From positions 1-64,000 of the forward strand of contig CAUYUJ010014770.1 in assembly GCA_963575745.1 (NCBI GenBank): a stretch of 64,000 bases of DNA. Direction: 5' to 3'. Positions 1 through 64,000 of the stretch are shown piece after piece; the first letter of the stretch is position 1; the number at the start of each line of letters is the position of its first letter. Both the position numbers and the translations under genes were made by a program. This DNA comes from Prorocentrum cordatum (taxonomy: Eukaryota > Sar > Dinophyceae > Prorocentrales > Prorocentraceae). The notes under the pieces are model-generated. The model was not told the DNA's origin, did not search any database, and saw only the letters and a list, made by a program, of their open reading frames with translations.

Positions 1-2089
1 GTATTCATCGCCTGATGAGAGGATCTTGACGTCAACGACGTCACCTGGTACTTCGGCGGCTGTGGCAGCGGCGCCTTCGGTGTGGCCCCCTCCTTCCGCC
101 GCCGCCGTGCCAAGCCAGGGGTCGCGGCCACCTGGTCCTGGGGCGGCCGTCGGTTCAGCGGCTCCGTCCGTGCCGCGAGGGGGCGCAGAAGAGCTGCGGC
201 CTGGGGCGCGGGGTGGCCTTGCGGGCGGCGTGGCGTCACGTTTCCCGCTGGAGGAGCGGTGGCGCTTGGCTAAAGGCTCCTCCTTGGGGGTCAGGAGCGG
301 TGCAACGCCCTTGCCTTTGGGCGTGGCAGTCATGAGGTCGTGGAGGTAGGGGCTCTGGGCCGCTTTGGTGAGGAGTGTGCCGGTGGCGGGGCTGAAGCCG
401 CCACCACCGGCTGGCGGCGTCGCAGGCTCTGTGATGGTGGCAGGCGTGACGATGGTAACGTTGTCCCGCTTCGGCGCCACCTCAGCCAGCGGGGCCTCGG
501 CGATGCTCCACGGGATGGAGCACCCCGCGACCTGCACCGTATAGGTGAGTGGGGCCGATGGGCGCGCACTAGGGCAAACTGGGCCGCAGTGGCTGGGCCC
601 CAGGCGGCGTGGTAGACCTCACAGTCCCATTTGACGGACGGGCCCGTGAGAGTCTTGGCGAGCTGGGTCAGCGTGGCGTGGCGTGACGCAATGCCAGTGA
701 TGCGGTAGCGCGTCTTGGCGAGGGTGGCCTCGCAGCCGCGGATGCTGACAGCAGCGGCCTTGGCGACGTCAGACCCCCGCGGAACACGAATCCCCAGCAG
801 GCCTGACTTGCCGTGCCTGACGACTCCCAGGGCCTTGAGCTCCACCGACTTCTGGAACGCGTCTGCCATCGTGATGGGCTGGTCCTCAGGGAACACACGG
901 TCTGATACTTGTCGGCGGTGGGCTCGTCTGCACCTACGTTGCTGAGGTCGTAGGTGGCACCGAGTTGCCCTGATCCCGCCAGGACCTTGTCGACCGCTTG
1001 GAGACTGACGCCGAAGGTGGCCGCCAGGGACCTCTTTCCGACGCCCGATCCAAACCTGCCTAGGCTTTTGCAGGGTTCGAGGATGGTGACGGCTTTAAAG
1101 TTGCCGTGGAAGAGGGCCTTGTAGGTGTCCTGGAGCTGGCCATCGAGCTCCTGGCGGCGAGCGTCTTTCTTGGACTCCTTGTGCTTTTGGCGCGCCTTGT
1201 CCTGTGGAGCGGAGTCGCCTAGAAAAGGGCCCTTGGCGCGTGGACCACCGTTCACGGGGGCACCTCCCGAGAACTGGTCCTCGAAGGCCTGGTGCATGGA
1301 GGGGACTGCGGCAATGGCCTCGGTCTCGTGTATGGTCGCCCGAATCCAGCAGACGTGGTCGGCGGGGTCGGTGGTGGCGACGGCTACCTTTTCCGTGCAG
1401 GCGACCTCCTTGGTGCCCAGCTGGTACACGATCACGGGGGCGTGCGTGTGGACCACTTTGGGCGCCTTGGGGTGGCGCTTCAGGACGGGGACGGCGAGCT
1501 CGGTACCGACGTAGTTGTCGTTTTTCGGGCCCATGGCAGCAATCGCGAGCTGGCCCGTGGCTCGCTTGCCCTGCCCGAGGTGGTGTTGCAGCAGCCGTTC
1601 GCCACTCTCGAAGTCGTGGAGGCTGATGCTGGGCTTGTACGTCTTGCCGTCGTCAGGCGAGGTGGGTTCGGCAAGAACAGGGACCCTCCAAAAGGCAGGG
1701 TCCAAGGCAATGAATTGGGCGTCCGCAGCCTGAAGACGTGCGGAGCCCGATGGTGGGTGCGATGTGTCACCGCCAGTGCGCTTAGGCTTGCTGCGCTGGT
1801 AGTGGTCGAGCGTGTAGCTGATCTGGTTGGCGGCGCACATGCGGATAAGGGCGCTGCCAAGCTTCTTCGTGTTGGACTTGTGCATGTCGTACTTTGCCTG
1901 GAGCTCGTCCGCGTTCAGTTCGGCTAGCCCGTTATAGGCGGCCGTGGGGCGGTCAGACCCCGCTTGCCTGAACGCTGCGATGCAATCCTGCTTGCGTTGA
2001 AGGAGGGACCCTTCAGCAGCAGGGCGCGTGGGGCGGGAGCTCGGAGGCTGCTTTGAAGAGTGACGGCGCTCCGGCTTCTTGGGGGCCAT
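1..2089 (-). pseudogene. Unrecognised ORF with two frameshifts, 3' end off the window
   Basis: A long reading frame opens at an ATG at 2089 (MAPKKPERRH...) and runs to about 900. It continues after a 2-nt shift at a TG-TG dinucleotide (about 893-900; VFPEDQPITMADAFQKS...) and again after a second shift near 560 (TYTVQVAGCSIPWSIAEA...), then stays open to base 1 (GDVVDVKILSSGDEY). About 690 codons are visible. The N-terminus is basic and Ser/Pro-rich. The middle is mixed and globular-looking, and the part nearest the edge is rich in Pro, Gly and Ala. I do not recognise the family. It could be ORF1 of a retroelement whose remainder lies to the left, or a decayed host gene. The reading frames abut, so frameshifts are more likely than introns. 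Confidence 0.45.
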
Positions 2090-2363
<274 letters not shown>

Positions 2364-2599
2364 AGGGAGGGACAGGGAAGGGAGAATGCGCGCCCGGACT
2401 TGCTGACATTTCTGCGACTCCGTACGGCAGTGGGCCCATCCGCAATTTCCGGAGCAGTGGGCTGTGGCCCCTCCGCAGATCCCGAGCGCCTGCCGCGCTT
2501 TTTGGCGCCGATTTGGGGACTGAGCTTGTAGCCGATCGCCCCCCGAGCGCGGTGCGTCGGGCCCTGATCACGCCGGCCGCCGTGCTCCTGCATTCTGGG
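2364..2599. other. Intergenic, nothing recognised
   Basis: Mixed-composition DNA between two microsatellites. No coding signal is visible. Confidence 0.3.
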
Positions 2600-2612
2600 C
2601 GTCGTCGTCGTT

Positions 2613-2657
<45 letters not shown>
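2600..2657. repeat. (TCG)n trinucleotide repeat
   Basis: About 19 copies of TCG/GTC with one interruption near 2611. Reading frames across it give poly-D, poly-S or poly-R. Confidence 0.95.
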
Positions 2658-3104
2658 TGGCCTCCCGCGGAGACCCCGGCACCCTTTCGCCGCGGGCCCG
2701 CGACGGCGCCAGAACGCCGGAGCGCGGCAGGCAGCATGGCCAGGCGCGCCCACTTCCCCGGGCGGAATCCGCGGCCCCGCGCGAGAGCCATCCGCGCGCG
2801 TATACAGAGAAGCGCTACTGCACGCGTGCACGCGTGCACACTTTTCCCAACAAGCACCCTGCATGCGTTAGCCTGCGTGGACCCCGAACAACAGGAGGAG
2901 GCGAGACGCGGGAGGGAAGATGGAGGAGGCAGGAAGAGGGAGGGAAGAAAAGGGAGAAGCGGCAACAAGCAGGAGGAGGAGTGAAGGGCGAGGAAGGATG
3001 AGAGGAGAATAGGAGGCCTGGGGGGAAGAGCGGGGGGCGAAGGGGGGAGGAGGAAGAGGAGCGAGGAGGGGGCCGGCAGAAGTCGCATCGGCAAAACCCA
3101 CCCT
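2658..3104. other. GC-rich then purine-rich spacer, no gene
   Basis: The left part is GC-rich. From about 2880 to 3075 the plus strand is strongly purine-biased (repeated gaggag/gaagag). The ORFs here are low-complexity and unsupported. Confidence 0.5.
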
Positions 3105-3755
3105 TGGAAACAGTCGCCCAAAAGAAATCACCTGGAAGAAAGGGCCACAAGAAAGCGCCCCGGAAGAAATCGCCCTCGGAAGAAGTCCCCCGGAAGAACT
3201 CTTCCGGAAGGGCTCGCCCAAAAAGAGTCGCCCAAAAACATCGTCGCCAAACGGCGGAATTCGGAAGAGCTCTTCCGGAAGAAATCGCTCCGGAAAACTA
3301 AGAAACCCCGGAATGAGACGCCTTCGGACGAGCTCGACTGGAAAATCTCCCCGGAAGAAGCCGCCCGGGAGAAGTCGCCCGGAAGAACAGGCCCCGAATA
3401 ACTCGCCCGGGAGAAACTATTCGGAAGAAGTCGCCCGGGTGAAGTTGCCCGGAAACCGCGCCAGGAAGAGACCGTTCTAGGAAGAGACCGTCGCGGAGCA
3501 GATCGAGGGGGAAGGAGGAACAAATCAAGGAGTAGGGGGAGGTAGAGGGCGCGCGACGAGGCGGGGGAAAAAAGGCCGCCCGGAAAAAATCGCCCGGGAG
3601 AAGTCGCCTGGAAGAACTGGCGCGGGAGGAGTCGCCCGGGAAAAATCGTCGCGGGAGAAATCGCCGTCGGAAAAAGTGGCCCGGAAGAGGTCCCCCGGAA
3701 GAAGTGGCCCGGAAGAAGTCGTTCGGAAGAAGTCACTCGGAAGAAATCAGCGTGG
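3105..3755 (+). repeat. Degenerate 15-bp minisatellite (GGAAGAAGTCGCCCG)
   Basis: About 40 imperfect copies of a unit close to GGAAGAAGTCGCCCG fill the interval, with occasional interruptions (for example 3500-3560). Plus-strand translation gives Lys-Ser-Pro-Gly-Arg-type repeats, and the minus strand gives Ser-Pro-Gly-Arg-Leu-Leu-Pro. The array stops where homology to copia element A starts, so it caps the 3'-truncated end of that element. The ORFs are a by-product of a 15-nt unit without stops. Confidence 0.9.
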
Positions 3756-3765
3756 AAGTCAAAAT

Positions 3766-3948
3766 TGGCTTTCTCCACTTGCTGCCCTCTTTGTATATGG
3801 CCTGATAGACCTTCGCCTGCAGGTTCTCCACGGCGAAGTCCCGGTCCGCGGGCGCGGGTTTGCCACTATATGAAGTAATGCTGCGCCAGCAGGTCTTCAA
3901 AGGTTGTCCACCATGGACTGAGTCGCATATATGCAAATCCATCCTCAT
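3766..3948 (-). pseudogene. Copia A post-protease linker remnant
   Basis: The minus-strand frame contains ADRDFAVENLQAKVYQAI followed by KEGSKW. It matches ADKDFALRNLQAKMYQAI and DEGMKW at about 36.55-36.61 kb in the other copia copy. The function of the block is unknown. It separates the protease from the methyltransferase-like region in the intact order. A TAG lies in the alternative frame just upstream, and homology ends abruptly after KW at the minisatellite. Confidence 0.7.
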
Positions 3949-4030
3949 CGATGGCGTGGTTGATGCCCTTGGCGCCCTGGGACATCATGCATGCACGGGC
4001 GTCCAAGGGAGCAGGCGGCCCCGCGCTGCA

Positions 4031-4700
4031 TCAAGCAGGTTGCCCCGTAATCGGCCCCATGTCTGCGGTCTCCTTGATGGGCGCGGGCGCTTCTCGCATT
4101 GACCCATCGGCCTCTGCTGCTACGCCGTGCTCATCAACTTTGATCGCCAGGTGTCCTGATGGTGTCCGTGTCCTTACGAGATCAAGCACCCTAGCGCCCT
4201 TGCCAAGGAGGAACCTGTGCATGTCCGTACCTGGGGTGGCCATCTCGTCGTTCCCCTTTTCAAGGATCCAGGTGGCCCGCGTGTTCGCCGTGCTCCTCAG
4301 CCCCGGGATTTCGGGCAAAGTCTCGCCAGACCCCTCGGGCCCGTTGCCTGCGTTGGTGTCTAGCCTCGCGACAGCGGGTTTCCCCGCGGAGTCTCCGTTG
4401 CACGTGCAAACGATTTTGCAATGACACGATGTCCTGCACACTGTGGCTCCTTGGCCCACTCCGGTCACGCATAATGGTTTGTCTAGTTTCAGTTTCTTGA
4501 TGTCGTGACCGTGCGAGCGTGAGACTCGCTCAAATGTCTGCGCAGTTTTCAAACCAATGATTATTGCGTTGCTACCGACGCCCAGCAATGAAAGCAACGC
4601 CCCATCAATATGGCCCCACTGTTTGCTGCTAGGGCTAACTTATGTCGGTCGCCGAACATGCCCGGCACAGTGGGCAACATTGCGCCGCGCATGCCCTTCC
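4031..4700 (-). pseudogene. Copia A aspartic protease-like region, decayed
   Basis: This reads ...GSNAIIIGLKTAQTFERVSRSHGH, then GVGQGATVC, then EGSGETLPEIPGLRS and a basic/acidic tail to TGHLAIKVDE. The order matches the dinoflagellate copia retropepsin layout (active-site loop, flap-like GVG segment, then a hydrophobic L-P-x-(I/L)-x-G-L-R-S block). It is paralogous to 46.5-47.2 kb. At the expected Asp-x-Gly loop it reads G-V-G, so the catalytic Asp appears lost. It is inferred to have cleaved the element polyprotein. One Ala-Gly-Lys-Pro-Ala palindrome unit lies inside. The family call rests on conserved order rather than on an intact active site. Confidence 0.6.
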
Positions 4701-5118
4701 GGCGCCTTTGGTTCAATATCCACGGGTCCCTCGCCATAAAAGGTAAATGCGTTCATGTGCGCCTTGTTCTCTTCCTCTGTGATTGGGCAATGCTGGAAAA
4801 TCCAATCAGAAGGGCAATATGCCGAAGGGGGTACTCTTGCGTAAGTGGCACGTTAGCACAGGTGTCCTAATCGGCACGCGCTGCGTTCTGGCCTCCCGCG
4901 TTGACCATCAGCACCGCATGCAGCACGTCACGCTCGGATATAGCGCTGGCGTGGGTTTCCACGCGTTCTGCCACATGGCGCGTCGGATCTCCCAATGTGC
5001 CTGAGCCATGCGTCATCAGCAGGTAGCCCCGCAGGTGTCGATGCAGCAGGCTGCCCCGCAGAAGCAGCAGGTGTCCCAACTGGCGCCGTGGAGCCTGCCG
5101 TCGTGGCCGTGACCCCGT
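4701..5118 (-). pseudogene. Copia A segment between RING and protease, degraded
   Basis: This corresponds to the 47.2-47.6 kb region of the paralogue (matches around ISERDVLHAVLMVNAGGQ). The frame is broken by stops and shifts. It contains palindrome units near 5023 and 5046. No domain of its own is recognised. Confidence 0.5.
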
Positions 5119-5961
5119 TCAGTTCTTCACGAAGGTCCCTGAATTCATTTGCCCTGGTGAGTCTCTCCTTGTGTCGGTTCTCCGCATTGTGCTCGCCTGC
5201 GAGGGCGCAATGAAATCAGCTGCGATCAGTCCTTCACCTCGGCATGCGGCACGCGGCGCCTCGTCGGGGGCGCCCGCCAGCTGTCGGCCCACGTGTGCCT
5301 GCGCAGCGCGGCCCCAACAGAGCGCGTGGAAGATGTGGCCGCATTGGAGCTCCCATACCTTATCATGGCATGCAAACTTTTCAAGGTACACAGCACATGT
5401 AGTGAAATCGTCGTCACTGATGATCAGTGGCGTAGCTGATGGCCTTGTGCGCGATTGCCGCTCAAACGTAGTTTCTCCCGTTGCATAGCGGCTCGGTGGA
5501 GCTGCAGGACTCGCTGGCATATTTGCAGGTGGCCCCGCAGCTACCGGTGTGGCCAATATTTCAAGACGCAGCTCCCCCAACGATGCAGGTGCAACAAGCT
5601 CTGGGCCATGTGGATTCACATTTTTGTCCATGGGGGATGCCAAGTACCCGTAGTGCGGCACCTGACCTGAAATACAGGACACGTATCCCGATCCTCTTGT
5701 GAGCTGAGACCCGTAAAAGTCATCCGCTGCCGCCCTGACGCACGGATTTTCGGGTTGACTTCCGACCCGAGGAACCCCGGTCGTCTGCGCGTAGCATTCA
5801 GGGAACATGGCCGAATCCATATGCGGCGCCACCGGCCTATTGGCCGCTGTCGGATCAGAGCCTGGGTGGCTGAGGAACGCAGGTCTGTATACATATCGGT
5901 TCGGATGATTCGGCGACGGATTTGCGTCAGGCACACTCCCAAGGTGGAGTCGAATTTGCAT
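5119..5961 (-). pseudogene. Copia A RING-type zinc-finger protein segment
   Basis: A 280-codon open stretch. An N-terminal Pro/Asn-rich part carries YVSCISGQVPHYGYLASPMD, which matches YASGVPGQIPHYGYLAPSMD in the paralogue. A RING-like finger follows: CAVY-x-FACHDKVWELQCGH-x-FH-x-LCW, ending RAACRG. Compared with the RING pattern C-x2-C...C-x-H-x2-H-x2-C...C-x2-C, the second Cys is Tyr and one Cys of the last pair is Arg, while the third Cys (LQCGH) is kept. RING domains usually act as ubiquitin ligases, so a role of that kind in this element is an inference. The copy is probably non-functional. Confidence 0.65.
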
Positions 5962-6096
5962 GTGGCAGGTCTTCCCACCTCATGCTCCCCATAGCCTCCT
6001 GCATCCGTCTGTGCATCCACTGCTGCTGTCACAGCATACTGCCGACCCTCTGGGCAGCCTCCAACGTGGGCCTCATCTTGCCGTACTGGTCCATGA

Positions 6097-6594
6097 TCAC
6101 TGGCTGCCAGGTCGGCGCAGTTTGTGGTGCTGCAGCAAGTGGGGATGCAGAAGGCGATGTGGCCTGTAAGGCCTGATAGAGCTGCGGATCCATCCTCGCT
6201 GGAGTCTGGCCTGTAGGCCGTTTGTGCTACCAGCACTCTGTGGAGTGCCAAACAGAGTTGCGGGCCCGCTCATGGGCGCAAACCCAGCGGGTTGCCCCGC
6301 AGGAGCAGGCAGCTGCTGCGCGTGGTTGCGCCACGGATCGTTGGCCAAAAGCTCATCGTTTGGCGTTGCACCACTAAATGTGGTACCCGACACATCGGCA
6401 CTCTGGGCCTGAATCCAGGATCCATCAGAGCCGTCTGCAGGTGCCCCCGCTGGATTCACCTCTTGTAGCATGAATATCGAAGCAAGATGTACCTCTTCTG
6501 TAGGTGAGCTCAGCCTGGGCACACGCAGGTTGAACGGAGTGTCTGGTATGATCCATCCCTTCAGTGTGGAGGATCGAATGGTGTTTCGTACCAT
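6097..6594 (-). pseudogene. Copia A linker, conserved between copies
   Basis: Blocks such as DGSWIQAQSADVSGTTFSG and QQLPAPAGQPAGFAPMSG match the paralogue at 48.63-49.39 kb (DGSWIQARSADVTG; QQLPVPAGQPASFAPMS). The spacing is conserved, so the segment was coding in the ancestor. No known domain is evident. The tail after about 6180 is out of frame and continues in the adjacent frame to about 5950. It carries two shared Ala-Gly-X-Pro-Ala units. Confidence 0.6.
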
Positions 6595-6599
6595 TCCAT

Positions 6600-7606
6600 C
6601 GGTGCGAGCTTAAACCTTGCCCGTTTACCCCACCGAGTGTCAATATGGCCCATGCCTGCCCAACTCGGTGGTGCTCACATTCCTGCTTGTTGTGCTTGAT
6701 GCAGAGAAGTTGGACAAAGGGACTCACCAGGATACGACCTTCACCCCCGAGGTCGTGATGATATCATTGGCGGATCGCCATACTGGGGTACCATCTCGAA
6801 CCAAGGTCTTGAGGCTTACTAAGATCAGAACCTCGGAGTCCATCCGTAGGCCTCACTGGATACGCTCATCGCCAGGCAAATCTGGGCATCCATGAATCAT
6901 CTGTCTGCCTCAGTTTTTCTTTGGATTGTCTTGGCTTCGGCATGTCAGTCCGACGTTCTATATATTCGGGATGCTCGCCCATTTAGTCCCGTGTATGAGA
7001 TAGCGGGGTGCTCCCGCCTCCGTCAAGTCTGTCACTCGAGAGTGCACTGATTCTGGGCATCTAATGCCTGGACTGAACTGCCCATTGCTGGGCCGCAGGC
7101 AGTAAGTCGGGCGGGTGCCCCCGCAGAACGTGAGCTTCTTCACCTGGAGTCGGTTCTTTTGCATGCCAGAATTGTGGTCGACCATCTCACATATTTTCAA
7201 TACAGCTAGTGCCTGGCATGCCCAATGCCTACCCCTGAGGCATTCCTTAACGGCGTCCAGGTGATGATCATGATAAAATTCGTAGTTCTTTGGTGACCCA
7301 TTTTCCAGCAAATCGCTGAAGCATGCCCAACCGTCGAACACGTCGAACGAGGTAACACATTCCGTCAGTTGAGACAAGATATCGTCTTTGTAGAATGGCT
7401 TGTGCCGGGTGGCTGCGGTGAGCCACCCCGAGCAGTGTCGGCAGCTTCATAGAATGGTGGCTTTTGTTCCAGAGCATCGTCCACAGTGCTTCAACTTCGC
7501 CGCTGTAGTTAAGGACTGGCTCTTGCCGCAGCTGATTGCGGACGCGCTGACGTTCGATGGTTTTCTCTGTCACGCGCGTTGCTGCGCGTGCAGTTGAGAA
7601 ATGCAC
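6600..7606 (-). pseudogene. Copia A Tpt1/KptA-like RNA 2'-phosphotransferase domain, decayed
   Basis: The order of motifs follows the Tpt1/KptA family. TRHKPFYKDD holds the N-lobe Arg-His, followed by VFDGWACFSDLLE, GMQKNRLQVKKL, RYLIHGTKWASIP and GLRMDSEVLILVSLK, then WRSANDII. Known enzymes transfer an RNA 2'-phosphate to NAD+ during tRNA splicing. The frame is interrupted by stops after IPNI, around MIHGCPDLPG and before GLRMDSE, and by a frameshift near 7370. The paralogue at 49.41-51.05 kb is far better preserved. The assignment to the family is strong by motif order. Activity in this copy is very unlikely. Confidence 0.7.
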
Positions 7607-9035
7607 TGCCCTTTATCGGCTCGAACCATCGTCAGCATAGGCCCTGCATGCCGGGTCAAAAATTATCTGTCGGGGGGGGCAGCGTCCCCCAGTAGCGTTT
7701 GCTTCCGGCACTTATTTCAAGGATAATAACAGGTTGCCCCGCAAATGCACGCGCAGATGCAGCGGGTGCCCCCGCAGAAGCCGAAGCAGCAGCGCGCGCT
7801 GCGGACGAATTTGCACTTCCAGATGGCTTCTTGCTCTTTTCGCTGATACCAAAGTACTGACACCCGCTCACCTTCGGAGCTACCCCTGGCGCCTCGGATG
7901 CAGTCTGGAGTGCCGCCCCTTCCGCGTCGGGCTGCGAGGCGCGATGCATGGTTGCGCCACCCGGCGACGCCGGCCGGCGAGCTCCCCAGCGGCTCCTGCC
8001 AGGAGCGGGAACGCGTCGCGCAGCGGGTTCCTTCGGCTCGGGCGCGCTGCTGCCCCGGAACGCCGCCGCCGCGGCCGCCGCGGCTGGCCCCGTGGAGCGC
8101 GATATACGAGCAGGTTTCCCAACGGATCGTTGCGGCGTCTCTGCGCCCAGGTCGGCCTCTACCGAGCAGGTTCTCGTCGGCGACCCAGGTGATTTCGACG
8201 CGCTTGCTGATGGGGCACTCGATGATGGAGATAGATCTATTTCCTTCTCAGAGCGCTTCTTGTCAGGGCGCTATGGGGGCTTCGGGAGCTCGTCTGCTTT
8301 CCTGGCGGGCTTCCCCGCCCTAGCGGGCTTGGCCGGTTTCCCCGCGACCTTGCGCGAGGATCTGCGTGGCGAAGGCTTCCCCGCGGGTTTGTAAAATGCC
8401 ATGTGTGTTAATATTGACCTTACTTTTACAATCCAAATTGCATCTTCCATCGAGCAGCTTGCCTCGTGCCATGGAAGTTATCCACCCAGCACTTCTGGCA
8501 TGATACGCCACTGACGTACCTTTTTTCCAAGCCCATGTCCTCCGCCATTGGCACAGTGATGGCCCAATCTGGATCAGTGGTTTCGTAACTGGAGAATGCA
8601 TGTGAATATTCCGACCCAGACGCAGGTAAAGTGGGATCAACAGCTGGCGCGAGGCCAAAAGTTTCGTCCTTTTTGTCCGCCGCAGACTCGTTGGCACCTT
8701 CGTGAGAGGAAGAGGCGGGTTGCCCTGCAGAAGAGGCGACTTGTGCTTCACGCGTGGCCTCGTGGTATCCTCTGTTGTACCGCTTAAGTCGGTGATTAGC
8801 ATCGAGTTCTGTCTATTCTTACTCAACGCGTTGTGCCTGATGATCGTCTAGCGGCTGGTAGTCATCCTTGGTCAGAAGTGCTTCTCTAGGATTACAGGTT
8901 GGGTCCACCCTGCGTCCTAGGCCACCCCCGTGGGGCCAGACCCACGGGGTCCGCTCGGAATTGGGGCTCCTTGAAGCGCGCCCCATCGGGCACTTCGGCC
9001 TGTGGTCTGCAACATCCACGGACCTTTCCTCGATG
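7607..9035 (-). pseudogene. Copia A low-complexity linker region, degraded
   Basis: Fragmented minus-strand frames are rich in Ala, Pro, Lys and Ser. They carry several palindrome units (7728, 7762, around 8306-8345 and 8718). The region corresponds to the Ala/Gln/Pro-rich 50.4-51.3 kb segment of the paralogue. No domain is recognised. The 1.4 kb appears to hold only decayed element sequence. Confidence 0.5.
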
Positions 9036-9583
9036 CTATTTCCGGTCCGCGATGATGGCTCCTTTTGCGCCCTTCCTTTCCGACGTAGCAGCGGTCTTGG
9101 TGCCGCCTCTTCTATTGGTGCGGACGATCTTGCCTTGATCATCCCGCTTCGCATTATTCAATGACCACCAGTGACGGAGTTGGTGCTCGGTGCAACCCTT
9201 GTCCAGCCAATAATCCATGTCTTCGTCTGGCACTATGGCGGGCAAGCCCGGCTTTATGTTCGCCGGCGAGTCTGAGTTGACGCGGGCCATCGGGCCCACC
9301 GGCCCACCTGGGCTTTCGCCATCCTGATGCGGGTTCCCCCGCGAACGTTCCCTCCGAGGCAATTACCTCGGATCAAATGGACGAGGGCGCTGCGCGCCGC
9401 CTTAGCGGGCGCTCGATCGCCTACTCGGATGACTCCGCCGATGGTGGCATGGCTGATAGCACTCGGCATCCCATTCTTCATCGCCATCATCAGTTCGACA
9501 TGCGCGTGTCCAAACCGGGCAGCTCGAATACCTGTCGTTTCGTGCAAAAATGAAGTGAGAGCCTTCATTGCGTCCGAGTTCAC
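9036..9583 (-). pseudogene. Copia A conserved TEHQ-RHW block
   Basis: The frame gives WLDKGCTEHQLRHWWSL then NAKRDDQGKIVR. The paralogue at 51.9-52.07 kb gives WLGRGWTEHQIRHWHSL then AKRNDDGTIIR. The shared Trp, Glu-His-Gln, Arg-His-Trp and Lys-Arg residues suggest a small conserved domain downstream of Gag, with unknown function. The neighbouring frame (9254-9583) holds GGNVRGGTRIRMAKAQ and similar basic sequence. Confidence 0.5.
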
Positions 9584-9800
9584 ATTGAACGCGCTCAGAA
9601 AAGGTCACCTGCGTCACGCGGCTTGCCCCGCGAAAAACCGCCATCGCAAGTTTCCCTGCGCGCGGGGTTCCCGGTCACCTGCGGTCGGAACACCAATTGG
9701 AGCTCCTCCTCCGCAGCTGACATAATATCATCGGAATGTGCAGGTGCCCCCGCCATCTCGTGATCCGAATCGGCGGGCGCGCGGTGGTCCTCGATGAACT

Positions 9801-10450
9801 CTACGCGCGCAGGTTGCCCCGCGATAGGGATGCCGGCCAGTCTGCAAGGTCGATCTCATCGTGGCCGACGCAGATCTCCTCCAAGAGCTCGTCGGCGCAC
9901 CTCTCGAGGAATAACCTGGCGCTCAGATGCGTCGCGGACGTGAAGTGGGCGACGGCTGTGGGGCTGTCTTTCGATTCGGCGAGAAGAGCCCCCCAGTCGA
10001 CATGCTGAATGTCGGAATCGGCTTGGGCCAAACGCATAGACGGCCCCCTGCCATTCCCATCGCCTCGGGGGCGCTCACGACGAGAATGCTGGGCACTATG
10101 GCAGATGCCACACTCCATGGTGCAACCGCTAGCATCATTCGGGCTGCCCCGACGCCCCCCCCCCCCCCTTTTCCTGAGGCGCGTTTACGGCTTCTACCTT
10201 TCCCCAGAAAGACCGCTTCATACTGTGAACCCGTAGAAGATGCCAAGAATGTTAGCACGCCTCTGCCGTGTGATCTCCGTCGCTTGCCCTCGCCTGGACC
10301 CTTGCCCTGTAACCTCAGCACCCGTCGGACTGCGCGTCGCGCTTTCCAGGCGGGCATCTGCATGTAACGTCTCCATCGGCGCTTGTGCATCTGGTGTCCT
10401 AGGAATATCCACTGCGCCTGCTGCTCTTCAGTAATGAGGTGCGCAGGCAT
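9801..10450 (-). pseudogene. Copia A nucleocapsid-like segment with zinc knuckle
   Basis: HLITEEQQAQWIFLGHQMHK, a Lys/Arg-rich stretch (KRRWRRYMQMP...GKGPGEGKRRR) and FLASSTGSQYEAVFLG match the paralogue closely. Next comes ECGICHSAQHSRRERPRGDG, a CCHC knuckle (C-x2-C-x4-H-x4-C) whose last Cys is Arg. The block was probably the RNA-binding nucleocapsid part of Gag. A frameshift at a run of 11 C near 10150 separates the two halves. Confidence 0.7.
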
Positions 10451-11710
10451 CAGTGTCGGTGCCAGACTCGAATTCGGACTCCACGGGTTGCCCCGCCTAG
10501 CCTACGAGGGCAGTGGATTGGGCAGGGGCCGCCGTTGCCGACGGCCCCTGATATCGAGCCCAGGAGTCTCGCGACCCCGTGGGCTGGCCATCTTGTTGGC
10601 TTAATTGAATGGTGGCCTCGTTTGGTTGTGGATCGTCATTCCAGACGTTGTTGGCAGGTTGCCCTGCATGAGTGTCGCCATGCAAGACGCCAGCGCGGTG
10701 GCAATGGCTGAATGCACCACCAATGCTGCCAGGGGTTCGCTCAACAAGATGGGCGCGAGCCCTCGTGCGCTCTAGTAAGGCGGCAAACTGTTGCTGAGTC
10801 CTTGGCACTTGGTGGTTCAATGGTTGTAGTAGTTGCTGCGCACGCGATGTGCCAACAGCTAGAGCTCGAAACCGTATACCTGTTTGGATCTGGAATTTTA
10901 TGACGATGAAGCCCGCGGCGCCGGCGTCGAAGCGCGCTACTTCGAAGTGGGCCAGCGCCTGGCACCCGGTCGATCCGTTCCCCCGCATGGGCGCGACAGC
11001 CAATGAGAGCCGTTCCCGAGTTGAGTCGGCGTTCCTCTTCCAGGTTTTCGAACTTAGCGCTGAAGTGGCGACCGCCGATATTAACGCCGAAGCAAGTTAC
11101 TGCGGGGGGGGCTCTCGCGGCCATGGTCCTTGCGAGCTCTCGCAGACCGCGTTGTAGAGCGACGGCCCGCTGGGGGGGGGCCGCAGTGCCTGCGGCCGCG
11201 TTGATCCAGGCATGTACCTCGCAAACGAACTCGCGGAAAAGTGCGTTACTGGCAGGGCCCCAGTGGGGGCCGGCAGCGCGCGTCGTCTCCGCCGCGCTGC
11301 GCGCGCCCAACGGCGCATCCGATGGCGACCCATAGAAGGCCAAATAAACATAATATCAATCCAGCGGCCCCGAACGTCGCAGTCGGTTGCGCGCTGCTGC
11401 CGCGCGCGCGGCGACGCCGCCGTCAGCGCGCGTGGGGGTGGAGGCGGCGCAACGTCGCACCGCGCGTTGCCGCGCATAGTATCTTCGAAGAAATTGCCAC
11501 TTGGAGCAGGTGGGTGGACTTCAGGAGTGCAGTAGCGCAAAGAGGAAGGACTCAAGTAGGAGACCTCCGCGTGGGCGGATGCATCGCTGCAAGCGTCCTT
11601 GATATTGCGCGCATGTATATACATTCCTCCGCGCAGAGCCACTGCGCCCTGATGTTCCACCATGTCGGTTGTCAACCACATAGCGCCGTGGATGGCGAGC
11701 AGTAGAGCGA
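10451..11710 (-). pseudogene. Copia A Gag capsid-like region, frameshifted
   Basis: From 11710 the frame reads MWLTTDMVEHQGAVALRGGM, GNFFEDTMRGN and CDVRGRW. It shifts near 11330 to FREFVCEVHAWIN...AVALQRGLRELARTMAARA, GVNIGGRH, KFENLEEERRLNSG and CRAHAGERID, and shifts again to LLQPLNHQVPRTQQQFAALL. These blocks match the Gag of the paralogue (53.6-54.55 kb). Capsid function is inferred from position after the LTR, the amphipathic helical content and the following zinc knuckle. About 15 codons present in the paralogue (TDGVTYITFLLRT) are missing between GRH and KFEN. Confidence 0.6.
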
Positions 11711-11728
11711 TAGCTGTCCCCCGCAGGA

Positions 11729-11742
11729 CAGCTCCGCTACCG
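11729..11742 (-). other. Primer-binding-site-like sequence of copia A
   Basis: Directly 3' of the 5' LTR on the coding strand lies CGGTAGCGGAGCTG. Copia elements commonly prime from initiator tRNA-Met, with a site starting TGGTA. The first base differs here. Confidence 0.45.
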
Positions 11743-12014
11743 AGTTTGAAGCTGGCCGGGGGGCCCCACCAGATGCTTCGCCCAAGGCGAAGCCCACGTC
11801 CAACTCTGTTGCACAGTAGTAACGATAGTCCCAAGAGCAGGAGAGAGTCGCGGGGGCGACGAGCCATGTCAAGCGAAGATGTTCTTCGGTCTCCGTGGCA
11901 AACAGCGCACCTCGCGACGAGGCGCAGTCATATCTTGGCGGCCGGACGCTTGGGCGCAAACGGCCGAGGAAAAACGCGCGCTACATCTCGCCTTTGCCCA
12001 ACCCCCTTTAGAGT
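11743..12014 (-). repeat. 5' LTR of copia element A
   Basis: The stretch from AGTTTGAA to TTTAGAGT (plus strand) is homologous to the LTRs at 29263-29529 and 54629-54890. The shared blocks are GATAGTCCCAA, ATGTCAAG, CCTCGCG-GAGGC and GGCGGCCGG. All three copies lose similarity immediately after TTTAGAGT, which fixes the outer boundary. It contains the weakest version of the spliced-leader-like sequence (11949-11969, 14 of 21). Confidence 0.8.
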
Positions 12015-12913
12015 GACCCGAGGTAGAGGCGAGGGGGCTTTCGGAAGCGCATGCTCGCGCGCCTCAGGTCCCGCGCAGGCCTCAACGCGAAACCCCCGTC
12101 GTCGCGCGCCTCCCCCATCGCGAAGAACACGGCCACCTCCGACGTGCAGACGCTGGTGAAGCCCAGCATCCCAGACTCCCAGAGCCTCGCAGCGAAGTCC
12201 AGCCTCGCCGACTTGCGACGTAAACTCGGGTCGGCGCAGGCGCGTGCGTTCTCGATGTCCGCCTCTTCCACCTGACTCGGCGGCGGGGCCATCTTCTCGC
12301 GGAACCTGTCGCAGCAATGCCCGGCCATCGGCGATGCCGGCTCGATGTCGCATGGCTCCGCCCCCGCTGGTGGCAGAGACGCTTCGCCGCTCGCGACGAG
12401 CATGACTTCCCCTCGTTCTGGCGCTCCCTCGTCGCCGATCGAGACAACTATGGCCGCGCGCGGCCCAGTCTTTACTCGCGAGGCCAGCCGCTCGAAAGCG
12501 GACTCGGCGTCGGAGGCGCGCATCTTCAGGTTGCGGGCCTCTCGGTGGCACTGCGGCGCCCTGTCGGAAATCCTCCGCGGCAGCTCGCGGCTCATCGCCC
12601 ACTCCTCCGCGCTGCCCCATGCCGCGTCTCGAAGTCGGTCATGCCAACCAGTCGTCGACGCCGTCAAGGACATCGCAGCCGCGTTCGCCCTGCCTCCGAT
12701 CGCCCTCTCCTGGGCCGTCCGAGACCTCGATCGCCCCGAAGCCGACGCCGTGGGCTCGGGAAGGCCGAGGAGCGGCAGCACCTCCGGCGGGCCCCTGATT
12801 CGACCATCGGATGGGAACTCGCACTCCGCTCTCATCACGATGAGAAGTTCAAGAAATAACGCTGCTGCGCACGTAGGTGAAGTGAGCTGCTGCCAAGGCC
12901 GCGGCAGCAGCAA
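12015..12913 (-). pseudogene. Element D reverse-transcriptase N-terminal fragment
   Basis: A 300-codon frame ends in LWESGMLGFTSVCTSEVAVF followed by FAMGEARDDGGFALRPARDL and MRFRKPPRLYLGSL. This fits the fingers region of dinoflagellate reverse transcriptases (a short-loop L-x-SGML, then a V-x-x-FF strand, then R-x-x-D-x-R-x-x-N-like and PP-x-x-LGS blocks). The reading ends exactly where the copia A LTR begins, so the palm with the catalytic Asp residues is absent. The upstream part of the frame is acidic/Ala-rich. RT identity is an inference from this one block. Confidence 0.45.
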
Positions 12914-14761
12914 GGGCGCGCCCGGCCTGGGCCCGGCGCCTGAACTTTAGTTTCCTGTCGCTTGCTGCTCGTATTTCTCGGGGGGGGGGGAGGGGGGGGG
13001 GGGCGCGTTCTCGTGGTCGGCCAGCTTGTCGAGGGACTTTGCCAGCGGGGCGCGGTGGACCAGCCTCTCCCGAAGCTCCTTCTCCACCCCGTCGATGAGC
13101 AGGCCCTCCTGATCGCTCTTGCTTGCGTCGAGCTCATCCAGCACGGCGTAGTTGACTCTCGACTTCCATCCGCCCCAGCTCGGCGCCATTCGGGGGCTTC
13201 CAGACGCCCCTCTGCCTCGCGTTCTCGAACGCCCGCTCGAACCCGCGCATCCTCCGCGCGGCGAGCTCGGTCTTGTAATTGATCCAGTCCGCTGGCGCCC
13301 CGACCATGGAAATGTCGATCATCGCGCCGATCGGCGGCATCTCCTCCGCCATGTGGTTGCCGCCCAGCTGCTCCCAACTGCTTGAGGCGAATCATCTCGC
13401 GGGTGGCCGACGCGACGGTCGACCCGTTCCCGCGCGGCCTCGCGCCCATCGAGGGGGCGACCTTTGTCTGGATGCCGCCTGGGATCGCCCAGCTCAGAGA
13501 CTGGTCGATCAGATCCCAACGGCTTGCTCGAAGACTCCACCGCTGTCGGCACCACTGATGGCGAAGCCGCGCTCTTGGTCTCCAGCGCTGCCAGCTGGTC
13601 CGCGACTGCGCTCAGCTGCCTGATCGTCCTGCGCCCCGCGGACCCCCCCCCCTCGCCGTCGGACATCGCGACGCCTTCGTCGCGAGGCGTCGAAGCACCA
13701 GAGGAACTTGGCGAAGGGCCCCCAGACCATGGCAGAATTCACTGCCACGAGGACCCTGTCTCGATCTTCTCGGTCCGACCCGAGCGCCACGAACGCCGGC
13801 CGCGGCAGCGCGAGCCCGTCGCGCCAATCACGAACATGGTGCCCGAGGACATGTGCAGCGGCTCCAGCACTCCCGACTCGCGCATCTCCGCCGGCTGCTC
13901 GTGCTCCTCCCTGAGGCCCTCCGCCGTCTCCACCGTCTCGTTGGCGCTGCTGCACGCCCACTTCGCCCAATCCACAGCGTTGAAGTAGGCGCGCGCACGC
14001 CGCCGCGCGAAGGTAGATGCCGCGAAGCCTCCCAAGCTCCGTCAAACCCACCCGCAGCCCACGACGTTGCCCACTATCTTCGTCAGCCACGTCACGAGGT
14101 GACGACGATGGGTCTTCTTACCAGGCCGGCTCTTCCGACTGAAGTCGCGGGTGATCGTGGCAGACGTCGCCATGCCTCCCGGTGCTATCACTCGATCCGC
14201 CGCCTCCACCGCCATGGCCTTCTCGCGAGCCGACATGCCTGGGGAAGCGCCGTGGTCCACGCCCGCGAACTTGGTGGACCGAACTTTCGCCGTCGCTGCC
14301 AGGTCGATGACCTGGAGCCTGCCCGTCGGGTCGATGGTCACCCAGCGGCGTTCGCCTGACGTCGTCGTGAACCTTTTCACTAGCAGCATGGCGAGGCCTT
14401 TCTTGTCGTCGACCCTTGGTCGGTAGTGCACTGTGCTCCATCGTTGCGGTGGCATCGGCGGGGAGACCTCGCTCTCCTGCTCACTAGAAGGCTCCTTGCA
14501 CTCCGCCCCCTCAGCTTCCTCGAAGCTCTGCTCGTCCCATCTGAAAACTTTTGGGCGGCGAAATCCACCCAGTTTTCCAGGGCCTCCTCCCGCGCCAGCG
14601 AGGCCCACAGCACGCGTGCAGCGAACCGCGAGAGCTTTGCGGTTGGAACGGCCGCCTGGTGGGACGGCGCACGACTGGGAGAGGAGGCCACCTGGATAGA
14701 AACTTGAGCCCATATATGTAAAGCAAACTGCTGCCGGTTCTACTCTCGCAGCTCTGGGCAC
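12914..14761 (-). pseudogene. Element D upstream coding region, frameshifted
   Basis: Minus-strand frames join head to tail. At 14042-14761 the sequence is basic, with RRWVTIDPTGRLQVIDLAA. An in-frame TGA near 14043 is followed by RSLGGFAASTFARRR and NAVDWAKWACSSANETVETA. After a shift comes RVLVAVNSAMVWGPFAKFLW. The region 13.13-13.35 kb reads IGAMIDISMVGAPADWINYK, and 12.95-13.19 kb reads NYAVLDELDASKSDQEGLL. A G/C homopolymer at 12980-13003 probably caused one shift. I do not recognise the protein. It lies upstream of the RT fragment and may be the same element's first ORF. Confidence 0.4.
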
Positions 14762-14887
14762 ATTGCTCGCTGTCCCACCCCCTCTGTCCCGCCGAGGCCC
14801 GAAGGGGGGATTGGATATTCACGACCCTACCTACACGCGCACTAAGAAATCCCGTTTGCAAACATGCATCCTAAGGATTATTATGGT
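14762..14887. other. Short spacer
   Basis: No feature recognised between element D and the minisatellite. Confidence 0.3.
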
Positions 14888-15182
14888 TTAGTGTCTCGAA
14901 GAATCACATGGATGGCCTACGGAACCTGATTGATTGCCTAAAGAATCGTACGGATTTGTGCCAGAATCCGTCGGCTTTCCCAGGAATGCGATGGATGTCA
15001 TACGGAATCCTATGGATGTCCTAAGGATTCCTACAGATTTCTTCGGGGATCCTTGGGTTTCCTCAAGAATCCTATGAATTGCCGAAGGACTCCCACGGAT
15101 TTCCTCCAGAACCCTATAGCTGTCCTCTGGAACCATGTGGATCCCTGAGAGATTCCTATCGATTCCTTCGGGAATCCGATGA
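14888..15182 (-). repeat. Degenerate minisatellite, left arm of an inverted pair
   Basis: Imperfect units of about 24-27 bp around GGAATCCTATGGATTTCCT. Minus-strand translation (SVGILRTSIGFRMTSIAFLG) resembles the plus-strand translation of 16142-16339 (KTIGFLRTSIGFVQDSIG). The two arrays are therefore the same family in opposite orientation. Confidence 0.7.
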
Positions 15183-15183
15183 T

Positions 15184-15210
15184 CACATATATATATATAT
15201 ATATATATAA
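15184..15210. repeat. (TA)n microsatellite
   Basis: About 13 TA repeats at the inner edge of the left minisatellite arm. Confidence 0.95.
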
Positions 15211-15470
15211 ATTCTCATACGCACCTCTCCGAGGGAGTAGAGCTCAGAGGCGATTGGTGCGCACGCGTCCGCGACTGTTCTGGGCGTTTCGCTCGGGACA
15301 TCCTCGAAATTCTGAAAATCGGTGGCACCCCTCACGCAGATCGTGACGTCAGGGTCCAAAAACACATGGGCGTTTCAACCTTTTAACATAAAGCCTTCAA
15401 AAACACATTGTAATTTCAATAAGTGTGACCCCGATTCTCAGGGAATGGCGGTTTCGCTTGAAAAATCCTT
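15211..15470. other. Single-copy spacer, no gene recognised
   Basis: Mixed sequence between the TA tract and the CCTCCTGGGG array. No convincing ORF. Confidence 0.4.
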
Positions 15471-15720
15471 CCAAACTCGAGCCCCAGACCCCGCCTCGGA
15501 GCCTCCTGGGGGCCTCCTGGAACCTCCTGGGGCTTCCTGGGGCTTTCTGAGCCTTCTGGCACCCCAGACCCCGCCTCGGAGCCTCCTGGGGGTCTCCTGA
15601 AACCTCCTGGGGCCTCCTGCGGCCTCCTGGGGCCTTTTGGGGCCTCCTGAAGCCTCCTGGGGTCTCCTGGGGCCTCCTGAGGCCGCCTGGGGCTTCCTGG
15701 GGCCTCCTGGGGCTTCAGAA
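15471..15720. repeat. CCTCCTGGGG-type minisatellite
   Basis: About 20 units of 9-12 bp based on CCTCCTGGGG, with a longer internal duplication (CCAGACCCCGCCTCGGAG at about 15485 and 15565). Apparent ORFs read as Pro-Arg-Arg-Pro-Gln-Glu-Ala repeats and are artefacts. Confidence 0.9.
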
Positions 15721-15960
15721 CTACATGCACACAGAGGCACAAATCACGCCCAACACATCACACGCTAGACAAACATAACACACACACACACACACACACA
15801 CAAAACACCTACAACACACAAAAAGCACGCACCACACAAAGCATACATCACACACACACACACGCACAACACTCACAATCCTGGGGCCTCCTGGAGCCTC
15901 TTCTGGTATCCAAATCGGGCCTCCTGAGGCTTCCTGGGGGGTCCTGGTACACACATCGCA
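15721..15960. repeat. (CA)n tracts with flanking minisatellite remnant
   Basis: CA-rich runs at about 15777-15803 and 15850-15866, with A/C-rich sequence between. CCTCCTGGAG units return at 15880-15945. Confidence 0.85.
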
Positions 15961-16070
15961 AGGTGTGGCAACCCCACTTGCGCTCGAGTGCGACTTCGAT
16001 GTTGCATTTCACTCCTGCTTCAAACGCCCCTTCATTTTTGTTGTATGAGCCTGGGCACACACGTGCCACT

Positions 16071-16110
16071 TATATATATATATATATATATATATAAATA
16101 TATATATATA
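16071..16110. repeat. (TA)n microsatellite
   Basis: About 20 TA units with one AA interruption, mirroring the tract at 15184. Confidence 0.95.
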
Positions 16111-16339
16111 TCCTTCGGGCATCCAGAAGATTCCCCAGGAAATGCACAGGATTCTTCATGAATTCCATAAGGATGCCTTCGGAATCCACAGGAAAACCAT
16201 CGGATTCCTGAGGACATCCATCGGATTCGTGCAGGACTCCATAGGAAGCCATAGGAAACCCATCGGATCTCCAAGGACACCCATCAGATTCTGGCGGAAA
16301 TCAAATGGACTCCTTAGGAACCCTCGCTATTCAACATAA
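16111..16339 (+). repeat. Degenerate minisatellite, right arm of the inverted pair
   Basis: Units around ATCGGATTCCTNAGGACATCC, inverted relative to 14888-15182. It ends with a short direct duplication of CGCTATTCAACATAAGAA at about 16324 and 16346. Confidence 0.7.
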
Positions 16340-17391
16340 GAACCTCGCTATTCAACATAAGAAGAGACCAACTTCGATTCGCAATTTTTTTCCACGATGC
16401 ACAAATTCGGCCTTGCCGCCTCTCTTCCCTGACCAACTCTTAAGGGTTAGGGGAGGGGCCAATGATAACCCGCGGGTGCCGGTTAATGTGTGTCCGTCTG
16501 CTGTCCGAACGCTGTGCCAACGGGGGCACGACTGCTATTGTATCATGCGCGTGGCTGCAGCCCCAGGAGGAGGACATCTTAGAAAACTGGCCGTCAGGCA
16601 CTGCGGCAGAATGTCTGCGTAGCGACAGGAGGCGAAGGAAGACGAGGGGTGCGCCAGGCGCATAACCAGACGCATGCCACAACGTCGTCTCCGTAATAGT
16701 GAACCCAAGCGCTTGGATACCCCGGCGACAGCTCGAATGCACTGCGAATACTTCCACTTGCTAGAGGCACGAACTTAGACCCCAATCGTACCTACAGCAC
16801 GTGCTGAAGCAAAACGTAGGACGAACATTGTCTTGTCTACGACCTCCTCAGATGTCAGCTCCTTCGTCTTCTTCCTTCCCAATCCTACGTCCCCTATGTC
16901 TTTGCCTCACACCTTCCGCTTCCCCATCCTGCTTCCCGTTGACTCCCCGCGCCTTCTCCTTCCAGATCCATCCCCTGTCCATTGCCTATGAAATCATCCT
17001 CGCTCTCTCTCTCTCTCGCCGTCTCTTCCTGTCCCTCTCCTCTCAGCTTCCCCGTCTGACCAGTCTCCCTGGCCCCCTTCTCCGTCCACTTGGGCGCCCT
17101 TTCTCCCCTGTTCTTGCGGCGACGGTCGGCCTGTCCAAAAGAGTCTTTGGGCGCCCTCTTCATGCACCGCCAGCAGATGCCATCTCCGCAGCCTGCCAGC
17201 GTCACGGCGAATATCGGATCGTGACACCCCCAGAAAAATCAGAAGAGGCCGAGGGCGATCGCGGGTGCACTCAGGCTCTGGGACACACTGCTAACACGGA
17301 CGCTTCAGGGCTGTGTGACTACACCAGCAGCGATAATACCTGTTTCCTCAAATTAGGCTTGCCTAAACGGGTTCTTACTTGGTTGAAGGTT
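16340..17391. other. No gene recognised
   Basis: One kilobase of mixed sequence. From about 16830 to 17110 the plus strand is pyrimidine-rich (CTCTCT, TTCCTTCC). A single TTAGGG-like unit at about 16443 is not a telomere array. The ORF at 16801-17409 is Ser/Leu/Pro-rich and unsupported. Confidence 0.4.
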
Positions 17392-17620
17392 GGTGCCTCG
17401 GATGCTTAGGTTGGCCGTTGCTCAGAGGTTCATCGGGTTCCTCGGGTTCCCTGGGTTCTTCGCCCTCGGTGCCTCCGATTCTTAGGTTGGCCGTTGCTCG
17501 GAGGTTCCCCAGTTTCCTCGGATTCTCAAAGTTCCTCGCCCTCGGTGCCTCCGATTATTTCGTTGCCCGTTGCTCGGAGATTCCTCGGGTTCCCCGGTTT
17601 CCCTGGTCTTGTTATTTAAA
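17392..17620 (+). repeat. 76-bp tandem repeat, three copies
   Basis: Unit starts at 17392, 17468 and 17544 (GGTGCCTC...AGGTTGGCCGTTGCTC...TTCCTCGG). The 76-bp spacing is exact, with about 15-25% divergence by eye. Confidence 0.85.
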
Positions 17621-17664
17621 TTGGTTTCTTGGGTTCGCCGCTCTTGTTTCCCGGGTTCACCGGC

Positions 17665-18038
17665 ATTGCCAATCAATGCCAGGCAATGCCAACCTATGCA
17701 AAGCAATGCCACGCAATGCGAACCAGTGCCAAGCGATGCCAAGCAATGCCAAGCGATGCAAAGCAATGCAAAGCAATGCCAAGAAATGCAAAGCAACGCC
17801 AATCAATGCAAAGCGATGCCAACCCATGCAAAGCAATCCCACGCAATGTCAACCAGTGCCAAGCAATTCCAACCAATGCCAAGCAACGCCAATCAATGCG
17901 AAGCAATGCCAACTCATGCAAAGCAATGCCACGCAATGTCAAGCAGCGCCAGGCAATGCCAAGCAATGCCAAGCAATGCCAAACAATGCAAGCAATGCCA
18001 AACAAGGCCAAGCAATGCCAAGCAACGCCAAACGATGC
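17665..18038 (+). repeat. Decanucleotide satellite GCAATGCCAA
   Basis: About 37 tandem copies of a 10-bp unit. Variant units recur in order. The block CATGCAAAGCAATGCCACGC and its variants appear at about 17695, 17825 and 17915 (spacings of 130 and 90, both multiples of 10), so a higher-order structure exists. Reading frames give Ala/Met/Pro/Asn/Gln-rich or Leu-His-rich repeats, which are artefacts. Confidence 0.95.
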
Positions 18039-21000
18039 GCCCATGCAATAGGCTTTCCCCTGATTGGGGTCGCGCCGGGTTCATTGGGTGCACCTTGAGT
18101 GCATGACCGCGCATGTGAAGGGCGGTCGAGGTGGGCAGGATAGTGAGGAGTTCTCTGGACTAGGCGCGCGAAGTGGTGGGCGCAACAAAACGACATGGAA
18201 GGAAGAGATAGGAAGAGGGAAGGATAGGGGGGAAACCTTTCTTCCTGTGTCCCTGGCACGGAGGCGAAGTGAACAAGTGGTATGCGTGAGCAAATGAGAA
18301 ACAGCAGCGCCCATGGTGATACGGCAAACCTCCTCCAATGCATGGAAAAGCCATTGACGCTCGCTGTCATAGACGATCCCTTCAAAACCCCATGGAAGTT
18401 GCAACCATGCGCACCCGTCTGGCGCCAACGGAGAAGACAACATGTACAATCAGATCGATGGATTGACACGGCTGCGGGTCGCAGCTCCCCAAGTACTGCG
18501 AGCCGATGGCAATAATCGCGGGACGAGGAGGAACAGGAGGGCATAAACACGGTATCTACATGGCTCCCTCTCTCTTTACCTTGCCATGAGTTCTTCTGCA
18601 CAGCTGTATTCAGCAAGCGAGAGAAGAAGAAAGTAGAGGAGAGGGAAGAAGAGACATGACTTCACTGATCTGGCGGCCCAGGTGGCCTCCGCAGCTACTT
18701 GAAAAAGGCGCGGACGAGGACCGAGCCCCTGCTGAGGGCCCGCGCTCGCACCTCCATGAATCGCACAACTCGGCTCTGGTCGAATGCCTCGTTTTGACAC
18801 GCCGAGTGAAGCGCAATACGAGCAACACAGGTAAACACCACAATAGCACGCAGTACCCCGTACCCCCTATTTAGAGGGCCCAGGCATCAAGATCTCATCC
18901 TCCACGTCTTGGTGGGGCCAACTCGAAAAGAGCGAGAGGGGGCGAGCCGGGGGGGTCGGGTGTACAACAACAAAGCGCTCCAAATTGTTTCGAATCGAAT
19001 CGCCAGTCACGGCCCGGCACCAGGGTGCCCTGCCGAGATCTCATGGAAGCGAAAAGTGGAGTTACGAAGTACTGTCAAAATATTGACGCTGACGAGATCA
19101 CGAGCCGTAGCAGTTGGCAAGCTCACTTGACAAACAAACTACTGGGCCCCAAGCACTGTGTTTCCAACGCTTCATCCGCGACAGGAGTAGCTCAGCCATG
19201 CTCTGAGGGAGCTGGGTTTGCCGAAGAGTTCCTTGAGTTCTCTGGATCGCGGTGGGCGGATGCAACAGCATCGCACAATTCAGCCATAGGATGCGTCATG
19301 GAATCTCTTCGCCGCGCAAGGACAGAAGGAACCAACGCGCGCTCATCGGACCCAGCAGCAGCCTGATTAAGCTCCCGGCCACGGTGAAAAGTTGACGAGG
19401 CAAACACTGCGCGGAGTCGAGCATCCCTGCAGCAAATGAGCTCGAAACTCCGTCCCTCGAAAGCAACGTACGGACCATTCGAATCTCTGGGGGCAGTCGA
19501 GGGTTCGAACACCTCAGAGCCGCGGTCAACGGCTGGACCGCATCCGTCGCTTCTTTGAACGGCCAAGTCGCGGGTGGGCGGGAGGAAAAACTGCACGGCG
19601 CATGATAAGATAATTATCCCACGCGCGTGGTAAGCAGCAACGCTCCCGACCATGAACGTCCGCGAGGTCCTAATGCGAGCTCCCAACCACCGACACTTCA
19701 ATGCGGGCTTCACCAAGACTTTCCACAGAGCTCCACTGCCAAGCCAAATCCCTAAACACAGCACGCACTCGGCGATCGTAAGGTTTTGGGCCCGAGCTCC
19801 CGGCGCCCTGAACTCGCTGATGATGTTGGCATGAGGGATGAAGAAGAAATAACCACCCGCACACCACCACCACCAAACAAACAGCAACAACAAACGCTGC
19901 CCCAGCAGCAAGCGTCACGAACATCAGGACGGGTTGTGAGCATATACGCAGACCATAACATGCTCGGCTAACGTCGAAAGCGAACGCACAACTTACTGCC
20001 AGGACAGGTGAGGAAGAACATCCCCCATGCTCCTCAGGACGGGGTCCGTCGTCAACGCGAAGATGGCCCCGTCAAGAGGGAACCCGAGATCGATGCCACA
20101 CTCCAGTACAAAATAGCAGTCGCGGCACCCCTCAAAACAACACCCAGAACATGAACGTCGGAGTGCAGGGCGCCAGTCGGTTGAATGGCGACGCGGGGCA
20201 CTGCGAAACGCGAGAAATGCAGCGCGCACATCAAGTAGACAAGCCTAATTACGCATCTCTTTTCTAGAAAATCGCGACATCGACGATCTGCCGGCCAGGA
20301 ACATTGAACAGAAGGACAAGGGCGCTCACCATAATCGCGCTGCACTCGTTGGAGAGAGAGAGACGGGACTCGCGCCCGCAGCCGAGCGAAATAACCCTTG
20401 ACCTGCGACGGAGTCATGTCATCGATCGTAGCGTTCGAACACTCCCCGCCCGCACCTTTGCCACTCCAGGTGCGCGGGGGTATCCTGCACGAATCGACGA
20501 AAGCAATGTGCTCCGAACGACCGGCGGCGGCGGAAGAATGCTCCTGCCTTCACACTGTTCTGTAGGTCGTTCGAACGGGCCTATTGCCCCGAGCGCGCTC
20601 GCCCCGCCTCGTCACGCACGCAGATACATGGGGCCACGCAGCGAGTCTGCAACCCGAGTGGAACGGGGCTCGTCCAGCCGCACGCCTTCGCCCGCATTGA
20701 AAAGCCTGCCGCTTCGTTTCGGGGCACTCGAAAACAGCTCGGTGAAGAATTCCCAGCCCGTGCTCCCTCACCAACTGGAAAACGGCAAACATGCGACATG
20801 TTGCCGTGAAGAGTCCTAGAGTCCTTGGCTTCTCCGCTGCGCCTAGCCTGAACCCCCTCGGACAGAACGCGCTCGCGCAACTGGCAGCTCACCCCCACCT
20901 CACCGTCCATCACCACTTCGGACAACACCTCCTCCCCCGCCTCCTTGAACGCATGCACTTTTGTAAAACCGCTGGGTATCTGGTTAGGGGTTAGGGCGAG

Positions 21001-21166
21001 AGCCCTTTGTTCTTCCAATGCTGAGGGGTAGAGGACAACGGATCTTTTATTCAGAGCGCCAGCCAACGACGACGCAGACGACAGGACCAATCATAGGCTG
21101 GGTGTCCCATCGACAGTCGGAGGTTGGGGAGTGAGATCGCAATGGGATGGATAATCCCCCCACCAG
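18039..21166. other. No gene recognised
   Basis: Three kilobases of moderate-GC DNA without a recognisable domain. The longest distinctive frame is 19192-19911 on the minus strand, with a hydrophobic stretch (NLTIAECVLCLGIWLGSG). It has no homologue that I recognise and no supporting signals. Small intron-split exons cannot be excluded by eye. Confidence 0.35.
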
Positions 21167-21340
21167 GAAATCGGTTTCGGTGTCGTGTTCGTGTCGTGCC
21201 TGCGGGCGAAGCGAAGCTGCGTGGGCGCGAGAGAGGAATGATGCCGCCGTAGCTGGGAGCTGCGGAGCCGGTTGTCCGCCCGCCCCCCCCCCCCCGCGCG
21301 CGAGGGCCGGGGGTGTCCCGTCGGTGGTGCGTCGGTGTCC
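21167..21340 (+). repeat. Dispersed repeat, copy 1
   Basis: GGAAATCGGTTTCGGTGTCG and the following CCTGCGGGCGAAGCGAAGCTGCG match 24658-24716. Both copies run into C-rich sequence and then GTCGGTGTCC units of the 11-bp satellite. Confidence 0.7.
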
Positions 21341-21599
21341 AGTACCTCGTAGAGCTCTTGGCTCGATCAGAACTAAAGGAATTCGGCGACAAGGCAGAGC
21401 TAGTTGGCGGACCCGGGCAGAAGAGACAATGTGACGACCTGGGGTCGTTTTTGTTCCGAAGGTGGCGCAAGATTTGGGAATTCGTTTTGAAAATCAGAAC
21501 TTTTCTAACCTAATTAAAATTAGGACGCCTCGTCCTGTAAACTTTGCAGCTCCGTAGGAACAGTATTGTTAACAAAGGAACTGCTGGAACGATTTACTG

Positions 21600-22720
21600 A
21601 ATTGTCATTTTCCTGTATTGATGATGGCTTTCGGATGATAACGTGAGTAATGAGCCATATCGAGAGGTAACATGCACACCTGCCGATATAAAATTACTTA
21701 GTACATCCAGCTGGAGGCACGATAGAGCCGAAGTCGGTGTAGGTATCCAGAAATATCATTAAACATATGTATTGTATAACTACGTGCTTCCTGATGCCAC
21801 GCAGGGTAGCAGAAGACAACGGGAACCACAGGCCACAAACACCAGGGCTGAAAATGATGTATGCCACAACGGAATGATAAATCAACAAACAGCATGCATG
21901 AGGGAACCGAAATCGTTACAGATATCTAAGAGTAGTATATTCGCAGAAGGGATCGTAAGCCTCAAGCCATCGCCAGGCTCAAACTATTTTTTGGCGGCGC
22001 GACATGATGAAATGAGTCAACGAGCGCGCAGGAGGGAGCCGCAAGTTTCCAAACATCTAGAACTATTCGAAACCACATTCATCATATCACTAATGTTTCG
22101 GATGTCGAGTAGGCTAGCATGAGATGGCGTGAGCCATTAGCCATCGCTTGAGCTCAAGCTGGTTTCTGCTGCAACGGAATAATGGATTAATTGAGCTGCA
22201 TGCAGGGAGCCGGAACCGCTTCTGAACCTGAGACTATCGAGAACGATTCATCATATTACTAAAATTTCTGAGGTACGTGAGCTGAAGATGGCATGAGCCA
22301 CGGGCCATTAGGCTTGAAATTAATCCTCGCAGCAAAGGCATGAGAAAGGATTCAAGCTGCAGACATGAGGGAGCGAAAGCCAATCTAGAACTGTGGAAAA
22401 CATTAGAAAAACTATTCATCATATGACTACTTGTTTGGGCTAGGGCAAGTAAGCAGAAGAAAGCGCAAGCCACATACCATTGCCAGGGATCACACTGATT
22501 TTCCCCGCAGAAGAGCGATCAAATTAAATCAAATGGCGCGCCTAAGGAGTCGAAACCAATGTAGAACCTAGAAATAAAAATTAAAGGTTAGTTGACCATC
22601 TTTTCTATTGTAGAATCGGTTAGCGGCGGCTAGCGTGAGCTGCAGGCAATCGCCGGCGTCGAAACTGATGTCTGTCGAAACAGAACGTTGAAATTAAGCA
22701 AACTACGTCCATCAGAGAGC
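21600..22720. repeat. AT-richer degenerate satellite, about 168-bp period
   Basis: TTCATCATAT recurs at 22079, 22248 and 22415 (spacings 169 and 167). GGGAGCC/GGGAACC anchors recur at about 21898, 22034, 22205, 22370 and 22540. Units share the order GAGCCAT...GCCATNGCC...CATGAGGGAGC...CTAGAAC...TTCATCATAT. Units are heavily diverged. The composition is clearly lower in GC than the surroundings. No gene. Confidence 0.75.
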
Positions 22721-22819
22721 GCAAATCGGTCGGGCCGCCGCTTTGAGAAATACCTTTCGGCTGCCCTTTGAGTTTTTTCGGAATGCGCGGAGCTCTACCA
22801 GCGGTAACTAAGGTGACGT

Positions 22820-23109
22820 TTTACCGCCGGCGTCCAGTCGGTGTTCCGTCTGTGCCCCGTCGGTGTTAGGTGTCCTGGAGCAGGGCGGCGCGAGTCAGTG
22901 TCCCGGAGCAGGGCGGCGAGATCAAGACGAATCGATTGCGGGACTGATAGTGGGAACTGTTGTGAGATCGATCGTGAGTGCGAATGTGAGATCGGTTGTG
23001 TTTTCGATTGCCAGATTGACGGTGAGATCGATTGCGATATCTGTTGTGAAATCGATGGTGAGATCGGTTGAGAGATCGGTTGTGAGATCGATACAGACCG
23101 AATGTGAAA

Positions 23110-23141
<32 letters not shown>

Positions 23142-23240
23142 CAGTCGTAGGACAACCGTAGCGCAATTCGTTGTGAGTTCGATTTTGACATATCCATCGA
23201 TTGTGGGATATCGTGTGAGTTCGATAATGAGAACGACAGG
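22820..23240 (+). repeat. 12-bp GAGATCGATNGT satellite block
   Basis: A short GTCGGTGTTCC block (22830-22900) precedes about 25 degenerate 12-bp GAGATCGATNGT units. A (GA)n run at 23120-23141 interrupts it. Same family as 24.88-26.19 kb. Confidence 0.85.
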
Positions 23241-24654
23241 AGATCGAACACAATGGATGCCACTGTCCATGAATCCTTTTTGTGCCCGCTCCAGAGATGG
23301 CGGGCATTGCTATCGTAGTCGCGTGGCCCAAGCAAGCTTTACGCACGATCTCTTCCACCGCCTGCTCGATATGCTTGCGGGCGGCGCGCGCCTTTTCGTT
23401 TCGCAAGTCCTGCCTCGCCGCCGGGGTCTGCCAGCGGTACCTCGCCAGGCTCTGTTAGCGGCGCCGAGCATGGTGGGTCGCGGTTGCAGAAACAGCGGTT
23501 CAAGTACGCCGAGAGCTTCAGAGCGGGGGTTCGTGGAGCTCGCGCCTAACTGCATCCTTGCGGGCCAGCAGCTCCCCGATACACTCGGAAAGTTCCGAAC
23601 GTGGCGCGCGTAGCGTGGCATCAAGCCAAAACGTCCGAGAACAACGTCGGTGACCACTACATGGGGAAACACGTGTCGGTCCATGTACAAGGACAACACG
23701 GCAAACCGCTGGAGTTCGAGCTCACACGCAACCAACACACTACGTCGACCGACCTCGTCGGCTCGGGTTCGGAGGTCGCGGCGCCAAGCTCTGCCACTGC
23801 GTCGGCCGCCGCCGTCTCCTTGGAAGCCTCGGGCGCGCCGTCAGCCAGGGAGCGGTACTGGACGGACAGGGGACAGGATGAGTGGTGGAGATGGCAGAAT
23901 GCCAATGCGTCGGCCGCCGCCGTCTGCTCGGGTTTGGAGGTCGCGGCACCAGGCTCTGCCAGTGCGTCGGCCGCCACCATCGGCTCGGGAGCCACGGCTG
24001 CGCCTTCGCACTTCGCACAAGGATTTGAAAGCTCCCCGACGGAAGGAACTTCGGGGGCGACCAGCCGTGGCGCCACACGACCAGGGTGTTGGCGATGCCG
24101 CTCGCCCGGCCGACGCCGCGCACGACGGTGCTGCGGAGATTCCATGGGGCGATCTTTCTTGATTCCCAATGTCCTGATCGCGCCGGCCCTCATGTCTGGA
24201 GCGTGCCGGGTGGGATGACAAACAACAGCACTCATCGCGACCAGCATCATCATCACGCGTCGTCGCCAACCCGAGGGCGCATCACCTGCATCGTCCTCGT
24301 CACAACCACCAGGAATGCCATCAAGTTATACAGGTGCGGTCGAGGCGTTTCATCGATGCTTTGTGCCCCCCCACCTCTTACCCTCACACGGAGGCGGTGG
24401 TGGCGCAACCTTTCTTAAACTAATATATCGGTAACGCGCGTGCGTTCTCCTTGTGAGTATAGGCTAGACATTGCGTGGGCTCGATGGCGGAGATAAAATG
24501 AATGTCGCCAGCCAGCATGCCTGGAAAAGGTGTCACAGGTTTTGATCGCGTCCAGATTTCCATTGTAAGGGAACGTTGGGCACGACGCGACAGAGCAGGA
24601 GCGACCATGAATATCGAAAGGTGGGGGGTGAAATCGGCGTGGAACGGAGAGCAC
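23241..24654. other. No gene assigned; contains an imperfect 65-bp direct repeat
   Basis: Long frames exist on both strands, but both derive Ala-rich sequence from a repeated segment (GGAGGTCGCGGC and TGCGTCGGCCGCC at about 23776-23812 and 23936-23974). No domain is recognised. Confidence 0.4.
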
Positions 24655-24880
24655 CCACCGGGAAATCTGTTTCGGTTTCGGGTTCGCGTCGTGCGTGCGG
24701 GCGAGGCGAAGCTGCGTTGACTCCGCTGTGGCTAAGGCGGGTCAAGAGCCGTTGACCGCCCCTCCTCCCTCCCCAGTGGGCGGGCGGTGGCCGGGTTGTC
24801 CCACCGTGGTGACCAATCGCTGTCAGCCTCTCCGCCGCGGTGGGCGGGCGGTGGCCGGGTTGTCCCACCGTGGCTGTCCC
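24655..24880 (+). repeat. Dispersed repeat, copy 2
   Basis: GGAAATCTGTTTCGGTTTCG and TGCGGGCGAGGCGAAGCTGCG match 21167-21225. A 61-bp stretch (GGGCGGGCGGTGGCCGGGTT...) is repeated at about 24777 and 24840. Confidence 0.7.
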
Positions 24881-26195
24881 GTCGCTGTCCCGTCGGTGTC
24901 CAGTCGGTGACCCGTTGGTGTTCCGTGGCTGTCCCGTGGCTGTCCCGTCGGTGTCCCGTCGGTGTCCCGTCGGTGTCCCGTCGGTGTCCTGTGGTGTCCC
25001 GTGGTGAGATCGGTGGTGAGATCGATAGCGAGACCGATCGTGAGATCGATAGTGAGTTCGATCGTGGCAGCGATAGTGAGATCGATAGTGAGATCGAGCC
25101 TTTGAGATCGATCGTGAGACCGAGCGAGTGAGATCGATAGTAAGATCGATGATGAAATCGACAGTGAGATCGAAACTGAGATCGATTGGTGCCCTGATGG
25201 TGTCCCGATGGTGTCCCTTCGGTGTCCCACGGGTGTCCCGTCGGTGTCCTCTGGTGACCCGTGGTGAGATCGATGGTGGGATTGATAGTGAGACCGATCG
25301 TGAGATCGATAGTGAGATGGTTAGGCAGTCGATCGAGTGGGATCGATCGTGATATCGAGCGAGTGAAATCCACAGTAAGACCGATGCTGACAGCGATAGT
25401 GAGATCGAGAGTGAGATCGATGTGTGCCCCGATGGTGTCCCGATGGTGTCCCGTCGGTGTCCCGTCGGGTTCCCGCGGGTGTCCCGTTAGTGTCCCGTCG
25501 GTGTCCTGTGATGTCCCGTGGTGAGAGCGATGGTGGAATCGATAGCGAGACCGATCGTAAGATCGATAGTGAGATCTGTAGTGAGAGCGATCGTGAGATC
25601 GAGAGTGAGATCGATCTAGTGAGACCGATAGTGAGATCGAGCGAGTGAGATCGATAGGGAGATTGAAAATGATATCGATTGATGTCCCGATCGTGTGCCG
25701 ATGGTGTCCCGTCGGTGTCCCGTCGGTGTCCAGCGGGTGTCCCGTTGGTGTCCCGCGGGTGTCCCGTCGGAATCCCGTGGTAGGATCGATAGTGAGGCCG
25801 ATAGTGAGATCGAGAATAGGATCACGAGTGAGAGCTAGCGAGAAATCAAAAGTGAGATCGTTCGAATGAGAGCGATGGTGGGATCGATCGAGTGAGAACG
25901 ATAGCGAGATCGATAGTGAGATCGATACTGAGATCCATAGTGGAATCGATGGTGACCTGATGGTGCACTGATTGGTGCCCCGATTGGTGTCCCGATTGGT
26001 GTCCCGACTGGTGTCCTGATTGGTGTCCTGATGGTGTCCTTGTGGTGCTTCGATGGTGTCTCGGTGGTGTCCTGGTGGTGTCCCGGTAGGTGCCCCGAGA
26101 AGCGTTCCAATGGTGTCCGGATTGGTATCCCGATGGGTGTCCTGATGGTTTAGTGGTGGTGTTTCGATGGTGTCTCGATGGTGTCCTGGCAGTGC
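24881..26195 (+). repeat. Higher-order satellite alternating 11-bp and 12-bp arrays
   Basis: Blocks of GTCGGTGTCCC (11 bp) alternate with blocks of GTGAGATCGATA (12 bp). The 12-bp blocks begin at about 25004, 25260, 25518 and 25780, giving a compound period near 258 bp. The last block shifts to a GATTGGTGTCC-type unit. The unit sequences contain few stops, so very long ORFs arise (including one of 579 codons on the minus strand). They are not genes. Confidence 0.93.
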
Positions 26196-27290
26196 ACATA
26201 CTGAGACGTGGGGGGGATCGCAAAGAACCCGATACGCCAAGTGGTTTTCAACATCACCGGCAACAAGATCGACCGCGATATTGAGCGAATGGCCAAGGAG
26301 CATCGGGTGTGGATGGACTCTCGATGCCCTGCTCAGTCTACACCCGATCAAGACGCTTTGCCGAAGTGCTGTGCTGCACATGTGGTGCGGCGTTTCAGTG
26401 CTGCATACTATGCGCCGGCCTCGCTGCGAACCTTGGCGAATACTTGATACACGTCGGTCCTCGGACCACAAATGCTGGGGCTGACGCAGTCCTTGACGCT
26501 GTTATTAAACTTAGACGTGAGGCTGTGGAGCGTGGACATGAGGCTGCGGAGCGCAGACTCGTATTTCAACTCATACCCGTACGTATTGCCGACCTAACCA
26601 CGGCTGCCATGGCTGCCGTGAAACGAGACCTGCGCTGAGCACGGCGACAGAGACCGTGCCGCCCTCGCCGTCGGAGGGGTCGCCGAGCGGTCCATTGTAT
26701 TTGATGGTGATGTCTCTGTGCGCTCCTGGCCCCTCGCACAGCGGCCCAAGTCTAGATGAGAAGCAAGAAATGTTTGTCTTCTGGTGTCGCTTGCGTCTGC
26801 ACGGAACACCATCAACATCGGATAATAGTGGATGTGAGCAAGAGAACATACACAGAAGGGTCACCCTGGCTGCGCAGCGCCATGTGGGACCTCAAAATGT
26901 AACTGAACCACCTCGGAACGAATCTCGCTCGAGCAAAACATGGCTGCGCAAAACAAATTATGAGGAGGATGAGCAGGGAGGAGGAAGAAGAGGGAAAAAG
27001 AAAAGGAGAAGCAGGGAGTAGGAGGGAAACGGGATAACGATTCCCTTCGCGAGAACAACTGACACCCCTTTCTTGCGCGCTTCGCAAGGGTAACATTAAG
27101 CTGGGTAGAGGGCCCTGCCCGCATGGAAGGAAGCTGTGAGTTTGGAAGCCAAGCCGCTCACCGCCGAAGCCATGAATAGGTGCTCGGGTTAGGGCGTGGC
27201 GTGTACAACTACATGCAAGTAGACATGTGAGTAAGCGCGTCTGTTCCCCCCCGTGCTGTCCACACCTGCCACCACGAAAGCCTCAAGACG
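26196..27290. other. No gene confirmed; short plus-strand ORF noted
   Basis: The frame at 26208-26447 reads KNPIRQVVFNITGNKIDRDI then ERMAKEHRVW, which looks protein-like. A second frame downstream gives VLDAVIKLRREAVERGHEAA. No family is recognised, and the start of the first frame lies in satellite. From 26960 to 27020 the plus strand is purine-rich. These could be exon fragments. Confidence 0.3.
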
Positions 27291-27730
27291 GCCCCAGAGG
27301 GCCGTCTTGGAGCTCTCATGGGGGCGGGCATGTTGGAAATATTGGGGGCAGTGCTGAGGGCAAGGGCTCCCGGAGCCCCCCTCTTGGGGCATCTTGGTGA
27401 ACTCTTGGGCCGTCTTGGGGCCTCTTCGGCCGTCCTTGAGCTTTCTTGGGCCGTCTTGGGGCCCTCTTGGGGTTTTCTTGGGCCGTCGTGGGACGGTCTG
27501 AAAGGCCTCTGGAGCCGTCTTGGGCTGTCGGAAAACGGAAGAAGCACGCACGATAAAAAAATTGAAGCACCTTAACTATGAGAATCAATGGACCTTGCCT
27601 CTTGGGGTCCCCTTGGGGGTCCTCTTCCGCCCTTCTTGGAACGTCGCGGGGGGCTTCTTGGGACGTCTTGAGGCTATCCTCTTGGCCATCGAGTAGCCCT
27701 CTTGGGGCATAGTGAAGGGCACTGAGGGAT
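27291..27730 (+). repeat. CTTGGGGCC-type minisatellite
   Basis: Imperfect 18-21 bp units around GCCGTCTTGGGGCCTCTTGG with an AT-richer gap at 27540-27595. Apparent ORFs are Pro/Arg/Gln repeats. Confidence 0.85.
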
Positions 27731-27748
27731 TCGAAGGCCCCCGCAGAG

Positions 27749-27751
<3 letters not shown>

Positions 27752-27786
<35 letters not shown>
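27752..27786. repeat. (TA)n and short (CA)n
   Basis: About 13 TA units followed by ACACACACA. Confidence 0.95.
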
Positions 27787-28017
27787 GGACTGCAGTGGAG
27801 CTTCGCGCCATGCACCTTGGTCCTGGAAATGTGGTACGCAAGCGAAATTGCAGGAAGGTCAAGCCGACAATTTAGCGATAACTCCTTGTTGCCTTTTCCG
27901 GCATCCCCGCTATAATAATGTGATTCGTTATCCTTCCTCCATGCTTCTTTTCCTCATTTTCGCCATACCCTGCGCATTCTCCCTATCCTCCTCAGCTCTT
28001 TATTGCGGAGGCTCCTC

Positions 28018-28570
28018 CTTGGAGAGCCTCTGGGGGCCTCACAAAAGTTGTTTCAGGCTTTCTTAATGCTTTCAGGAGACCTCCTGGGTGTATTCTGGGG
28101 GCCTCTGGGGGCTTCCTCGGGCCACCCTGCCTCCAACCGCGGTCTCCCTGAACGACCAGGTCACGATTTGGAATGCTTCGGAGGGTGTCTAGGGGCCACC
28201 TTGTGCCGCCATGGGGCTCCCTGAGGGCCATCTTGGACCCGTGTTGTGCCGTTTTGGGGCTCTCTCGGACTGCCTGGAAGCCCTTTCGGATGTTTGTGGG
28301 GCGATTTTGGAGCCTCCCGGGCGGCTTTGGACGCCCAGAAGACCGCCGTCTTGAAGCGTCGGGAAGCCGAAAAGAGGAGAACCCCAAGATTCACCAAAAA
28401 CCCACAGAAAACTAATGAGTGTTGCCTCTTGGGGCCTTCTTGGGAGTGCTATTGGAGGCCTCTTTGGGACCGTCCTGGAGGCCTCTTGGACCATCTTGAG
28501 GTCACGTCGGTCACTCTTGGAACGCTCTTGTGCTGTCTTGGGGGTCTCTGGCACGTCTCCGATGACCCCC
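28018..28570 (+). repeat. CTTGGGGCC-type minisatellite, second cluster
   Basis: Units of TCTTGGGGCCTTC, CTCTTGGGACCGTC and similar, in the same orientation as 27.3 kb. Interrupted at 28330-28420. Confidence 0.8.
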
Positions 28571-28745
28571 CTGATCGACCCAGGTGTGCTGCGAAGGCAT
28601 GTCAACGCCCTGCAAGGCCCGGGGGGCCGCTTCGAGGCCCGTCCGGAGGGTTCCAAAGCCCCAGATCCCGGGAGTCCGTTTTTTTTTGGGGTGAGGGGGT
28701 GATGGGTTTTCCCCCCGCCCGGCCTTATAAAAACATAGGAAGAGG

Positions 28746-28747
<2 letters not shown>

Positions 28748-28795
<48 letters not shown>

Positions 28796-28796
28796 C

Positions 28797-28846
<50 letters not shown>
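28748..28846. repeat. (CT)n-(TA)n-(GA)n palindrome
   Basis: About 33 bp of CT, about 24 bp of TA-rich sequence and about 42 bp of GA in series. The two outer tracts are reverse complements, so the locus can fold into a long hairpin. Confidence 0.95.
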
Positions 28847-28847
<1 letters not shown>

Positions 28848-29069
28848 ACCTGGAGGAGCCTCCAGGGAGGCCCCTGGAGTGGAGGCGCGAGTTACCTGAC
28901 TCCGGCGGCCACTGCTTGTCTGAGGGCCTTAGGCCCGCAGGGCCAGGTTTCCGGTATATGACAGAAGTGCAGATACTCGCCAGATTCATGCCATGGGCTC
29001 AAACCGCTGTCACAAAATGCCTCCGAAACGTTTTGGCACACGGGGCCCAGAGAAGGCAACGCAGTGCGC

Positions 29070-29070
<1 letters not shown>
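28847..29070. other. Spacer, no gene
   Basis: Contains an imperfect duplicate of GGAGGCCCCTGGAG-type sequence. No coding feature is supported. Confidence 0.3.
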
Positions 29071-29100
<30 letters not shown>

Positions 29101-29185
29101 GTAACAATGTAAATATGTAAATATGTATATATATTTATATACATACATATATATATATATGATTGTATATGAATGTGTATATATA
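29071..29185. repeat. TA-rich microsatellite
   Basis: TATATA and TATGTA runs, nearly all A/T with GT interruptions. Confidence 0.9.
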
Positions 29186-29257
29186 CATAGGTGTGTGTGT
29201 GAGAAGCATGGGATGGTGTCGAAGGCCTCGGGGCCCCTCGTATTCCGATGCAGCGAA

Positions 29258-29262
29258 CCCTG
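29258..29262. other. Candidate target-site duplication, left copy
   Basis: CCCTG immediately outside the left LTR. The five bases outside the right LTR (54891-54895) are GCCTG, 4 of 5 identical. Copia integrases usually make 5-bp duplications. Confidence 0.4.
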
Positions 29263-29529
29263 AGTTTGAAGGGGGCTGGGAGGCCCCGCCAACAGCTTCG
29301 CCTCAGGCGTAGCCAAGCTCCAGCTCGGTTGTATCGTAGAACCGATAGTCCCAATGCAAGAGAGGATGCCATGTCAAGTAAAAGGGGATGCCTTTTAGTA
29401 TCAATATCGATAGTGTGCCTCGCGGCGAGGCAAGGCACAGTCAAATCTAGGCGGCCGGCCGCTTGAACCAAGACGGCCGCGGGCGCACGCTCGCTTCCGC
29501 TCCTTACGTCCCCCAGCTCGCTTTAGAGT
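29263..29529 (-). repeat. 3' LTR of copia B+C
   Basis: Direct repeat of 54629-54890 with the same ends (AGTTTGAA...TTTAGAGT on the plus strand), collinear with small indels. On the coding strand, the bases just upstream (29530-29552) are a C-rich tract instead of the purine tract that normally primes plus-strand synthesis. Confidence 0.88.
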
Positions 29530-29677
29530 CGGGGGGGGGGAGGGAGACGAAGCGTGCGTCCGCCACCCATCTGGCAAGAACAGTTCAGCAGCTAACCTGT
29601 ACAAAGACAGGAAAGGAAACGGGCCCAAAAGAGTTGGACCCGTCAGCGAGTTGCCTCGCGACTGTAAGACACACGCA

Positions 29678-30988
29678 TCAGGCGGCGTCAGAACTTGATG
29701 TCTGGCCGGCCCGATATGGCGTATGTCTCTTCAGGTCATGTTTGAAGGTTTGTATACCTCCGATGACTCGTAGGAGCATTTATCTGTCAATGCTCTCTTT
29801 TGTGTGTCCATCCACAATCATGTCGCGGGTATCACACCACTGAATGCTATGCACGATTCCGCGCTCCACCATCTGTCGTATCCAACTTATGTGTCCGAAA
29901 AGGGTACACTCAGTCGACTTCTTCAAGTCTTTGCTTAACAAGGACTTAAAGACAGACTCAGCATCGATGGTGAAGGTGACCTTGGTGCTCAGGCCACCCA
30001 ACTCAAGTATGTATTTCAACTGAGTGGGCGTGAGTGGCCTCGCATGGAACTCGTGCAGAGTCACAATCGTGGGATAACAGTCCTTCAAATTATGGGCTGC
30101 TGCAAGTGTCTCTGCCGAGTAGCTTGAGCGGACTTGCAAGCGGTGAGACTTGCAGTACGCTTCAATCAAGTGAACGACAGGCTTGCCAGATGACGTGTTT
30201 CCACGTCGTAGCAAGTTTGCCCCGCGAATGCCACAGCCTTTGACGTCGTCGTCGGCGTCTCCACTCAGGCGCCGGTAGCCTGAGTCGCTGTGTAGGTCGA
30301 CCTCGCCCGTGGGGTTCATCGCCTGGTAGATGATCTGCTTCGGGCAGGCCTGTAGCTTTCTGGTGATCGCGTCCAGTCGTCGCGCTCGAATATTGGTCGG
30401 TTCTTGGACACGTTGTAGAGGTTCAACATAGACCATCAACCAGATCTGGGTGATCAATGCGTACGCCAACGCACCTCTGAGGCTGGCGAACATAGCTGCC
30501 ACCATCTTGGTCGCTTGAGCGTCAGCGCCAGCGCTGGTCAATTCAGGATGTTGTATAGGACAGAGCTGTTTAATATATTCATATTGATCCAAAGTGACAT
30601 TGCCGCCCACATCCCTGGTGTACCTCACAGCATGTTTGGCCGTGAGCATGTTACTGCTCGTCTCGAACTCCTCGTCGTAGGACGTAGGTCGGAGGCCAAA
30701 TCCTCTGGTGGTTCTCCTGAGCTTAAGTGAGAAAGCCCGTGGGGCGTCCTTAGTGCCTGTGCCCGGTTTCAAGCACTGCAAACAGTGCTTTGACTCGTCG
30801 TAGTTCTCAAGTCCTGGAAGAGTACGGAGCGCAGTTGCCGACCCAGGCGGCAAAGTAAAGCACGCCACACGCTCCGTTTCACCAGTTGCCTCAGCGAGTT
30901 CTCGATAGGTCAATCCCTTTAGGAAGGCCTTTCTGATGTCCAAGGGCAGCGATGATCCACTGTTTCTTGCACGCTGCCGCGCCGGCAA
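29678..30988 (-). pseudogene. Copia RT C-terminal half and RNase H, active site deleted
   Basis: Copia-type RT is recognised by DIRKAFLKGLTYRELAEATG, CLKPGTGTKDAPRAF and GFGLRPTSYDEEFE. Then comes SSNMLTAKHAVRYTRDV, followed by the thumb/connection (QYEYIKQLCPIQHPEL, FASLRGALAYALITQIWLM). RNase H motifs are DLHSDSGYRR, YSAETLAAAHNLKDCY, FTIDAESVFKSLLS and CDTRDMIVDGHTK. The palm Tyr-x-Asp-Asp segment expected between TAKH and VRYT is missing, by an apparent deletion near 30628. A TAA at 29780 precedes a further in-frame tail (MLLRVIGGIQTFKHDL) to a TGA at 29678. The protein cannot be an active polymerase. Confidence 0.85.
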
Positions 30989-31820
30989 CTAACCTCTGGC
31001 TTGACCTTCTGGCTGCCCCCGAAAGTGTTTCCACATCGAAAGCTTCTAGGTCCATGAAGCCTCGAAGTACCAAACGAAGTCGGACGGCGCGTTCCATCTC
31101 ACCCTTGTCATTTTAAACGAACTTCTATGTGTATACATATCTCGAAATCATGATGTTCGACGCTTTGGCGATATCCTGCATTTCGAAGCATGTATTGTCG
31201 AACCATGTCTTGAGCTCAGTGACAAGGGCCTTCGACATTTTTTCGGGATCCGCCTGGATGTCAGCTGTAGCGAGGAGGTCGTCTTCCTTGACGACCGCAA
31301 CTCGCTTTGCAACGGCTGCAACATATACTCGCATGGTGGTCACCCGGTCGGCGTCTAACAGCATGTGTTGCTGCTCGGACAAGACTGCCTTTGACATCTC
31401 TGTCGTAAAGCAGAGTTCAACGTATGGACCGTTTTCGTCAGAGTCGAGTCCGTAACTGTCGTCTTCGACCCTGGTGCACAAGGGAGCGTAGTACGTTTCC
31501 TCGGCATCGGGATCATGAGTGCGTCCCCACTTCGGCAGGTGCCCCCGCTGTTCATCAGCTACAGTGATCAACGCACTCTGATCAAGAACCATCTGTGTGG
31601 GTACGGTAAAGAGGTTTTCTAGTGGAGCTGCCTCCAACAATTCCTTTTCCTCTCGCAACTCTGCGTACCGTACCTCCATGACATGTGACTCAAGATCAGC
31701 TTCTGATTCCTCGTAGATCGTAGACAGCCGTCCGTCATCATGTTCTGGTTCGGCTTCTGAAGCCTCTCTAGCGGCTCCTTCAGGTGTCGGCGCATCAGCC
31801 AAGTCCTCGAACTTTGACAT
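30989..31820 (-). pseudogene. Copia pol segment upstream of RT, with stops
   Basis: The frame starts MSKFEDLADAPTPEGAARE, is acidic, and includes RLSTIYEESEADLESHVMEV and TMRVYVAAVAKRVAVVKEDD. It then reads LVTELKTWFDNTCFEMQD and ASNIMISRYVYT, which is the start of the RT fingers. A TAG at the Trp-like position and a TAA four codons later interrupt KFV and NDKGEM. The frame resumes as ERAVRLRLVLRGFMDLEAFD and shifts near 30960 (AAL/DIRKAFLKG). An in-frame TAG at 31824-31826 separates it from the integrase tail. Confidence 0.8.
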
Positions 31821-31823
31821 GTC

Positions 31824-33168
31824 CTAATCGGAGCCTGCTTGAGGTTTGATTGACTTCAGACACTGGATGATTTGTGAATGCGCTGATCCAGTTATATCAT
31901 GTACATTCAGAGCAACACCTTCTGCTTCATAGTAATGGGATCCTGGAAACACATCGTTACCGTAATGAACAAATGTGCAACTGTCAGCATAAGTAACCGG
32001 GGGTAGCTTATGAATACTTTCGGCTAATATGACCGAAGCTACATTCTCGATGCGGAAGATGTTTCTGATGAGATATTGTGGGGCCAGGTGTACCTTGAAG
32101 CGCACCTTTCTTGGTCGGCACATAGCCAAATGCCAACGCAGGTCTCCCCGCTGAAAGGCTAGCTACGAATGTCAACGCTGTGCGTAGTGCAGTGTTGTCG
32201 GAGCCAATCTCTCGGGCTATGAGTGCTTCAATGTAGAGCGAGTGTCTTGCATCGCCGTATTGTACTTGAGTATCCCGGTTGCCTGCTCGGATGATGGCCT
32301 GACCCCTTTCGGGGTCATTCCTTACAGCTGGGAACGGGCCATTCCAGCCTCCCCAGTCATCTTTAGTAGTCGTAGGGCGATGGTAGTCAACCAAATCTCC
32401 TTCGTCATAACAATGCTGACCTGTAATTGTCGTCGTAGTGCGTAGAGCACGATTGGTCTTATCTACTGCCGTGGCCTGTGTGGTCGCCTCAATGCATACC
32501 CTGCGTATTGTCTGTTCACGAGAGTGATCTGATGTTTCTGTCGATTGCTCGTGGTCCAGAACAGGGAGGTCAGGGAGCATTGCTGGTTGCCGTCCAAATA
32601 GTGCACTGTATGGAAAAACCTCGTTGTAGGAAGTGAATGCGTTGGCAGCAAACAGGGCTTCATGCAGTAGTCTAGTAAACACAATAAGTATGTCTAACCT
32701 ATTGAGTTCAGCCTCTACTGCGTGAAGTAGATGACGTAGGATGCCATTTCTGGCCTCGATCGTCGTAGCGTGCTGTCCACGCGCGCGCATTCGAAGTTCA
32801 ATGCCTTTTGCCTTGAGGACTGCTTTCGCAGTGTAAGTATTAAGGGCACCTTCTACATCCGAGTAAAGTACCTTAGCTGGTCCAAACTGCATCCAGCATT
32901 GAAGATATGCATACAGGGTAGTAGTCATCGTTGTATCTGGTATTTCCATCCCAGTAGCATATCGTATAGAACGATCGATAATGTGAAATATATTGTGTTC
33001 TTGCTTGCACAACATCAAGTCACATTCCACTTCATCATTAAGTTTGCCAGGTAGTGCAGTAAAGGGCATAACTGTGTGTCCAGGTTTGTCCCAAGTTCTG
33101 CATTCTCCGCATGTGTCGCAGACACCCTTGGTGAGGTTGAGTCCAACACTGTCCAGACCTATTTTGCT
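31824..33168 (-). pseudogene. Copia integrase, frameshifted
   Basis: The zinc-binding region is LRKLHLRWPH plus CDTCGECRTW (the His pair lies in the preceding frame across an in-frame TGA at 33171). The catalytic core shows Asp in EVECDLMLC, Asp in VLYSDVEGALN and Glu in IEARNGILRHLLHAVEAE, the D-D-E triad of retroviral-type integrases. The C-terminal part has DEGDLVDYHRP and DDWGGWNGPFPAVRNDPERG. A frameshift near 32105 (YVPTKK/VRFKVHLAPQYL) breaks the tail. The core triad itself is intact. Confidence 0.85.
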
Positions 33169-34092
33169 TCATACGAGTCTCATCTTAGGCTCTTTCGCAT
33201 GGGGCCAGCGTAAATGTAGCTTTCGCAACTCGCGTGTTACCACGCTGGGGTCAAGGCTTCGTAAATTTTGTAAACTGATTTGTACATCGAACCGTGGCCA
33301 GTCTGGTAGTCGCGGTCGCGCGGCAGGCTTCCCTGCTGGTGGTGGTAGAGGCGCTTCTCCACCATGCTGTCGACCACGTCTGACTCTAACCTGTGGTAGT
33401 CGGAGGTGGTCATCCGAGCTACCGGCTCCACTTGAGGCAAGTTGCCCTGCAGCAGGCTCAGCAGCATGTCTTCCAACAGTGAAGTCGTGACTGCTTGCGC
33501 CTGCGGTAGATCCAGCTCTCAGGCCAGGTCTAGGTGCTCTCAGTCGCGTAAGTGCTGGTGCTGCTGGTGCCTCAGGTGGAGGTGCTGCTACTTCGGCAGG
33601 ATCTGGCGGTGCAGGTCCTGCTGCCGGCCCGACGGGAACTGGCGGGATCTGTCCATGATTGTCGGGCAACTTCCAAGGCTTGGCAAACTTGCATATGCCA
33701 AGTGCTAGTACATGTCCAGATTTGTTTTTCCCGTAGTTCTTCTTGCAACTCGGACACTCCCAATGACAGTCATCCTTGTCGCACCATCTACAATGTCTCG
33801 GATTCCGATCAAGCGATGGAGAGTGCATGTTCACATTATCCGCGCAGGCAGGACAACCAAGCCCTCCCGACGGCGGTCTCGTAATCGAGCCGTCAGGTTG
33901 TCGGGGAAGACTCGGACCGTCCAAATCGCATCCCCTTGCGCTGGTGGCCAACACGGTAGACGAATATGGGCAACCATGGAAAGGGTCACGAGTTGCCTGG
34001 AAGAGGTCGTGTGCGATTTGAACAGATTCAACAAAAAGCGACTGCACCCTTGGTGTATACTGCACAGCCATGGACAGTTCCTTATTGCACAC
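33169..34092 (-). pseudogene. Copia zinc-ribbon-like and pre-integrase segment
   Basis: An open stretch of 307 codons between the methyltransferase-like region and integrase. It contains a Cys/His-rich module (GCPACADNVNMHS, then CRWCDKDDCHWECPSCKKNYG), i.e. Cys-x2-Cys pairs that suggest a zinc ribbon. A Pro/Ala-rich linker with palindrome units follows (PPAGKPAARP at about 33329, PAAGQLAS at about 33438). It ends at DPSVVTRELRKLHLRWPH, the start of the integrase zinc-binding domain, and stops at a TGA. The function of the zinc module is unknown. Confidence 0.6.
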
Positions 34093-34931
34093 CGACGCGT
34101 GTGGATGATGGCCATCGCATCACTTTCGTTCAAAGGGGAATGAGTAACAAGCGATGGTTAGCCATGATACCAGTCGGTTTTCGTATTAGTACCCCATGGG
34201 AATCACGTGGACCTGTAGGTAGTACATTGGTCCATATGTACTTTGCAAGTGCCCTTGCTGTTGGCCAACGTAGTCCATGGCGGTAGCTGGTCCACCCAAG
34301 TCCCAAATGGTTGTCATCGCAAATAGAAGCGTCGAAGCTCATTTTGAAGTACAGCTACCTTCCCACAGAACTTGAAGTGTGGCACATCCTCTTTATGATG
34401 TTCATGTCAGGTGTCGTAGTTAACCTTAGCATTGTAGTAGGAAGGCAAGCCAGTCGTTCGGCAGCTGGGTTGTGGTATGACAACCTAAACGAACCAGACG
34501 TCTAAATAGTGCGTCACTGCGTCATGGACCTCCTTGTTTCCAAGGTCAACGAAGGTACGTATGTCGAGGTTCCCCCCTGAAGACATACCTCGGCTGAATG
34601 CTAGCTGGGAGATGCCTCCGATCCCCCCACATAGTTCTAGAATATATACCTTGTTGTGTCGTCCATAACACAAGGTGGGGATTATGGAGAATACATCTGC
34701 ATCGGATTCAGCAGGTTGCCCCGCAGGTCGATGGATGACGGCCTCCTCTTCACCGTTACTATCCGTGTCGGAGTCCAAAGGTACATCGGTGTAGTACGCG
34801 CTGCATCCGAGTCCTTTGAGGTCGTCTCCACATTCGTCGTTGCCTTCTTCGACTATTTGGGGTATCTTGTGTGGTTTGATGCCAGTTTCTTTTTTTTTTG
34901 ATCTTCTTCTCCTCTTTTGTATAAAAAACAA
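34093..34931 (-). pseudogene. Methyltransferase-like domain in copia B
   Basis: IPTLCYGRHNKVYILELCGG continues GIGGISQLAFSRGM, a class I SAM-binding loop (E-L-C-x-G-x-G-G) like motif I of cytosine-C5 methyltransferases. FVDLGNKEVHDAVTHYL then fits motif II. After a TAG at 34485 the same frame gives VVIPQPSCRTTGLPSYYNAK, with Pro-Ser-Cys resembling motif IV. FKFCGKVAVLQNELRRFYLR then meets a TGA at 34314-34316 in front of QPFGTWVDQ, where a motif-VI-like Glu would be expected. A shift near 34245 leads to DSHGVLIRKPTGIMANHRLL. Retrotransposon-encoded DNA methyltransferases have been described in dinoflagellates. This copy is inactive. Confidence 0.65.
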
Positions 34932-35248
34932 CTGGCATCTGTTGGTCGCGCTGTCTGTTGCTCTGTTTCTGGTAAGCTAAGTGTCGGAAATTCTGGAATA
35001 GAGGGTGGCACGCTGCCGCGCTCAATCGAAGGGGGAGGAAGACGATCGTCATCGATGATCGCCACTAGCCTTGAGCGTGGTCGTGAACTGCCGTCTTCCA
35101 GAAGGGTTGGTTCCGGCTGCTCCCAGTATAGTCGAGTACGGATATTAGTAACACCATCCGGTAATGGTGCGTTATAGTTGTACCCAGTCGGCTGGACCTG
35201 GATCTTGATGTCCTGGATAATCACGTTGTCGTCCAGGTTCATAGTCAC
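34853..35248 (-). pseudogene. Copia B linker upstream of methyltransferase-like domain
   Basis: MNLDDNVIIQDIKIQVQPTG then YNAPLPDGVTNIRTRLYWEQ, followed by an acidic/Pro-rich stretch. The frame ends at an A/T homopolymer (34891-34900), beyond which the adjacent frame continues into GIKPHKIPQIVEEGNDECGD. Probably one polyprotein with the domain downstream. Confidence 0.5.
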
Positions 35249-35964
35249 GAGTCACCCGTCTCACAACATGGTCCCATTCAGGGCCATTCTTAGGGGACTG
35301 AACGTAGGCTCGAACTCCTTTATCAACACGAGTATGAATACTCAGATGTACAGCACTTGCGTGGTCTCTTTGCGTTTCATGTAAATCCATTTGATCGATC
35401 AACCTTGCGGTCATGATCGCTAGTGTCTTATTCCGCCAATCGGCTTTCCGAGCACCTTGTCCGTACCAATCCAGAATATGCTCAATAGGATCTGCAGGTT
35501 TCCCTGCTCTGTTGCACGTGCATCTCCATAAATTGGTGGGGATGCGCGAGCGCGTAGGGCAGCTTGTTCGCGCGGTCGTACTTGAGGCCGAGGTGGCAGA
35601 AGCGCATGCGCATGACTTGCAAATTAAGATCTTCAATCACATCTCGTATGGGACCCTGTCTCCAGAAATGCCCCGGTGGTCCCACAAGTACAATAGTCAT
35701 ACGTAGAGCCCGAGCCTTTGACATCATATTTTGGGTGCGCTGGCAATGTGGCCCTGCCCTGTTGCCAGGCAGCCTCACATGCCAGTCGGCAGGTGTTGCA
35801 ACCCACAACAGTTGGTAATCGCCCGAAAGTAGCGCACCCAAGTACTGTGTACCAGTGGAGGTCATCACCTCTGTACGTGTGGTACGATCGCACATATCCA
35901 TGGGCTCGGAGTTCAGCGCAAGCTGTCCGTATATCCTCAATAACGAATGCACGAGAATGATCAT
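35249..35964 (-). pseudogene. Copia B conserved GPPG-containing domain
   Basis: Frames join to read IVLVGPPGHFWRQGPIRDVI, EDLNLQVMRMRFCHLGLKYD, KLPYALAHPHQFMEMHV, then HILDWYGQGARKADWRNKTL and AYVQSPKNGPEWDHVVRRVT. The V-G-P-P-G-x-F, PHQF and W-x-H-V-V-x-R blocks look constrained. I know no named domain for them, though the same arrangement precedes methyltransferase-like domains in dinoflagellate elements as I recall them. A frameshift near 35600 and one Ala-Gly-Lys-Pro-Ala unit (35493) are present. Confidence 0.5.
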
Positions 35965-36652
35965 GATGCGACATAACAGGGGATGTGTCGACCCCTATCC
36001 CAGGCTTCGTGGGGTTTCCAAATGGACCAGAAATTTGGGGCCCAACCCTGGGATATACGATGGTGGGGGTGTCCATGCTCGGTAGGGGTGCGTCCGAATG
36101 GCCTCCTTGGGGTGTATCCCAAGGTTTTCCCATTTTTCTGAACGGCGAAACTTTTCGGGCGAAACTCGGGGATTGGGGGGGAAACATCGCCCGCGACGAC
36201 AATCCTTCTTTTTCTGCAGCGGCCACCCAACCGGGTCCACTGCTGTCTGCGGCAGCCGCGCAGCCGGGCTCGCCGCGGCCCCTGGCGCGCACAGCCGGTG
36301 CTCGGGAAAAGATTGCAGGCTTCCCCGCGTTTGCTGACAGCACCTGAATGGTCGGCCTGTCCTTGCAAGCGCGAGTGGCCGTGGCGCGCGCCTGCCCCCG
36401 CCACTCGTTTGGCGATGGGGGCGTCCAAATACCAATGCCGTGCTGCGCTGCAGAACTGCTGCTTGGAGTAAATATATCAAACTTCTCAGCAGCACCATTT
36501 ACTTCCGCAGGTGCCCCTGCGCGTGTGTCAGGAGGAATCCATTTCATTCCCTCGTCGTGGATGGCCTGATACATCTTCGCCTGCAGGTTGCGGAGGGCGA
36601 AGTCCTTGTCGGCCGAGGTAGGGGTAGCCCCAAAGGACGCATAACGTCTCCT
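35965..36652 (-). pseudogene. Copia B post-protease linker
   Basis: Begins with LRRRYASFGATPTSADKDF and ALRNLQAKMYQAI (the block shared with element A) and continues through a Pro/Ser/Ala-rich region. Includes TPTIVYPRVGPQISGPFG and VMSHHDHSRAFVIEDIRTAC. Contains palindrome units at about 36315 (NAGKPAIF) and 36510 (RAGAPAEV). The frame is open from the DIRS boundary to about 35633. Confidence 0.6.
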
Positions 36653-36770
36653 CAATAAATTCCCTCGGTGCAGCGCCGCGCCAGCAAAGGGCGCAGACGT
36701 CTTGGCGCGGCGGACACGGCGGTCGGGCTGGCGGCGTAGGGCGACCCCATGGTGCACCCCGCGCGCCGAC
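36653..36770 (-). repeat. Split direct repeat B2
   Basis: 118 bp from ATAAATTCCCTCGGTG to the GCGCGCCGAC region, about 93% identical to 37301-37418. It forms the outer 3' end of the DIRS element. Confidence 0.85.
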
Positions 36771-36866
36771 CCGGCCCCGTAGCCTGGCCGCGTGCGCTGC
36801 ACTACGGATTCCCCCGACAAGCCCCCCCCAAAAGCCGAGAGGCCAAAGAGTGGTGAGGGCGGGGAA

Positions 36867-37300
36867 AAGGGAAGCCCGCAGGCGCGTGGGCCCCCGCAGT
36901 GGCCCGCCTGCCATGGGACAGACAATCTGCGGCCGCAAGCGCGTGGGCCCCTTCGGGGGCCCGCCTGCTCCTGACCCTCGCAGGCCCCTGGGCCCCCGCA
37001 GGGGCCCGCCTGCCCTTCGGCCGTTACTTGCTATCCCGCCACGGGCCCGGGCGGACGGTGGGCACGGGCCGCCACCGAGAGGCACGGCGGCCCACCCGAG
37101 ACTCGAAGCCGACAGACGAGGCAGCAGCACTACAGCCCTGGCGAGCAGCGCGAGGCTCGGGGAAGCGAAAGAGCGACTGAGTCAAGAGCGCCAGGCTCGG
37201 AGGAGCGAAAGAGCGATTGAGTGACAGAGGTACGGAGGTAGTCGAACGCGGGACGGCACCAGGAATTTATACGCCTGCCAAACATCCGCTTTACAGGGTA
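36867..37300 (-). repeat. Split direct repeat A2
   Basis: About 430 bp, roughly 95% identical to 46033-46467. Includes repeated GTGGGCCCCCGCAGGGGCCC hairpin-like segments (36888, 36946 and 36990 areas) and GAGCGAAAGAGCGATTGAGT. Its coding-strand 5' end touches B1 directly at 37301. Confidence 0.88.
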
Positions 37301-37418
37301 TATAAATTCCCTCGGTGCAGCGCCGCGCCAGCAAAGGGCGCAGACGTCTTGGCGCGGCGGACAGGACGGTCGGGCTCGCGGCGTAGGGCGACCCCATGGT
37401 GCACCCCGCACGCCGACC
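37301..37418 (-). repeat. Split direct repeat B1
   Basis: 118-bp partner of B2. The junction ...GGGTAT/ATAAATTCCC at 37300/37301 is what a circular intermediate of such elements would contain. Confidence 0.85.
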
Positions 37419-37570
37419 AAATGCGCGCCCAGCCGCAGCCCGCCGTGCCAGCCAGCGCACACTCCCCCCCATAGCTCTGCCCCGCTCTGTCCCTCGCACC
37501 CCAACGCATGCGTCGTGCGCACGGCATCGCTGAGGCCCTCTCGCTCGGAGTCGGAGCTGTCCGACACCCT

Positions 37571-38925
37571 CTATCCAGGCTCCTCCCCCCCGGAGCTGTC
37601 CGAGTGCCCAATGGCCTCCTCCGCCGCCAGAGTCTCGCTCATGGCCCTGGCTGACGGGCACGCCCAGGCTGCCACGCTGCGCCCCCCGCCCTGAGCGAAC
37701 ATGGCCGCCGGGCCCTGCGACCTGAGCACCTCGTCGGCCCTGCCCCTGCGGAAAGCATGGGTACCCCATTCCGCCGCGCGCGGCAGTGCCAGCGCCATTG
37801 CAGCTACCTCTAACAGCGACAGCGAATCCGCGTATGTCAGGCCCGGGAACACAAGCGACCCAGCGCGCGACGCCCTGCGGTGCAGCACACAGACCCCGCA
37901 GAGGCGCCGCCCCTGGATGTCGCGCACACACACACACCACACACACACACACACTTCCGCCACAATTGCTGGGGCTCCCTGCGGCATTTGCGCAGTGCCA
38001 GAATAATACAAGCGCCTCTCTTGCCGGCCTGCGACGCGGAACGGGACGGCGCGCGCGCGCCCCCCACCCCCCCGTGCCCGCGGCCGCCGGGGATGCCTCC
38101 TCGAATGTCGACACCGCCGAGTGGCCGTTGCCATTCAGGCCGACGACTTCCGCCCCAAACCTTAAGCAGAACTGCCTAGGGCACGAAGAGCACCGACGGT
38201 AAGGAACCCGGCCCTCCCCCCTCGGCACGCTCGCGCAGGCCTGGCTACAAGGAAAGAATCAGCCACGTCGTCGCGCCCAGTTTCACGCCGGACCCACGCC
38301 GCCAGCTCGCGCGTCTGTTCCGCACTCGCCCTGGCGCGATACCGCCGCGCCGACCGGTCCTCGCATTTCTGCGCTCCCTTCGCGACGCCTCCCACGGCGT
38401 CCAGCACCCCCGCGGGGGCGCGGAGGAGGCGCAGCACTGACCATATCCTCGAAGCGCACTGCGACAGCGTCGCTGCCGACCGGCACGCGGTGATCAAAAC
38501 CTCGAGCGCAGGCCCGCTCGGCGGCCGAGGCTCGACCCCCGCCGCCCTGCGCGCTCGCGCGGTGGGCACGCGCGTCGCGGGCGGCGCGACTGCACCCCCC
38601 CTTTATTACAGGACCTGCAGCACAATCCCCAGCACGCCACTGATGAGGCGTACTGGGCCGCAGTTTTGCGCCACTGGCCCATCTCTACCCACGCGGCAGT
38701 AAGGCTGCTCATCTCGCGCCGATAGCTATTAATTCCCGCGGCGATCAGCGCCTCGCCTCCCTCGGAAGGCCGCGCTGGTAGGCCGAGCGCCGCCGGGGGT
38801 CCGGTGGCCCTTCCTAGCAGCCTGAGGAGGCAGGCCAGCCGCAACGGGCACGGTGGACACCCCCTCTCCCTGGCCTGGACCAGCTCTCGCAGCGCGGCCC
38901 GCACCTCCTCCAGGCGCGGATGCAC
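37571..38925 (-). pseudogene. Tyrosine recombinase of the DIRS element, degraded
   Basis: The C-terminal part reads GLTYADSLSLLEVAAMALAL then WGTHAFRRGRADEVLRSQGP and FAQGGGRSVAAWACPS. The His-Ala-Phe-Arg box fits the conserved His-x-x-Arg of tyrosine recombinases and the following Gly-rich turn fits the next box, but the catalytic Tyr expected some residues later is not visible. Upstream frames give LITACRSAATLSQCASRIWS and EDRSARRYRARASAEQTREL, plausible core-binding sequence. A (CA)n expansion at 37923-37953 is translated as Val-Cys repeats inside the domain. YR enzymes integrate the circular cDNA of these elements. This copy appears dead. Confidence 0.6.
37923..37953. repeat. (CA)n microsatellite inside the recombinase
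   Basis: About 15 CA units with one interruption, within the recombinase reading frame. Confidence 0.95.
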
Positions 38926-39632
38926 CGCGGCGGGCGCCCGCCAGGGCTGCGCTTCCAGAGCTCTCGCCGCCCCGCCGGGATTGGCCTGCGAACGAAAGAC
39001 GCACGCACCCGCGCACGTGCACGGGCCGCGACACGGGCGCCCCCGGCCGGGGCGCGCACGCCGGCCCCACTGTCACACGCCGTCGCTTGCGGGTCTTCAC
39101 GCACGCCGCGAGTTGGTCCGCCAGGCCAGGCGTCCGCTTCAAGGCGGGCCAGACCAATTCCAACTCGCAGCCTGCCAGGCCCTCGAGATTCTCGCGGCCG
39201 GGCGCGGCGCCCTGCAGCTCCGCGCGAACGCGCGCGCGCCCGCGACCTCGACGCCTTTGATTCCCCCCTGCAACATAACCAACGCCACCGACTCTGGATT
39301 CAGCGCCCGCCCGGCCGGCGCTGCATTCACGGCCATGCGCACAAGAGCAAGCAAGTCGCCATTCGGAGGCGGATCGCGCTGCATGCCTTTATACACAAAA
39401 CGCCCGCGGTGGCCCGCGGACTCCGCGCGCGCCCCAAACGATGCGAGCATCCCTCCCGCGCCCTTCGGAGGCGGATCGCGCTGCATGCCTTCATGCACAA
39501 ACACTCGCGGTGGCCCGCGGACTCCACGCACGCCCGAAACGCCCCGGCCCCGCGCCCTTCCCCTGCAAAAGGAGGGGGGGGGAGGGCGAGCCCACAGCGC
39601 CCCGCGCGGGGCGCGGTCCCCCGCGGATGGCA
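38926..39632 (-). pseudogene. DIRS element inter-domain region with 102-bp duplication
   Basis: Frames between RNase H and recombinase. A 102-bp (34-codon) tandem duplication starts at about 39362 and 39464 and encodes HEGMQRDPPPKG and YKGMQRDPPPNG. Because 102 is a multiple of three it keeps frame. LKRTPGLADQLAACVKTRKR follows. No domain is recognised. Confidence 0.55.
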
Positions 39633-40300
39633 TCACTGCCAGGGCGGTTGCGCGGGCCACTGCCACGCTTCTTCTGAGAAGCCTGCGCGATGCGTGGCCT
39701 CCAACTCGCGCCACTTGGACTCCGGGCGGGTAGGCGCGTCCGCTGGATTCTGTGCGGAGGGCACGCGAAAGGCCCATATGGCGCACCCTTCGGTCGCCGC
39801 CCCGAACCACAGGTTCCCGACCAAGGCATTCCAGTCGGGTTGGCGCGATGCTCCCCGCACGATCGCGCCCAGGGCGACAGCGGAGTCAATGAAGCAAACA
39901 ATGTCGATGTCGCCATACTCCGCAAGCACCGTCCCCAGAGTGCAGAGTGCCGCCACGAGTTCCCAAGTGGCCACCTGCGCACCGCGCGCGCCCCGCAACA
40001 CCCACGTTCGGCCCTCGCGGCCGCGCGCGCGCGGGCGCCTGCACTTTCCGGCGCACCACCCAGCCCCGTAGGGCCGCAGGCACGTCCGCCGCGGCATACC
40101 TTCTCCGGGAGCCGTCATCGACCACCCATGCCAACCTCACGCCATTCCACACCCGGCAGCGGGGGCGGGACGGCACGCAGCGCACGCGACCCGCCGCCGC
40201 CCGTCGCATCCGAGTAAACAAGCACGCGCTGCTTTGCTCGCCACCGCAGCGGGACATGCCGCTGGGGCGCGGTGGCCAAGAATCGCAGCCACCATTCGAG
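39633..40300 (-). pseudogene. RNase H domain of the DIRS element
   Basis: Motifs in order: VLVYSDATGGG (first Asp), LAWVVDDGSRRRYAAADVP, QVATWELVAALCTLGTVL (Glu), IDIVCFIDSAVALGAIVRGA (Asp) and FRVPSAQNPADAPTRPE (Asn and Asp). This is the DIRS/retroviral RNase H pattern with all acidic residues visible, but spread over three frames, so at least two frameshifts exist. Confidence 0.75.
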
Positions 40301-41217
40301 CGTGCGCCTCAAGCGCGTGGTCAACACCGTTCGCCTCCCGGTGGACCAATGGAAAAGCGGAGCCAAGTAAACGCGGGCACACCTGCCGAAGACGGCGGAA
40401 GCGCCCCGCCCAAGCTTTCCCGCCAGCTTGGCCGCACCCGCGGGCGACAGCTGGCCAGACTGGAGGACCTGCTCAATGGAGCTCCTCCACTTGGCCACTT
40501 TCTCAGGCGGGATGCTGAAAGCCAGCGCCTGTTCCTGCGCAACAGAACTCGCGAGCCGGCCGACCACGCGCCCCCCCCCGGTCGACCGGCGGGGCGCGAC
40601 AGTGGCCCACCGGCTTATTGATTACCGTAACCGTTACGCCCAGGACCTCGGCCGACTCGGCCGACGACGCGCGCTTCTCCTCGTCCAATTCCCAGCCCAA
40701 CAAAGTCTCGATTACGAAGCGCGTCACCCGAGATGCTCCAGCGGCCCCCGCTATGGGCCCCTCCGCCCAGCCTCCCTCCGGGTCGATTCCGAACAAGTCG
40801 TCCACGAATCTCCCAGTTGGGGCGAAGAAAAGCCGGCCCAGGATCGCCTGCAGCGCGCGCGGCGCGCCCCGCCGCTTCCGGGGAGGAAGAGGGCACTCGC
40901 ACCTGTACAGCGCCTCCAGGCCGCTCCCAGGCATACACGCTCGCCACCGCACCGAACAGGCAGCACCACAGCTGCAGTGCCCAGCCCTCCTGTGCCGCCT
41001 ACCCCCAGACGGCCGCCGCCATGCACAGGGCAGACAGTGCCAGCGGCAGGGTCTTGAATGCCCGCACGAAATCCTCTTTGCGGAGCCTCAAGGGCCCCCG
41101 GCCCCGCAGAGCCCGCGCCAAGCTGACGAGCACATCGAGAGTCTCCATCCGGATGCGCTCCGTCGGCGCGGTACACTCAATAATCAAGCTCGCCGAGAAA
41201 TCATCAATTACGCGCAC
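40301..41217 (-). pseudogene. Reverse transcriptase of the DIRS element
   Basis: VRVIDDFSASLI and LRKEDFVRAFKTLPLA (motif A Asp) begin the palm. LQLWCCLFGAVASVYAWER follows after one in-frame TAG. After a frameshift come LQAILGRLFFAPTGRFVDDL and FGIDP, with the Phe-Val-Asp-Asp catalytic box intact at about 40790-40817. LLGWELDEEKRASS and VLGVTVTVINKP close the palm. The thumb is SIPPEKVAKWRSSIEQVLQS and LAGKLGRGASAVFGRCARVY, after a shift at a run of nine G near 40575. Catalytic residues are kept, but the frame is broken at least three times. Confidence 0.8.
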
Positions 41218-41248
41218 CTGCTGCGATCGCTAGAAGCCGCTCTCGCTT

Positions 41249-41306
41249 CGCGCGGCTCGGTGCCGCGGGAAAAAGGCGGCCCGCGCGGCTCGGCGCCGCG
41301 GAAAAG
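41249..41306. repeat. Two tandem hairpin units CGCGGC-N5-GCCGCG
   Basis: CGCGGCTCGGTGCCGCG at 41251-41267 and CGCGGCTCGGCGCCGCG at 41284-41300, both followed by GAAAA. Perfect 6-bp arms flank a 5-nt loop. A third unit is at 41496-41512. Confidence 0.85.
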
Positions 41307-41495
41307 GCGGCCCGCGAGAGACCCGAAAGGCGGCTCGCGCCGCACCTTGCGCCTCCAGCCGCCCTCCTGTTTCCAGCGCCATCCCTCATCGACCGGAAAT
41401 CTGGGAGTCAACCCCGCGTCTCGGCAAGCCTGGTCCAACGGGCACCATGCGCCTTTGCCCATTTCTACCTGAGCGCGCGCTCGGGCGCGCACATG

Positions 41496-41518
41496 CGCGG
41501 CTCGGTGCCGCGGGAAAA
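41496..41518. repeat. Third hairpin unit
   Basis: CGCGGCTCGGTGCCGCG followed by GGAAAAGG, matching the pair at 41251 and 41284. Confidence 0.85.
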
Positions 41519-42246
41519 GGCCCCCTCCCCGCGCGCCTCCTCGCTTGCCTTGTGCAGAAACTCTCGCCGCAATTCCCCGCCGTGGGCGCGATCGCCCGCG
41601 ACCCGGCGGACCGCGTCAGCATTCAGGCGCGGCGCTTCGCGGTGGAGCGACGGGGGGTCACGGAAATCCCTCGTCGCCACCCGCTCCATACCGCCCGACA
41701 CTGGCAATTCGCCTACCAGAGGGAAGCCCCTCTCGATTTGCAGCGCGAGGTCCGCATCGCTCACCCTTGCCGCCGCCAACATTTCCTGCAAGGGTCGGGC
41801 GCGCAGAGGGCGGCCACCCCGCGCTGGCCCGCACCCCAGCCCCGATGCCTGCAAGAGCCACAGATTTTTCTTCGGCCCCAGCACGGCTTGCACGCGAGGC
41901 GGAAGCCCCTGAAAATGCGCCTCCAACGACGCTGACCCACGGGCGAGGCCGCGCGCGCGGGCGCGCCGCCACCTGCCACGCCGGGTCCAGCACCCGTTTG
42001 CGATTCTCCCAGTAATGCCAGGCGGCCGCCCGGCGGCGGTGCAGGTCGCGCCCCTCGAGGGCAGCGCGCGCGCCCACCGCGTCCGCCCATGCAGCAGGGA
42101 GCTGCTTGGGCCCCTCGCACTCGGGGAGGCGCTGGGCCCACCCCCAGTGATCCAGCGGGGACATCCGCTTGATTCTTTCCTCGTCTGATAGCAAGTCCCC
42201 CACCGCTTGCCGCAAGGCAAGCGTGTCTGAAGCGCAAGCCTCGCCA

Positions 42247-42730
42247 CCGCGGCCCGCGCGCGCGACCGCGCCATGGGCGACAACGGCGAGCCTCGTCAAC
42301 GAAAGGCCCCTCGACCGCGCCGGGGGGCAGCGATGCCTCGCCGTCCCAGCGCTCGTCAATTCCTGCACTATCTTCCCACTCTGCCCCCCCCCCCCGCGGT
42401 GATCGCGATCGACCCCCTCGCGGGTTCGCGCGGGCCAGCGCGCGCGTCGTGCCTCGCTATTCCCCGGCAAATTTCCCTGCAACGCCGCAACGCGCGCGCG
42501 ACTGCTACATGGGCGGCACTTGCGGGCCTCGTCAACGCATGTTTCCCCGACCGCGCCCGGGTGCAGCGATGCCTCGCTATCCCAGCGCTCGTCAATTTCT
42601 CCACTATCTCCCCGCGCTGCCTGCCCCCCCCCGCGGCGGTCGCGATCGACCCCCTCGCGGGTTCGCACGGGGCAATCGCGCGCGTCGTGCCTCGCTTTCC
42701 CACGGCAAATTATTCCATGCAACAGCAATC
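42247..42730. repeat. 236-bp tandem duplication
   Basis: Two units offset by 236-237 bp (CATGGGCG at 42272/42508, CGATGCCTCG at 42331/42567, GACCCCCTCG at 42411/42648), about 85% identical by eye. The minus-strand frame repeats LTRPASAAH- and ARGSIAI-type sequence. Confidence 0.85.
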
Positions 42731-42747
42731 GGCGTGACGGTGCGCCG

Positions 42748-44480
42748 TCACTTCTTGTGGCCGCTCTTCTTCCATTCGCTCCACGGCACCCACATACCCT
42801 CACCGCTCTTGGCGGCCCGCTGCTTGCCGGCGCCGGAGCCGCGCGCGGGCGCGGAAGACCCCCGGCCGCCGCGAGGCGAGCGGGACCTCGCCGCGCCCCA
42901 CGCCTTGGGCGGCCTCTTCGGGCTCTGGACCGGCCTGCACACGGTGGATCGCGGCCGCGCAGACGGAAACATCCCGTGGACTCTCCTGTTGTCAGGCGCA
43001 CGACTCTCCGCCCCCTGGCCCGCCCTGGCGCGCGGCGCATCGCCGCGCGGCCTCCGGCGGACTGGGCGGCGAACCCCGCCTCGGCTTCGCCGCTGCCGCT
43101 CCCTTAGACTTGGACTCCGCCTTGGCCTTGGCGGCCTTGAGCACGCCCCAGTCCAGGGTGCGCAGCAGCGCATCAACGCCGCCCGCGCCCTGCTCCAGCG
43201 CGCGCGCGGCCTGCGAACGGGGGGGTTCGCATCGCGCCCGGCGCGCGCCCCCCCTGCACAACGCCCCCGCCTTCTACCACATGGCGACATCATAGAAATA
43301 CGCGGTGCGGGTCCCACCGTGCTCCCCCGCAATCCGGCTCAGCTGCCATTGGTAAGCCAGCCGCACCACCGGCGTGAAAACCTGGGTGGTGATGCAGCGC
43401 ATTCCCCATTCAAGCAGCTACGCCTGCCCGCGAACGGTACTGCGCCGAAACTTGCCCCCCCCGCGCGCACCGCGCGGTTGCGCGGGTCCCTTCGCGTCCT
43501 GGAAATCGGCATATGACGCGAAGTCCACACCAGTCGTCGCCATGGCCGCCCGCTTGGCCGCCGCGACCTCTTTGGCGCGGCTCTCTGCCGAGCCCCCGGG
43601 CAAGACCTCGGAGCGCCGCGCGACCGCGCCCCCCCCTCGCGCGCGCAAGAAAAACGGGGCATCGCGCAGCGCCATGTCCAGATCTGGCACACGGCTCCAC
43701 GGCGGCTTGAAATGCAACTGCAAGTCTTCACCCTCGGCACTCCCCAAATAATGCCGGCCCTTGGCTGCCGCGGCCTGTGCCGCGCACGCCGCGCCGCGCT
43801 CGCCCGGCGCGCGCTCTGCCGGCGGCGCCTTCGCGAGCTCTTCGAAACGAAGCATGGCCTCCTCCGTCGGGAGGGCCTCGCCTGGAAAGGCGTCGAGCCC
43901 GACCTCCCTGATCCGCTCCGGCGCGCGCCGCAGCCGCGCCCCCCCCCACTCTGGCTCGCCGCCGCGGGACCAAGGACCTGGAACGTGAATGACAAATTAT
44001 CGGTCTTCTTCTCCTTATCCATCTGCTCGCGCGACGCCTGCACATATTCTGCCATCGCGCCCGTCGCCTTCGTGAGGTCGCCGCTGCTCGCGGGGCCCGG
44101 GGCAACACCCTGCGCAACGCCCCCCCGAAGCAATGGGCCCCGCGGCGGATCGCAAGACATGCGCGAGCCCGTGCGCGGCCCTGAACGCGGAGGGCCAAGG
44201 CACGGTGGGCAGGAGTTACCCTGAACTCCGCCCAGCCCTTGCCCTCCCCGGCTTTGAACGGCTGCGAGTTGGCCGCCGGTAATCCCGCGGCCAACACCTC
44301 CTTGATAGAAGCGTCCGCGAAATCTTCGGCGAGCGCCGATCCGACGCATTTCGCCATCATTCTCGCAGTCGCCACGTAATGCATCGCGGACCTTTCGCGT
44401 GGCTCCGCGTCCAACGCCTACACAAAATGGATCCATTTCACCTGCGACACAGATCGGCGCAAACAGCCCGCTCACCCCCC
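42748..44480 (-). pseudogene. Gag-like ORF1 of the DIRS element, multiply frameshifted
   Basis: Blocks in changing frames: MHYVATARMMAKCVGSALAE, SIKEVLAAGLPAANSQPFKA, AEYVQASREQMDKEKKTDNL, FTFQVLGPAAASQ, MLRFEELAKAPPAERAPGE, YLGSAEGEDLQLHFKPPWSR and VPDLDMALRDAPFFLRARG. Then LEQGAGGVDALLRTLDWGVL and a Lys/Ala-rich tail. Position 5' of RT in a DIRS-order element suggests Gag. I recognise no domain. Confidence 0.5.
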
Positions 44481-45480
44481 TCGCGCGCCGCGCGCCTGGG
44501 CCCGGCGACCCGCTCCGGCGAAGGCGGATTCCCCGACGGCTTCAAGCAGAGCAAGGACATCGCGGTCGGAATAACCGTGCGTCATGGTGGCGCGCGCCCT
44601 CTGCTTGCCCGATTCGCGTTTCGCTGCTAGGCCGAGACGCTCCACGCACGCCGCGCGCGCGCCCCCCATCCTTGGGCGCGCCCAACGGCCCGTGCGCAGC
44701 CCGAGCTCCTTCCACGGCCACCGTTACCCGGCGCGACGCCCCCGGCCCGCGCGCGAGCGCAGCCACGAATGCAGCCCAAGCCACGCGCACAGCCAGCCCC
44801 CAACGCGCCCGACAACGTACGCAGCGCACGCGCGCGCGCGCCCCGCGCACCCCCTGCCCGCGCACCCAGCAGGTCCTGGCCTGCGCCCTGTGGGCAATCA
44901 CCGCAGCTGGGCTCGGCACGCGGCCCCTGGGTCAAATGGGAAGAGGACCGTCGCCGCGAGTCCACCGTCCGAGGGCCCGCGTCGGCAATTCGAACGGGAC
45001 CGGCTGCGGCCGCGACCGGCCGCTCGCGGGCGCGGGAACTGGCGTGCCAGACCGCCGAAGCACGCCTGGCACCGCCCCCCCCCTTCCGCGCAGGGGCACC
45101 CGCATGCGGGTAGCGCGAGGCCGCGCGCCCGCGGATCCGCGCGCCTGCCGGCACCGCCGCTGCTCTTCCCAATCCTTCTTGACCGCGGCTGGCTCGCCCA
45201 GCCGCCCGCAAAAAAGGCAAAGGGAGTCTGAGAACGGGCCCAGGTCGCAGAGACGCGGTAGCGTCGCGGACAACGAAACGTGCACCATGGGGAAGGGGCG
45301 CGCGCACCGCCCTTGCTCGCGCGCGGTCGCGCAGGCTGCACAGCCAGCTGCATCCCCCCTGCTCGGATTCACGCGCATGCGATGTTCGACGGGGGCCCGT
45401 GCAATGCATGACCCCGACGTCACGCAAGCAGCCCCCTCCCCTGGGCCACGCGCCCAGCCACAGCTGCAAACGCGGCCCGA
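44481..45480 (-). pseudogene. DIRS element 5' region, GC-extreme, unassigned
   Basis: Very GC-rich frames (Arg/Ala/Pro/Gly) on both strands. It is unclear whether they code for anything. The minus strand contains RARVRCVRCRARWGLAVRV-like low-complexity sequence. It may be a leader region. Confidence 0.3.
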
Positions 45481-45484
45481 ACCC

Positions 45485-45780
45485 GAGCCCCGTGTATAGT
45501 GTGCCCCGTGTATAGCGTGAACCCGTATACAGCCAGATCCACGTATAAGGCCACTGCCAAGGCCACGCACGCGCTCATGCCACGCGCGCAGCCGAAGCCC
45601 TGCACGCAGCCAAAGCCACGCATGCAGTCTAAGCCACGCATGCAGCCAAAGCCACGCATGCAGCCACGTGTGCACCCAGCCACGCATGCAGCCTAGGCCA
45701 CGCACACGCCCCACGCCTAGTGCGCCACACACGCCACGCACACTGCCCAGGGGCTCGCACGCACCCAGAGCCTTTTCGAC
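45485..45780. repeat. 18-bp minisatellite (AAGCCACGCATGCAGCC)
   Basis: A CCCGTGTATA-type duplicate (45490-45550) precedes about eight units of 17-18 bp, each containing the palindrome GCATGC. Plus-strand frame MQPKPR repeats are artefacts. Confidence 0.85.
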
Positions 45781-46032
45781 TAGGTGCGCGCGCCCCCAGC
45801 GCACCAGCCAACCGCGCGCGGCTCCGCCCCGCGCGCGCGCGGCTACGCCCCGCGCGCGCCGCGCGCGGCCGCGCGGCCGTGCCGCCGCGCTTGGAGCTCA
45901 CGCAACCGATCCCCAGGAGACAGAGCGCGGCGCCAGACTTTGACCATGCCATTGCACTGCGTCTCATCCCGCTTCGGCAGCCCCGCGAATCCCACAATGA
46001 CGCGGCGTACGCCGAGGGGGAGATTCGGAGAC
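45781..46032. other. DIRS element leader, no gene
   Basis: CG/GC dinucleotide-rich sequence (45810-45890), then mixed DNA up to repeat A1. Confidence 0.35.
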
Positions 46033-46467
46033 AAGGGAAGTCCGCAGGCGCGTGGGCCCCCGCAGGGGCCCGCCTGCCATGGGGCACACAATCTGCGGCC
46101 GCAAGCGCGTGGGCCCTTGCGGGGGCCCGCCTGCCCCTGGCCCTCGCAGGCCCCTGGGCCCCCGCAGGGACCCGCCTGCCCTTCGGCCGTTACATGCTAT
46201 CCCGCCACGGACCCGGGCGGACGGTGGGCACGGGCCGCCGCCGAGAGGCACGGCGGCCCACCCGAGACCCGAAACCGACAGACGAGGCAGCAGCACTGCA
46301 GCCCTGGCGAGCAGCGCGAGGCTCGGGGAAGCGAAAGAGAGACTGAGTCAAGAGCGCCAGGCTCGGAGGAGCGAAAGAGCGATTGAGTGACAGAGGTACG
46401 GAGGTAGTCGAACGCGGGACGGCACCAGGAATTTATACGCCTGCCAAACCTCCGATTTACATGGTAT
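46033..46467 (-). repeat. Split direct repeat A1
   Basis: Partner of A2 (36867-37300). Its right end (TTTACATGGTAT) abuts copia C sequence. Confidence 0.88.
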
Positions 46468-47273
46468 TCAATGGAAAAGCTGATGCCCCTCGTGTCTTGC
46501 GACATCATGTACGCTTGGGCATCGCGCACAGAAGGTGCCCCTGCAGTTGGCTCTGCGTCGGAAGCTTCCTTGACGAGAAACGGAGCTTCTCCACGCGGAG
46601 GATTGGCCGTGATAGTAAAAAACATCGACCCTTGATCCTCCGTAACCGTCTCGTATTCGTCGGCTTTGAGTGTCAGATGCCCGGGGGGCGTCCTCATCAA
46701 ATCAAATGCCCCGGCACCCTTTCCGAGTAGAGCCCTGCGCATCTCCACTCCAGGGATGATCATATTCTCGTGCCCCTGCTCGAGGATCAGCATGGCCCCC
46801 ATGTTGGACATGCTCCTCATACCCAGAATAGCAGGCAGGTTCTCCCCAGAGCCCTCAGCCACATTAACTGAATACGTATCAAGTCTCGGCACAGCAGGTT
46901 GCCCCGCGGAATCTCCCATTTCTTTGCACGCGATTTTGCAGCGCAGGGATTTATCACACATCGCGGCGCCATGTCCCACTCCCCACACATACAGTCTTCT
47001 TGTGAGATTCCACCTTTTAGTAGCGTGTCCGTGGGAACGTGATACCTGCTCGAAATTATGTGCCGTCTTTAACCCAATGCTATCAATATTACTGCCCATC
47101 TCCAATATAATAATCAACATACCAGTGGTCATAGCCCCACTGCTGGCAGCCAAAGCTAACTCATGGCGTTCGCCGAGTGGTCCAGGAACTTCGGATACTG
47201 TCGTACCGTGTAGGCCTTTTACGGCGCCTTTGCTCCAACACCCAATCGTTTCTTGACAAGGATGTAGATACAC
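46468..47273 (-). pseudogene. Copia C aspartic protease-like region
   Basis: Reads MGSNIDSIGLKTAHNFEQVS then RSHGHATKRWNLTRRLYVWG, VGHGAAMCDKSLRCKIACKE, AEGSGENLPAILGMRSMSNM and GAMLILEQGHENMIIPGVEM. The frame stays open to the DIRS junction. It follows the retropepsin layout of dinoflagellate copia elements, but the loop that should read Asp-x-Gly reads Glu-Met-Gly. Next comes PGHLTLKADEYETVTEDQG and MMSQDTRGISFSIE, where the nested element begins. One palindrome unit (46894, SAGQPAVPR) interrupts it. Confidence 0.7.
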
Positions 47274-48555
47274 TCATATACCCACGCGCTTCTTCTTCCG
47301 TAATAAGGTTTTTTTCAAAGATCCAAGCTGCGGGGTATTCGTCATGCGTATATGGATGTGACGTGGAGGCAGTGGGCAAATTCATGAACGTATCTTCCTC
47401 CGCGCGCATGCTCATCTGGCCGTCGGTATTTACCATAAGTACCGCGTGCAGCATGCCGCGTTCAGAGATCCCACTGCTACCACTGCGCATGCTGACGGGG
47501 CTCTCAGTTCTGCGCTGACTGCGTGAACGAAGGTCTCGCCCATATGGCATGCATGCGTGCGAAGACTGAAGCCAGTGGGCGCTCCTGTCAGTAGCCCTTT
47601 CCAAGCGCCTCAACCATGTATCATTCACTGGTACCGAAGGTGGGGCCGATCGGGCAGGTATCCCTGCGTTGCTGTCGGTCTCTGCTACCAGTGGAATAGG
47701 TACGTCAGTAGCAGGTGTCCCTGCGAGTGTAGCTGCCTCCGTGACTAACCCCGCGCTGGCCGATGATGCAAGTATCCCCGCGGGAGTCGTCATCGATATC
47801 TCCGCGGTGCTGGTCATCATGGCTGTAACGCGGTTGAGCTCTTCACGGAGGTCCCTGAGCTCGTTCGCCCTCTGGGGAGTATCTTCACGACGATCATGTG
47901 CTTCCTGATCTCCAGCAAGAGCGTAGTGGAACCCGGCAGCAATGAGGCCAACACCCCTGCATATGGCACAGGGGGCGTCACACGCGGAACCTTCCATGTT
48001 ACCAGCCACCTGTCTATCCACATGGGAGTGTACCACGCAATCCCAACATTGTGCGTGGAATGTGTGGCCGCGCTGGAGACGCCAGATCTTATCGTTATTC
48101 ATGCACAGGTCCAGGCATATGGCACACTTACTGAAATCGCCGTCACTAATGATGGGCGGTGTTGCCGCTGGCCTGATGCGCATCTGACGCTCCAGGTTGG
48201 ATTCACCAGCTTCGAATCGAATAGGTGAAAAAGTCGGCAGCTGCATCGATGCAGCCATGGCTGGACTGCTCGCAGGTGTCCCTGCTGCATTGTGGTTAGC
48301 AGGTTGCCCTGCGCGGCTCAGCATTCTGTTGGCCTGACGATATTGATGTCGGCGCTGCCGTGTGGCCTGCATGGCCAAGTTGGCTTGCTGCGCCTTGTGC
48401 GTGGCCAGGATCTCAGGGCGCATCGCTCCCATGGTCGGTGGCAGCACTGGGCCTGGAGCCTGCTGCTGCACATCTTGATCCATGGAGGGTGCCAGATAAC
48501 CATAGTGAGGTATCTGTCCTGGCACACCTGATGCATATCCTGAGCCACGTGTCAA
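47274..48555 (-). pseudogene. Copia C RING-finger polyprotein segment, long open frame
   Basis: The open frame runs 48555-47161 (464 codons), overlapping the protease frame. N-terminal GYASGVPGQIPHYGYLAPSM, then Gln/Ala-rich sequence. The RING-like finger is FSKCAICLDLCMNNDKIWRL then QRGHTFHAQCWDC...CDAPCAICRGVG. Against C-x2-C...C-x-H-x2-H-x2-C...C-x2-C only the third Cys is changed (Arg in LQRGH). Then a coiled stretch (ELRDLREELNRVTAMM) and RRLERATDRSAHWLQSSHAC. It has six or more Ala-Gly-X-Pro-Ala-type units. It was probably part of the Gag-Pol precursor. A RING suggests ubiquitin-pathway interaction, which is inference. Confidence 0.7.
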
Positions 48556-48631
48556 CTGAGACCGATAGAAATCGTCGGCCGTCGCCCGAACAGATGGTTT
48601 TCAGGCAGTGCTCCCACCCGAGCAGTTCCAC

Positions 48632-49390
48632 TCACCTGTGCATGATAATCAGGAAAGTCGGGTGGCCGAAGAATGCTGGCACATAACCAAACCGATTGGG
48701 GTTGCCCGGAGAAGGATTTGGATCCGGAACATACTCCCACGGCGGCGTCCAGTTGGCACTAGGGAGGTCTACGCCATCCCTCCGCATGCTCTGGGCGGCC
48801 TCACGCATCTGCCGGTACATCCTTTCCTTCTGACCAACTAAACTTCTCTGTATGGCGCATTGGTCTGGGATAGCAGGTTGCCCCGCAGTTGGACGTGGCG
48901 ATGCAAACGGCGATGTTGCCTGTAGAGCCTGGTAGAGCTGCGGATCCATACGAATACTTTGGAGCCTCGCCTGCAGGCTGTTGGTGCTCCATGCACTCTG
49001 TGGGGTGCCAAATGGTGTAGTAGCTCTGCTCATAGGAGCGAACGAAGCAGGTTGCCCTGCAGGTACTGGCAGCTGTTGAACCTGAGCACGCCACGGATCT
49101 TTAGCGTATAACGTATCAGTAGGCGTAATACCACTTGGCGTAATGCCCGTCACATCAGCGCTCCGAGCCTGTATCCATGATCCATCAGATCTCCCTGCAG
49201 GTGCCCCTGCTTGGCATGCGTTCATCATGAACACCTGTGAAAATACAATCGGAAGCGGATCGGGGCACTTCAAGTTGTAGGGGGCATCTGGAACAAACCA
49301 ATTCTTTAACGATGATGCGTCATTACGAATCTCGTCCATCTCATCAATTCTAGTACTCGTGCACGGCTGGTTGTCGCCCTTCAAATACAA
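48632..49390 (-). pseudogene. Copia C linker, conserved between copies
   Basis: A 252-codon open stretch with NWFVPDAPYNLKCPDPLPIV, DGSWIQARSADVTGITPSG, QSIRMDPQLYQALQATSPFA and GQKERMYRQMREAAQSMRRD then NWTPPWEYVPDPNPSPGNPN. It parallels element A at 5.95-6.6 kb. Palindrome units lie at about 48873, 49047 and 49195. The unit at 48873 is absent from A. No domain is known to me. Confidence 0.6.
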
Positions 49391-49405
49391 GGGATTTATC
49401 CATAG

Positions 49406-51054
49406 TTACCCCACGCGATTGCACTGACAAGCGTGACTTGGCAAGATCCCGATCAACTGGACGATGTGAGTAGGAGGGATCCTGCCATTACGGCCTGCTG
49501 TCATGACAATGTCGTTCGCCGAACGCCACACTGGAATATTGCCCCGAATCAGGTTCTTCAGGCTGACCATGATCAGGACCTCAGAATCCATGCGTAAACC
49601 AGATTGGATTCTATTGCCACCAGGGAGGTATGGGCATCCATATACAAACTGCCTGCCCCTCTTCTTACTGGTGTCGTCGGCGCGACAGGATAAACCTATG
49701 CTGAGAATACCCGGTACATTCTCCCATTGAGTTCCATGAATGAAATACCGAGGCGCCCCAGGTGCCGATAAGCCAGTGAATCTCATATATAGGGGTTCTG
49801 GGCACCTGATGCCAGGGCTGCTATGCTCGTTGGATGGGCGGATGTGTAAGTGTCGTAGGTCATATCAGAATACCTCATCTGCTTGAATTGCAGCCTGTTC
49901 TTTTTCATTCCGGACTCATCTATCATGCCGATGATCTCCGAGACAGCATGGGCCTGATACGCCCAGTGGCGATGTTTAAGCACGCGACGTACCGTGTCAA
50001 TATATTTAGGGTGGTCGCGTGCTCGTCCTTCTGCAGGCCACGTGCTGAGTAGCTGCGATATGTCTACCCAACCGTCGTACTCGTCATAGGACGTAACTTC
50101 ACGAATGAATATGCATGATAAGCGACCACTATGAAATGGTTTGTGACGGAGGGCTGTTGTCAGCCACTCAGGCACCTCACGTTGTTCTCCATGCTGGAAT
50201 CTCGGCCTGCGAAGATTGTCCGTGGCGAAGGTGTTCTTCAAGTACTCTTTCTCTGAACCCAACGAGAGGGAATGGCGTTTCCGCAGGATGTTGCGCACTG
50301 ACTGGCGCGCGCGTGCACCTTCGTCAGACTGGACAGCAGTGTCCATGATGCTGTACTGCACAACCATGTCGCGATCAGATCCATCATCACTTCGCGGATG
50401 ATATGCTGGATTGATCTTCGTGCGGTTGCCTGTGCGCATCCTGTCCCAGTAGTCCTTACATTCCGATGGTATCTCCGGCGCAAGGGCGGGTTGCCCCGCT
50501 GGACTGTCAGCAGGTTGCCCCGCAGAGCTCTGAGCAGGTTGCCCCGCAGAACGTGCGGCAGCCTTTGACGCTGGTGCTGCAAGCGTTGCTGCGCCCGCAG
50601 CCGATGCAGTCGCACCAGCAGAACCTCTGGGCGTCCTTGGGGGTCCTTGCGGGGTGCTGATGTCGAAGTCCTGGTGTTTCTTCTCCTTGGCGTTGTAGGA
50701 CTCGATATCCTTGTCCCTGGGCACTGCTCCTGGTACCTTTGGTGTAGTAGCTGGGAGCTTCCCAGTATGCCTCGTGGAAGATGCATCCCTTGCTCCTGCC
50801 TCCAAAGTAGGCGCCCATCCTGACCTGTGCGTCCGACCAGGTGTAGGGCCGCGACGTGGAACAGGATCCCTTGGGGTAGGCTTACTGGCGCCCTGGAATC
50901 CGGCTGCTGCGGCGGCCACTGCTGGCCCTCCAGGTCGTTGTCGATCAGCGCGTTGCTCAGCAGGTTGCCCAGCATCTCTTGATGCCCCCAGGATTAGGAT
51001 AATCGCCTGGGCCCCTGCGCTTCTTCTCCATGGGCCCAGGATGATCAGGGCCAA
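49406..51054 (-). CDS. Tpt1/KptA-like RNA 2'-phosphotransferase domain of copia C
   Basis: Two abutting frames (51054-49783 and 49786-49406) carry an Ala/Gln/Pro-rich N-terminus and then the full motif series of the Tpt1/KptA family. WLTTALRHKPFHSG has the lobe-1 Arg-His, followed by EYDGWVDISQLLSTW, GMKKNRLQFKQM, RYFIHGTQWENVPGILSIGL, GLRMDSEVLIMVSLKNLIRG and PVWRSANDIVMTAGRNGRIP with PTHIVQL. Known members remove the 2'-phosphate left by tRNA ligation, using NAD+. Only one shift (around 49785, near NPYI) separates the halves, so this is the best-preserved accessory domain in the window. Four palindrome units sit just upstream (50486-50547 and 50961). Activity is unproven. Confidence 0.75.
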
Positions 51055-52363
51055 GGGATGGGCTCATTGAGCCAGAATCAGAACGAGGGAAGTTCGATCG
51101 TTTCTGGCTGCGGTTCGGGCGCTGCCTCTGCCGCAGCTCCTGCCAGCGCCCCAGAAGAATACCGACGATAACGTTTTATGTGACCCCGGTCAGGATTCAG
51201 ATCTTCACCACCTGGCCTCCTGAGGGCCATGCTCTCAAAAAGAACTTCGTGTTGGTCTCTCTTGTGTTTTCCACAGAGTAAGTACATATCTGCGCTGCGT
51301 CATTCGGCTATGAAAGTAGTGATCCAACCCGCACCGTGGGCAGGGTAAGCGATCAGCCTGCCAGGAGAGAGCCCCACGTCTCTCGTGACAACGTAATTGG
51401 GGTCGATCTGAGTATCAATATCACACGTAGCATCGGTGATACCCGAATCACTTGCTTCACCGTCGCCAAGGGCGGCTTCCGTAGGATCAACATCTTCAGC
51501 CATTTCAGCATCTTCATCTTCAACTTCATAGACGTCTGGTTGGCTCTCTTCTTCTGATGTGTACTCGGCAGGTTTCCCTGCCTGCCAATCACGATCGAAC
51601 TGCGCCAGATAATGAGTTGGTGTCAAGCTCTTCCAAATAGCCTTTTGTTCGTTTCATTTCTGTAGCTGTAGCAGGGAGGTAATCCTCTTCCGTCAGCCGC
51701 TTATCGTAGGGCGTTCTGTTGGGATCAGCACAGTTGCCCCGACCATCCCCATGTGACCAAACCCGGTGTTCTTTTGACATTCGGACTTCTTGATGGGCGT
51801 CTCATGGGACAGCCAAGCCTGCGATCGGCATAGCTGGGGCATGTGCAGCAAACGCCTCGATACTGCTTTCGATCCTCGATGATGGCCTTTTTTGTTATCG
51901 CGCACGATCATCTTTTCCTGCGTTTGAGTCTGTCCCTTCGTCGAACGAATGATAGTACCATCATCGTTTCGCTTAGCTTGGCGAAGAGAGTGCCAGTGTC
52001 GGATTTGATGTTCGGTCCAACCTCTACCCAACCAGCGTTCCATCGTCTCTGCAGGTATATACTGACGAGCCAATCCAGGTTTGTTCCAGCCTTTTAAACG
52101 CTGTTATTGGCTTCCTGGATATGCTTCTCCTCGATGCCGATCGTCTTGGGGCGGGTTTCCCCGCAGACGTTCCCTCCCTGGGGGGGCGCGCGCTCTTGGC
52201 GCCTTCCCTGGCGGGCCACTTGAAGTCCCCGCCCCAGGAGGATGAGGGCGCTGAACACCGCTCGAACGAGCACCACTGGAGCGGGCTCGCGCCCGATCCG
52301 GTGAGAGGCTAGGAGCTCGACCGCGACGTACCATGCGGTCATCCTGTTCATCCTCGTCGTCCA
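51055..52363 (-). pseudogene. Copia C linker with TEHQ-RHW block
   Basis: Frames: ARQYIPAETMERWLGRGWTE then HQIRHWHSLRQAKRND (51.95-52.07 kb), matching element A. Then THYLAQFDRDWQAGKPAEYT and an acidic region EVEDEDAEMAEDVDPTEAAL with TDATCDIDTQIDPNYVVTRD. Then YLLCGKHKRDQHEVLFESMA. Frameshifts near 51700 and 52075. Palindrome units near 51570 and 52156. Unknown function. Confidence 0.55.
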
Positions 52364-53590
52364 TTAGCGAAAGACTTGGATCGTCGTGGTATTCTTTTTC
52401 CTGATGAAGGGCGCGCGGCGCGGCGATTGCCTCGGACTGCTGGCGGACCGATCTGACGCAACAGAAGTATACTGAAATTCTTCATTCTGTCCAAGCTCAT
52501 ATTGAATACGTTCAGATAGGTCGCCAGCGTCACGCGGGTTTTCCCGCAATGGATCATCATCGATCGATTCCGTGTTTGTCGGATTTCCAATCACCCGAGG
52601 ATAAAGCATGGCATGAACTTTTTCACCCGTTGCAGGAATGGTAGAATCAGAGTCCGCGGGCGCCCCCGCCATACCAAAGTCACCTTCGACGGGCATGTGG
52701 AAATTCTCGACAAACTCTATATCTGCAGGTTGCCCTGCGATGGGCGTGCCCAGCCACTCTGCCAAGTCGATATCGCCTTGGCCGGTGAACACCTCTTCGA
52801 ACAGCTCGTCGGCGTAATTCTCGAGGTTCACGCAGGCACAAATATACCCGGCAGCCGCGCAATGAATGACTGTGGCTGAGCCGTCAGCAGGGTCGGCCAA
52901 AAGCGACTCCCAGTCGACGCGCTGCATGTCGGAGTCCGTCTGAGCCCAATGTATTGACGGACCCCTGCCTCTTCCATCGCCTTGGGGGCACTCGCGTCGG
53001 AAATGTTGTGTGCTGTGGCGTATGTCGCACTCTATAGTTTCACCGCTGGCATCCTTTGGATTCCCTCGTCGTCCCTTACCTTTGCCTGACGTGTGCCTAC
53101 TGTTCCTGCCAGCACCCAAAAACATGTCTTCATACTGGGGCCCAATGAGAGATGCTAGGAATCCTAGTATGCCTCTACCGTGTAGTCGCCGACGCTTGCC
53201 CTTGCCTTTACTTCGACCCTTGCCTTTTCCTTCGAGCGTCCGCCGTGCCATACGTCGCGCCCTTCTGACTGGTTTCTGCATGAATCTCCGCCAACGACGC
53301 TTGTGCTTTTGATCGCCCAAAAATAACCACTGAGCTTGCTGCTCTTCAGTAAGGTATGTAGGCATATCAGAGTAGTCCAGCGCGGTAGTTTCATCATCAG
53401 AATACGTATCGGTATCGGTACCGGAGTCGAGGTCGGACTCGGCGGGTTGCCCCGCAGAGCCCATTAGGGTCATAGCTTGTGCAGGGGAGACCGCGTCGGG
53501 TGGTCCCCTAGATCTGGCCCAGGGGTCTTGAGACCCCGAGGCCGTGCCGCCATTCTGGGCCAACAATGTAGTGGTCTCAGACGGTGGCAT
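52364..53590 (-). pseudogene. Copia C nucleocapsid-like segment with zinc knuckle
   Basis: 408 codons without a stop. YLTEEQQAQWLFLGDQKHKR then RWRRFMQKPVRRARRMARR is a basic region, then FLASLIGPQYEDMFLGAGR. The knuckle is ECDIRHSTQHFRRECPQGDG, i.e. C-x2-C-x4-H-x4-C with the second Cys changed to Arg. The downstream part is acidic (ENYADELFEEVFTGQGDIDL) with palindrome units (AGQPADIEF at 52724, AGAPADSD at 52661, SAGQPAES at 53442). Presumably the RNA-binding part of Gag. It parallels element A at 9.8-10.45 kb. Confidence 0.75.
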
Positions 53591-53623
53591 ATCATCGTTC
53601 TGCAGCTATGCGAGCATATGACC

Positions 53624-54546
53624 TCATACGTTCGAGGAGAGCATCAAATTGTGCTTGGTCCCTCGGCATATGGTGGTTGAGAGGCTGCAGGAGCTGCTGT
53701 GCCCGCGACGCCCCCCCCCTCCCAGAGCTCTGGATAATACTGCTGCTAATATATGGTAGTTGGGGATGTTGAAGCCGGCGGCTTCTGCTTCGTAGCGGGC
53801 TATCTCATCTCGAACCGTGCTAACGACTGGTCGAGTATGTCTCCCGCGTGGGCACGAAAGTGTATTAGAGCCGTGCCAGAAGTGAGTTGGCGTTCCTCTT
53901 CTAGGTTCTCGAACTTCGTCCTTAAGAGGAACGTAATGTAGGTGACGCCGTCGGTGTGGCGACCACCTATATTGACACCAAAATTGATGACTGCTGGGGG
54001 AACTCTCATGGCTATGGTCCGTGCGAGCCCTCCAAGACCGCGCTGGAGTGCGGCGGCCTGTTGGGAGGGCGTCATGTTGCCTGTGGTCACGTTGATCCAG
54101 GCGTGTACCTCGCGGACAAACTCGCGAAGTGGTACTTGACCGGCAGGATCCCAATGGGGGCCGTTCGTCCTAGTGTCGTCTTCGCCCCGCATATGTCCCA
54201 CCGCACATCCAAGAGCAACCCATATGAGCCTAAAAATAGTAGCCCCATTCCAACGGCCTCGTAGGTCGTAGTCGGGTGTAGTCGGTGGAGACCCGTGTTT
54301 TGTCGTCGTAAGTCTTCGAAGGGTCGGAGGCGGCAGTATATCGTATCGCATGTTTCCATGCATTATATATTCGAAGAAATTTCTAATTGGAGTAGGTGGG
54401 TGGATTTCAGGAGTGTAATAGCGCAGGGATGTACAATATGAATCAGAAACCTCCGCTGGGGCAGAGGTGTCGCTGCAAATTTCTTTGCGGTACTGCGTAT
54501 CTATGTACACTCCTCCGCGCAATGCCACTGCACCCTGATGTTCCAC
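53624..54546 (-). pseudogene. Copia C Gag capsid-like region
   Basis: MEHQGAVALRGGVYIDTQYR then IRNFFEYIMHGNMRYDILPP, VPLREFVREVHAWINVTTGN, AALQRGLGGLARTIAMRVPP, FGVNIGGRHTDGVTYITFLL and KFENLEEERQLTSGTALIHF then RAHAGDILDQSLARFEMR. After a shift near 53800 it continues DEIARYEAEAAGFNIPNYHI and LLQPLNHHMPRDQAQFDALL. The helical repeats and the EE-R...F-x-R-A-H-x-G motif are typical of dinoflagellate copia Gag as I know it. A run of C at 53710 marks one frameshift. This is the first ORF after the LTR. Confidence 0.65.
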
Positions 54547-54613
54547 CGTAACTGTAGTCCACCAAATAGTGCCGTGGATGGTGAGGAGTAGAGCTAGAGC
54601 TGACCACCATAGG

Positions 54614-54628
54614 CCAGCGCCGATACCA
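54614..54628 (-). other. Primer-binding site of copia B+C
   Basis: On the coding strand the LTR is followed at once by TGGTATCGGCGCTGG. The initiator tRNA-Met site used by many copia elements begins TGGTATCAGAGC, so 10 of the first 12 bases agree. Confidence 0.65.
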
Positions 54629-54890
54629 AGTTTGAAAAGGGCTGGGAGGCCCCGCTAACAGCTTCGTCTCAGGCGAAGCCAAGCTCCAGCTCGGCTGTAT
54701 CGTAGTAGCGATAGTCCCAATGCAAGATGGGATGTCATGTCAAGTAAAAGGGGATGCCCTTTAGTATCAATGGCGATAATGTGCCTCGCGGTGAGGCACA
54801 GTCAAATCTAGGCGGCCGGCCGCTTGAGCCAAGACGGCCGCGGGCGCACGCTCGTTTCGGCTCCTTACGTCCCCCAGTTCGCTTTAGAGT
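54629..54890 (-). repeat. 5' LTR of copia B+C
   Basis: 262 bp, direct repeat of 29263-29529 and homologous to 11743-12014. It contains the palindrome GGCGGCCGGCCGC (54811-54823) next to the spliced-leader-like sequence. Transcription of the element on the minus strand should start within it. Confidence 0.88.
54823..54843 (-). promoter_or_regulatory. Spliced-leader-like sequence in the LTR
   Basis: Coding-strand CCGCGGCCGTCTTGGCTCAAG agrees with the dinoflagellate spliced leader CCGTAGCCATTTTGGCTCAAG at 17 of 21 positions. All four differences are transitions, and the last 10 bases are identical. It lies about 47 bp from the LTR start. The left LTR copy (29462-29482) has one more change. Confidence 0.4.
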
Positions 54891-56290
54891 GCCTGCTCTG
54901 GCTCGAAGCGGCCATGCACCCGATGTACAGCGAGGATAGGGGAGCGGAGGGGAAGAGGGTGGGCGACAGAGACAATGAGAAGAAGAGCGAAATTACAGAG
55001 TGGGAAGGGGATTGGCCCCGAAGAAGACTCCGAGAAACCCCACAGAAGCCACGGAGAAACATCCAAGACGTGTCTAAGAAGCATCGCAACAAGCATGAAA
55101 CGTTACGGCCACGCTCGTATCGCAATGCCTCTCAAACAGCCCCACGTTTGTTCCAGCGAGCCTGCCCAGGAGAGATCGGTGCTGCGCTGGCACGGCGGCG
55201 GGGTTTGCCGCAAGGATTTTGGGGAGGTGATCGCGAAGCGTCTGGAAGCAACGACTGTGCCATCTGTTTGGTTCATCAACTATGCAGATACCTGGTGTCG
55301 CAATTATGCCTTTGCTCAAGATCCCAATCGTTAGCAATCCCTCGGGCCTGCGTACCGCACGGTGGCTGCGTGGGACCCACAGAATTATTCTGTTGCACCT
55401 GGAAGCAACGAGAATTCATTATGCTCTACCTTACTCAACGCTCATTTGCTCTGCTTTGCTCGACGTTCGCGTGAGGCTGACTCGGGAAACGTGGCCTGCA
55501 TCGCTTTGCTTCTATGTGTTATGAGTTGCTTTGGACTGCTATGGTCTGCCCTCTCCTGAGCCTCCGCCCACAGATGCTCTCCTGACTTCAAATGTTCGCT
55601 TCGAAACTTTAGGCTACTCCATTCGCTCAGGGAGACGACTCGGAGCACCACAGCTGCGCTTTCTTCTGCTCTGCTTAGCTCTACTCTGCTTCGCTGCAAA
55701 GCTCGCAACTTTGCTCTGACACGATCTGCTCTGCCCTGGTTCTACTGATGAAATCGGTAATCCGCCACTTCGCCGCGAAGCACTGAGTGGAGTGTCCTCA
55801 GCTCCATTCGGGTCCTCCGAGTTGAATGTAGCAAATCCGCCGACCCTGTTGGCGTGTGGAATGGGCTTTTCCGTTCGCCTCGTCGCCGTCGCCGTTGTCG
55901 TCGCTGCCACGGAGCTCAACATCACAGGATTCATCCTCGAGCCGTTGGGGGACTCGTCGCGTTATTGGGAAGGTCGGGGGGAGCGGGTCCGGATCAGAAT
56001 TCTCGCTGCATCGAACATTACACCGGAGAAGAGCCCAAATCAATGGTTGGTTTGACATGGGATCGATAAAGAAATCGATGAGGAGATCGAACACGGAACC
56101 CACCGAAATCGGCCCAGAACCAATTACCAAGAACCTGGGAACCCGGAACGGGGAACCCGGGAACCCAGCCGACCACCAAAATCGGCGGGGAACTTTCGCC
56201 AAATGTTTCAATTTCTGCTAGGACCCCTTCAGTGCAAGCACTGATTGGGGAATAAGCGAGTTGGAGACCATTTTTTATTTCTCGGGGATA
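54891..56290. other. No gene recognised
   Basis: A purine-rich start (54930-55060) is followed by mixed sequence. TGCTCTGCTTTGCTC-type degenerate 5-bp repeats occur around 55440-55740. GGGAACCCGGAACC units lie at 56120-56170. The ORFs are short or repeat-derived. Confidence 0.45.
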
Positions 56291-56429
56291 ACGCGTACTA
56301 CCAAGGAGGCAGGGGACGTGGGGGGGGGGTAACGGTAACTGGGGCCGCGGCGCGCACCCCCTGAGGCGCGCCGCCTACGTCGTCGTCGTCGTCGCCGCCC
56401 AAGCCCACAGCGCCTGCGCACACAGCGCG

Positions 56430-57965
56430 GGCTCTGTACAATGCCTTTGTGCACCAGGGCTTGTACAGAAATCGTTTGTGTGCACCACGGCGACTGTGTA
56501 CACCATAACAACCGCGTGCACCACGACGCCTTTGTACACCGCGCGATCTGTGCACACCACGGCGCCTGTGTACACCATAGCCGCTGTTTCAGCACCCCCT
56601 GTGCACCACAGCGGCTGGGCACACCGCAAAGTTCGTGTACGCCTGAAGGCAGTACCGACGGGGTCAAGCTCTGGAAAATCGTCGGGGGCCCGAACGTATC
56701 AAATTCAATATGTAACTCATGTGTGTCTGGCCCGAGGTACGTCCTTGTTTTTGGCCGACCATGCTCGTGTACACCACAGCGCCTGCCTAGCGTGCGCCAC
56801 GGCGCCTGTCTAGCGTGCGCCACGACGCCTTTGTACACCACAGCTGCTTGTGTACACCGCAGCGCCTGTCTAGACAACAGTGCCTGTGTACACCACAATG
56901 CCTGTGTACACGACAACACCCGTGTGCACCACAGCGCCTGTACACTGCGGTGCTTGTGCGCACCACCGGAGCCGCGTGCTCCACAGCGCATGACAAACAT
57001 TTGCGCCACAACGCTTCCGTGCACCTCCGACGTCCCGCCGGGGTCCAAGTCTGGAAAATCGGCGGTGGCCCGAAAATATCAAGATCAAAATGTAAGTGAT
57101 TTGTGATGATTGATTTTTCTGGCCCAGGGTGCGGTAACCCCCGTTTTTGGCCGACCATGCTCGTGTACACCACAACTCTTGTCTAGCGTGCGCCCCGACG
57201 CCTTTGCATACAACAGCTGCTTGTGTACACCGCGGCGCCTGTCTACACAGCAGTGCCTGTGTACACCACAACGCCTCTGTACACCACAACGTCCGTGTGC
57301 GCTGCACCGCCTGTGTACACCACACAAACACACACTGCCTGTGAACACGACGACGCCTAGTTGCACCACGGTTGCTGTTCCAGCATCATACTCGTGCACC
57401 GCAGCTCCGGTGCACCAAAATGCTTGTGTACACCACAAGATTGCATACACTTCCAGGGCCCCCAGCAGGACCGAACTCAAGAAAATCATGTGGAATCCGA
57501 ACGTATCAAATTCACTATGTAAGCTGTTTGTAATGTTTGTGATTATTGATTTTTCTTGCGCAGGGAACGGTCCCGTCTTTTGGGCCGACAGCGCCTGTGT
57601 ACACCATAGCGAATGTGTGCACAGCAGCGGATGCGTACACCGCAGCGCCTGCGTACACCACAAGGCGTGGTACACCGCAATGACCGTGCACCACAGTGCT
57701 CCTGTACACCACCATGCCTGGGATGTCTGCGTGCATGATAACGGATGTTACAGCAGCAGTTGTACACACCACAAAGCCTGTCTTTACCATATTGCCTGGG
57801 TGCATTGTACCGCGCGACCTACGTGCAATTATGCTTACGTGTACCACAAGGCCTGCATACACAATAGATCTTGCTGTAACAGCAGCAAATGCGCACACCC
57901 AATCGCCTCGCTGCCTGTGCACAACGCAATACCTGTGTACGCGCTGCTCACGTGCACGTCCAGGT
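56430..57965 (+). repeat. 18-bp satellite GTGTACACCACAGCGCCT with about 400-bp higher-order unit
   Basis: Long arrays of an 18-bp unit fill 56440-56640, 56755-57010, 57150-57350 and 57590-57960. They are separated by a conserved non-array spacer with CTGGAAAATC/CAAGAAAATC at 56671, 57051 and about 57477 (spacings about 380 and 426). Because the unit is six codons long, several frames stay open (Cys-Val-His-His-Ser-Ala repeats), but these are not credible proteins. Confidence 0.92.
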
Positions 57966-57969
57966 GCCT

Positions 57970-58068
57970 ATGGACGTCGTCGGTCGTCGTCGGTCGTCGG
58001 TGTCGTCGTCGTCGTTCGTCGTCGTCTATCGTCATCGATCGTCGTCTGTCGTCAGTCGTCAGTCGTCT
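57970..58068. repeat. Degenerate (GTC)n repeat
   Basis: GTCGTCGGTCGTCGTC-type sequence with point changes, at the right edge of the 18-bp satellite. Confidence 0.85.
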
Positions 58069-58430
58069 CCCCGTGCCACTCCAAGCCCCAACGCTTCGCC
58101 AACGTGCATCCAAACACCAGCATGCGGTGGCGAACACCACCGCGCCGTTGAACACAACGTTCATGCAAGCTCCCTGCGCCCCCCCCCCCCGGACCTGCAC
58201 AACAGTTAAATTATCCTGGGGCGGGGAGGGGGGGCGAGCCTGATAGCCCGGGTTATCGCAGGACCCCCCAAAAAATCTCCTGCGTGCACCAAAATGCACG
58301 CCCGCGTGCACAACAGACCCTAGGCTGCCCGGGATCGCGCGCTGGATTGGGGCCGGGGCGTTACCGCTACGGGGATGCGTTATCCCTTGGGTGGATGAAA
58401 AATTGTCTCTTGAAAGGAAGACCCTTCCCT
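58069..58430. other. No gene recognised
   Basis: C-rich run at 58180-58190 and A-rich GGACCCCCCAAAAAA near 58262. No coding signal. Confidence 0.4.
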
Positions 58431-58439
58431 TGGGTCCCT

Positions 58440-58580
58440 TCCCCGCCAGGGGGGGGAGGGGGGTCCCGGGGGGGGTTCTGGGGGGTGTCCAGGGTCAGAG
58501 TACTGCCCTCCCCCGGGATCCCGGCGGGTCCTGGAGGGATCCCGAGTGGGTCGCCAGCGGGGGTCCTGGGGGAGGTCCCG
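58440..58580 (+). repeat. G-rich tract with G-quadruplex potential
   Basis: Multiple runs of 4-8 G in 60 bp (GGGGGGGAGGGGGG, CCCGGGGGGGG, GGGGGG), then GGGATCCCGG and GGGATCCC units. Confidence 0.7.
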
Positions 58581-59384
58581 CCTCCAGGATCGGCGGCACT
58601 GGCCGTAAGGCCTTCGCAATACTTGATAAAGGGCCCCCGACCCCAGACTTCCAGCCTGGTCCGCACGCTCTGAAGCGTTCTCTCCTCACGACAAGCAACG
58701 GGAAGCGGGGACCAACGGCCATCACAGTCGCTGCTAAGAGCTCAAGAGCACACCTGGATGTGCCCTCGAGCGCAGTGGTTTCAGTGGCTGTAGGGGCAGC
58801 AGTTGCAATTGCAGCAGCTGCAGCAGCGTCCGTGTTTCATGGCCTATCGCTCTGCACTTGCAGTGGTTGCAGACGCTGCAGGTGCTTCGAGCACGCCGCA
58901 AGGCACGGCCGCGTGCCTGCCAGACTTCGCAGCCTTGGCCCAGGCCGCTGGGATCCGAGAGCTGGGAACGAATGGAGGAAAAGGGACACGAAAGCCACCG
59001 GTGATGACTGTACCAAGGCGCTACATGCACGGCAAGACTATTGCCCGCGGCAATGTTTAGGACAATGAAAGGCGATTTGCCTCATTCTACGTAAAATGCC
59101 GAACGACATCGGACCCGTCAACTAGTAAACATTGGTGGCCACAGTAAGAGCACGCAAGACAGCTGCGACAGAGCAACGTAATGAGCAGGGTCGCCCAGCA
59201 CTGGAGGTCAAAAGGGACACATCTCACTGATTCGAATATAGTATGCTCAGGTGGCCAGCATGTCTCCTGCACTGAGCTTGAGAAACACCACTGGCAACCG
59301 GGCGATATTTATATGTAATGCAGAAGGCAGACGTTCACGGAGAGCGGCGATGGAGCTACAACCGCTTCAACGCTATGAATTGTG

Positions 59385-59416
<32 letters not shown>

Positions 59417-60999
59417 CCCCCCTTCGGACATCCATGCACAGGGCAGAAGAGCTACGTTAGACTTAAAACCACCCCGCGGAATCCGAGAGCTGGACGCGAG
59501 AGGAGGAAGAGAGACATGATAATGAGTAGGGAGGGAGTTGTTTGGAAGGCGAAAAGGGTACAGATCACTGATTACAGTTTGTGTTCGGGTGGACAAAACT
59601 GAAACACAGAGAAGAAGGTAGGGCGTTGGAATATTCAAGCGAGATAGATCCTGAGTCTGGCGGCTCCCACAGGGCAGCGGCGGAGATGCCACACACAGCC
59701 TGCTTCAGAAGCGCGACTATTGACCACTGGATATCCTAATAAAGAAAGCGAGTGCTCCCAGAGAACGGAGATGGAGTTCATTCCACACAGGCCACTACGG
59801 AGGAAACACTGCTATGCATGAAGGAGCGATTGCGAGAGAGACAGAGAAACTTCCCATGCGGACACTAATGCACAGGGGAGACGAGGTACTTGAAACCATC
59901 GCGCCACCCCCCATTGAATGCAGGTGCGTAGCATAGGCAAGAGGCGAGGGGGTGAACCAGCGCGGGATGGCGCGATGCGATCCATCGAATGTGCAGCTAG
60001 AGGCAACGACTCCATTCAGGCCCTGCCACTTAACAGAAGACTCAAGATGGGGAATTATACGGAGAGATCTGTTTTGGATTGAGTCCACGACGCCACTCGA
60101 TGCTTGCTTCCCTGTCCTGAGCCAGCAGAAGAGGAATAAGAGGTCAATGCGCATGTCCGAAACAGAACTGAAACTGGCTACTGCGATAAGCTTGCTGAGA
60201 CGACTTCTGCAGCAACTGATCAATTCAACGGTGATGGCGACCAGTCTAACATCATGCAGGCCAGAAAAGGGTGGCATCGAGCCACGTGATAATCAACTCC
60301 TCGCCCATTCCCCCACCCCTTATCTCGCATAGGCTGCAAGCGTGCGCGCCGGCAGCGCAGAAACCACGATCCCGCGAGGAGAAATAGTTGCTTTCTGGCC
60401 AGGCGCTGGGACCCTGTTAGGTCCGAGTGTCCACGCTGCACGATTGATCGCAAACTAACACACAAGTGGGCGGTCGCTGTCCCAAGTCTTCGTGTCCACG
60501 CCGTTGTGGTGCTTGGTAGCGCGGGTCACCTAGCGAAGGCCCACGCGACACGCTACACGACCTTAGCAGTAAAGGTGTGCCTGCGAATCTCTTCACGAAT
60601 TGATCACGATCCCGCGTTCGACGCTCATCCTAGTAAGTATGGGGCCAAGTCACAAACATGCGCCACATGAGCGCTAGGGAGCCCGACCGACTCTGGGCTG
60701 CTCTATAGGCGATGTAAACCAGAACATCTCCTCAACGCGTGGCCCCTGCGCCCCTCAACCACCAGAGGAAGAGGAGGGGGCAGGAGAAAGGACGGAGGAG
60801 GCAGCGCGACTGAGCAATCGCTCGTTCTATGCTGGCCCAGCGCGTGACGGCGCGGCTGGGCAGAAAAGCGTACCCAGGTAGTTATCATTTCGCGCGATGG
60901 CTGTGGCACACGTCGGCTTGAAACACTGAGCAGAGCGCCCAGGCTCAACTGGACCAATGTCCAGGACCGGCCTCGGCCTCGGGGGGCCTGCCGTGAGAT
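58581..60999. other. No gene recognised; short (GA)n at 59391-59416
   Basis: The 58391-59068 frame has an Ala/Val-rich patch (VVSVAVGAAVAIAAAAAASV) and a Cys-rich patch, but nothing that I recognise. A GA microsatellite lies at 59391-59416. The remainder is ordinary-complexity DNA with short ORFs only. Confidence 0.4.
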
Positions 61000-61016
61000 A
61001 AACCCACGCGCCCACG

Positions 61017-61865
61017 TCAGTCGACGTAGTACTTTGGGGCCGCCTTCTCAAGCATTGCCGCCATTTCCTCGGAGCTGATGTGGGTGGGCACGCACCCCGT
61101 GTTCGGCACGATCATGACTGGCCCGCAGGCAGCGTACGGTGTGTGCGGCGGCGTCGAGGCGGCCGCGGAGTCCACCCTCGGCGACTTGATCACCTGCTGC
61201 GCCAGCTCGCCGCTGGAACTGTGGCAAAACGGCAAGCTTGTGAGAGGCATTGCTGTCGGCGCCGGCCATGCCGACGCCGACGCGAGCGCGGGCGTCTCAT
61301 TCTTGACAGCGAGCGCTGATTGTAGCCCACTGGCTTGATCGTCAACCCCGCGCTTGCGCTGCTTTGCCATGGCGGCGAAGTGCTTCATCTCCTTGAATTT
61401 CTCCGGCCCGTGGAAATAGTGGCAGCAGTCACAGCTGGCTCCGCGCGGGCACGGAGTGCCACTTCCATTGGTGCGACAGGGCATGCACTGGCCTCTGTGG
61501 TGGTTCTTGGACCCGCGAGAGAACACGTCCACCAAGCCCACGGCCAGATCTGCGGTATCAGCGGCGGCGGATGGGTTGGGCGGGGATTGAACAGAGCATT
61601 CGGATGCCTGTCCTGCCAATGCGGGGATCCTGGTGTGCCCGTGACCGCGCCTCGGCGTGAGCCCCTGGGGCGGCGGTGGCCGCGCGACCTTGCCGCTGCC
61701 GTCCATTTCCGGTGCGTGGACCTCGCGGGGAGCGGCGGCGGGGCCACCAGAGCAGCTCTTGCTCTTTCGGGCGGCGGGGCCCTCGGACAGGAGAACGGCT
61801 TGAGCCTCGGCTCTGATCCGCCTCTTGGGCCGTTTGGAGGCGCTCGGGCCAGCCCAAGAGGCCAA
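61017..61865 (-). CDS. CCCH-like zinc-finger protein exon, probable host gene
   Basis: The minus-strand frame opens after a TGA at 61866 and ends at a TGA (61017-61019) after PKYYVD. Its core is SRGSKNHHRGQCMPCRTNG, then SGTPCPRGASCDCCHYFHG and PEKFKEMKHFAAMAKQRKR. This is the G-x-C-x-P-C...G-x-x-C-x-x-C-H Cys/His module found in many dinoflagellate proteins, followed by a basic stretch. The C-terminal part ends with CVPTHISSEEMAAMLEKAAP. There is no ATG near the open end (the first in frame is at MDGSGK, about residue 54). The exon either starts at a splice acceptor or uses that Met. RNA binding is inferred from CCCH relatives. No frameshift is seen. Confidence 0.6.
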   Translation of the reverse strand: MASWAGPSASKRPKRRIRAEAQAVLLSEGPAARKSKSCSGGPAAAPREVHAPEMDGSGKVARPPPPQGLTPRRGHGHTRIPALAGQASECSVQSPPNPSAAADTADLAVGLVDVFSRGSKNHHRGQCMPCRTNGSGTPCPRGASCDCCHYFHGPEKFKEMKHFAAMAKQRKRGVDDQASGLQSALAVKNETPALASASAWPAPTAMPLTSLPFCHSSSGELAQQVIKSPRVDSAAASTPPHTPYAACGPVMIVPNTGCVPTHISSEEMAAMLEKAAPKYYVD

Positions 61866-62140
61866 TCACCAGTATGAAAAAGCATCGGTGTATCACCATT
61901 CAAGAATGATCTGCGTTTCGGTCAGAGCGTCCAAGACGCCCCCAAAGGCCCCCAAGATCGCTCCAAGAGGACCTTCGGGCCTGCCAGAAGGCCCAAGAGG
62001 GCCCCAGGAGATCCCACAGAGCACGCCACCGCCAAGCCGCTGGAAGACACCCATCCAAGAAGGCTCCGAACTTCCCAAGATGCTCTCAAGAGGACCCGAA
62101 GAGGCGCTCTAGAGACCCCCAAGAGGCCTCCAGGAGGTCC
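61866..62140 (-). repeat. CTTGGGGCC-type minisatellite, third cluster (inverted)
   Basis: GGCCCAAGAGG, CCCCAAGAGGCC and AGGAGATCCC units, the reverse complement of the family at 27.3 and 28.0 kb. It touches the 5' end of the zinc-finger exon. Confidence 0.75.
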
Positions 62141-62304
62141 TAAGTTATCTTCAATAAGATTATCCCAGTGCGGCCCTACCTGGGAGTTGGAGCCTCTAGG
62201 AAAGCAACATTACTAGGAGCGGTAAACGCCGTCCTCCTCCTTATCCTCATCGTCGTAGTTGTAACAGTAGCGGTAGTAGTAGCATGGAACATACGTGCGC
62301 ACAC

Positions 62305-62305
<1 letters not shown>

Positions 62306-62337
<32 letters not shown>

Positions 62338-62352
62338 GTACATATATATAGC
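62306..62352. repeat. (TA)n microsatellite
   Basis: About 12 TA units plus TATGTATATATAG-type sequence, then AGCAGCAGCAGCAG. Confidence 0.93.
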
Positions 62353-62365
62353 AGCAGCAGCAGTA

Positions 62366-62512
62366 GTGGATGCTGTGCTGCGCTATGCTATGGTTTGCTA
62401 TGCTATGCTCTGCTATCTATGCTATGCTATGCTGCGCAATGCTATGCTGGGCTAGGCTAGGCTATGCTATGCTATGCTGCGCTATGCTATGCTGCGCTAT
62501 GCTATGCTTTTG
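62366..62512 (+). repeat. (GCTAT)n pentanucleotide-type repeat
   Basis: GCTATGCTATGCTGCGCTAT-type repeats with substitutions, about 28 units. Confidence 0.9.
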
Positions 62513-62690
62513 CGTTGCCTTCGCTTTTGCCTTCACTTTTGCCTTTGCTTTTGCTTTTGCTTGGCACCCAGGGAGCGCAACTGGGGGAACCGCGCGTTTG
62601 CTTTTACCTTTGCTGTTGCTTTTGCTTGGCTCCCAGGGGACTGGGGGAACCGCCCGGGGCGCTTTCCACTGCCCGGCCCCTTTAAGCTAG
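62513..62690 (+). repeat. CTTTTGC repeats and a duplicated 70-bp segment
   Basis: CTTTTGCCTTTGC units (62517-62560), then CAGGGA-CTGGGGGAACCGC at about 62568 and 62632 with TTTGC repeats between. Confidence 0.8.
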
Positions 62691-64000
62691 AGAGTAAGAA
62701 CCCTTCTAGGCAGAGCCTAGGTAGGGAAAAAGGCCCCAAGAGGCATCCCAGGAGACACAGGAGGATTCTTGCACACGGCTCAGCCAACGGCCACTAGATA
62801 CTGTACTCTACACGACTGCGCGCTTATGTGTCTACTCTGCTCGAGGCGGTAGTACTCAATCTGGGTGTCCCCTTCTCATTTTTAACAGGCTCTGGTTAAC
62901 TCTTCTCTATGGCCTCTTGGAGCATGGTCTGGTTGGGACAATCATGTATACCGCATTATGCCCGATTACTCGACCCTGCTATATATAATCTGCCCTGGTG
63001 TGACTGATGTGCTATAGGCACGTCTGGCGAGTGGTGGTCCGAAACAGGGCCAATGTCTCAAAACTGCCAAGAGGGCGGGGGGGGGCTGCGCAAACATAAC
63101 CATGAGGTAGATCGTTCTACGAGGAAACGCTGAGACAATGGAAAATGTCCCAGGCCCCGCGGCCCGTAGATGGCCCACCGTACGAATGGTCAATCTACCA
63201 CGCCTCGACAACCACGCCTCGACACAATGAAGAGTGAGCCAGAGTCGAACAGCTCTCGATATGGATTCCTCAGCCAAGTCATCCACAGTGAAAGAGGCTA
63301 CACTTATGTGCCACTCCTCATTCATCGGCAGTCCAACCTCCGTGCAGAGGCCAATCGTTTGCTTTACGCTTCCAACTTGCAAAGGGGCCCTTCCCTCAGC
63401 CGTTCAGGTAAATACGTCGTACGAAGGAAGGTCAAACAACATGTGAACATCCGACATTCGTCCCGAACCATACCGCGGCCTGGATCGGTCTGGACACCTA
63501 CAGGGGTGTGCATACCTGCGTTTTTCTGAAGCCCGCCGCTCGTATCCCCAGCGAAAACAAAAACATGTTGAGCAAAAGACTCGCGCCTGCAACTCTTCCG
63601 TCGGGCCGGCATCGTCGGCAGATCACCCCAGCGAGCTCCTGCTTGACGGGCTTGGTGCAAAGGCGACCTGGGGCGCCAGCTCTGGCGACTGCTGGCTGAG
63701 TTCTGGGGAAGCTGCCCTTTCGGAAACAAAGCATTAATGAAGTCAGACGTGGGCGAGGGAAGAGAGAGAAGAGAAATAGCAGCACGGGACGTCATTGCTC
63801 AAAGTATTTGTTCCAGCGTAGTTTCTCGTTGAAAAAAAGGAAGAAGAAATGCAACACACACAAGACCTACGCCATGTATGACGCACCGTAGGATCAAGAT
63901 ATGTAATCAAGCCCCTACCGCATAGCACGGCGTCTGCAACACGGCGCCCACACGGCGCCCACGGCACAGGAGCCACACATCCGATTCCTCACCGTACCTT
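62691..64000. other. No gene assigned
   Basis: Ordinary-complexity DNA. The minus frame 62966-63382 has a protein-like start (LCTEVGLPMNEEWHISVASF then TVDDLAEESISR) but no family that I recognise, and the neighbouring frames do not join it convincingly. It could be an exon fragment. Confidence 0.35.

Follow-up and report, generated by a model that had tools for sequence, protein, structure and literature searches.

Packaging of LTR retrotransposons is usually ascribed to the leader region, and the GACG hairpin pairs of murine-leukaemia-type retroviruses have been linked to packaging. Rickettsia palindromic elements, which measure ~100 nt or more, are seen as insertions. The GACG pairs lie in the 5' untranslated region (PMC5086612); single-stranded RNA viruses carry dispersed packaging signals, many short stem-loops with a common loop motif spread across the coding genome (PMC6281560); HIP1 is the highly iterated palindrome GCGATCGC of cyanobacteria (PMC4390886); and Copia elements are the most abundant retrotransposons of Symbiodinium (PMC5890265). 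Here we describe a hairpin dispersed through the coding sequence of Copia-type elements in the dinoflagellate Prorocentrum cordatum, starting from a 64,000-nt stretch of contig CAUYUJ010014770.1 (positions 1 to 64,000; the window).

The hairpin and its carrier

The unit comprises 14 nt, a 5-bp stem closed by a GNNR loop, and reads 5'-GCRGG-GNNR-CCYGC-3' on the coding strand. Because sites were picked by pattern, only the flanks are free evidence for its limits; flank positions carry 0.0-0.65 bits, so the limits are sharp, and of the 14-15 bp proposed in an earlier sequence-only reading the 14 stands and the 15 does not. That reading had also seen an excess, which is borne out: exact GCRGGNNNNCCYGC occurs 41 times in the window, as against 0.88 expected (mean of 100 dinucleotide shuffles; largest shuffle, 4). 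Its positions were correct apart from two that were off by one (35494 and 52725), and its count of about 50 comes down to these 41 exact sites; one-mismatch matches add 18 in element regions, several of them evidently decayed copies, yet 25 lie outside. Thirty-nine exact sites fall inside Copia-type element regions (15 in block A, 7 in B and 17 in C) and two, at 40373 and 45090, outside them. The search of the host genome that it had proposed returned 61,787 matches to the GNNA-loop form vs 6,571 for the reversed control, that is, ~55,000 matches above control for one 14-nt hairpin pattern in a 4.1-Gb genome. The longer element copies examined hold 24 to 31 sites each, half-copy A holds 15 and copy D holds 17 in the 14 kb read; many neighbouring pairs are 15-45 nt apart.

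The carriers form a family of ~16-kb Copia-type LTR retrotransposons. Block A (3760-12015, minus strand) is the gag/mid half of one such element. Blocks C and B together (29263-54890, minus strand) appear to make up a related element with LTR-like ends at 54629-54890 and 29263-29529 (90.6% identical), interrupted by a GC-rich nested block at 36860-46467 that is flanked by 442-nt repeats (95.2% identical). The two blocks are colinear with copy D and appear to be halves of a single element split by the nested insertion; what had been taken for two copia copies is thus three blocks, two of which look like one element. Copy C1 retains two LTRs of 293 nt (98.6% identical). Gene order is as expected for Copia, integrase and then a Copia-type reverse transcriptase, with domain matches that stay under the curated cut-offs: rve in the window ORF at 32009-33168 (E 0.0095), RVT_2 in C1 (E 0.0007, split in two by sequence slicing) and, just under its cut-off, a CCHC knuckle in the gag region (E 0.0022). 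The window ORF at 29781-30988 gave no RVT_2 match. The carrier also encodes KptA and RING domains.

Sites and reading phase

All 39 element sites lie on the minus strand. In block A, AGQPA is read at 5046-5059 (aligning with 47654), 6287-6300 (with 49047), 8715-8728 (the one element-region site with A-C at stem position 3/12), 9809-9822 (with 52725) and 10654-10667; AGPPA at 4011-4024 and 5525-5538 (with 48272); AGKPA at 4374-4387 (with 46894); AGLPA at 5019-5032; and AGAPA at 6437-6450 (with 49197), 9740-9753 (with 52656) and 7762-7775, the last in an open frame without placement by homology. Other phases occur at 7111-7124 (CGGTRP), at 9329-9342 (RGNP by homology; aligning with 52151) and, on weak homology, at 8305-8318. 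Block B reads AGKPA at 33323-33336, where the counterpart in copy D is reversed and reads AGNPA, and at 35494-35507, where B and D have 6 more residues than C1; AGRPA at 32138-32151 and AGQPA at 34711-34724, both at the same place in C1 and D; and, in open frames without placement by homology, AGKPA at 36315-36328 and AGAPA at 36507-36520. Its site at 31535-31548 is in another frame (QRGHLP), at the same place in copy D. Block C reads AGQPA at 46894-46907 (a protease-like region in which C1 is 5 residues shorter), 48299-48312 (with a neighbour at 27 nt), 48873-48886, 49047-49060, 52725-52738 and 53442-53455 (a one-mismatch form in copy A at 10483), and in a series spaced by 24 nt at 50486-50499, 50510-50523 and 50534-50547; AGIPA at 47654-47667; AGTPA at 47711-47724 and 48272-48285; AGAPA at 49197-49210 and 52656-52669; and AGKPA at 51568-51581. 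Two of its sites are in other frames: 52151-52164 (RGNPP by homology) and 52534-52547 (LRENPR, loop AAAA; a one-mismatch form in copy A).

Phase was placed by homology to C1, a copy with long open frames; 5 of the 39 sites lack such homology. Among the 34 placeable sites, 28 are in AGxPA phase and six (7111, 8305, 9329, 31535, 52151 and 52534) are not, some of the six lying in decayed stretches where the call is weaker. The sequence-only reading was right that the motif sits within coding sequence and that most copies read Ala-Gly-X-Pro-Ala, but its "always" and "never in another frame" were too strong. C1 itself has 23 of 28 sites in AGxPA phase, and its out-of-frame sites (2045815, 2045924, 2045939, 2059404 and 2061374) have the same letters, which are also kept at 31535 and its out-of-frame counterpart in copy D.

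Conservation of the hairpin and competing explanations

That the hairpin is conserved as nucleic acid is well supported: stem, loop G and purine, and synonymous positions are held, while the flanks and the middle loop bases vary. Across six stretches, of which two are closely related, 103 GNNA sites are sense and 1 is antisense. Stem positions 3 and 12, which were left open, are G-T, A-T or G-C in 38 of 41 cases, A-C in 1 and otherwise in 2; a table of A/G by T/C for the window and D gives p = 0.022. In one pair of copies, fourfold positions are unchanged at 69 of 69 in sites and at 2,188 of 2,465 elsewhere (p = 0.0006), with sites taken as exact in either copy; choosing from C1 alone gave 66/66. 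All site columns of two compared copies show 5 changes in 392, vs 904 in 15,741 outside. In the C family, whose rows are not independent, the majority share is 0.938 at 9 fourfold site positions vs 0.808 at 97 others (p = 0.007). Single 14-mers of a common form fold at -7.1 kcal/mol sense vs -1.6 antisense, and those of the C1 form at -9.3 vs -7.8; in 164-nt contexts, predicted stem probability exceeds 0.5 at only 40 of 84 sites sense vs 27 of 84 antisense. Lineages have their own flavour at position 12, where 25 of 27 C1 sites have C and 15 of 16 D sites have T (CCC vs CCT), despite Pro codons elsewhere that are alike between them. CpG observed/expected is 0.89-0.97 in all five stretches.

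If most sites read AGxPA, could the peptide, a polyprotein linker or protease site, be what is selected, with the palindrome a by-product of codon bias? The phase itself (82% of sites in the AGxPA frame vs 33% by chance) and the scarcity of sites in the pol region fit this idea. A linker or protease repeat, however, would pair a conserved peptide with free synonymous choice, and the codons found are sharply unlike those of the same amino acids elsewhere: among 25 AG.PA in C1, Gly is GGG in 23 (17% elsewhere), Pro is CCC in 22 (15% elsewhere) and the first Ala is GCG in 24 (24% elsewhere), only the last Ala having a free third base, and just 2 of the 25 have mixed codons. GGT..NNC codons, which would encode the peptide just as well, are nearly absent; the identical 14 letters recur in other frames; and, since the reverse complement also reads AGxPA, selection on the peptide cannot explain the orientation bias. 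The protein-motif reading is largely refuted, and we consider it very unlikely. The near-perfect inverted repeat with its fixed 4-nt spacer would also suit a double-stranded DNA signal, either a cruciform or a palindrome recognised by a DNA-binding protein that acts as a dimer, but neither one-sided loop orientation nor coding-strand positions 3/12 that accept G-T and hardly A-C are expected of a strand-symmetric site, which makes such a signal, if anything, more improbable still.

The sequence-only reading had favoured a miniature palindromic insertion element that respects the reading frame, or a hairpin-driven duplication, spreading inside coding sequence. Duplication does contribute: two copies, compared in two pieces (91.7% and 96.5% identical), differ by gains of tandem 24- and 30-nt units. 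Insertion would explain why the 14-nt limits are sharp and the flanks free, and the places where C1 is shorter, at 35494 and 46894, could mark old insertions; C2 mostly lacks the stretch that holds C1 site 2054723, a presence/absence inside a larger length difference (~108 nt in C1, ~21 nt in C2). A clean 14-18-nt insertion was not found, however, among the copies and relatives compared. The exact 15-nt presence/absence claimed at 48873 rested on counts of 40 vs 25 nt that depend on a TGCGCC with no aligned counterpart; copy A, the more distant, is unrelated and longer there, not shorter. Three C-family sites (48873, 49047 and 49197, exact in 43, 49 and 47 of 62 aligned rows) occupy the same columns, intact or mutated, in 60 relatives, with neither an empty allele nor a new position in this best-scoring part of the family, from which lineages without sites could be missing. 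At 35494, net match length differs by at most 1 residue among the best 150 of 4,471 candidates and shows no empty allele. Site 7111, gap-free in 32 relatives of which 9 have it exact, appears to be the product of point changes. Relatives throughout were the best-scoring (148 of 7,973, 150 of 2,900, 150 of 4,471 and 67 of 37,086 candidates), so lineages without sites are perhaps under-sampled. As the palindrome reads AGxPA either way, strand-indifferent insertion should show both orientations, not 103 of 104 in one; and contig C1 has isolated GNNA sites at ~2 per Mb (7 in 3.56 Mb), close to the 1.6 per Mb of the control. That reading is unlikely. Slightly less so is a functionless mutational or homogenising process, in which hairpins in single-stranded cDNA or RNA would provoke template switching or conversion, keeping stems complementary and the sites of a lineage alike. 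Lineage-wide CCC and CCT flavours, tandem units and closely spaced pairs are in its favour, but such a process would need to be confined to 14 nt, spare the flanks, respect orientation and prefer one frame, and the three C-family sites hold distinct common versions side by side.

Possible function and comparison with known systems

What might the hairpin do? The best explanation, to which we give about an even chance, is a dispersed, strand-specific RNA hairpin, most likely a tag through which Gag from the same element binds or packages the RNA. Support is good for the structural part of this explanation; the functional part we infer. The hairpin would be a recognition tag in the element's sense RNA or in same-sense cDNA, which sequence does not separate. 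Our guess at the binder is the element's own Gag/nucleocapsid zinc-knuckle protein, which would direct packaging, and tag and protein may change together in each lineage, although gene conversion or template switching, and not a binding protein, could be the source of each lineage's flavour. The AGxPA frame is probably favoured because linkers can accommodate so small and flexible a peptide. Local multiplication proceeds by in-frame tandem duplication, and at least one site seems to owe its origin to point changes. More speculatively, and with distinctly less confidence, the family may have seeded its own RNA with two dozen lineage-specific hairpin tags in coding sequence, so that Gag would recognise the whole length of the RNA, tag and reader would change in concert and AGxPA would be the cost borne by the protein.

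Hairpins in such numbers, kept at synonymous letters in retrotransposon genes, would amount to an extensive natural set of sites for RNA recognition. If they are packaging tags, the dispersed-packaging-signal model would extend to LTR retrotransposons, and natural lineages would supply matched pairs of tag and reader. They are also a warning that a repeated peptide in a mobile element can be the reflection of a signal in the nucleic acid.

Like Rickettsia palindromic elements, the hairpin is a palindrome tolerated in frame within protein-coding genes; unlike them, it is no long palindrome, having 14-nt limits, and the best-scoring relatives show no precise presence/absence among orthologous genes. 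With PARCEL it shares dyad-symmetric DNA that encodes a repeated peptide and is tied, in some taxa, to mobile elements, but PARCEL are tandem protein repeats of 25 amphipathic residues, and this is a dispersed 14-nt hairpin with a five-codon unit. HIP1 is also very short and very abundant, but is perfect, loopless and frequent across whole genomes, whereas the hairpin here is looped and belongs to one element family. Gene order and weak Pfam matches put that family in the same superfamily as the LTR Copia elements described from other dinoflagellates. The GACG hairpins are similarly short stems with GNNG-type tetraloops, and paired, but they lie in an untranslated leader, and those described here lie in coding sequence, 7-31 per stretch examined. 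Finally, set against the dispersed packaging signals of single-stranded RNA viruses, the present hairpins differ in that their carrier is an LTR retrotransposon and their copies are nearly identical; they agree in that one RNA has several stem-loops whose loops share a motif, a match at the level of sequence that folding in context only partly supports.

Carrier element and form of the motif

The window contains 41 matches to the pattern GCRGGNNNNCCYGC, where shuffled sequences average 0.88, and 39 of these sites lie in three Copia-type blocks with minus-strand coding: A (3760-12015; 15 sites), B (29263-37301; 7 sites) and C (46200-54890; 17 sites); two lie elsewhere in the window. The motif is a 14-nt hairpin, with a 5-bp stem and a four-base loop, that mostly reads Ala-Gly-X-Pro-Ala (AGxPA). 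A search that leaves stem positions 3 and 12 free gives 41 element sites, of which 38 carry G-T, A-T or G-C there (coding strand), one carries A-C and two carry other pairs; the loop is GNNA in 34 and GNNR in 40 of the 41. The flanks of aligned sites are nearly information-free (0.0-0.65 bits), and Rfam at gathering thresholds gave zero matches within the window. The genome search that the sequence-only reading had proposed (4.128 Gb, 21,875 contigs) bears out an excess over the reversed control: 61,787 versus 6,571 for the GNNA-loop form, both strands pooled, and 144,794 versus 78,071 for the unrestricted palindrome. Sixteen random 10-kb genome slices (no GNNA sites; 7 unrestricted sites versus 3 for the control) tell little, because the genome average predicts just ~2 GNNA sites in them.

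The hairpin is strongly oriented: GNNA loops are sense in 103 cases and antisense in one over six stretches, which include the close relatives C1 and C2 copy and are thus partly non-independent. This bias is not attributable to the peptide because the palindrome reads Ala-Gly-X-Pro-Ala in either orientation. A site in D, a further copy in the same genome, has a reversed loop, GCGGGTAACCCTGC (L085:506-519; C2:1609506), and its block B counterpart at 33323 is in the usual orientation; both read AGxPA.

Blocks C and B are most simply read as one element divided by a nested insertion, because (i) their LTR-like ends are alike (29263-29529 versus 54629-54890, 90.6% identical); (ii) the GC-rich block between them (36860-46467), which looks like a nested LTR element, has 442-nt direct repeats, 95.2% identical, at its borders; and (iii) in copy D the gag/mid and pol parts are consecutive within 14 kb. 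The copy with long open frames, C1 (contig C1, 2045383-2061821), has 293-nt LTRs, 98.6% identical; Pfam matches in it are a CCHC knuckle (E 0.0022, below the cut-off), a KptA-like RNA 2'-phosphotransferase domain (PF01885; L003:658-1077, E 5e-15) with a RING finger (E 2e-7) after it, and a reverse transcriptase of Copia type (RVT_2; E 0.0007, below the cut-off). The KptA/Tpt1-like domain lies inside a Copia-type polyprotein, and its window equivalents, placed approximately by alignment, are ~6745-7110 and ~49480-49880. By our own reading, the element may also hold a protease-like stretch and one resembling a cytosine methyltransferase; Pfam gave no match for either, and Symbiodinium Copia elements, according to PMC5890265, are without such a methyltransferase. 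Contig C8069:511-29095 matches pieces of blocks A and B at 100% protein identity and may be the window assembled a second time, as an allele or a duplicate. Simple repeats at 2120-3001 and 28189-28998 translate to long Arg-Glu, Ser-Leu or Tyr-Ile runs.

Outside this genome, AG.PA is absent from 30 of 31 metagenome gag relatives and occurs three times in the remaining one, a protein-only comparison in which the matches cover no more than a portion of gag. Querying proteins with a piece of C1 gave no matches, and scans of viral contigs turned up no relatives. Two proteins listed under a Pyramimonas sp. name (EukProt), P0001 and P0002, share 75% and 46% identity with parts of the window element and contain AGQPA as well; they reflect either a related green-alga element or contamination of that protein set. 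Element E (L005), chosen because of its two sites, was dismissed as a motif-poor relative: it is badly decayed, and several of its positions resemble lost sites.

Reading frame and constraint on the letters

Could the motif be no more than a recurrent peptide? The reading frame is strongly preferred: AGxPA is read at 23 of 28 sites in C1, our main basis (second frame 2, third frame 3; excess over one third, p = 1.5e-7), and at 28 of the 34 window sites that homology to C1 proteins could place (6 in other frames; p = 6e-9), the latter to be taken with caution, as phases in decayed copies rest on unreliable run-through alignments, worst in D (10/17 in phase). Five of the 39 window sites were unplaced. 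The sequence-only claim that the motif is always read this way therefore survives as a strong preference, with six and five exceptions. At sites in other frames the letters are unchanged; site 31535, for example, reads QRGHLP, as does the same place in copy D. A protein-only motif is rejected on the codons themselves, which are unlike those for the same residues elsewhere: in C1 sites Gly is GGG in 23/25 (17% elsewhere), Pro is CCC in 22/25 (15%) and the first Ala is GCG in 24/25 (24%), the third base of the last Ala being free.

Comparison of copies points the same way. When C1 is set against the copy at C2:1699001 (two pieces, 91.7% and 96.5% identical), fourfold positions inside sites that are exact in either copy are unchanged in 69/69 cases; elsewhere the figure is 2,188/2,465 (p = 0.0006). 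With every letter counted, site columns show 5 changes in 392 and the remaining columns 904 in 15,741; the five comprise three middle loop bases, one first loop base and one last stem letter. Among relatives of block C (the C family), the fourfold majority share is 0.938 at 9 site positions versus 0.808 at 97 others (p = 0.007), the rows being related.

Position 12 carries a lineage flavour: C in 25 of 27 C1 sites, T in 15 of 16 D sites, while Pro codons outside the motif are alike in C1 and D (CCC 15-17%, CCT 25%). Several sites occupy the same place in both lineages (e.g., 2056193 = 34711; 2058748 = 32138), so the whole set seems to have shifted together, which might reflect either co-evolution with some reader of the motif or homogenisation. 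Both variable stem positions are CpG positions, but CpG decay can explain little of the R/Y variation, if any: the five stretches all have a CpG o/e of 0.89-0.97, and the C-family versions are shared by most rows, not scattered.

Origin of the sites

The sequence-only reading proposed a miniature frame-respecting insertion element, with an exact 15-nt presence/absence at 48873. At that place copy A is without the site but has unrelated, longer sequence. No empty alleles occur in 60 C-family relatives, and tandem duplication and substitution are seen instead in the comparisons made, all relatives compared being best-scoring ones, so that site-free lineages may be missed. The C-family alignment of 62 rows (C, A and 60 relatives from the best-scoring 148 matches) has exact matches at its three sites in 47, 49 and 43 rows and shows no new site positions; the 150 best-scoring B-region matches, judged by net match length only, contain no length differences indicating insertion.

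Gains are visible between C1 and its close relative: three C2-copy sites without a C1 counterpart lie in one 30-nt and two 24-nt units, each in tandem with a site, and a fourth site difference is a single letter. In the six stretches, every spacing of <70 nt between neighbouring sites is a multiple of three. Site 7111, in another frame, was followed in 32 relatives from the 150 best-scoring matches (20 aligned, 12 compared unaligned): it is exact in 9, the rest have at least one mismatch, and distant relatives have different sequence of equal length. Together with the lack of any gap inside the site, this points to a probable origin by substitution, although chance similarity is possible for this single site. 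Alignment of these copies yields no clean miniature-insertion alleles; C1 site 2054723 lies inside ~108 nt where the C2 copy has ~21 nt, and 35494 and 46894 are possible old insertions.

A candidate RNA signal and its parallels

That the motif would act as single-stranded sense RNA, or as cDNA of the same sense, is suggested by its orientation, its loop, the tolerance of G-T pairs and the constraint on synonymous positions. Of four forms of the 14-mer folded, the three common ones fold better in sense than in antisense and the rare A-C form does not. In context, stem probability is higher in sense in all five stretches tested, yet it exceeds 0.5 at only 40 of 84 sites, versus 27 of 84 in antisense.

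Our first choice of candidate reader, by analogy, would be the Gag that the element itself encodes, with its CCHC knuckle; the models are dispersed packaging signals (PMC6281560) and the GACG hairpin pairs of retroviruses (PMC5086612). No description of the motif was found in the literature searched, which covered few subscription papers. Both short palindromes and RNA stem-loops are already known in dispersed form; as far as could be seen, their combination inside an LTR element is apparently new.
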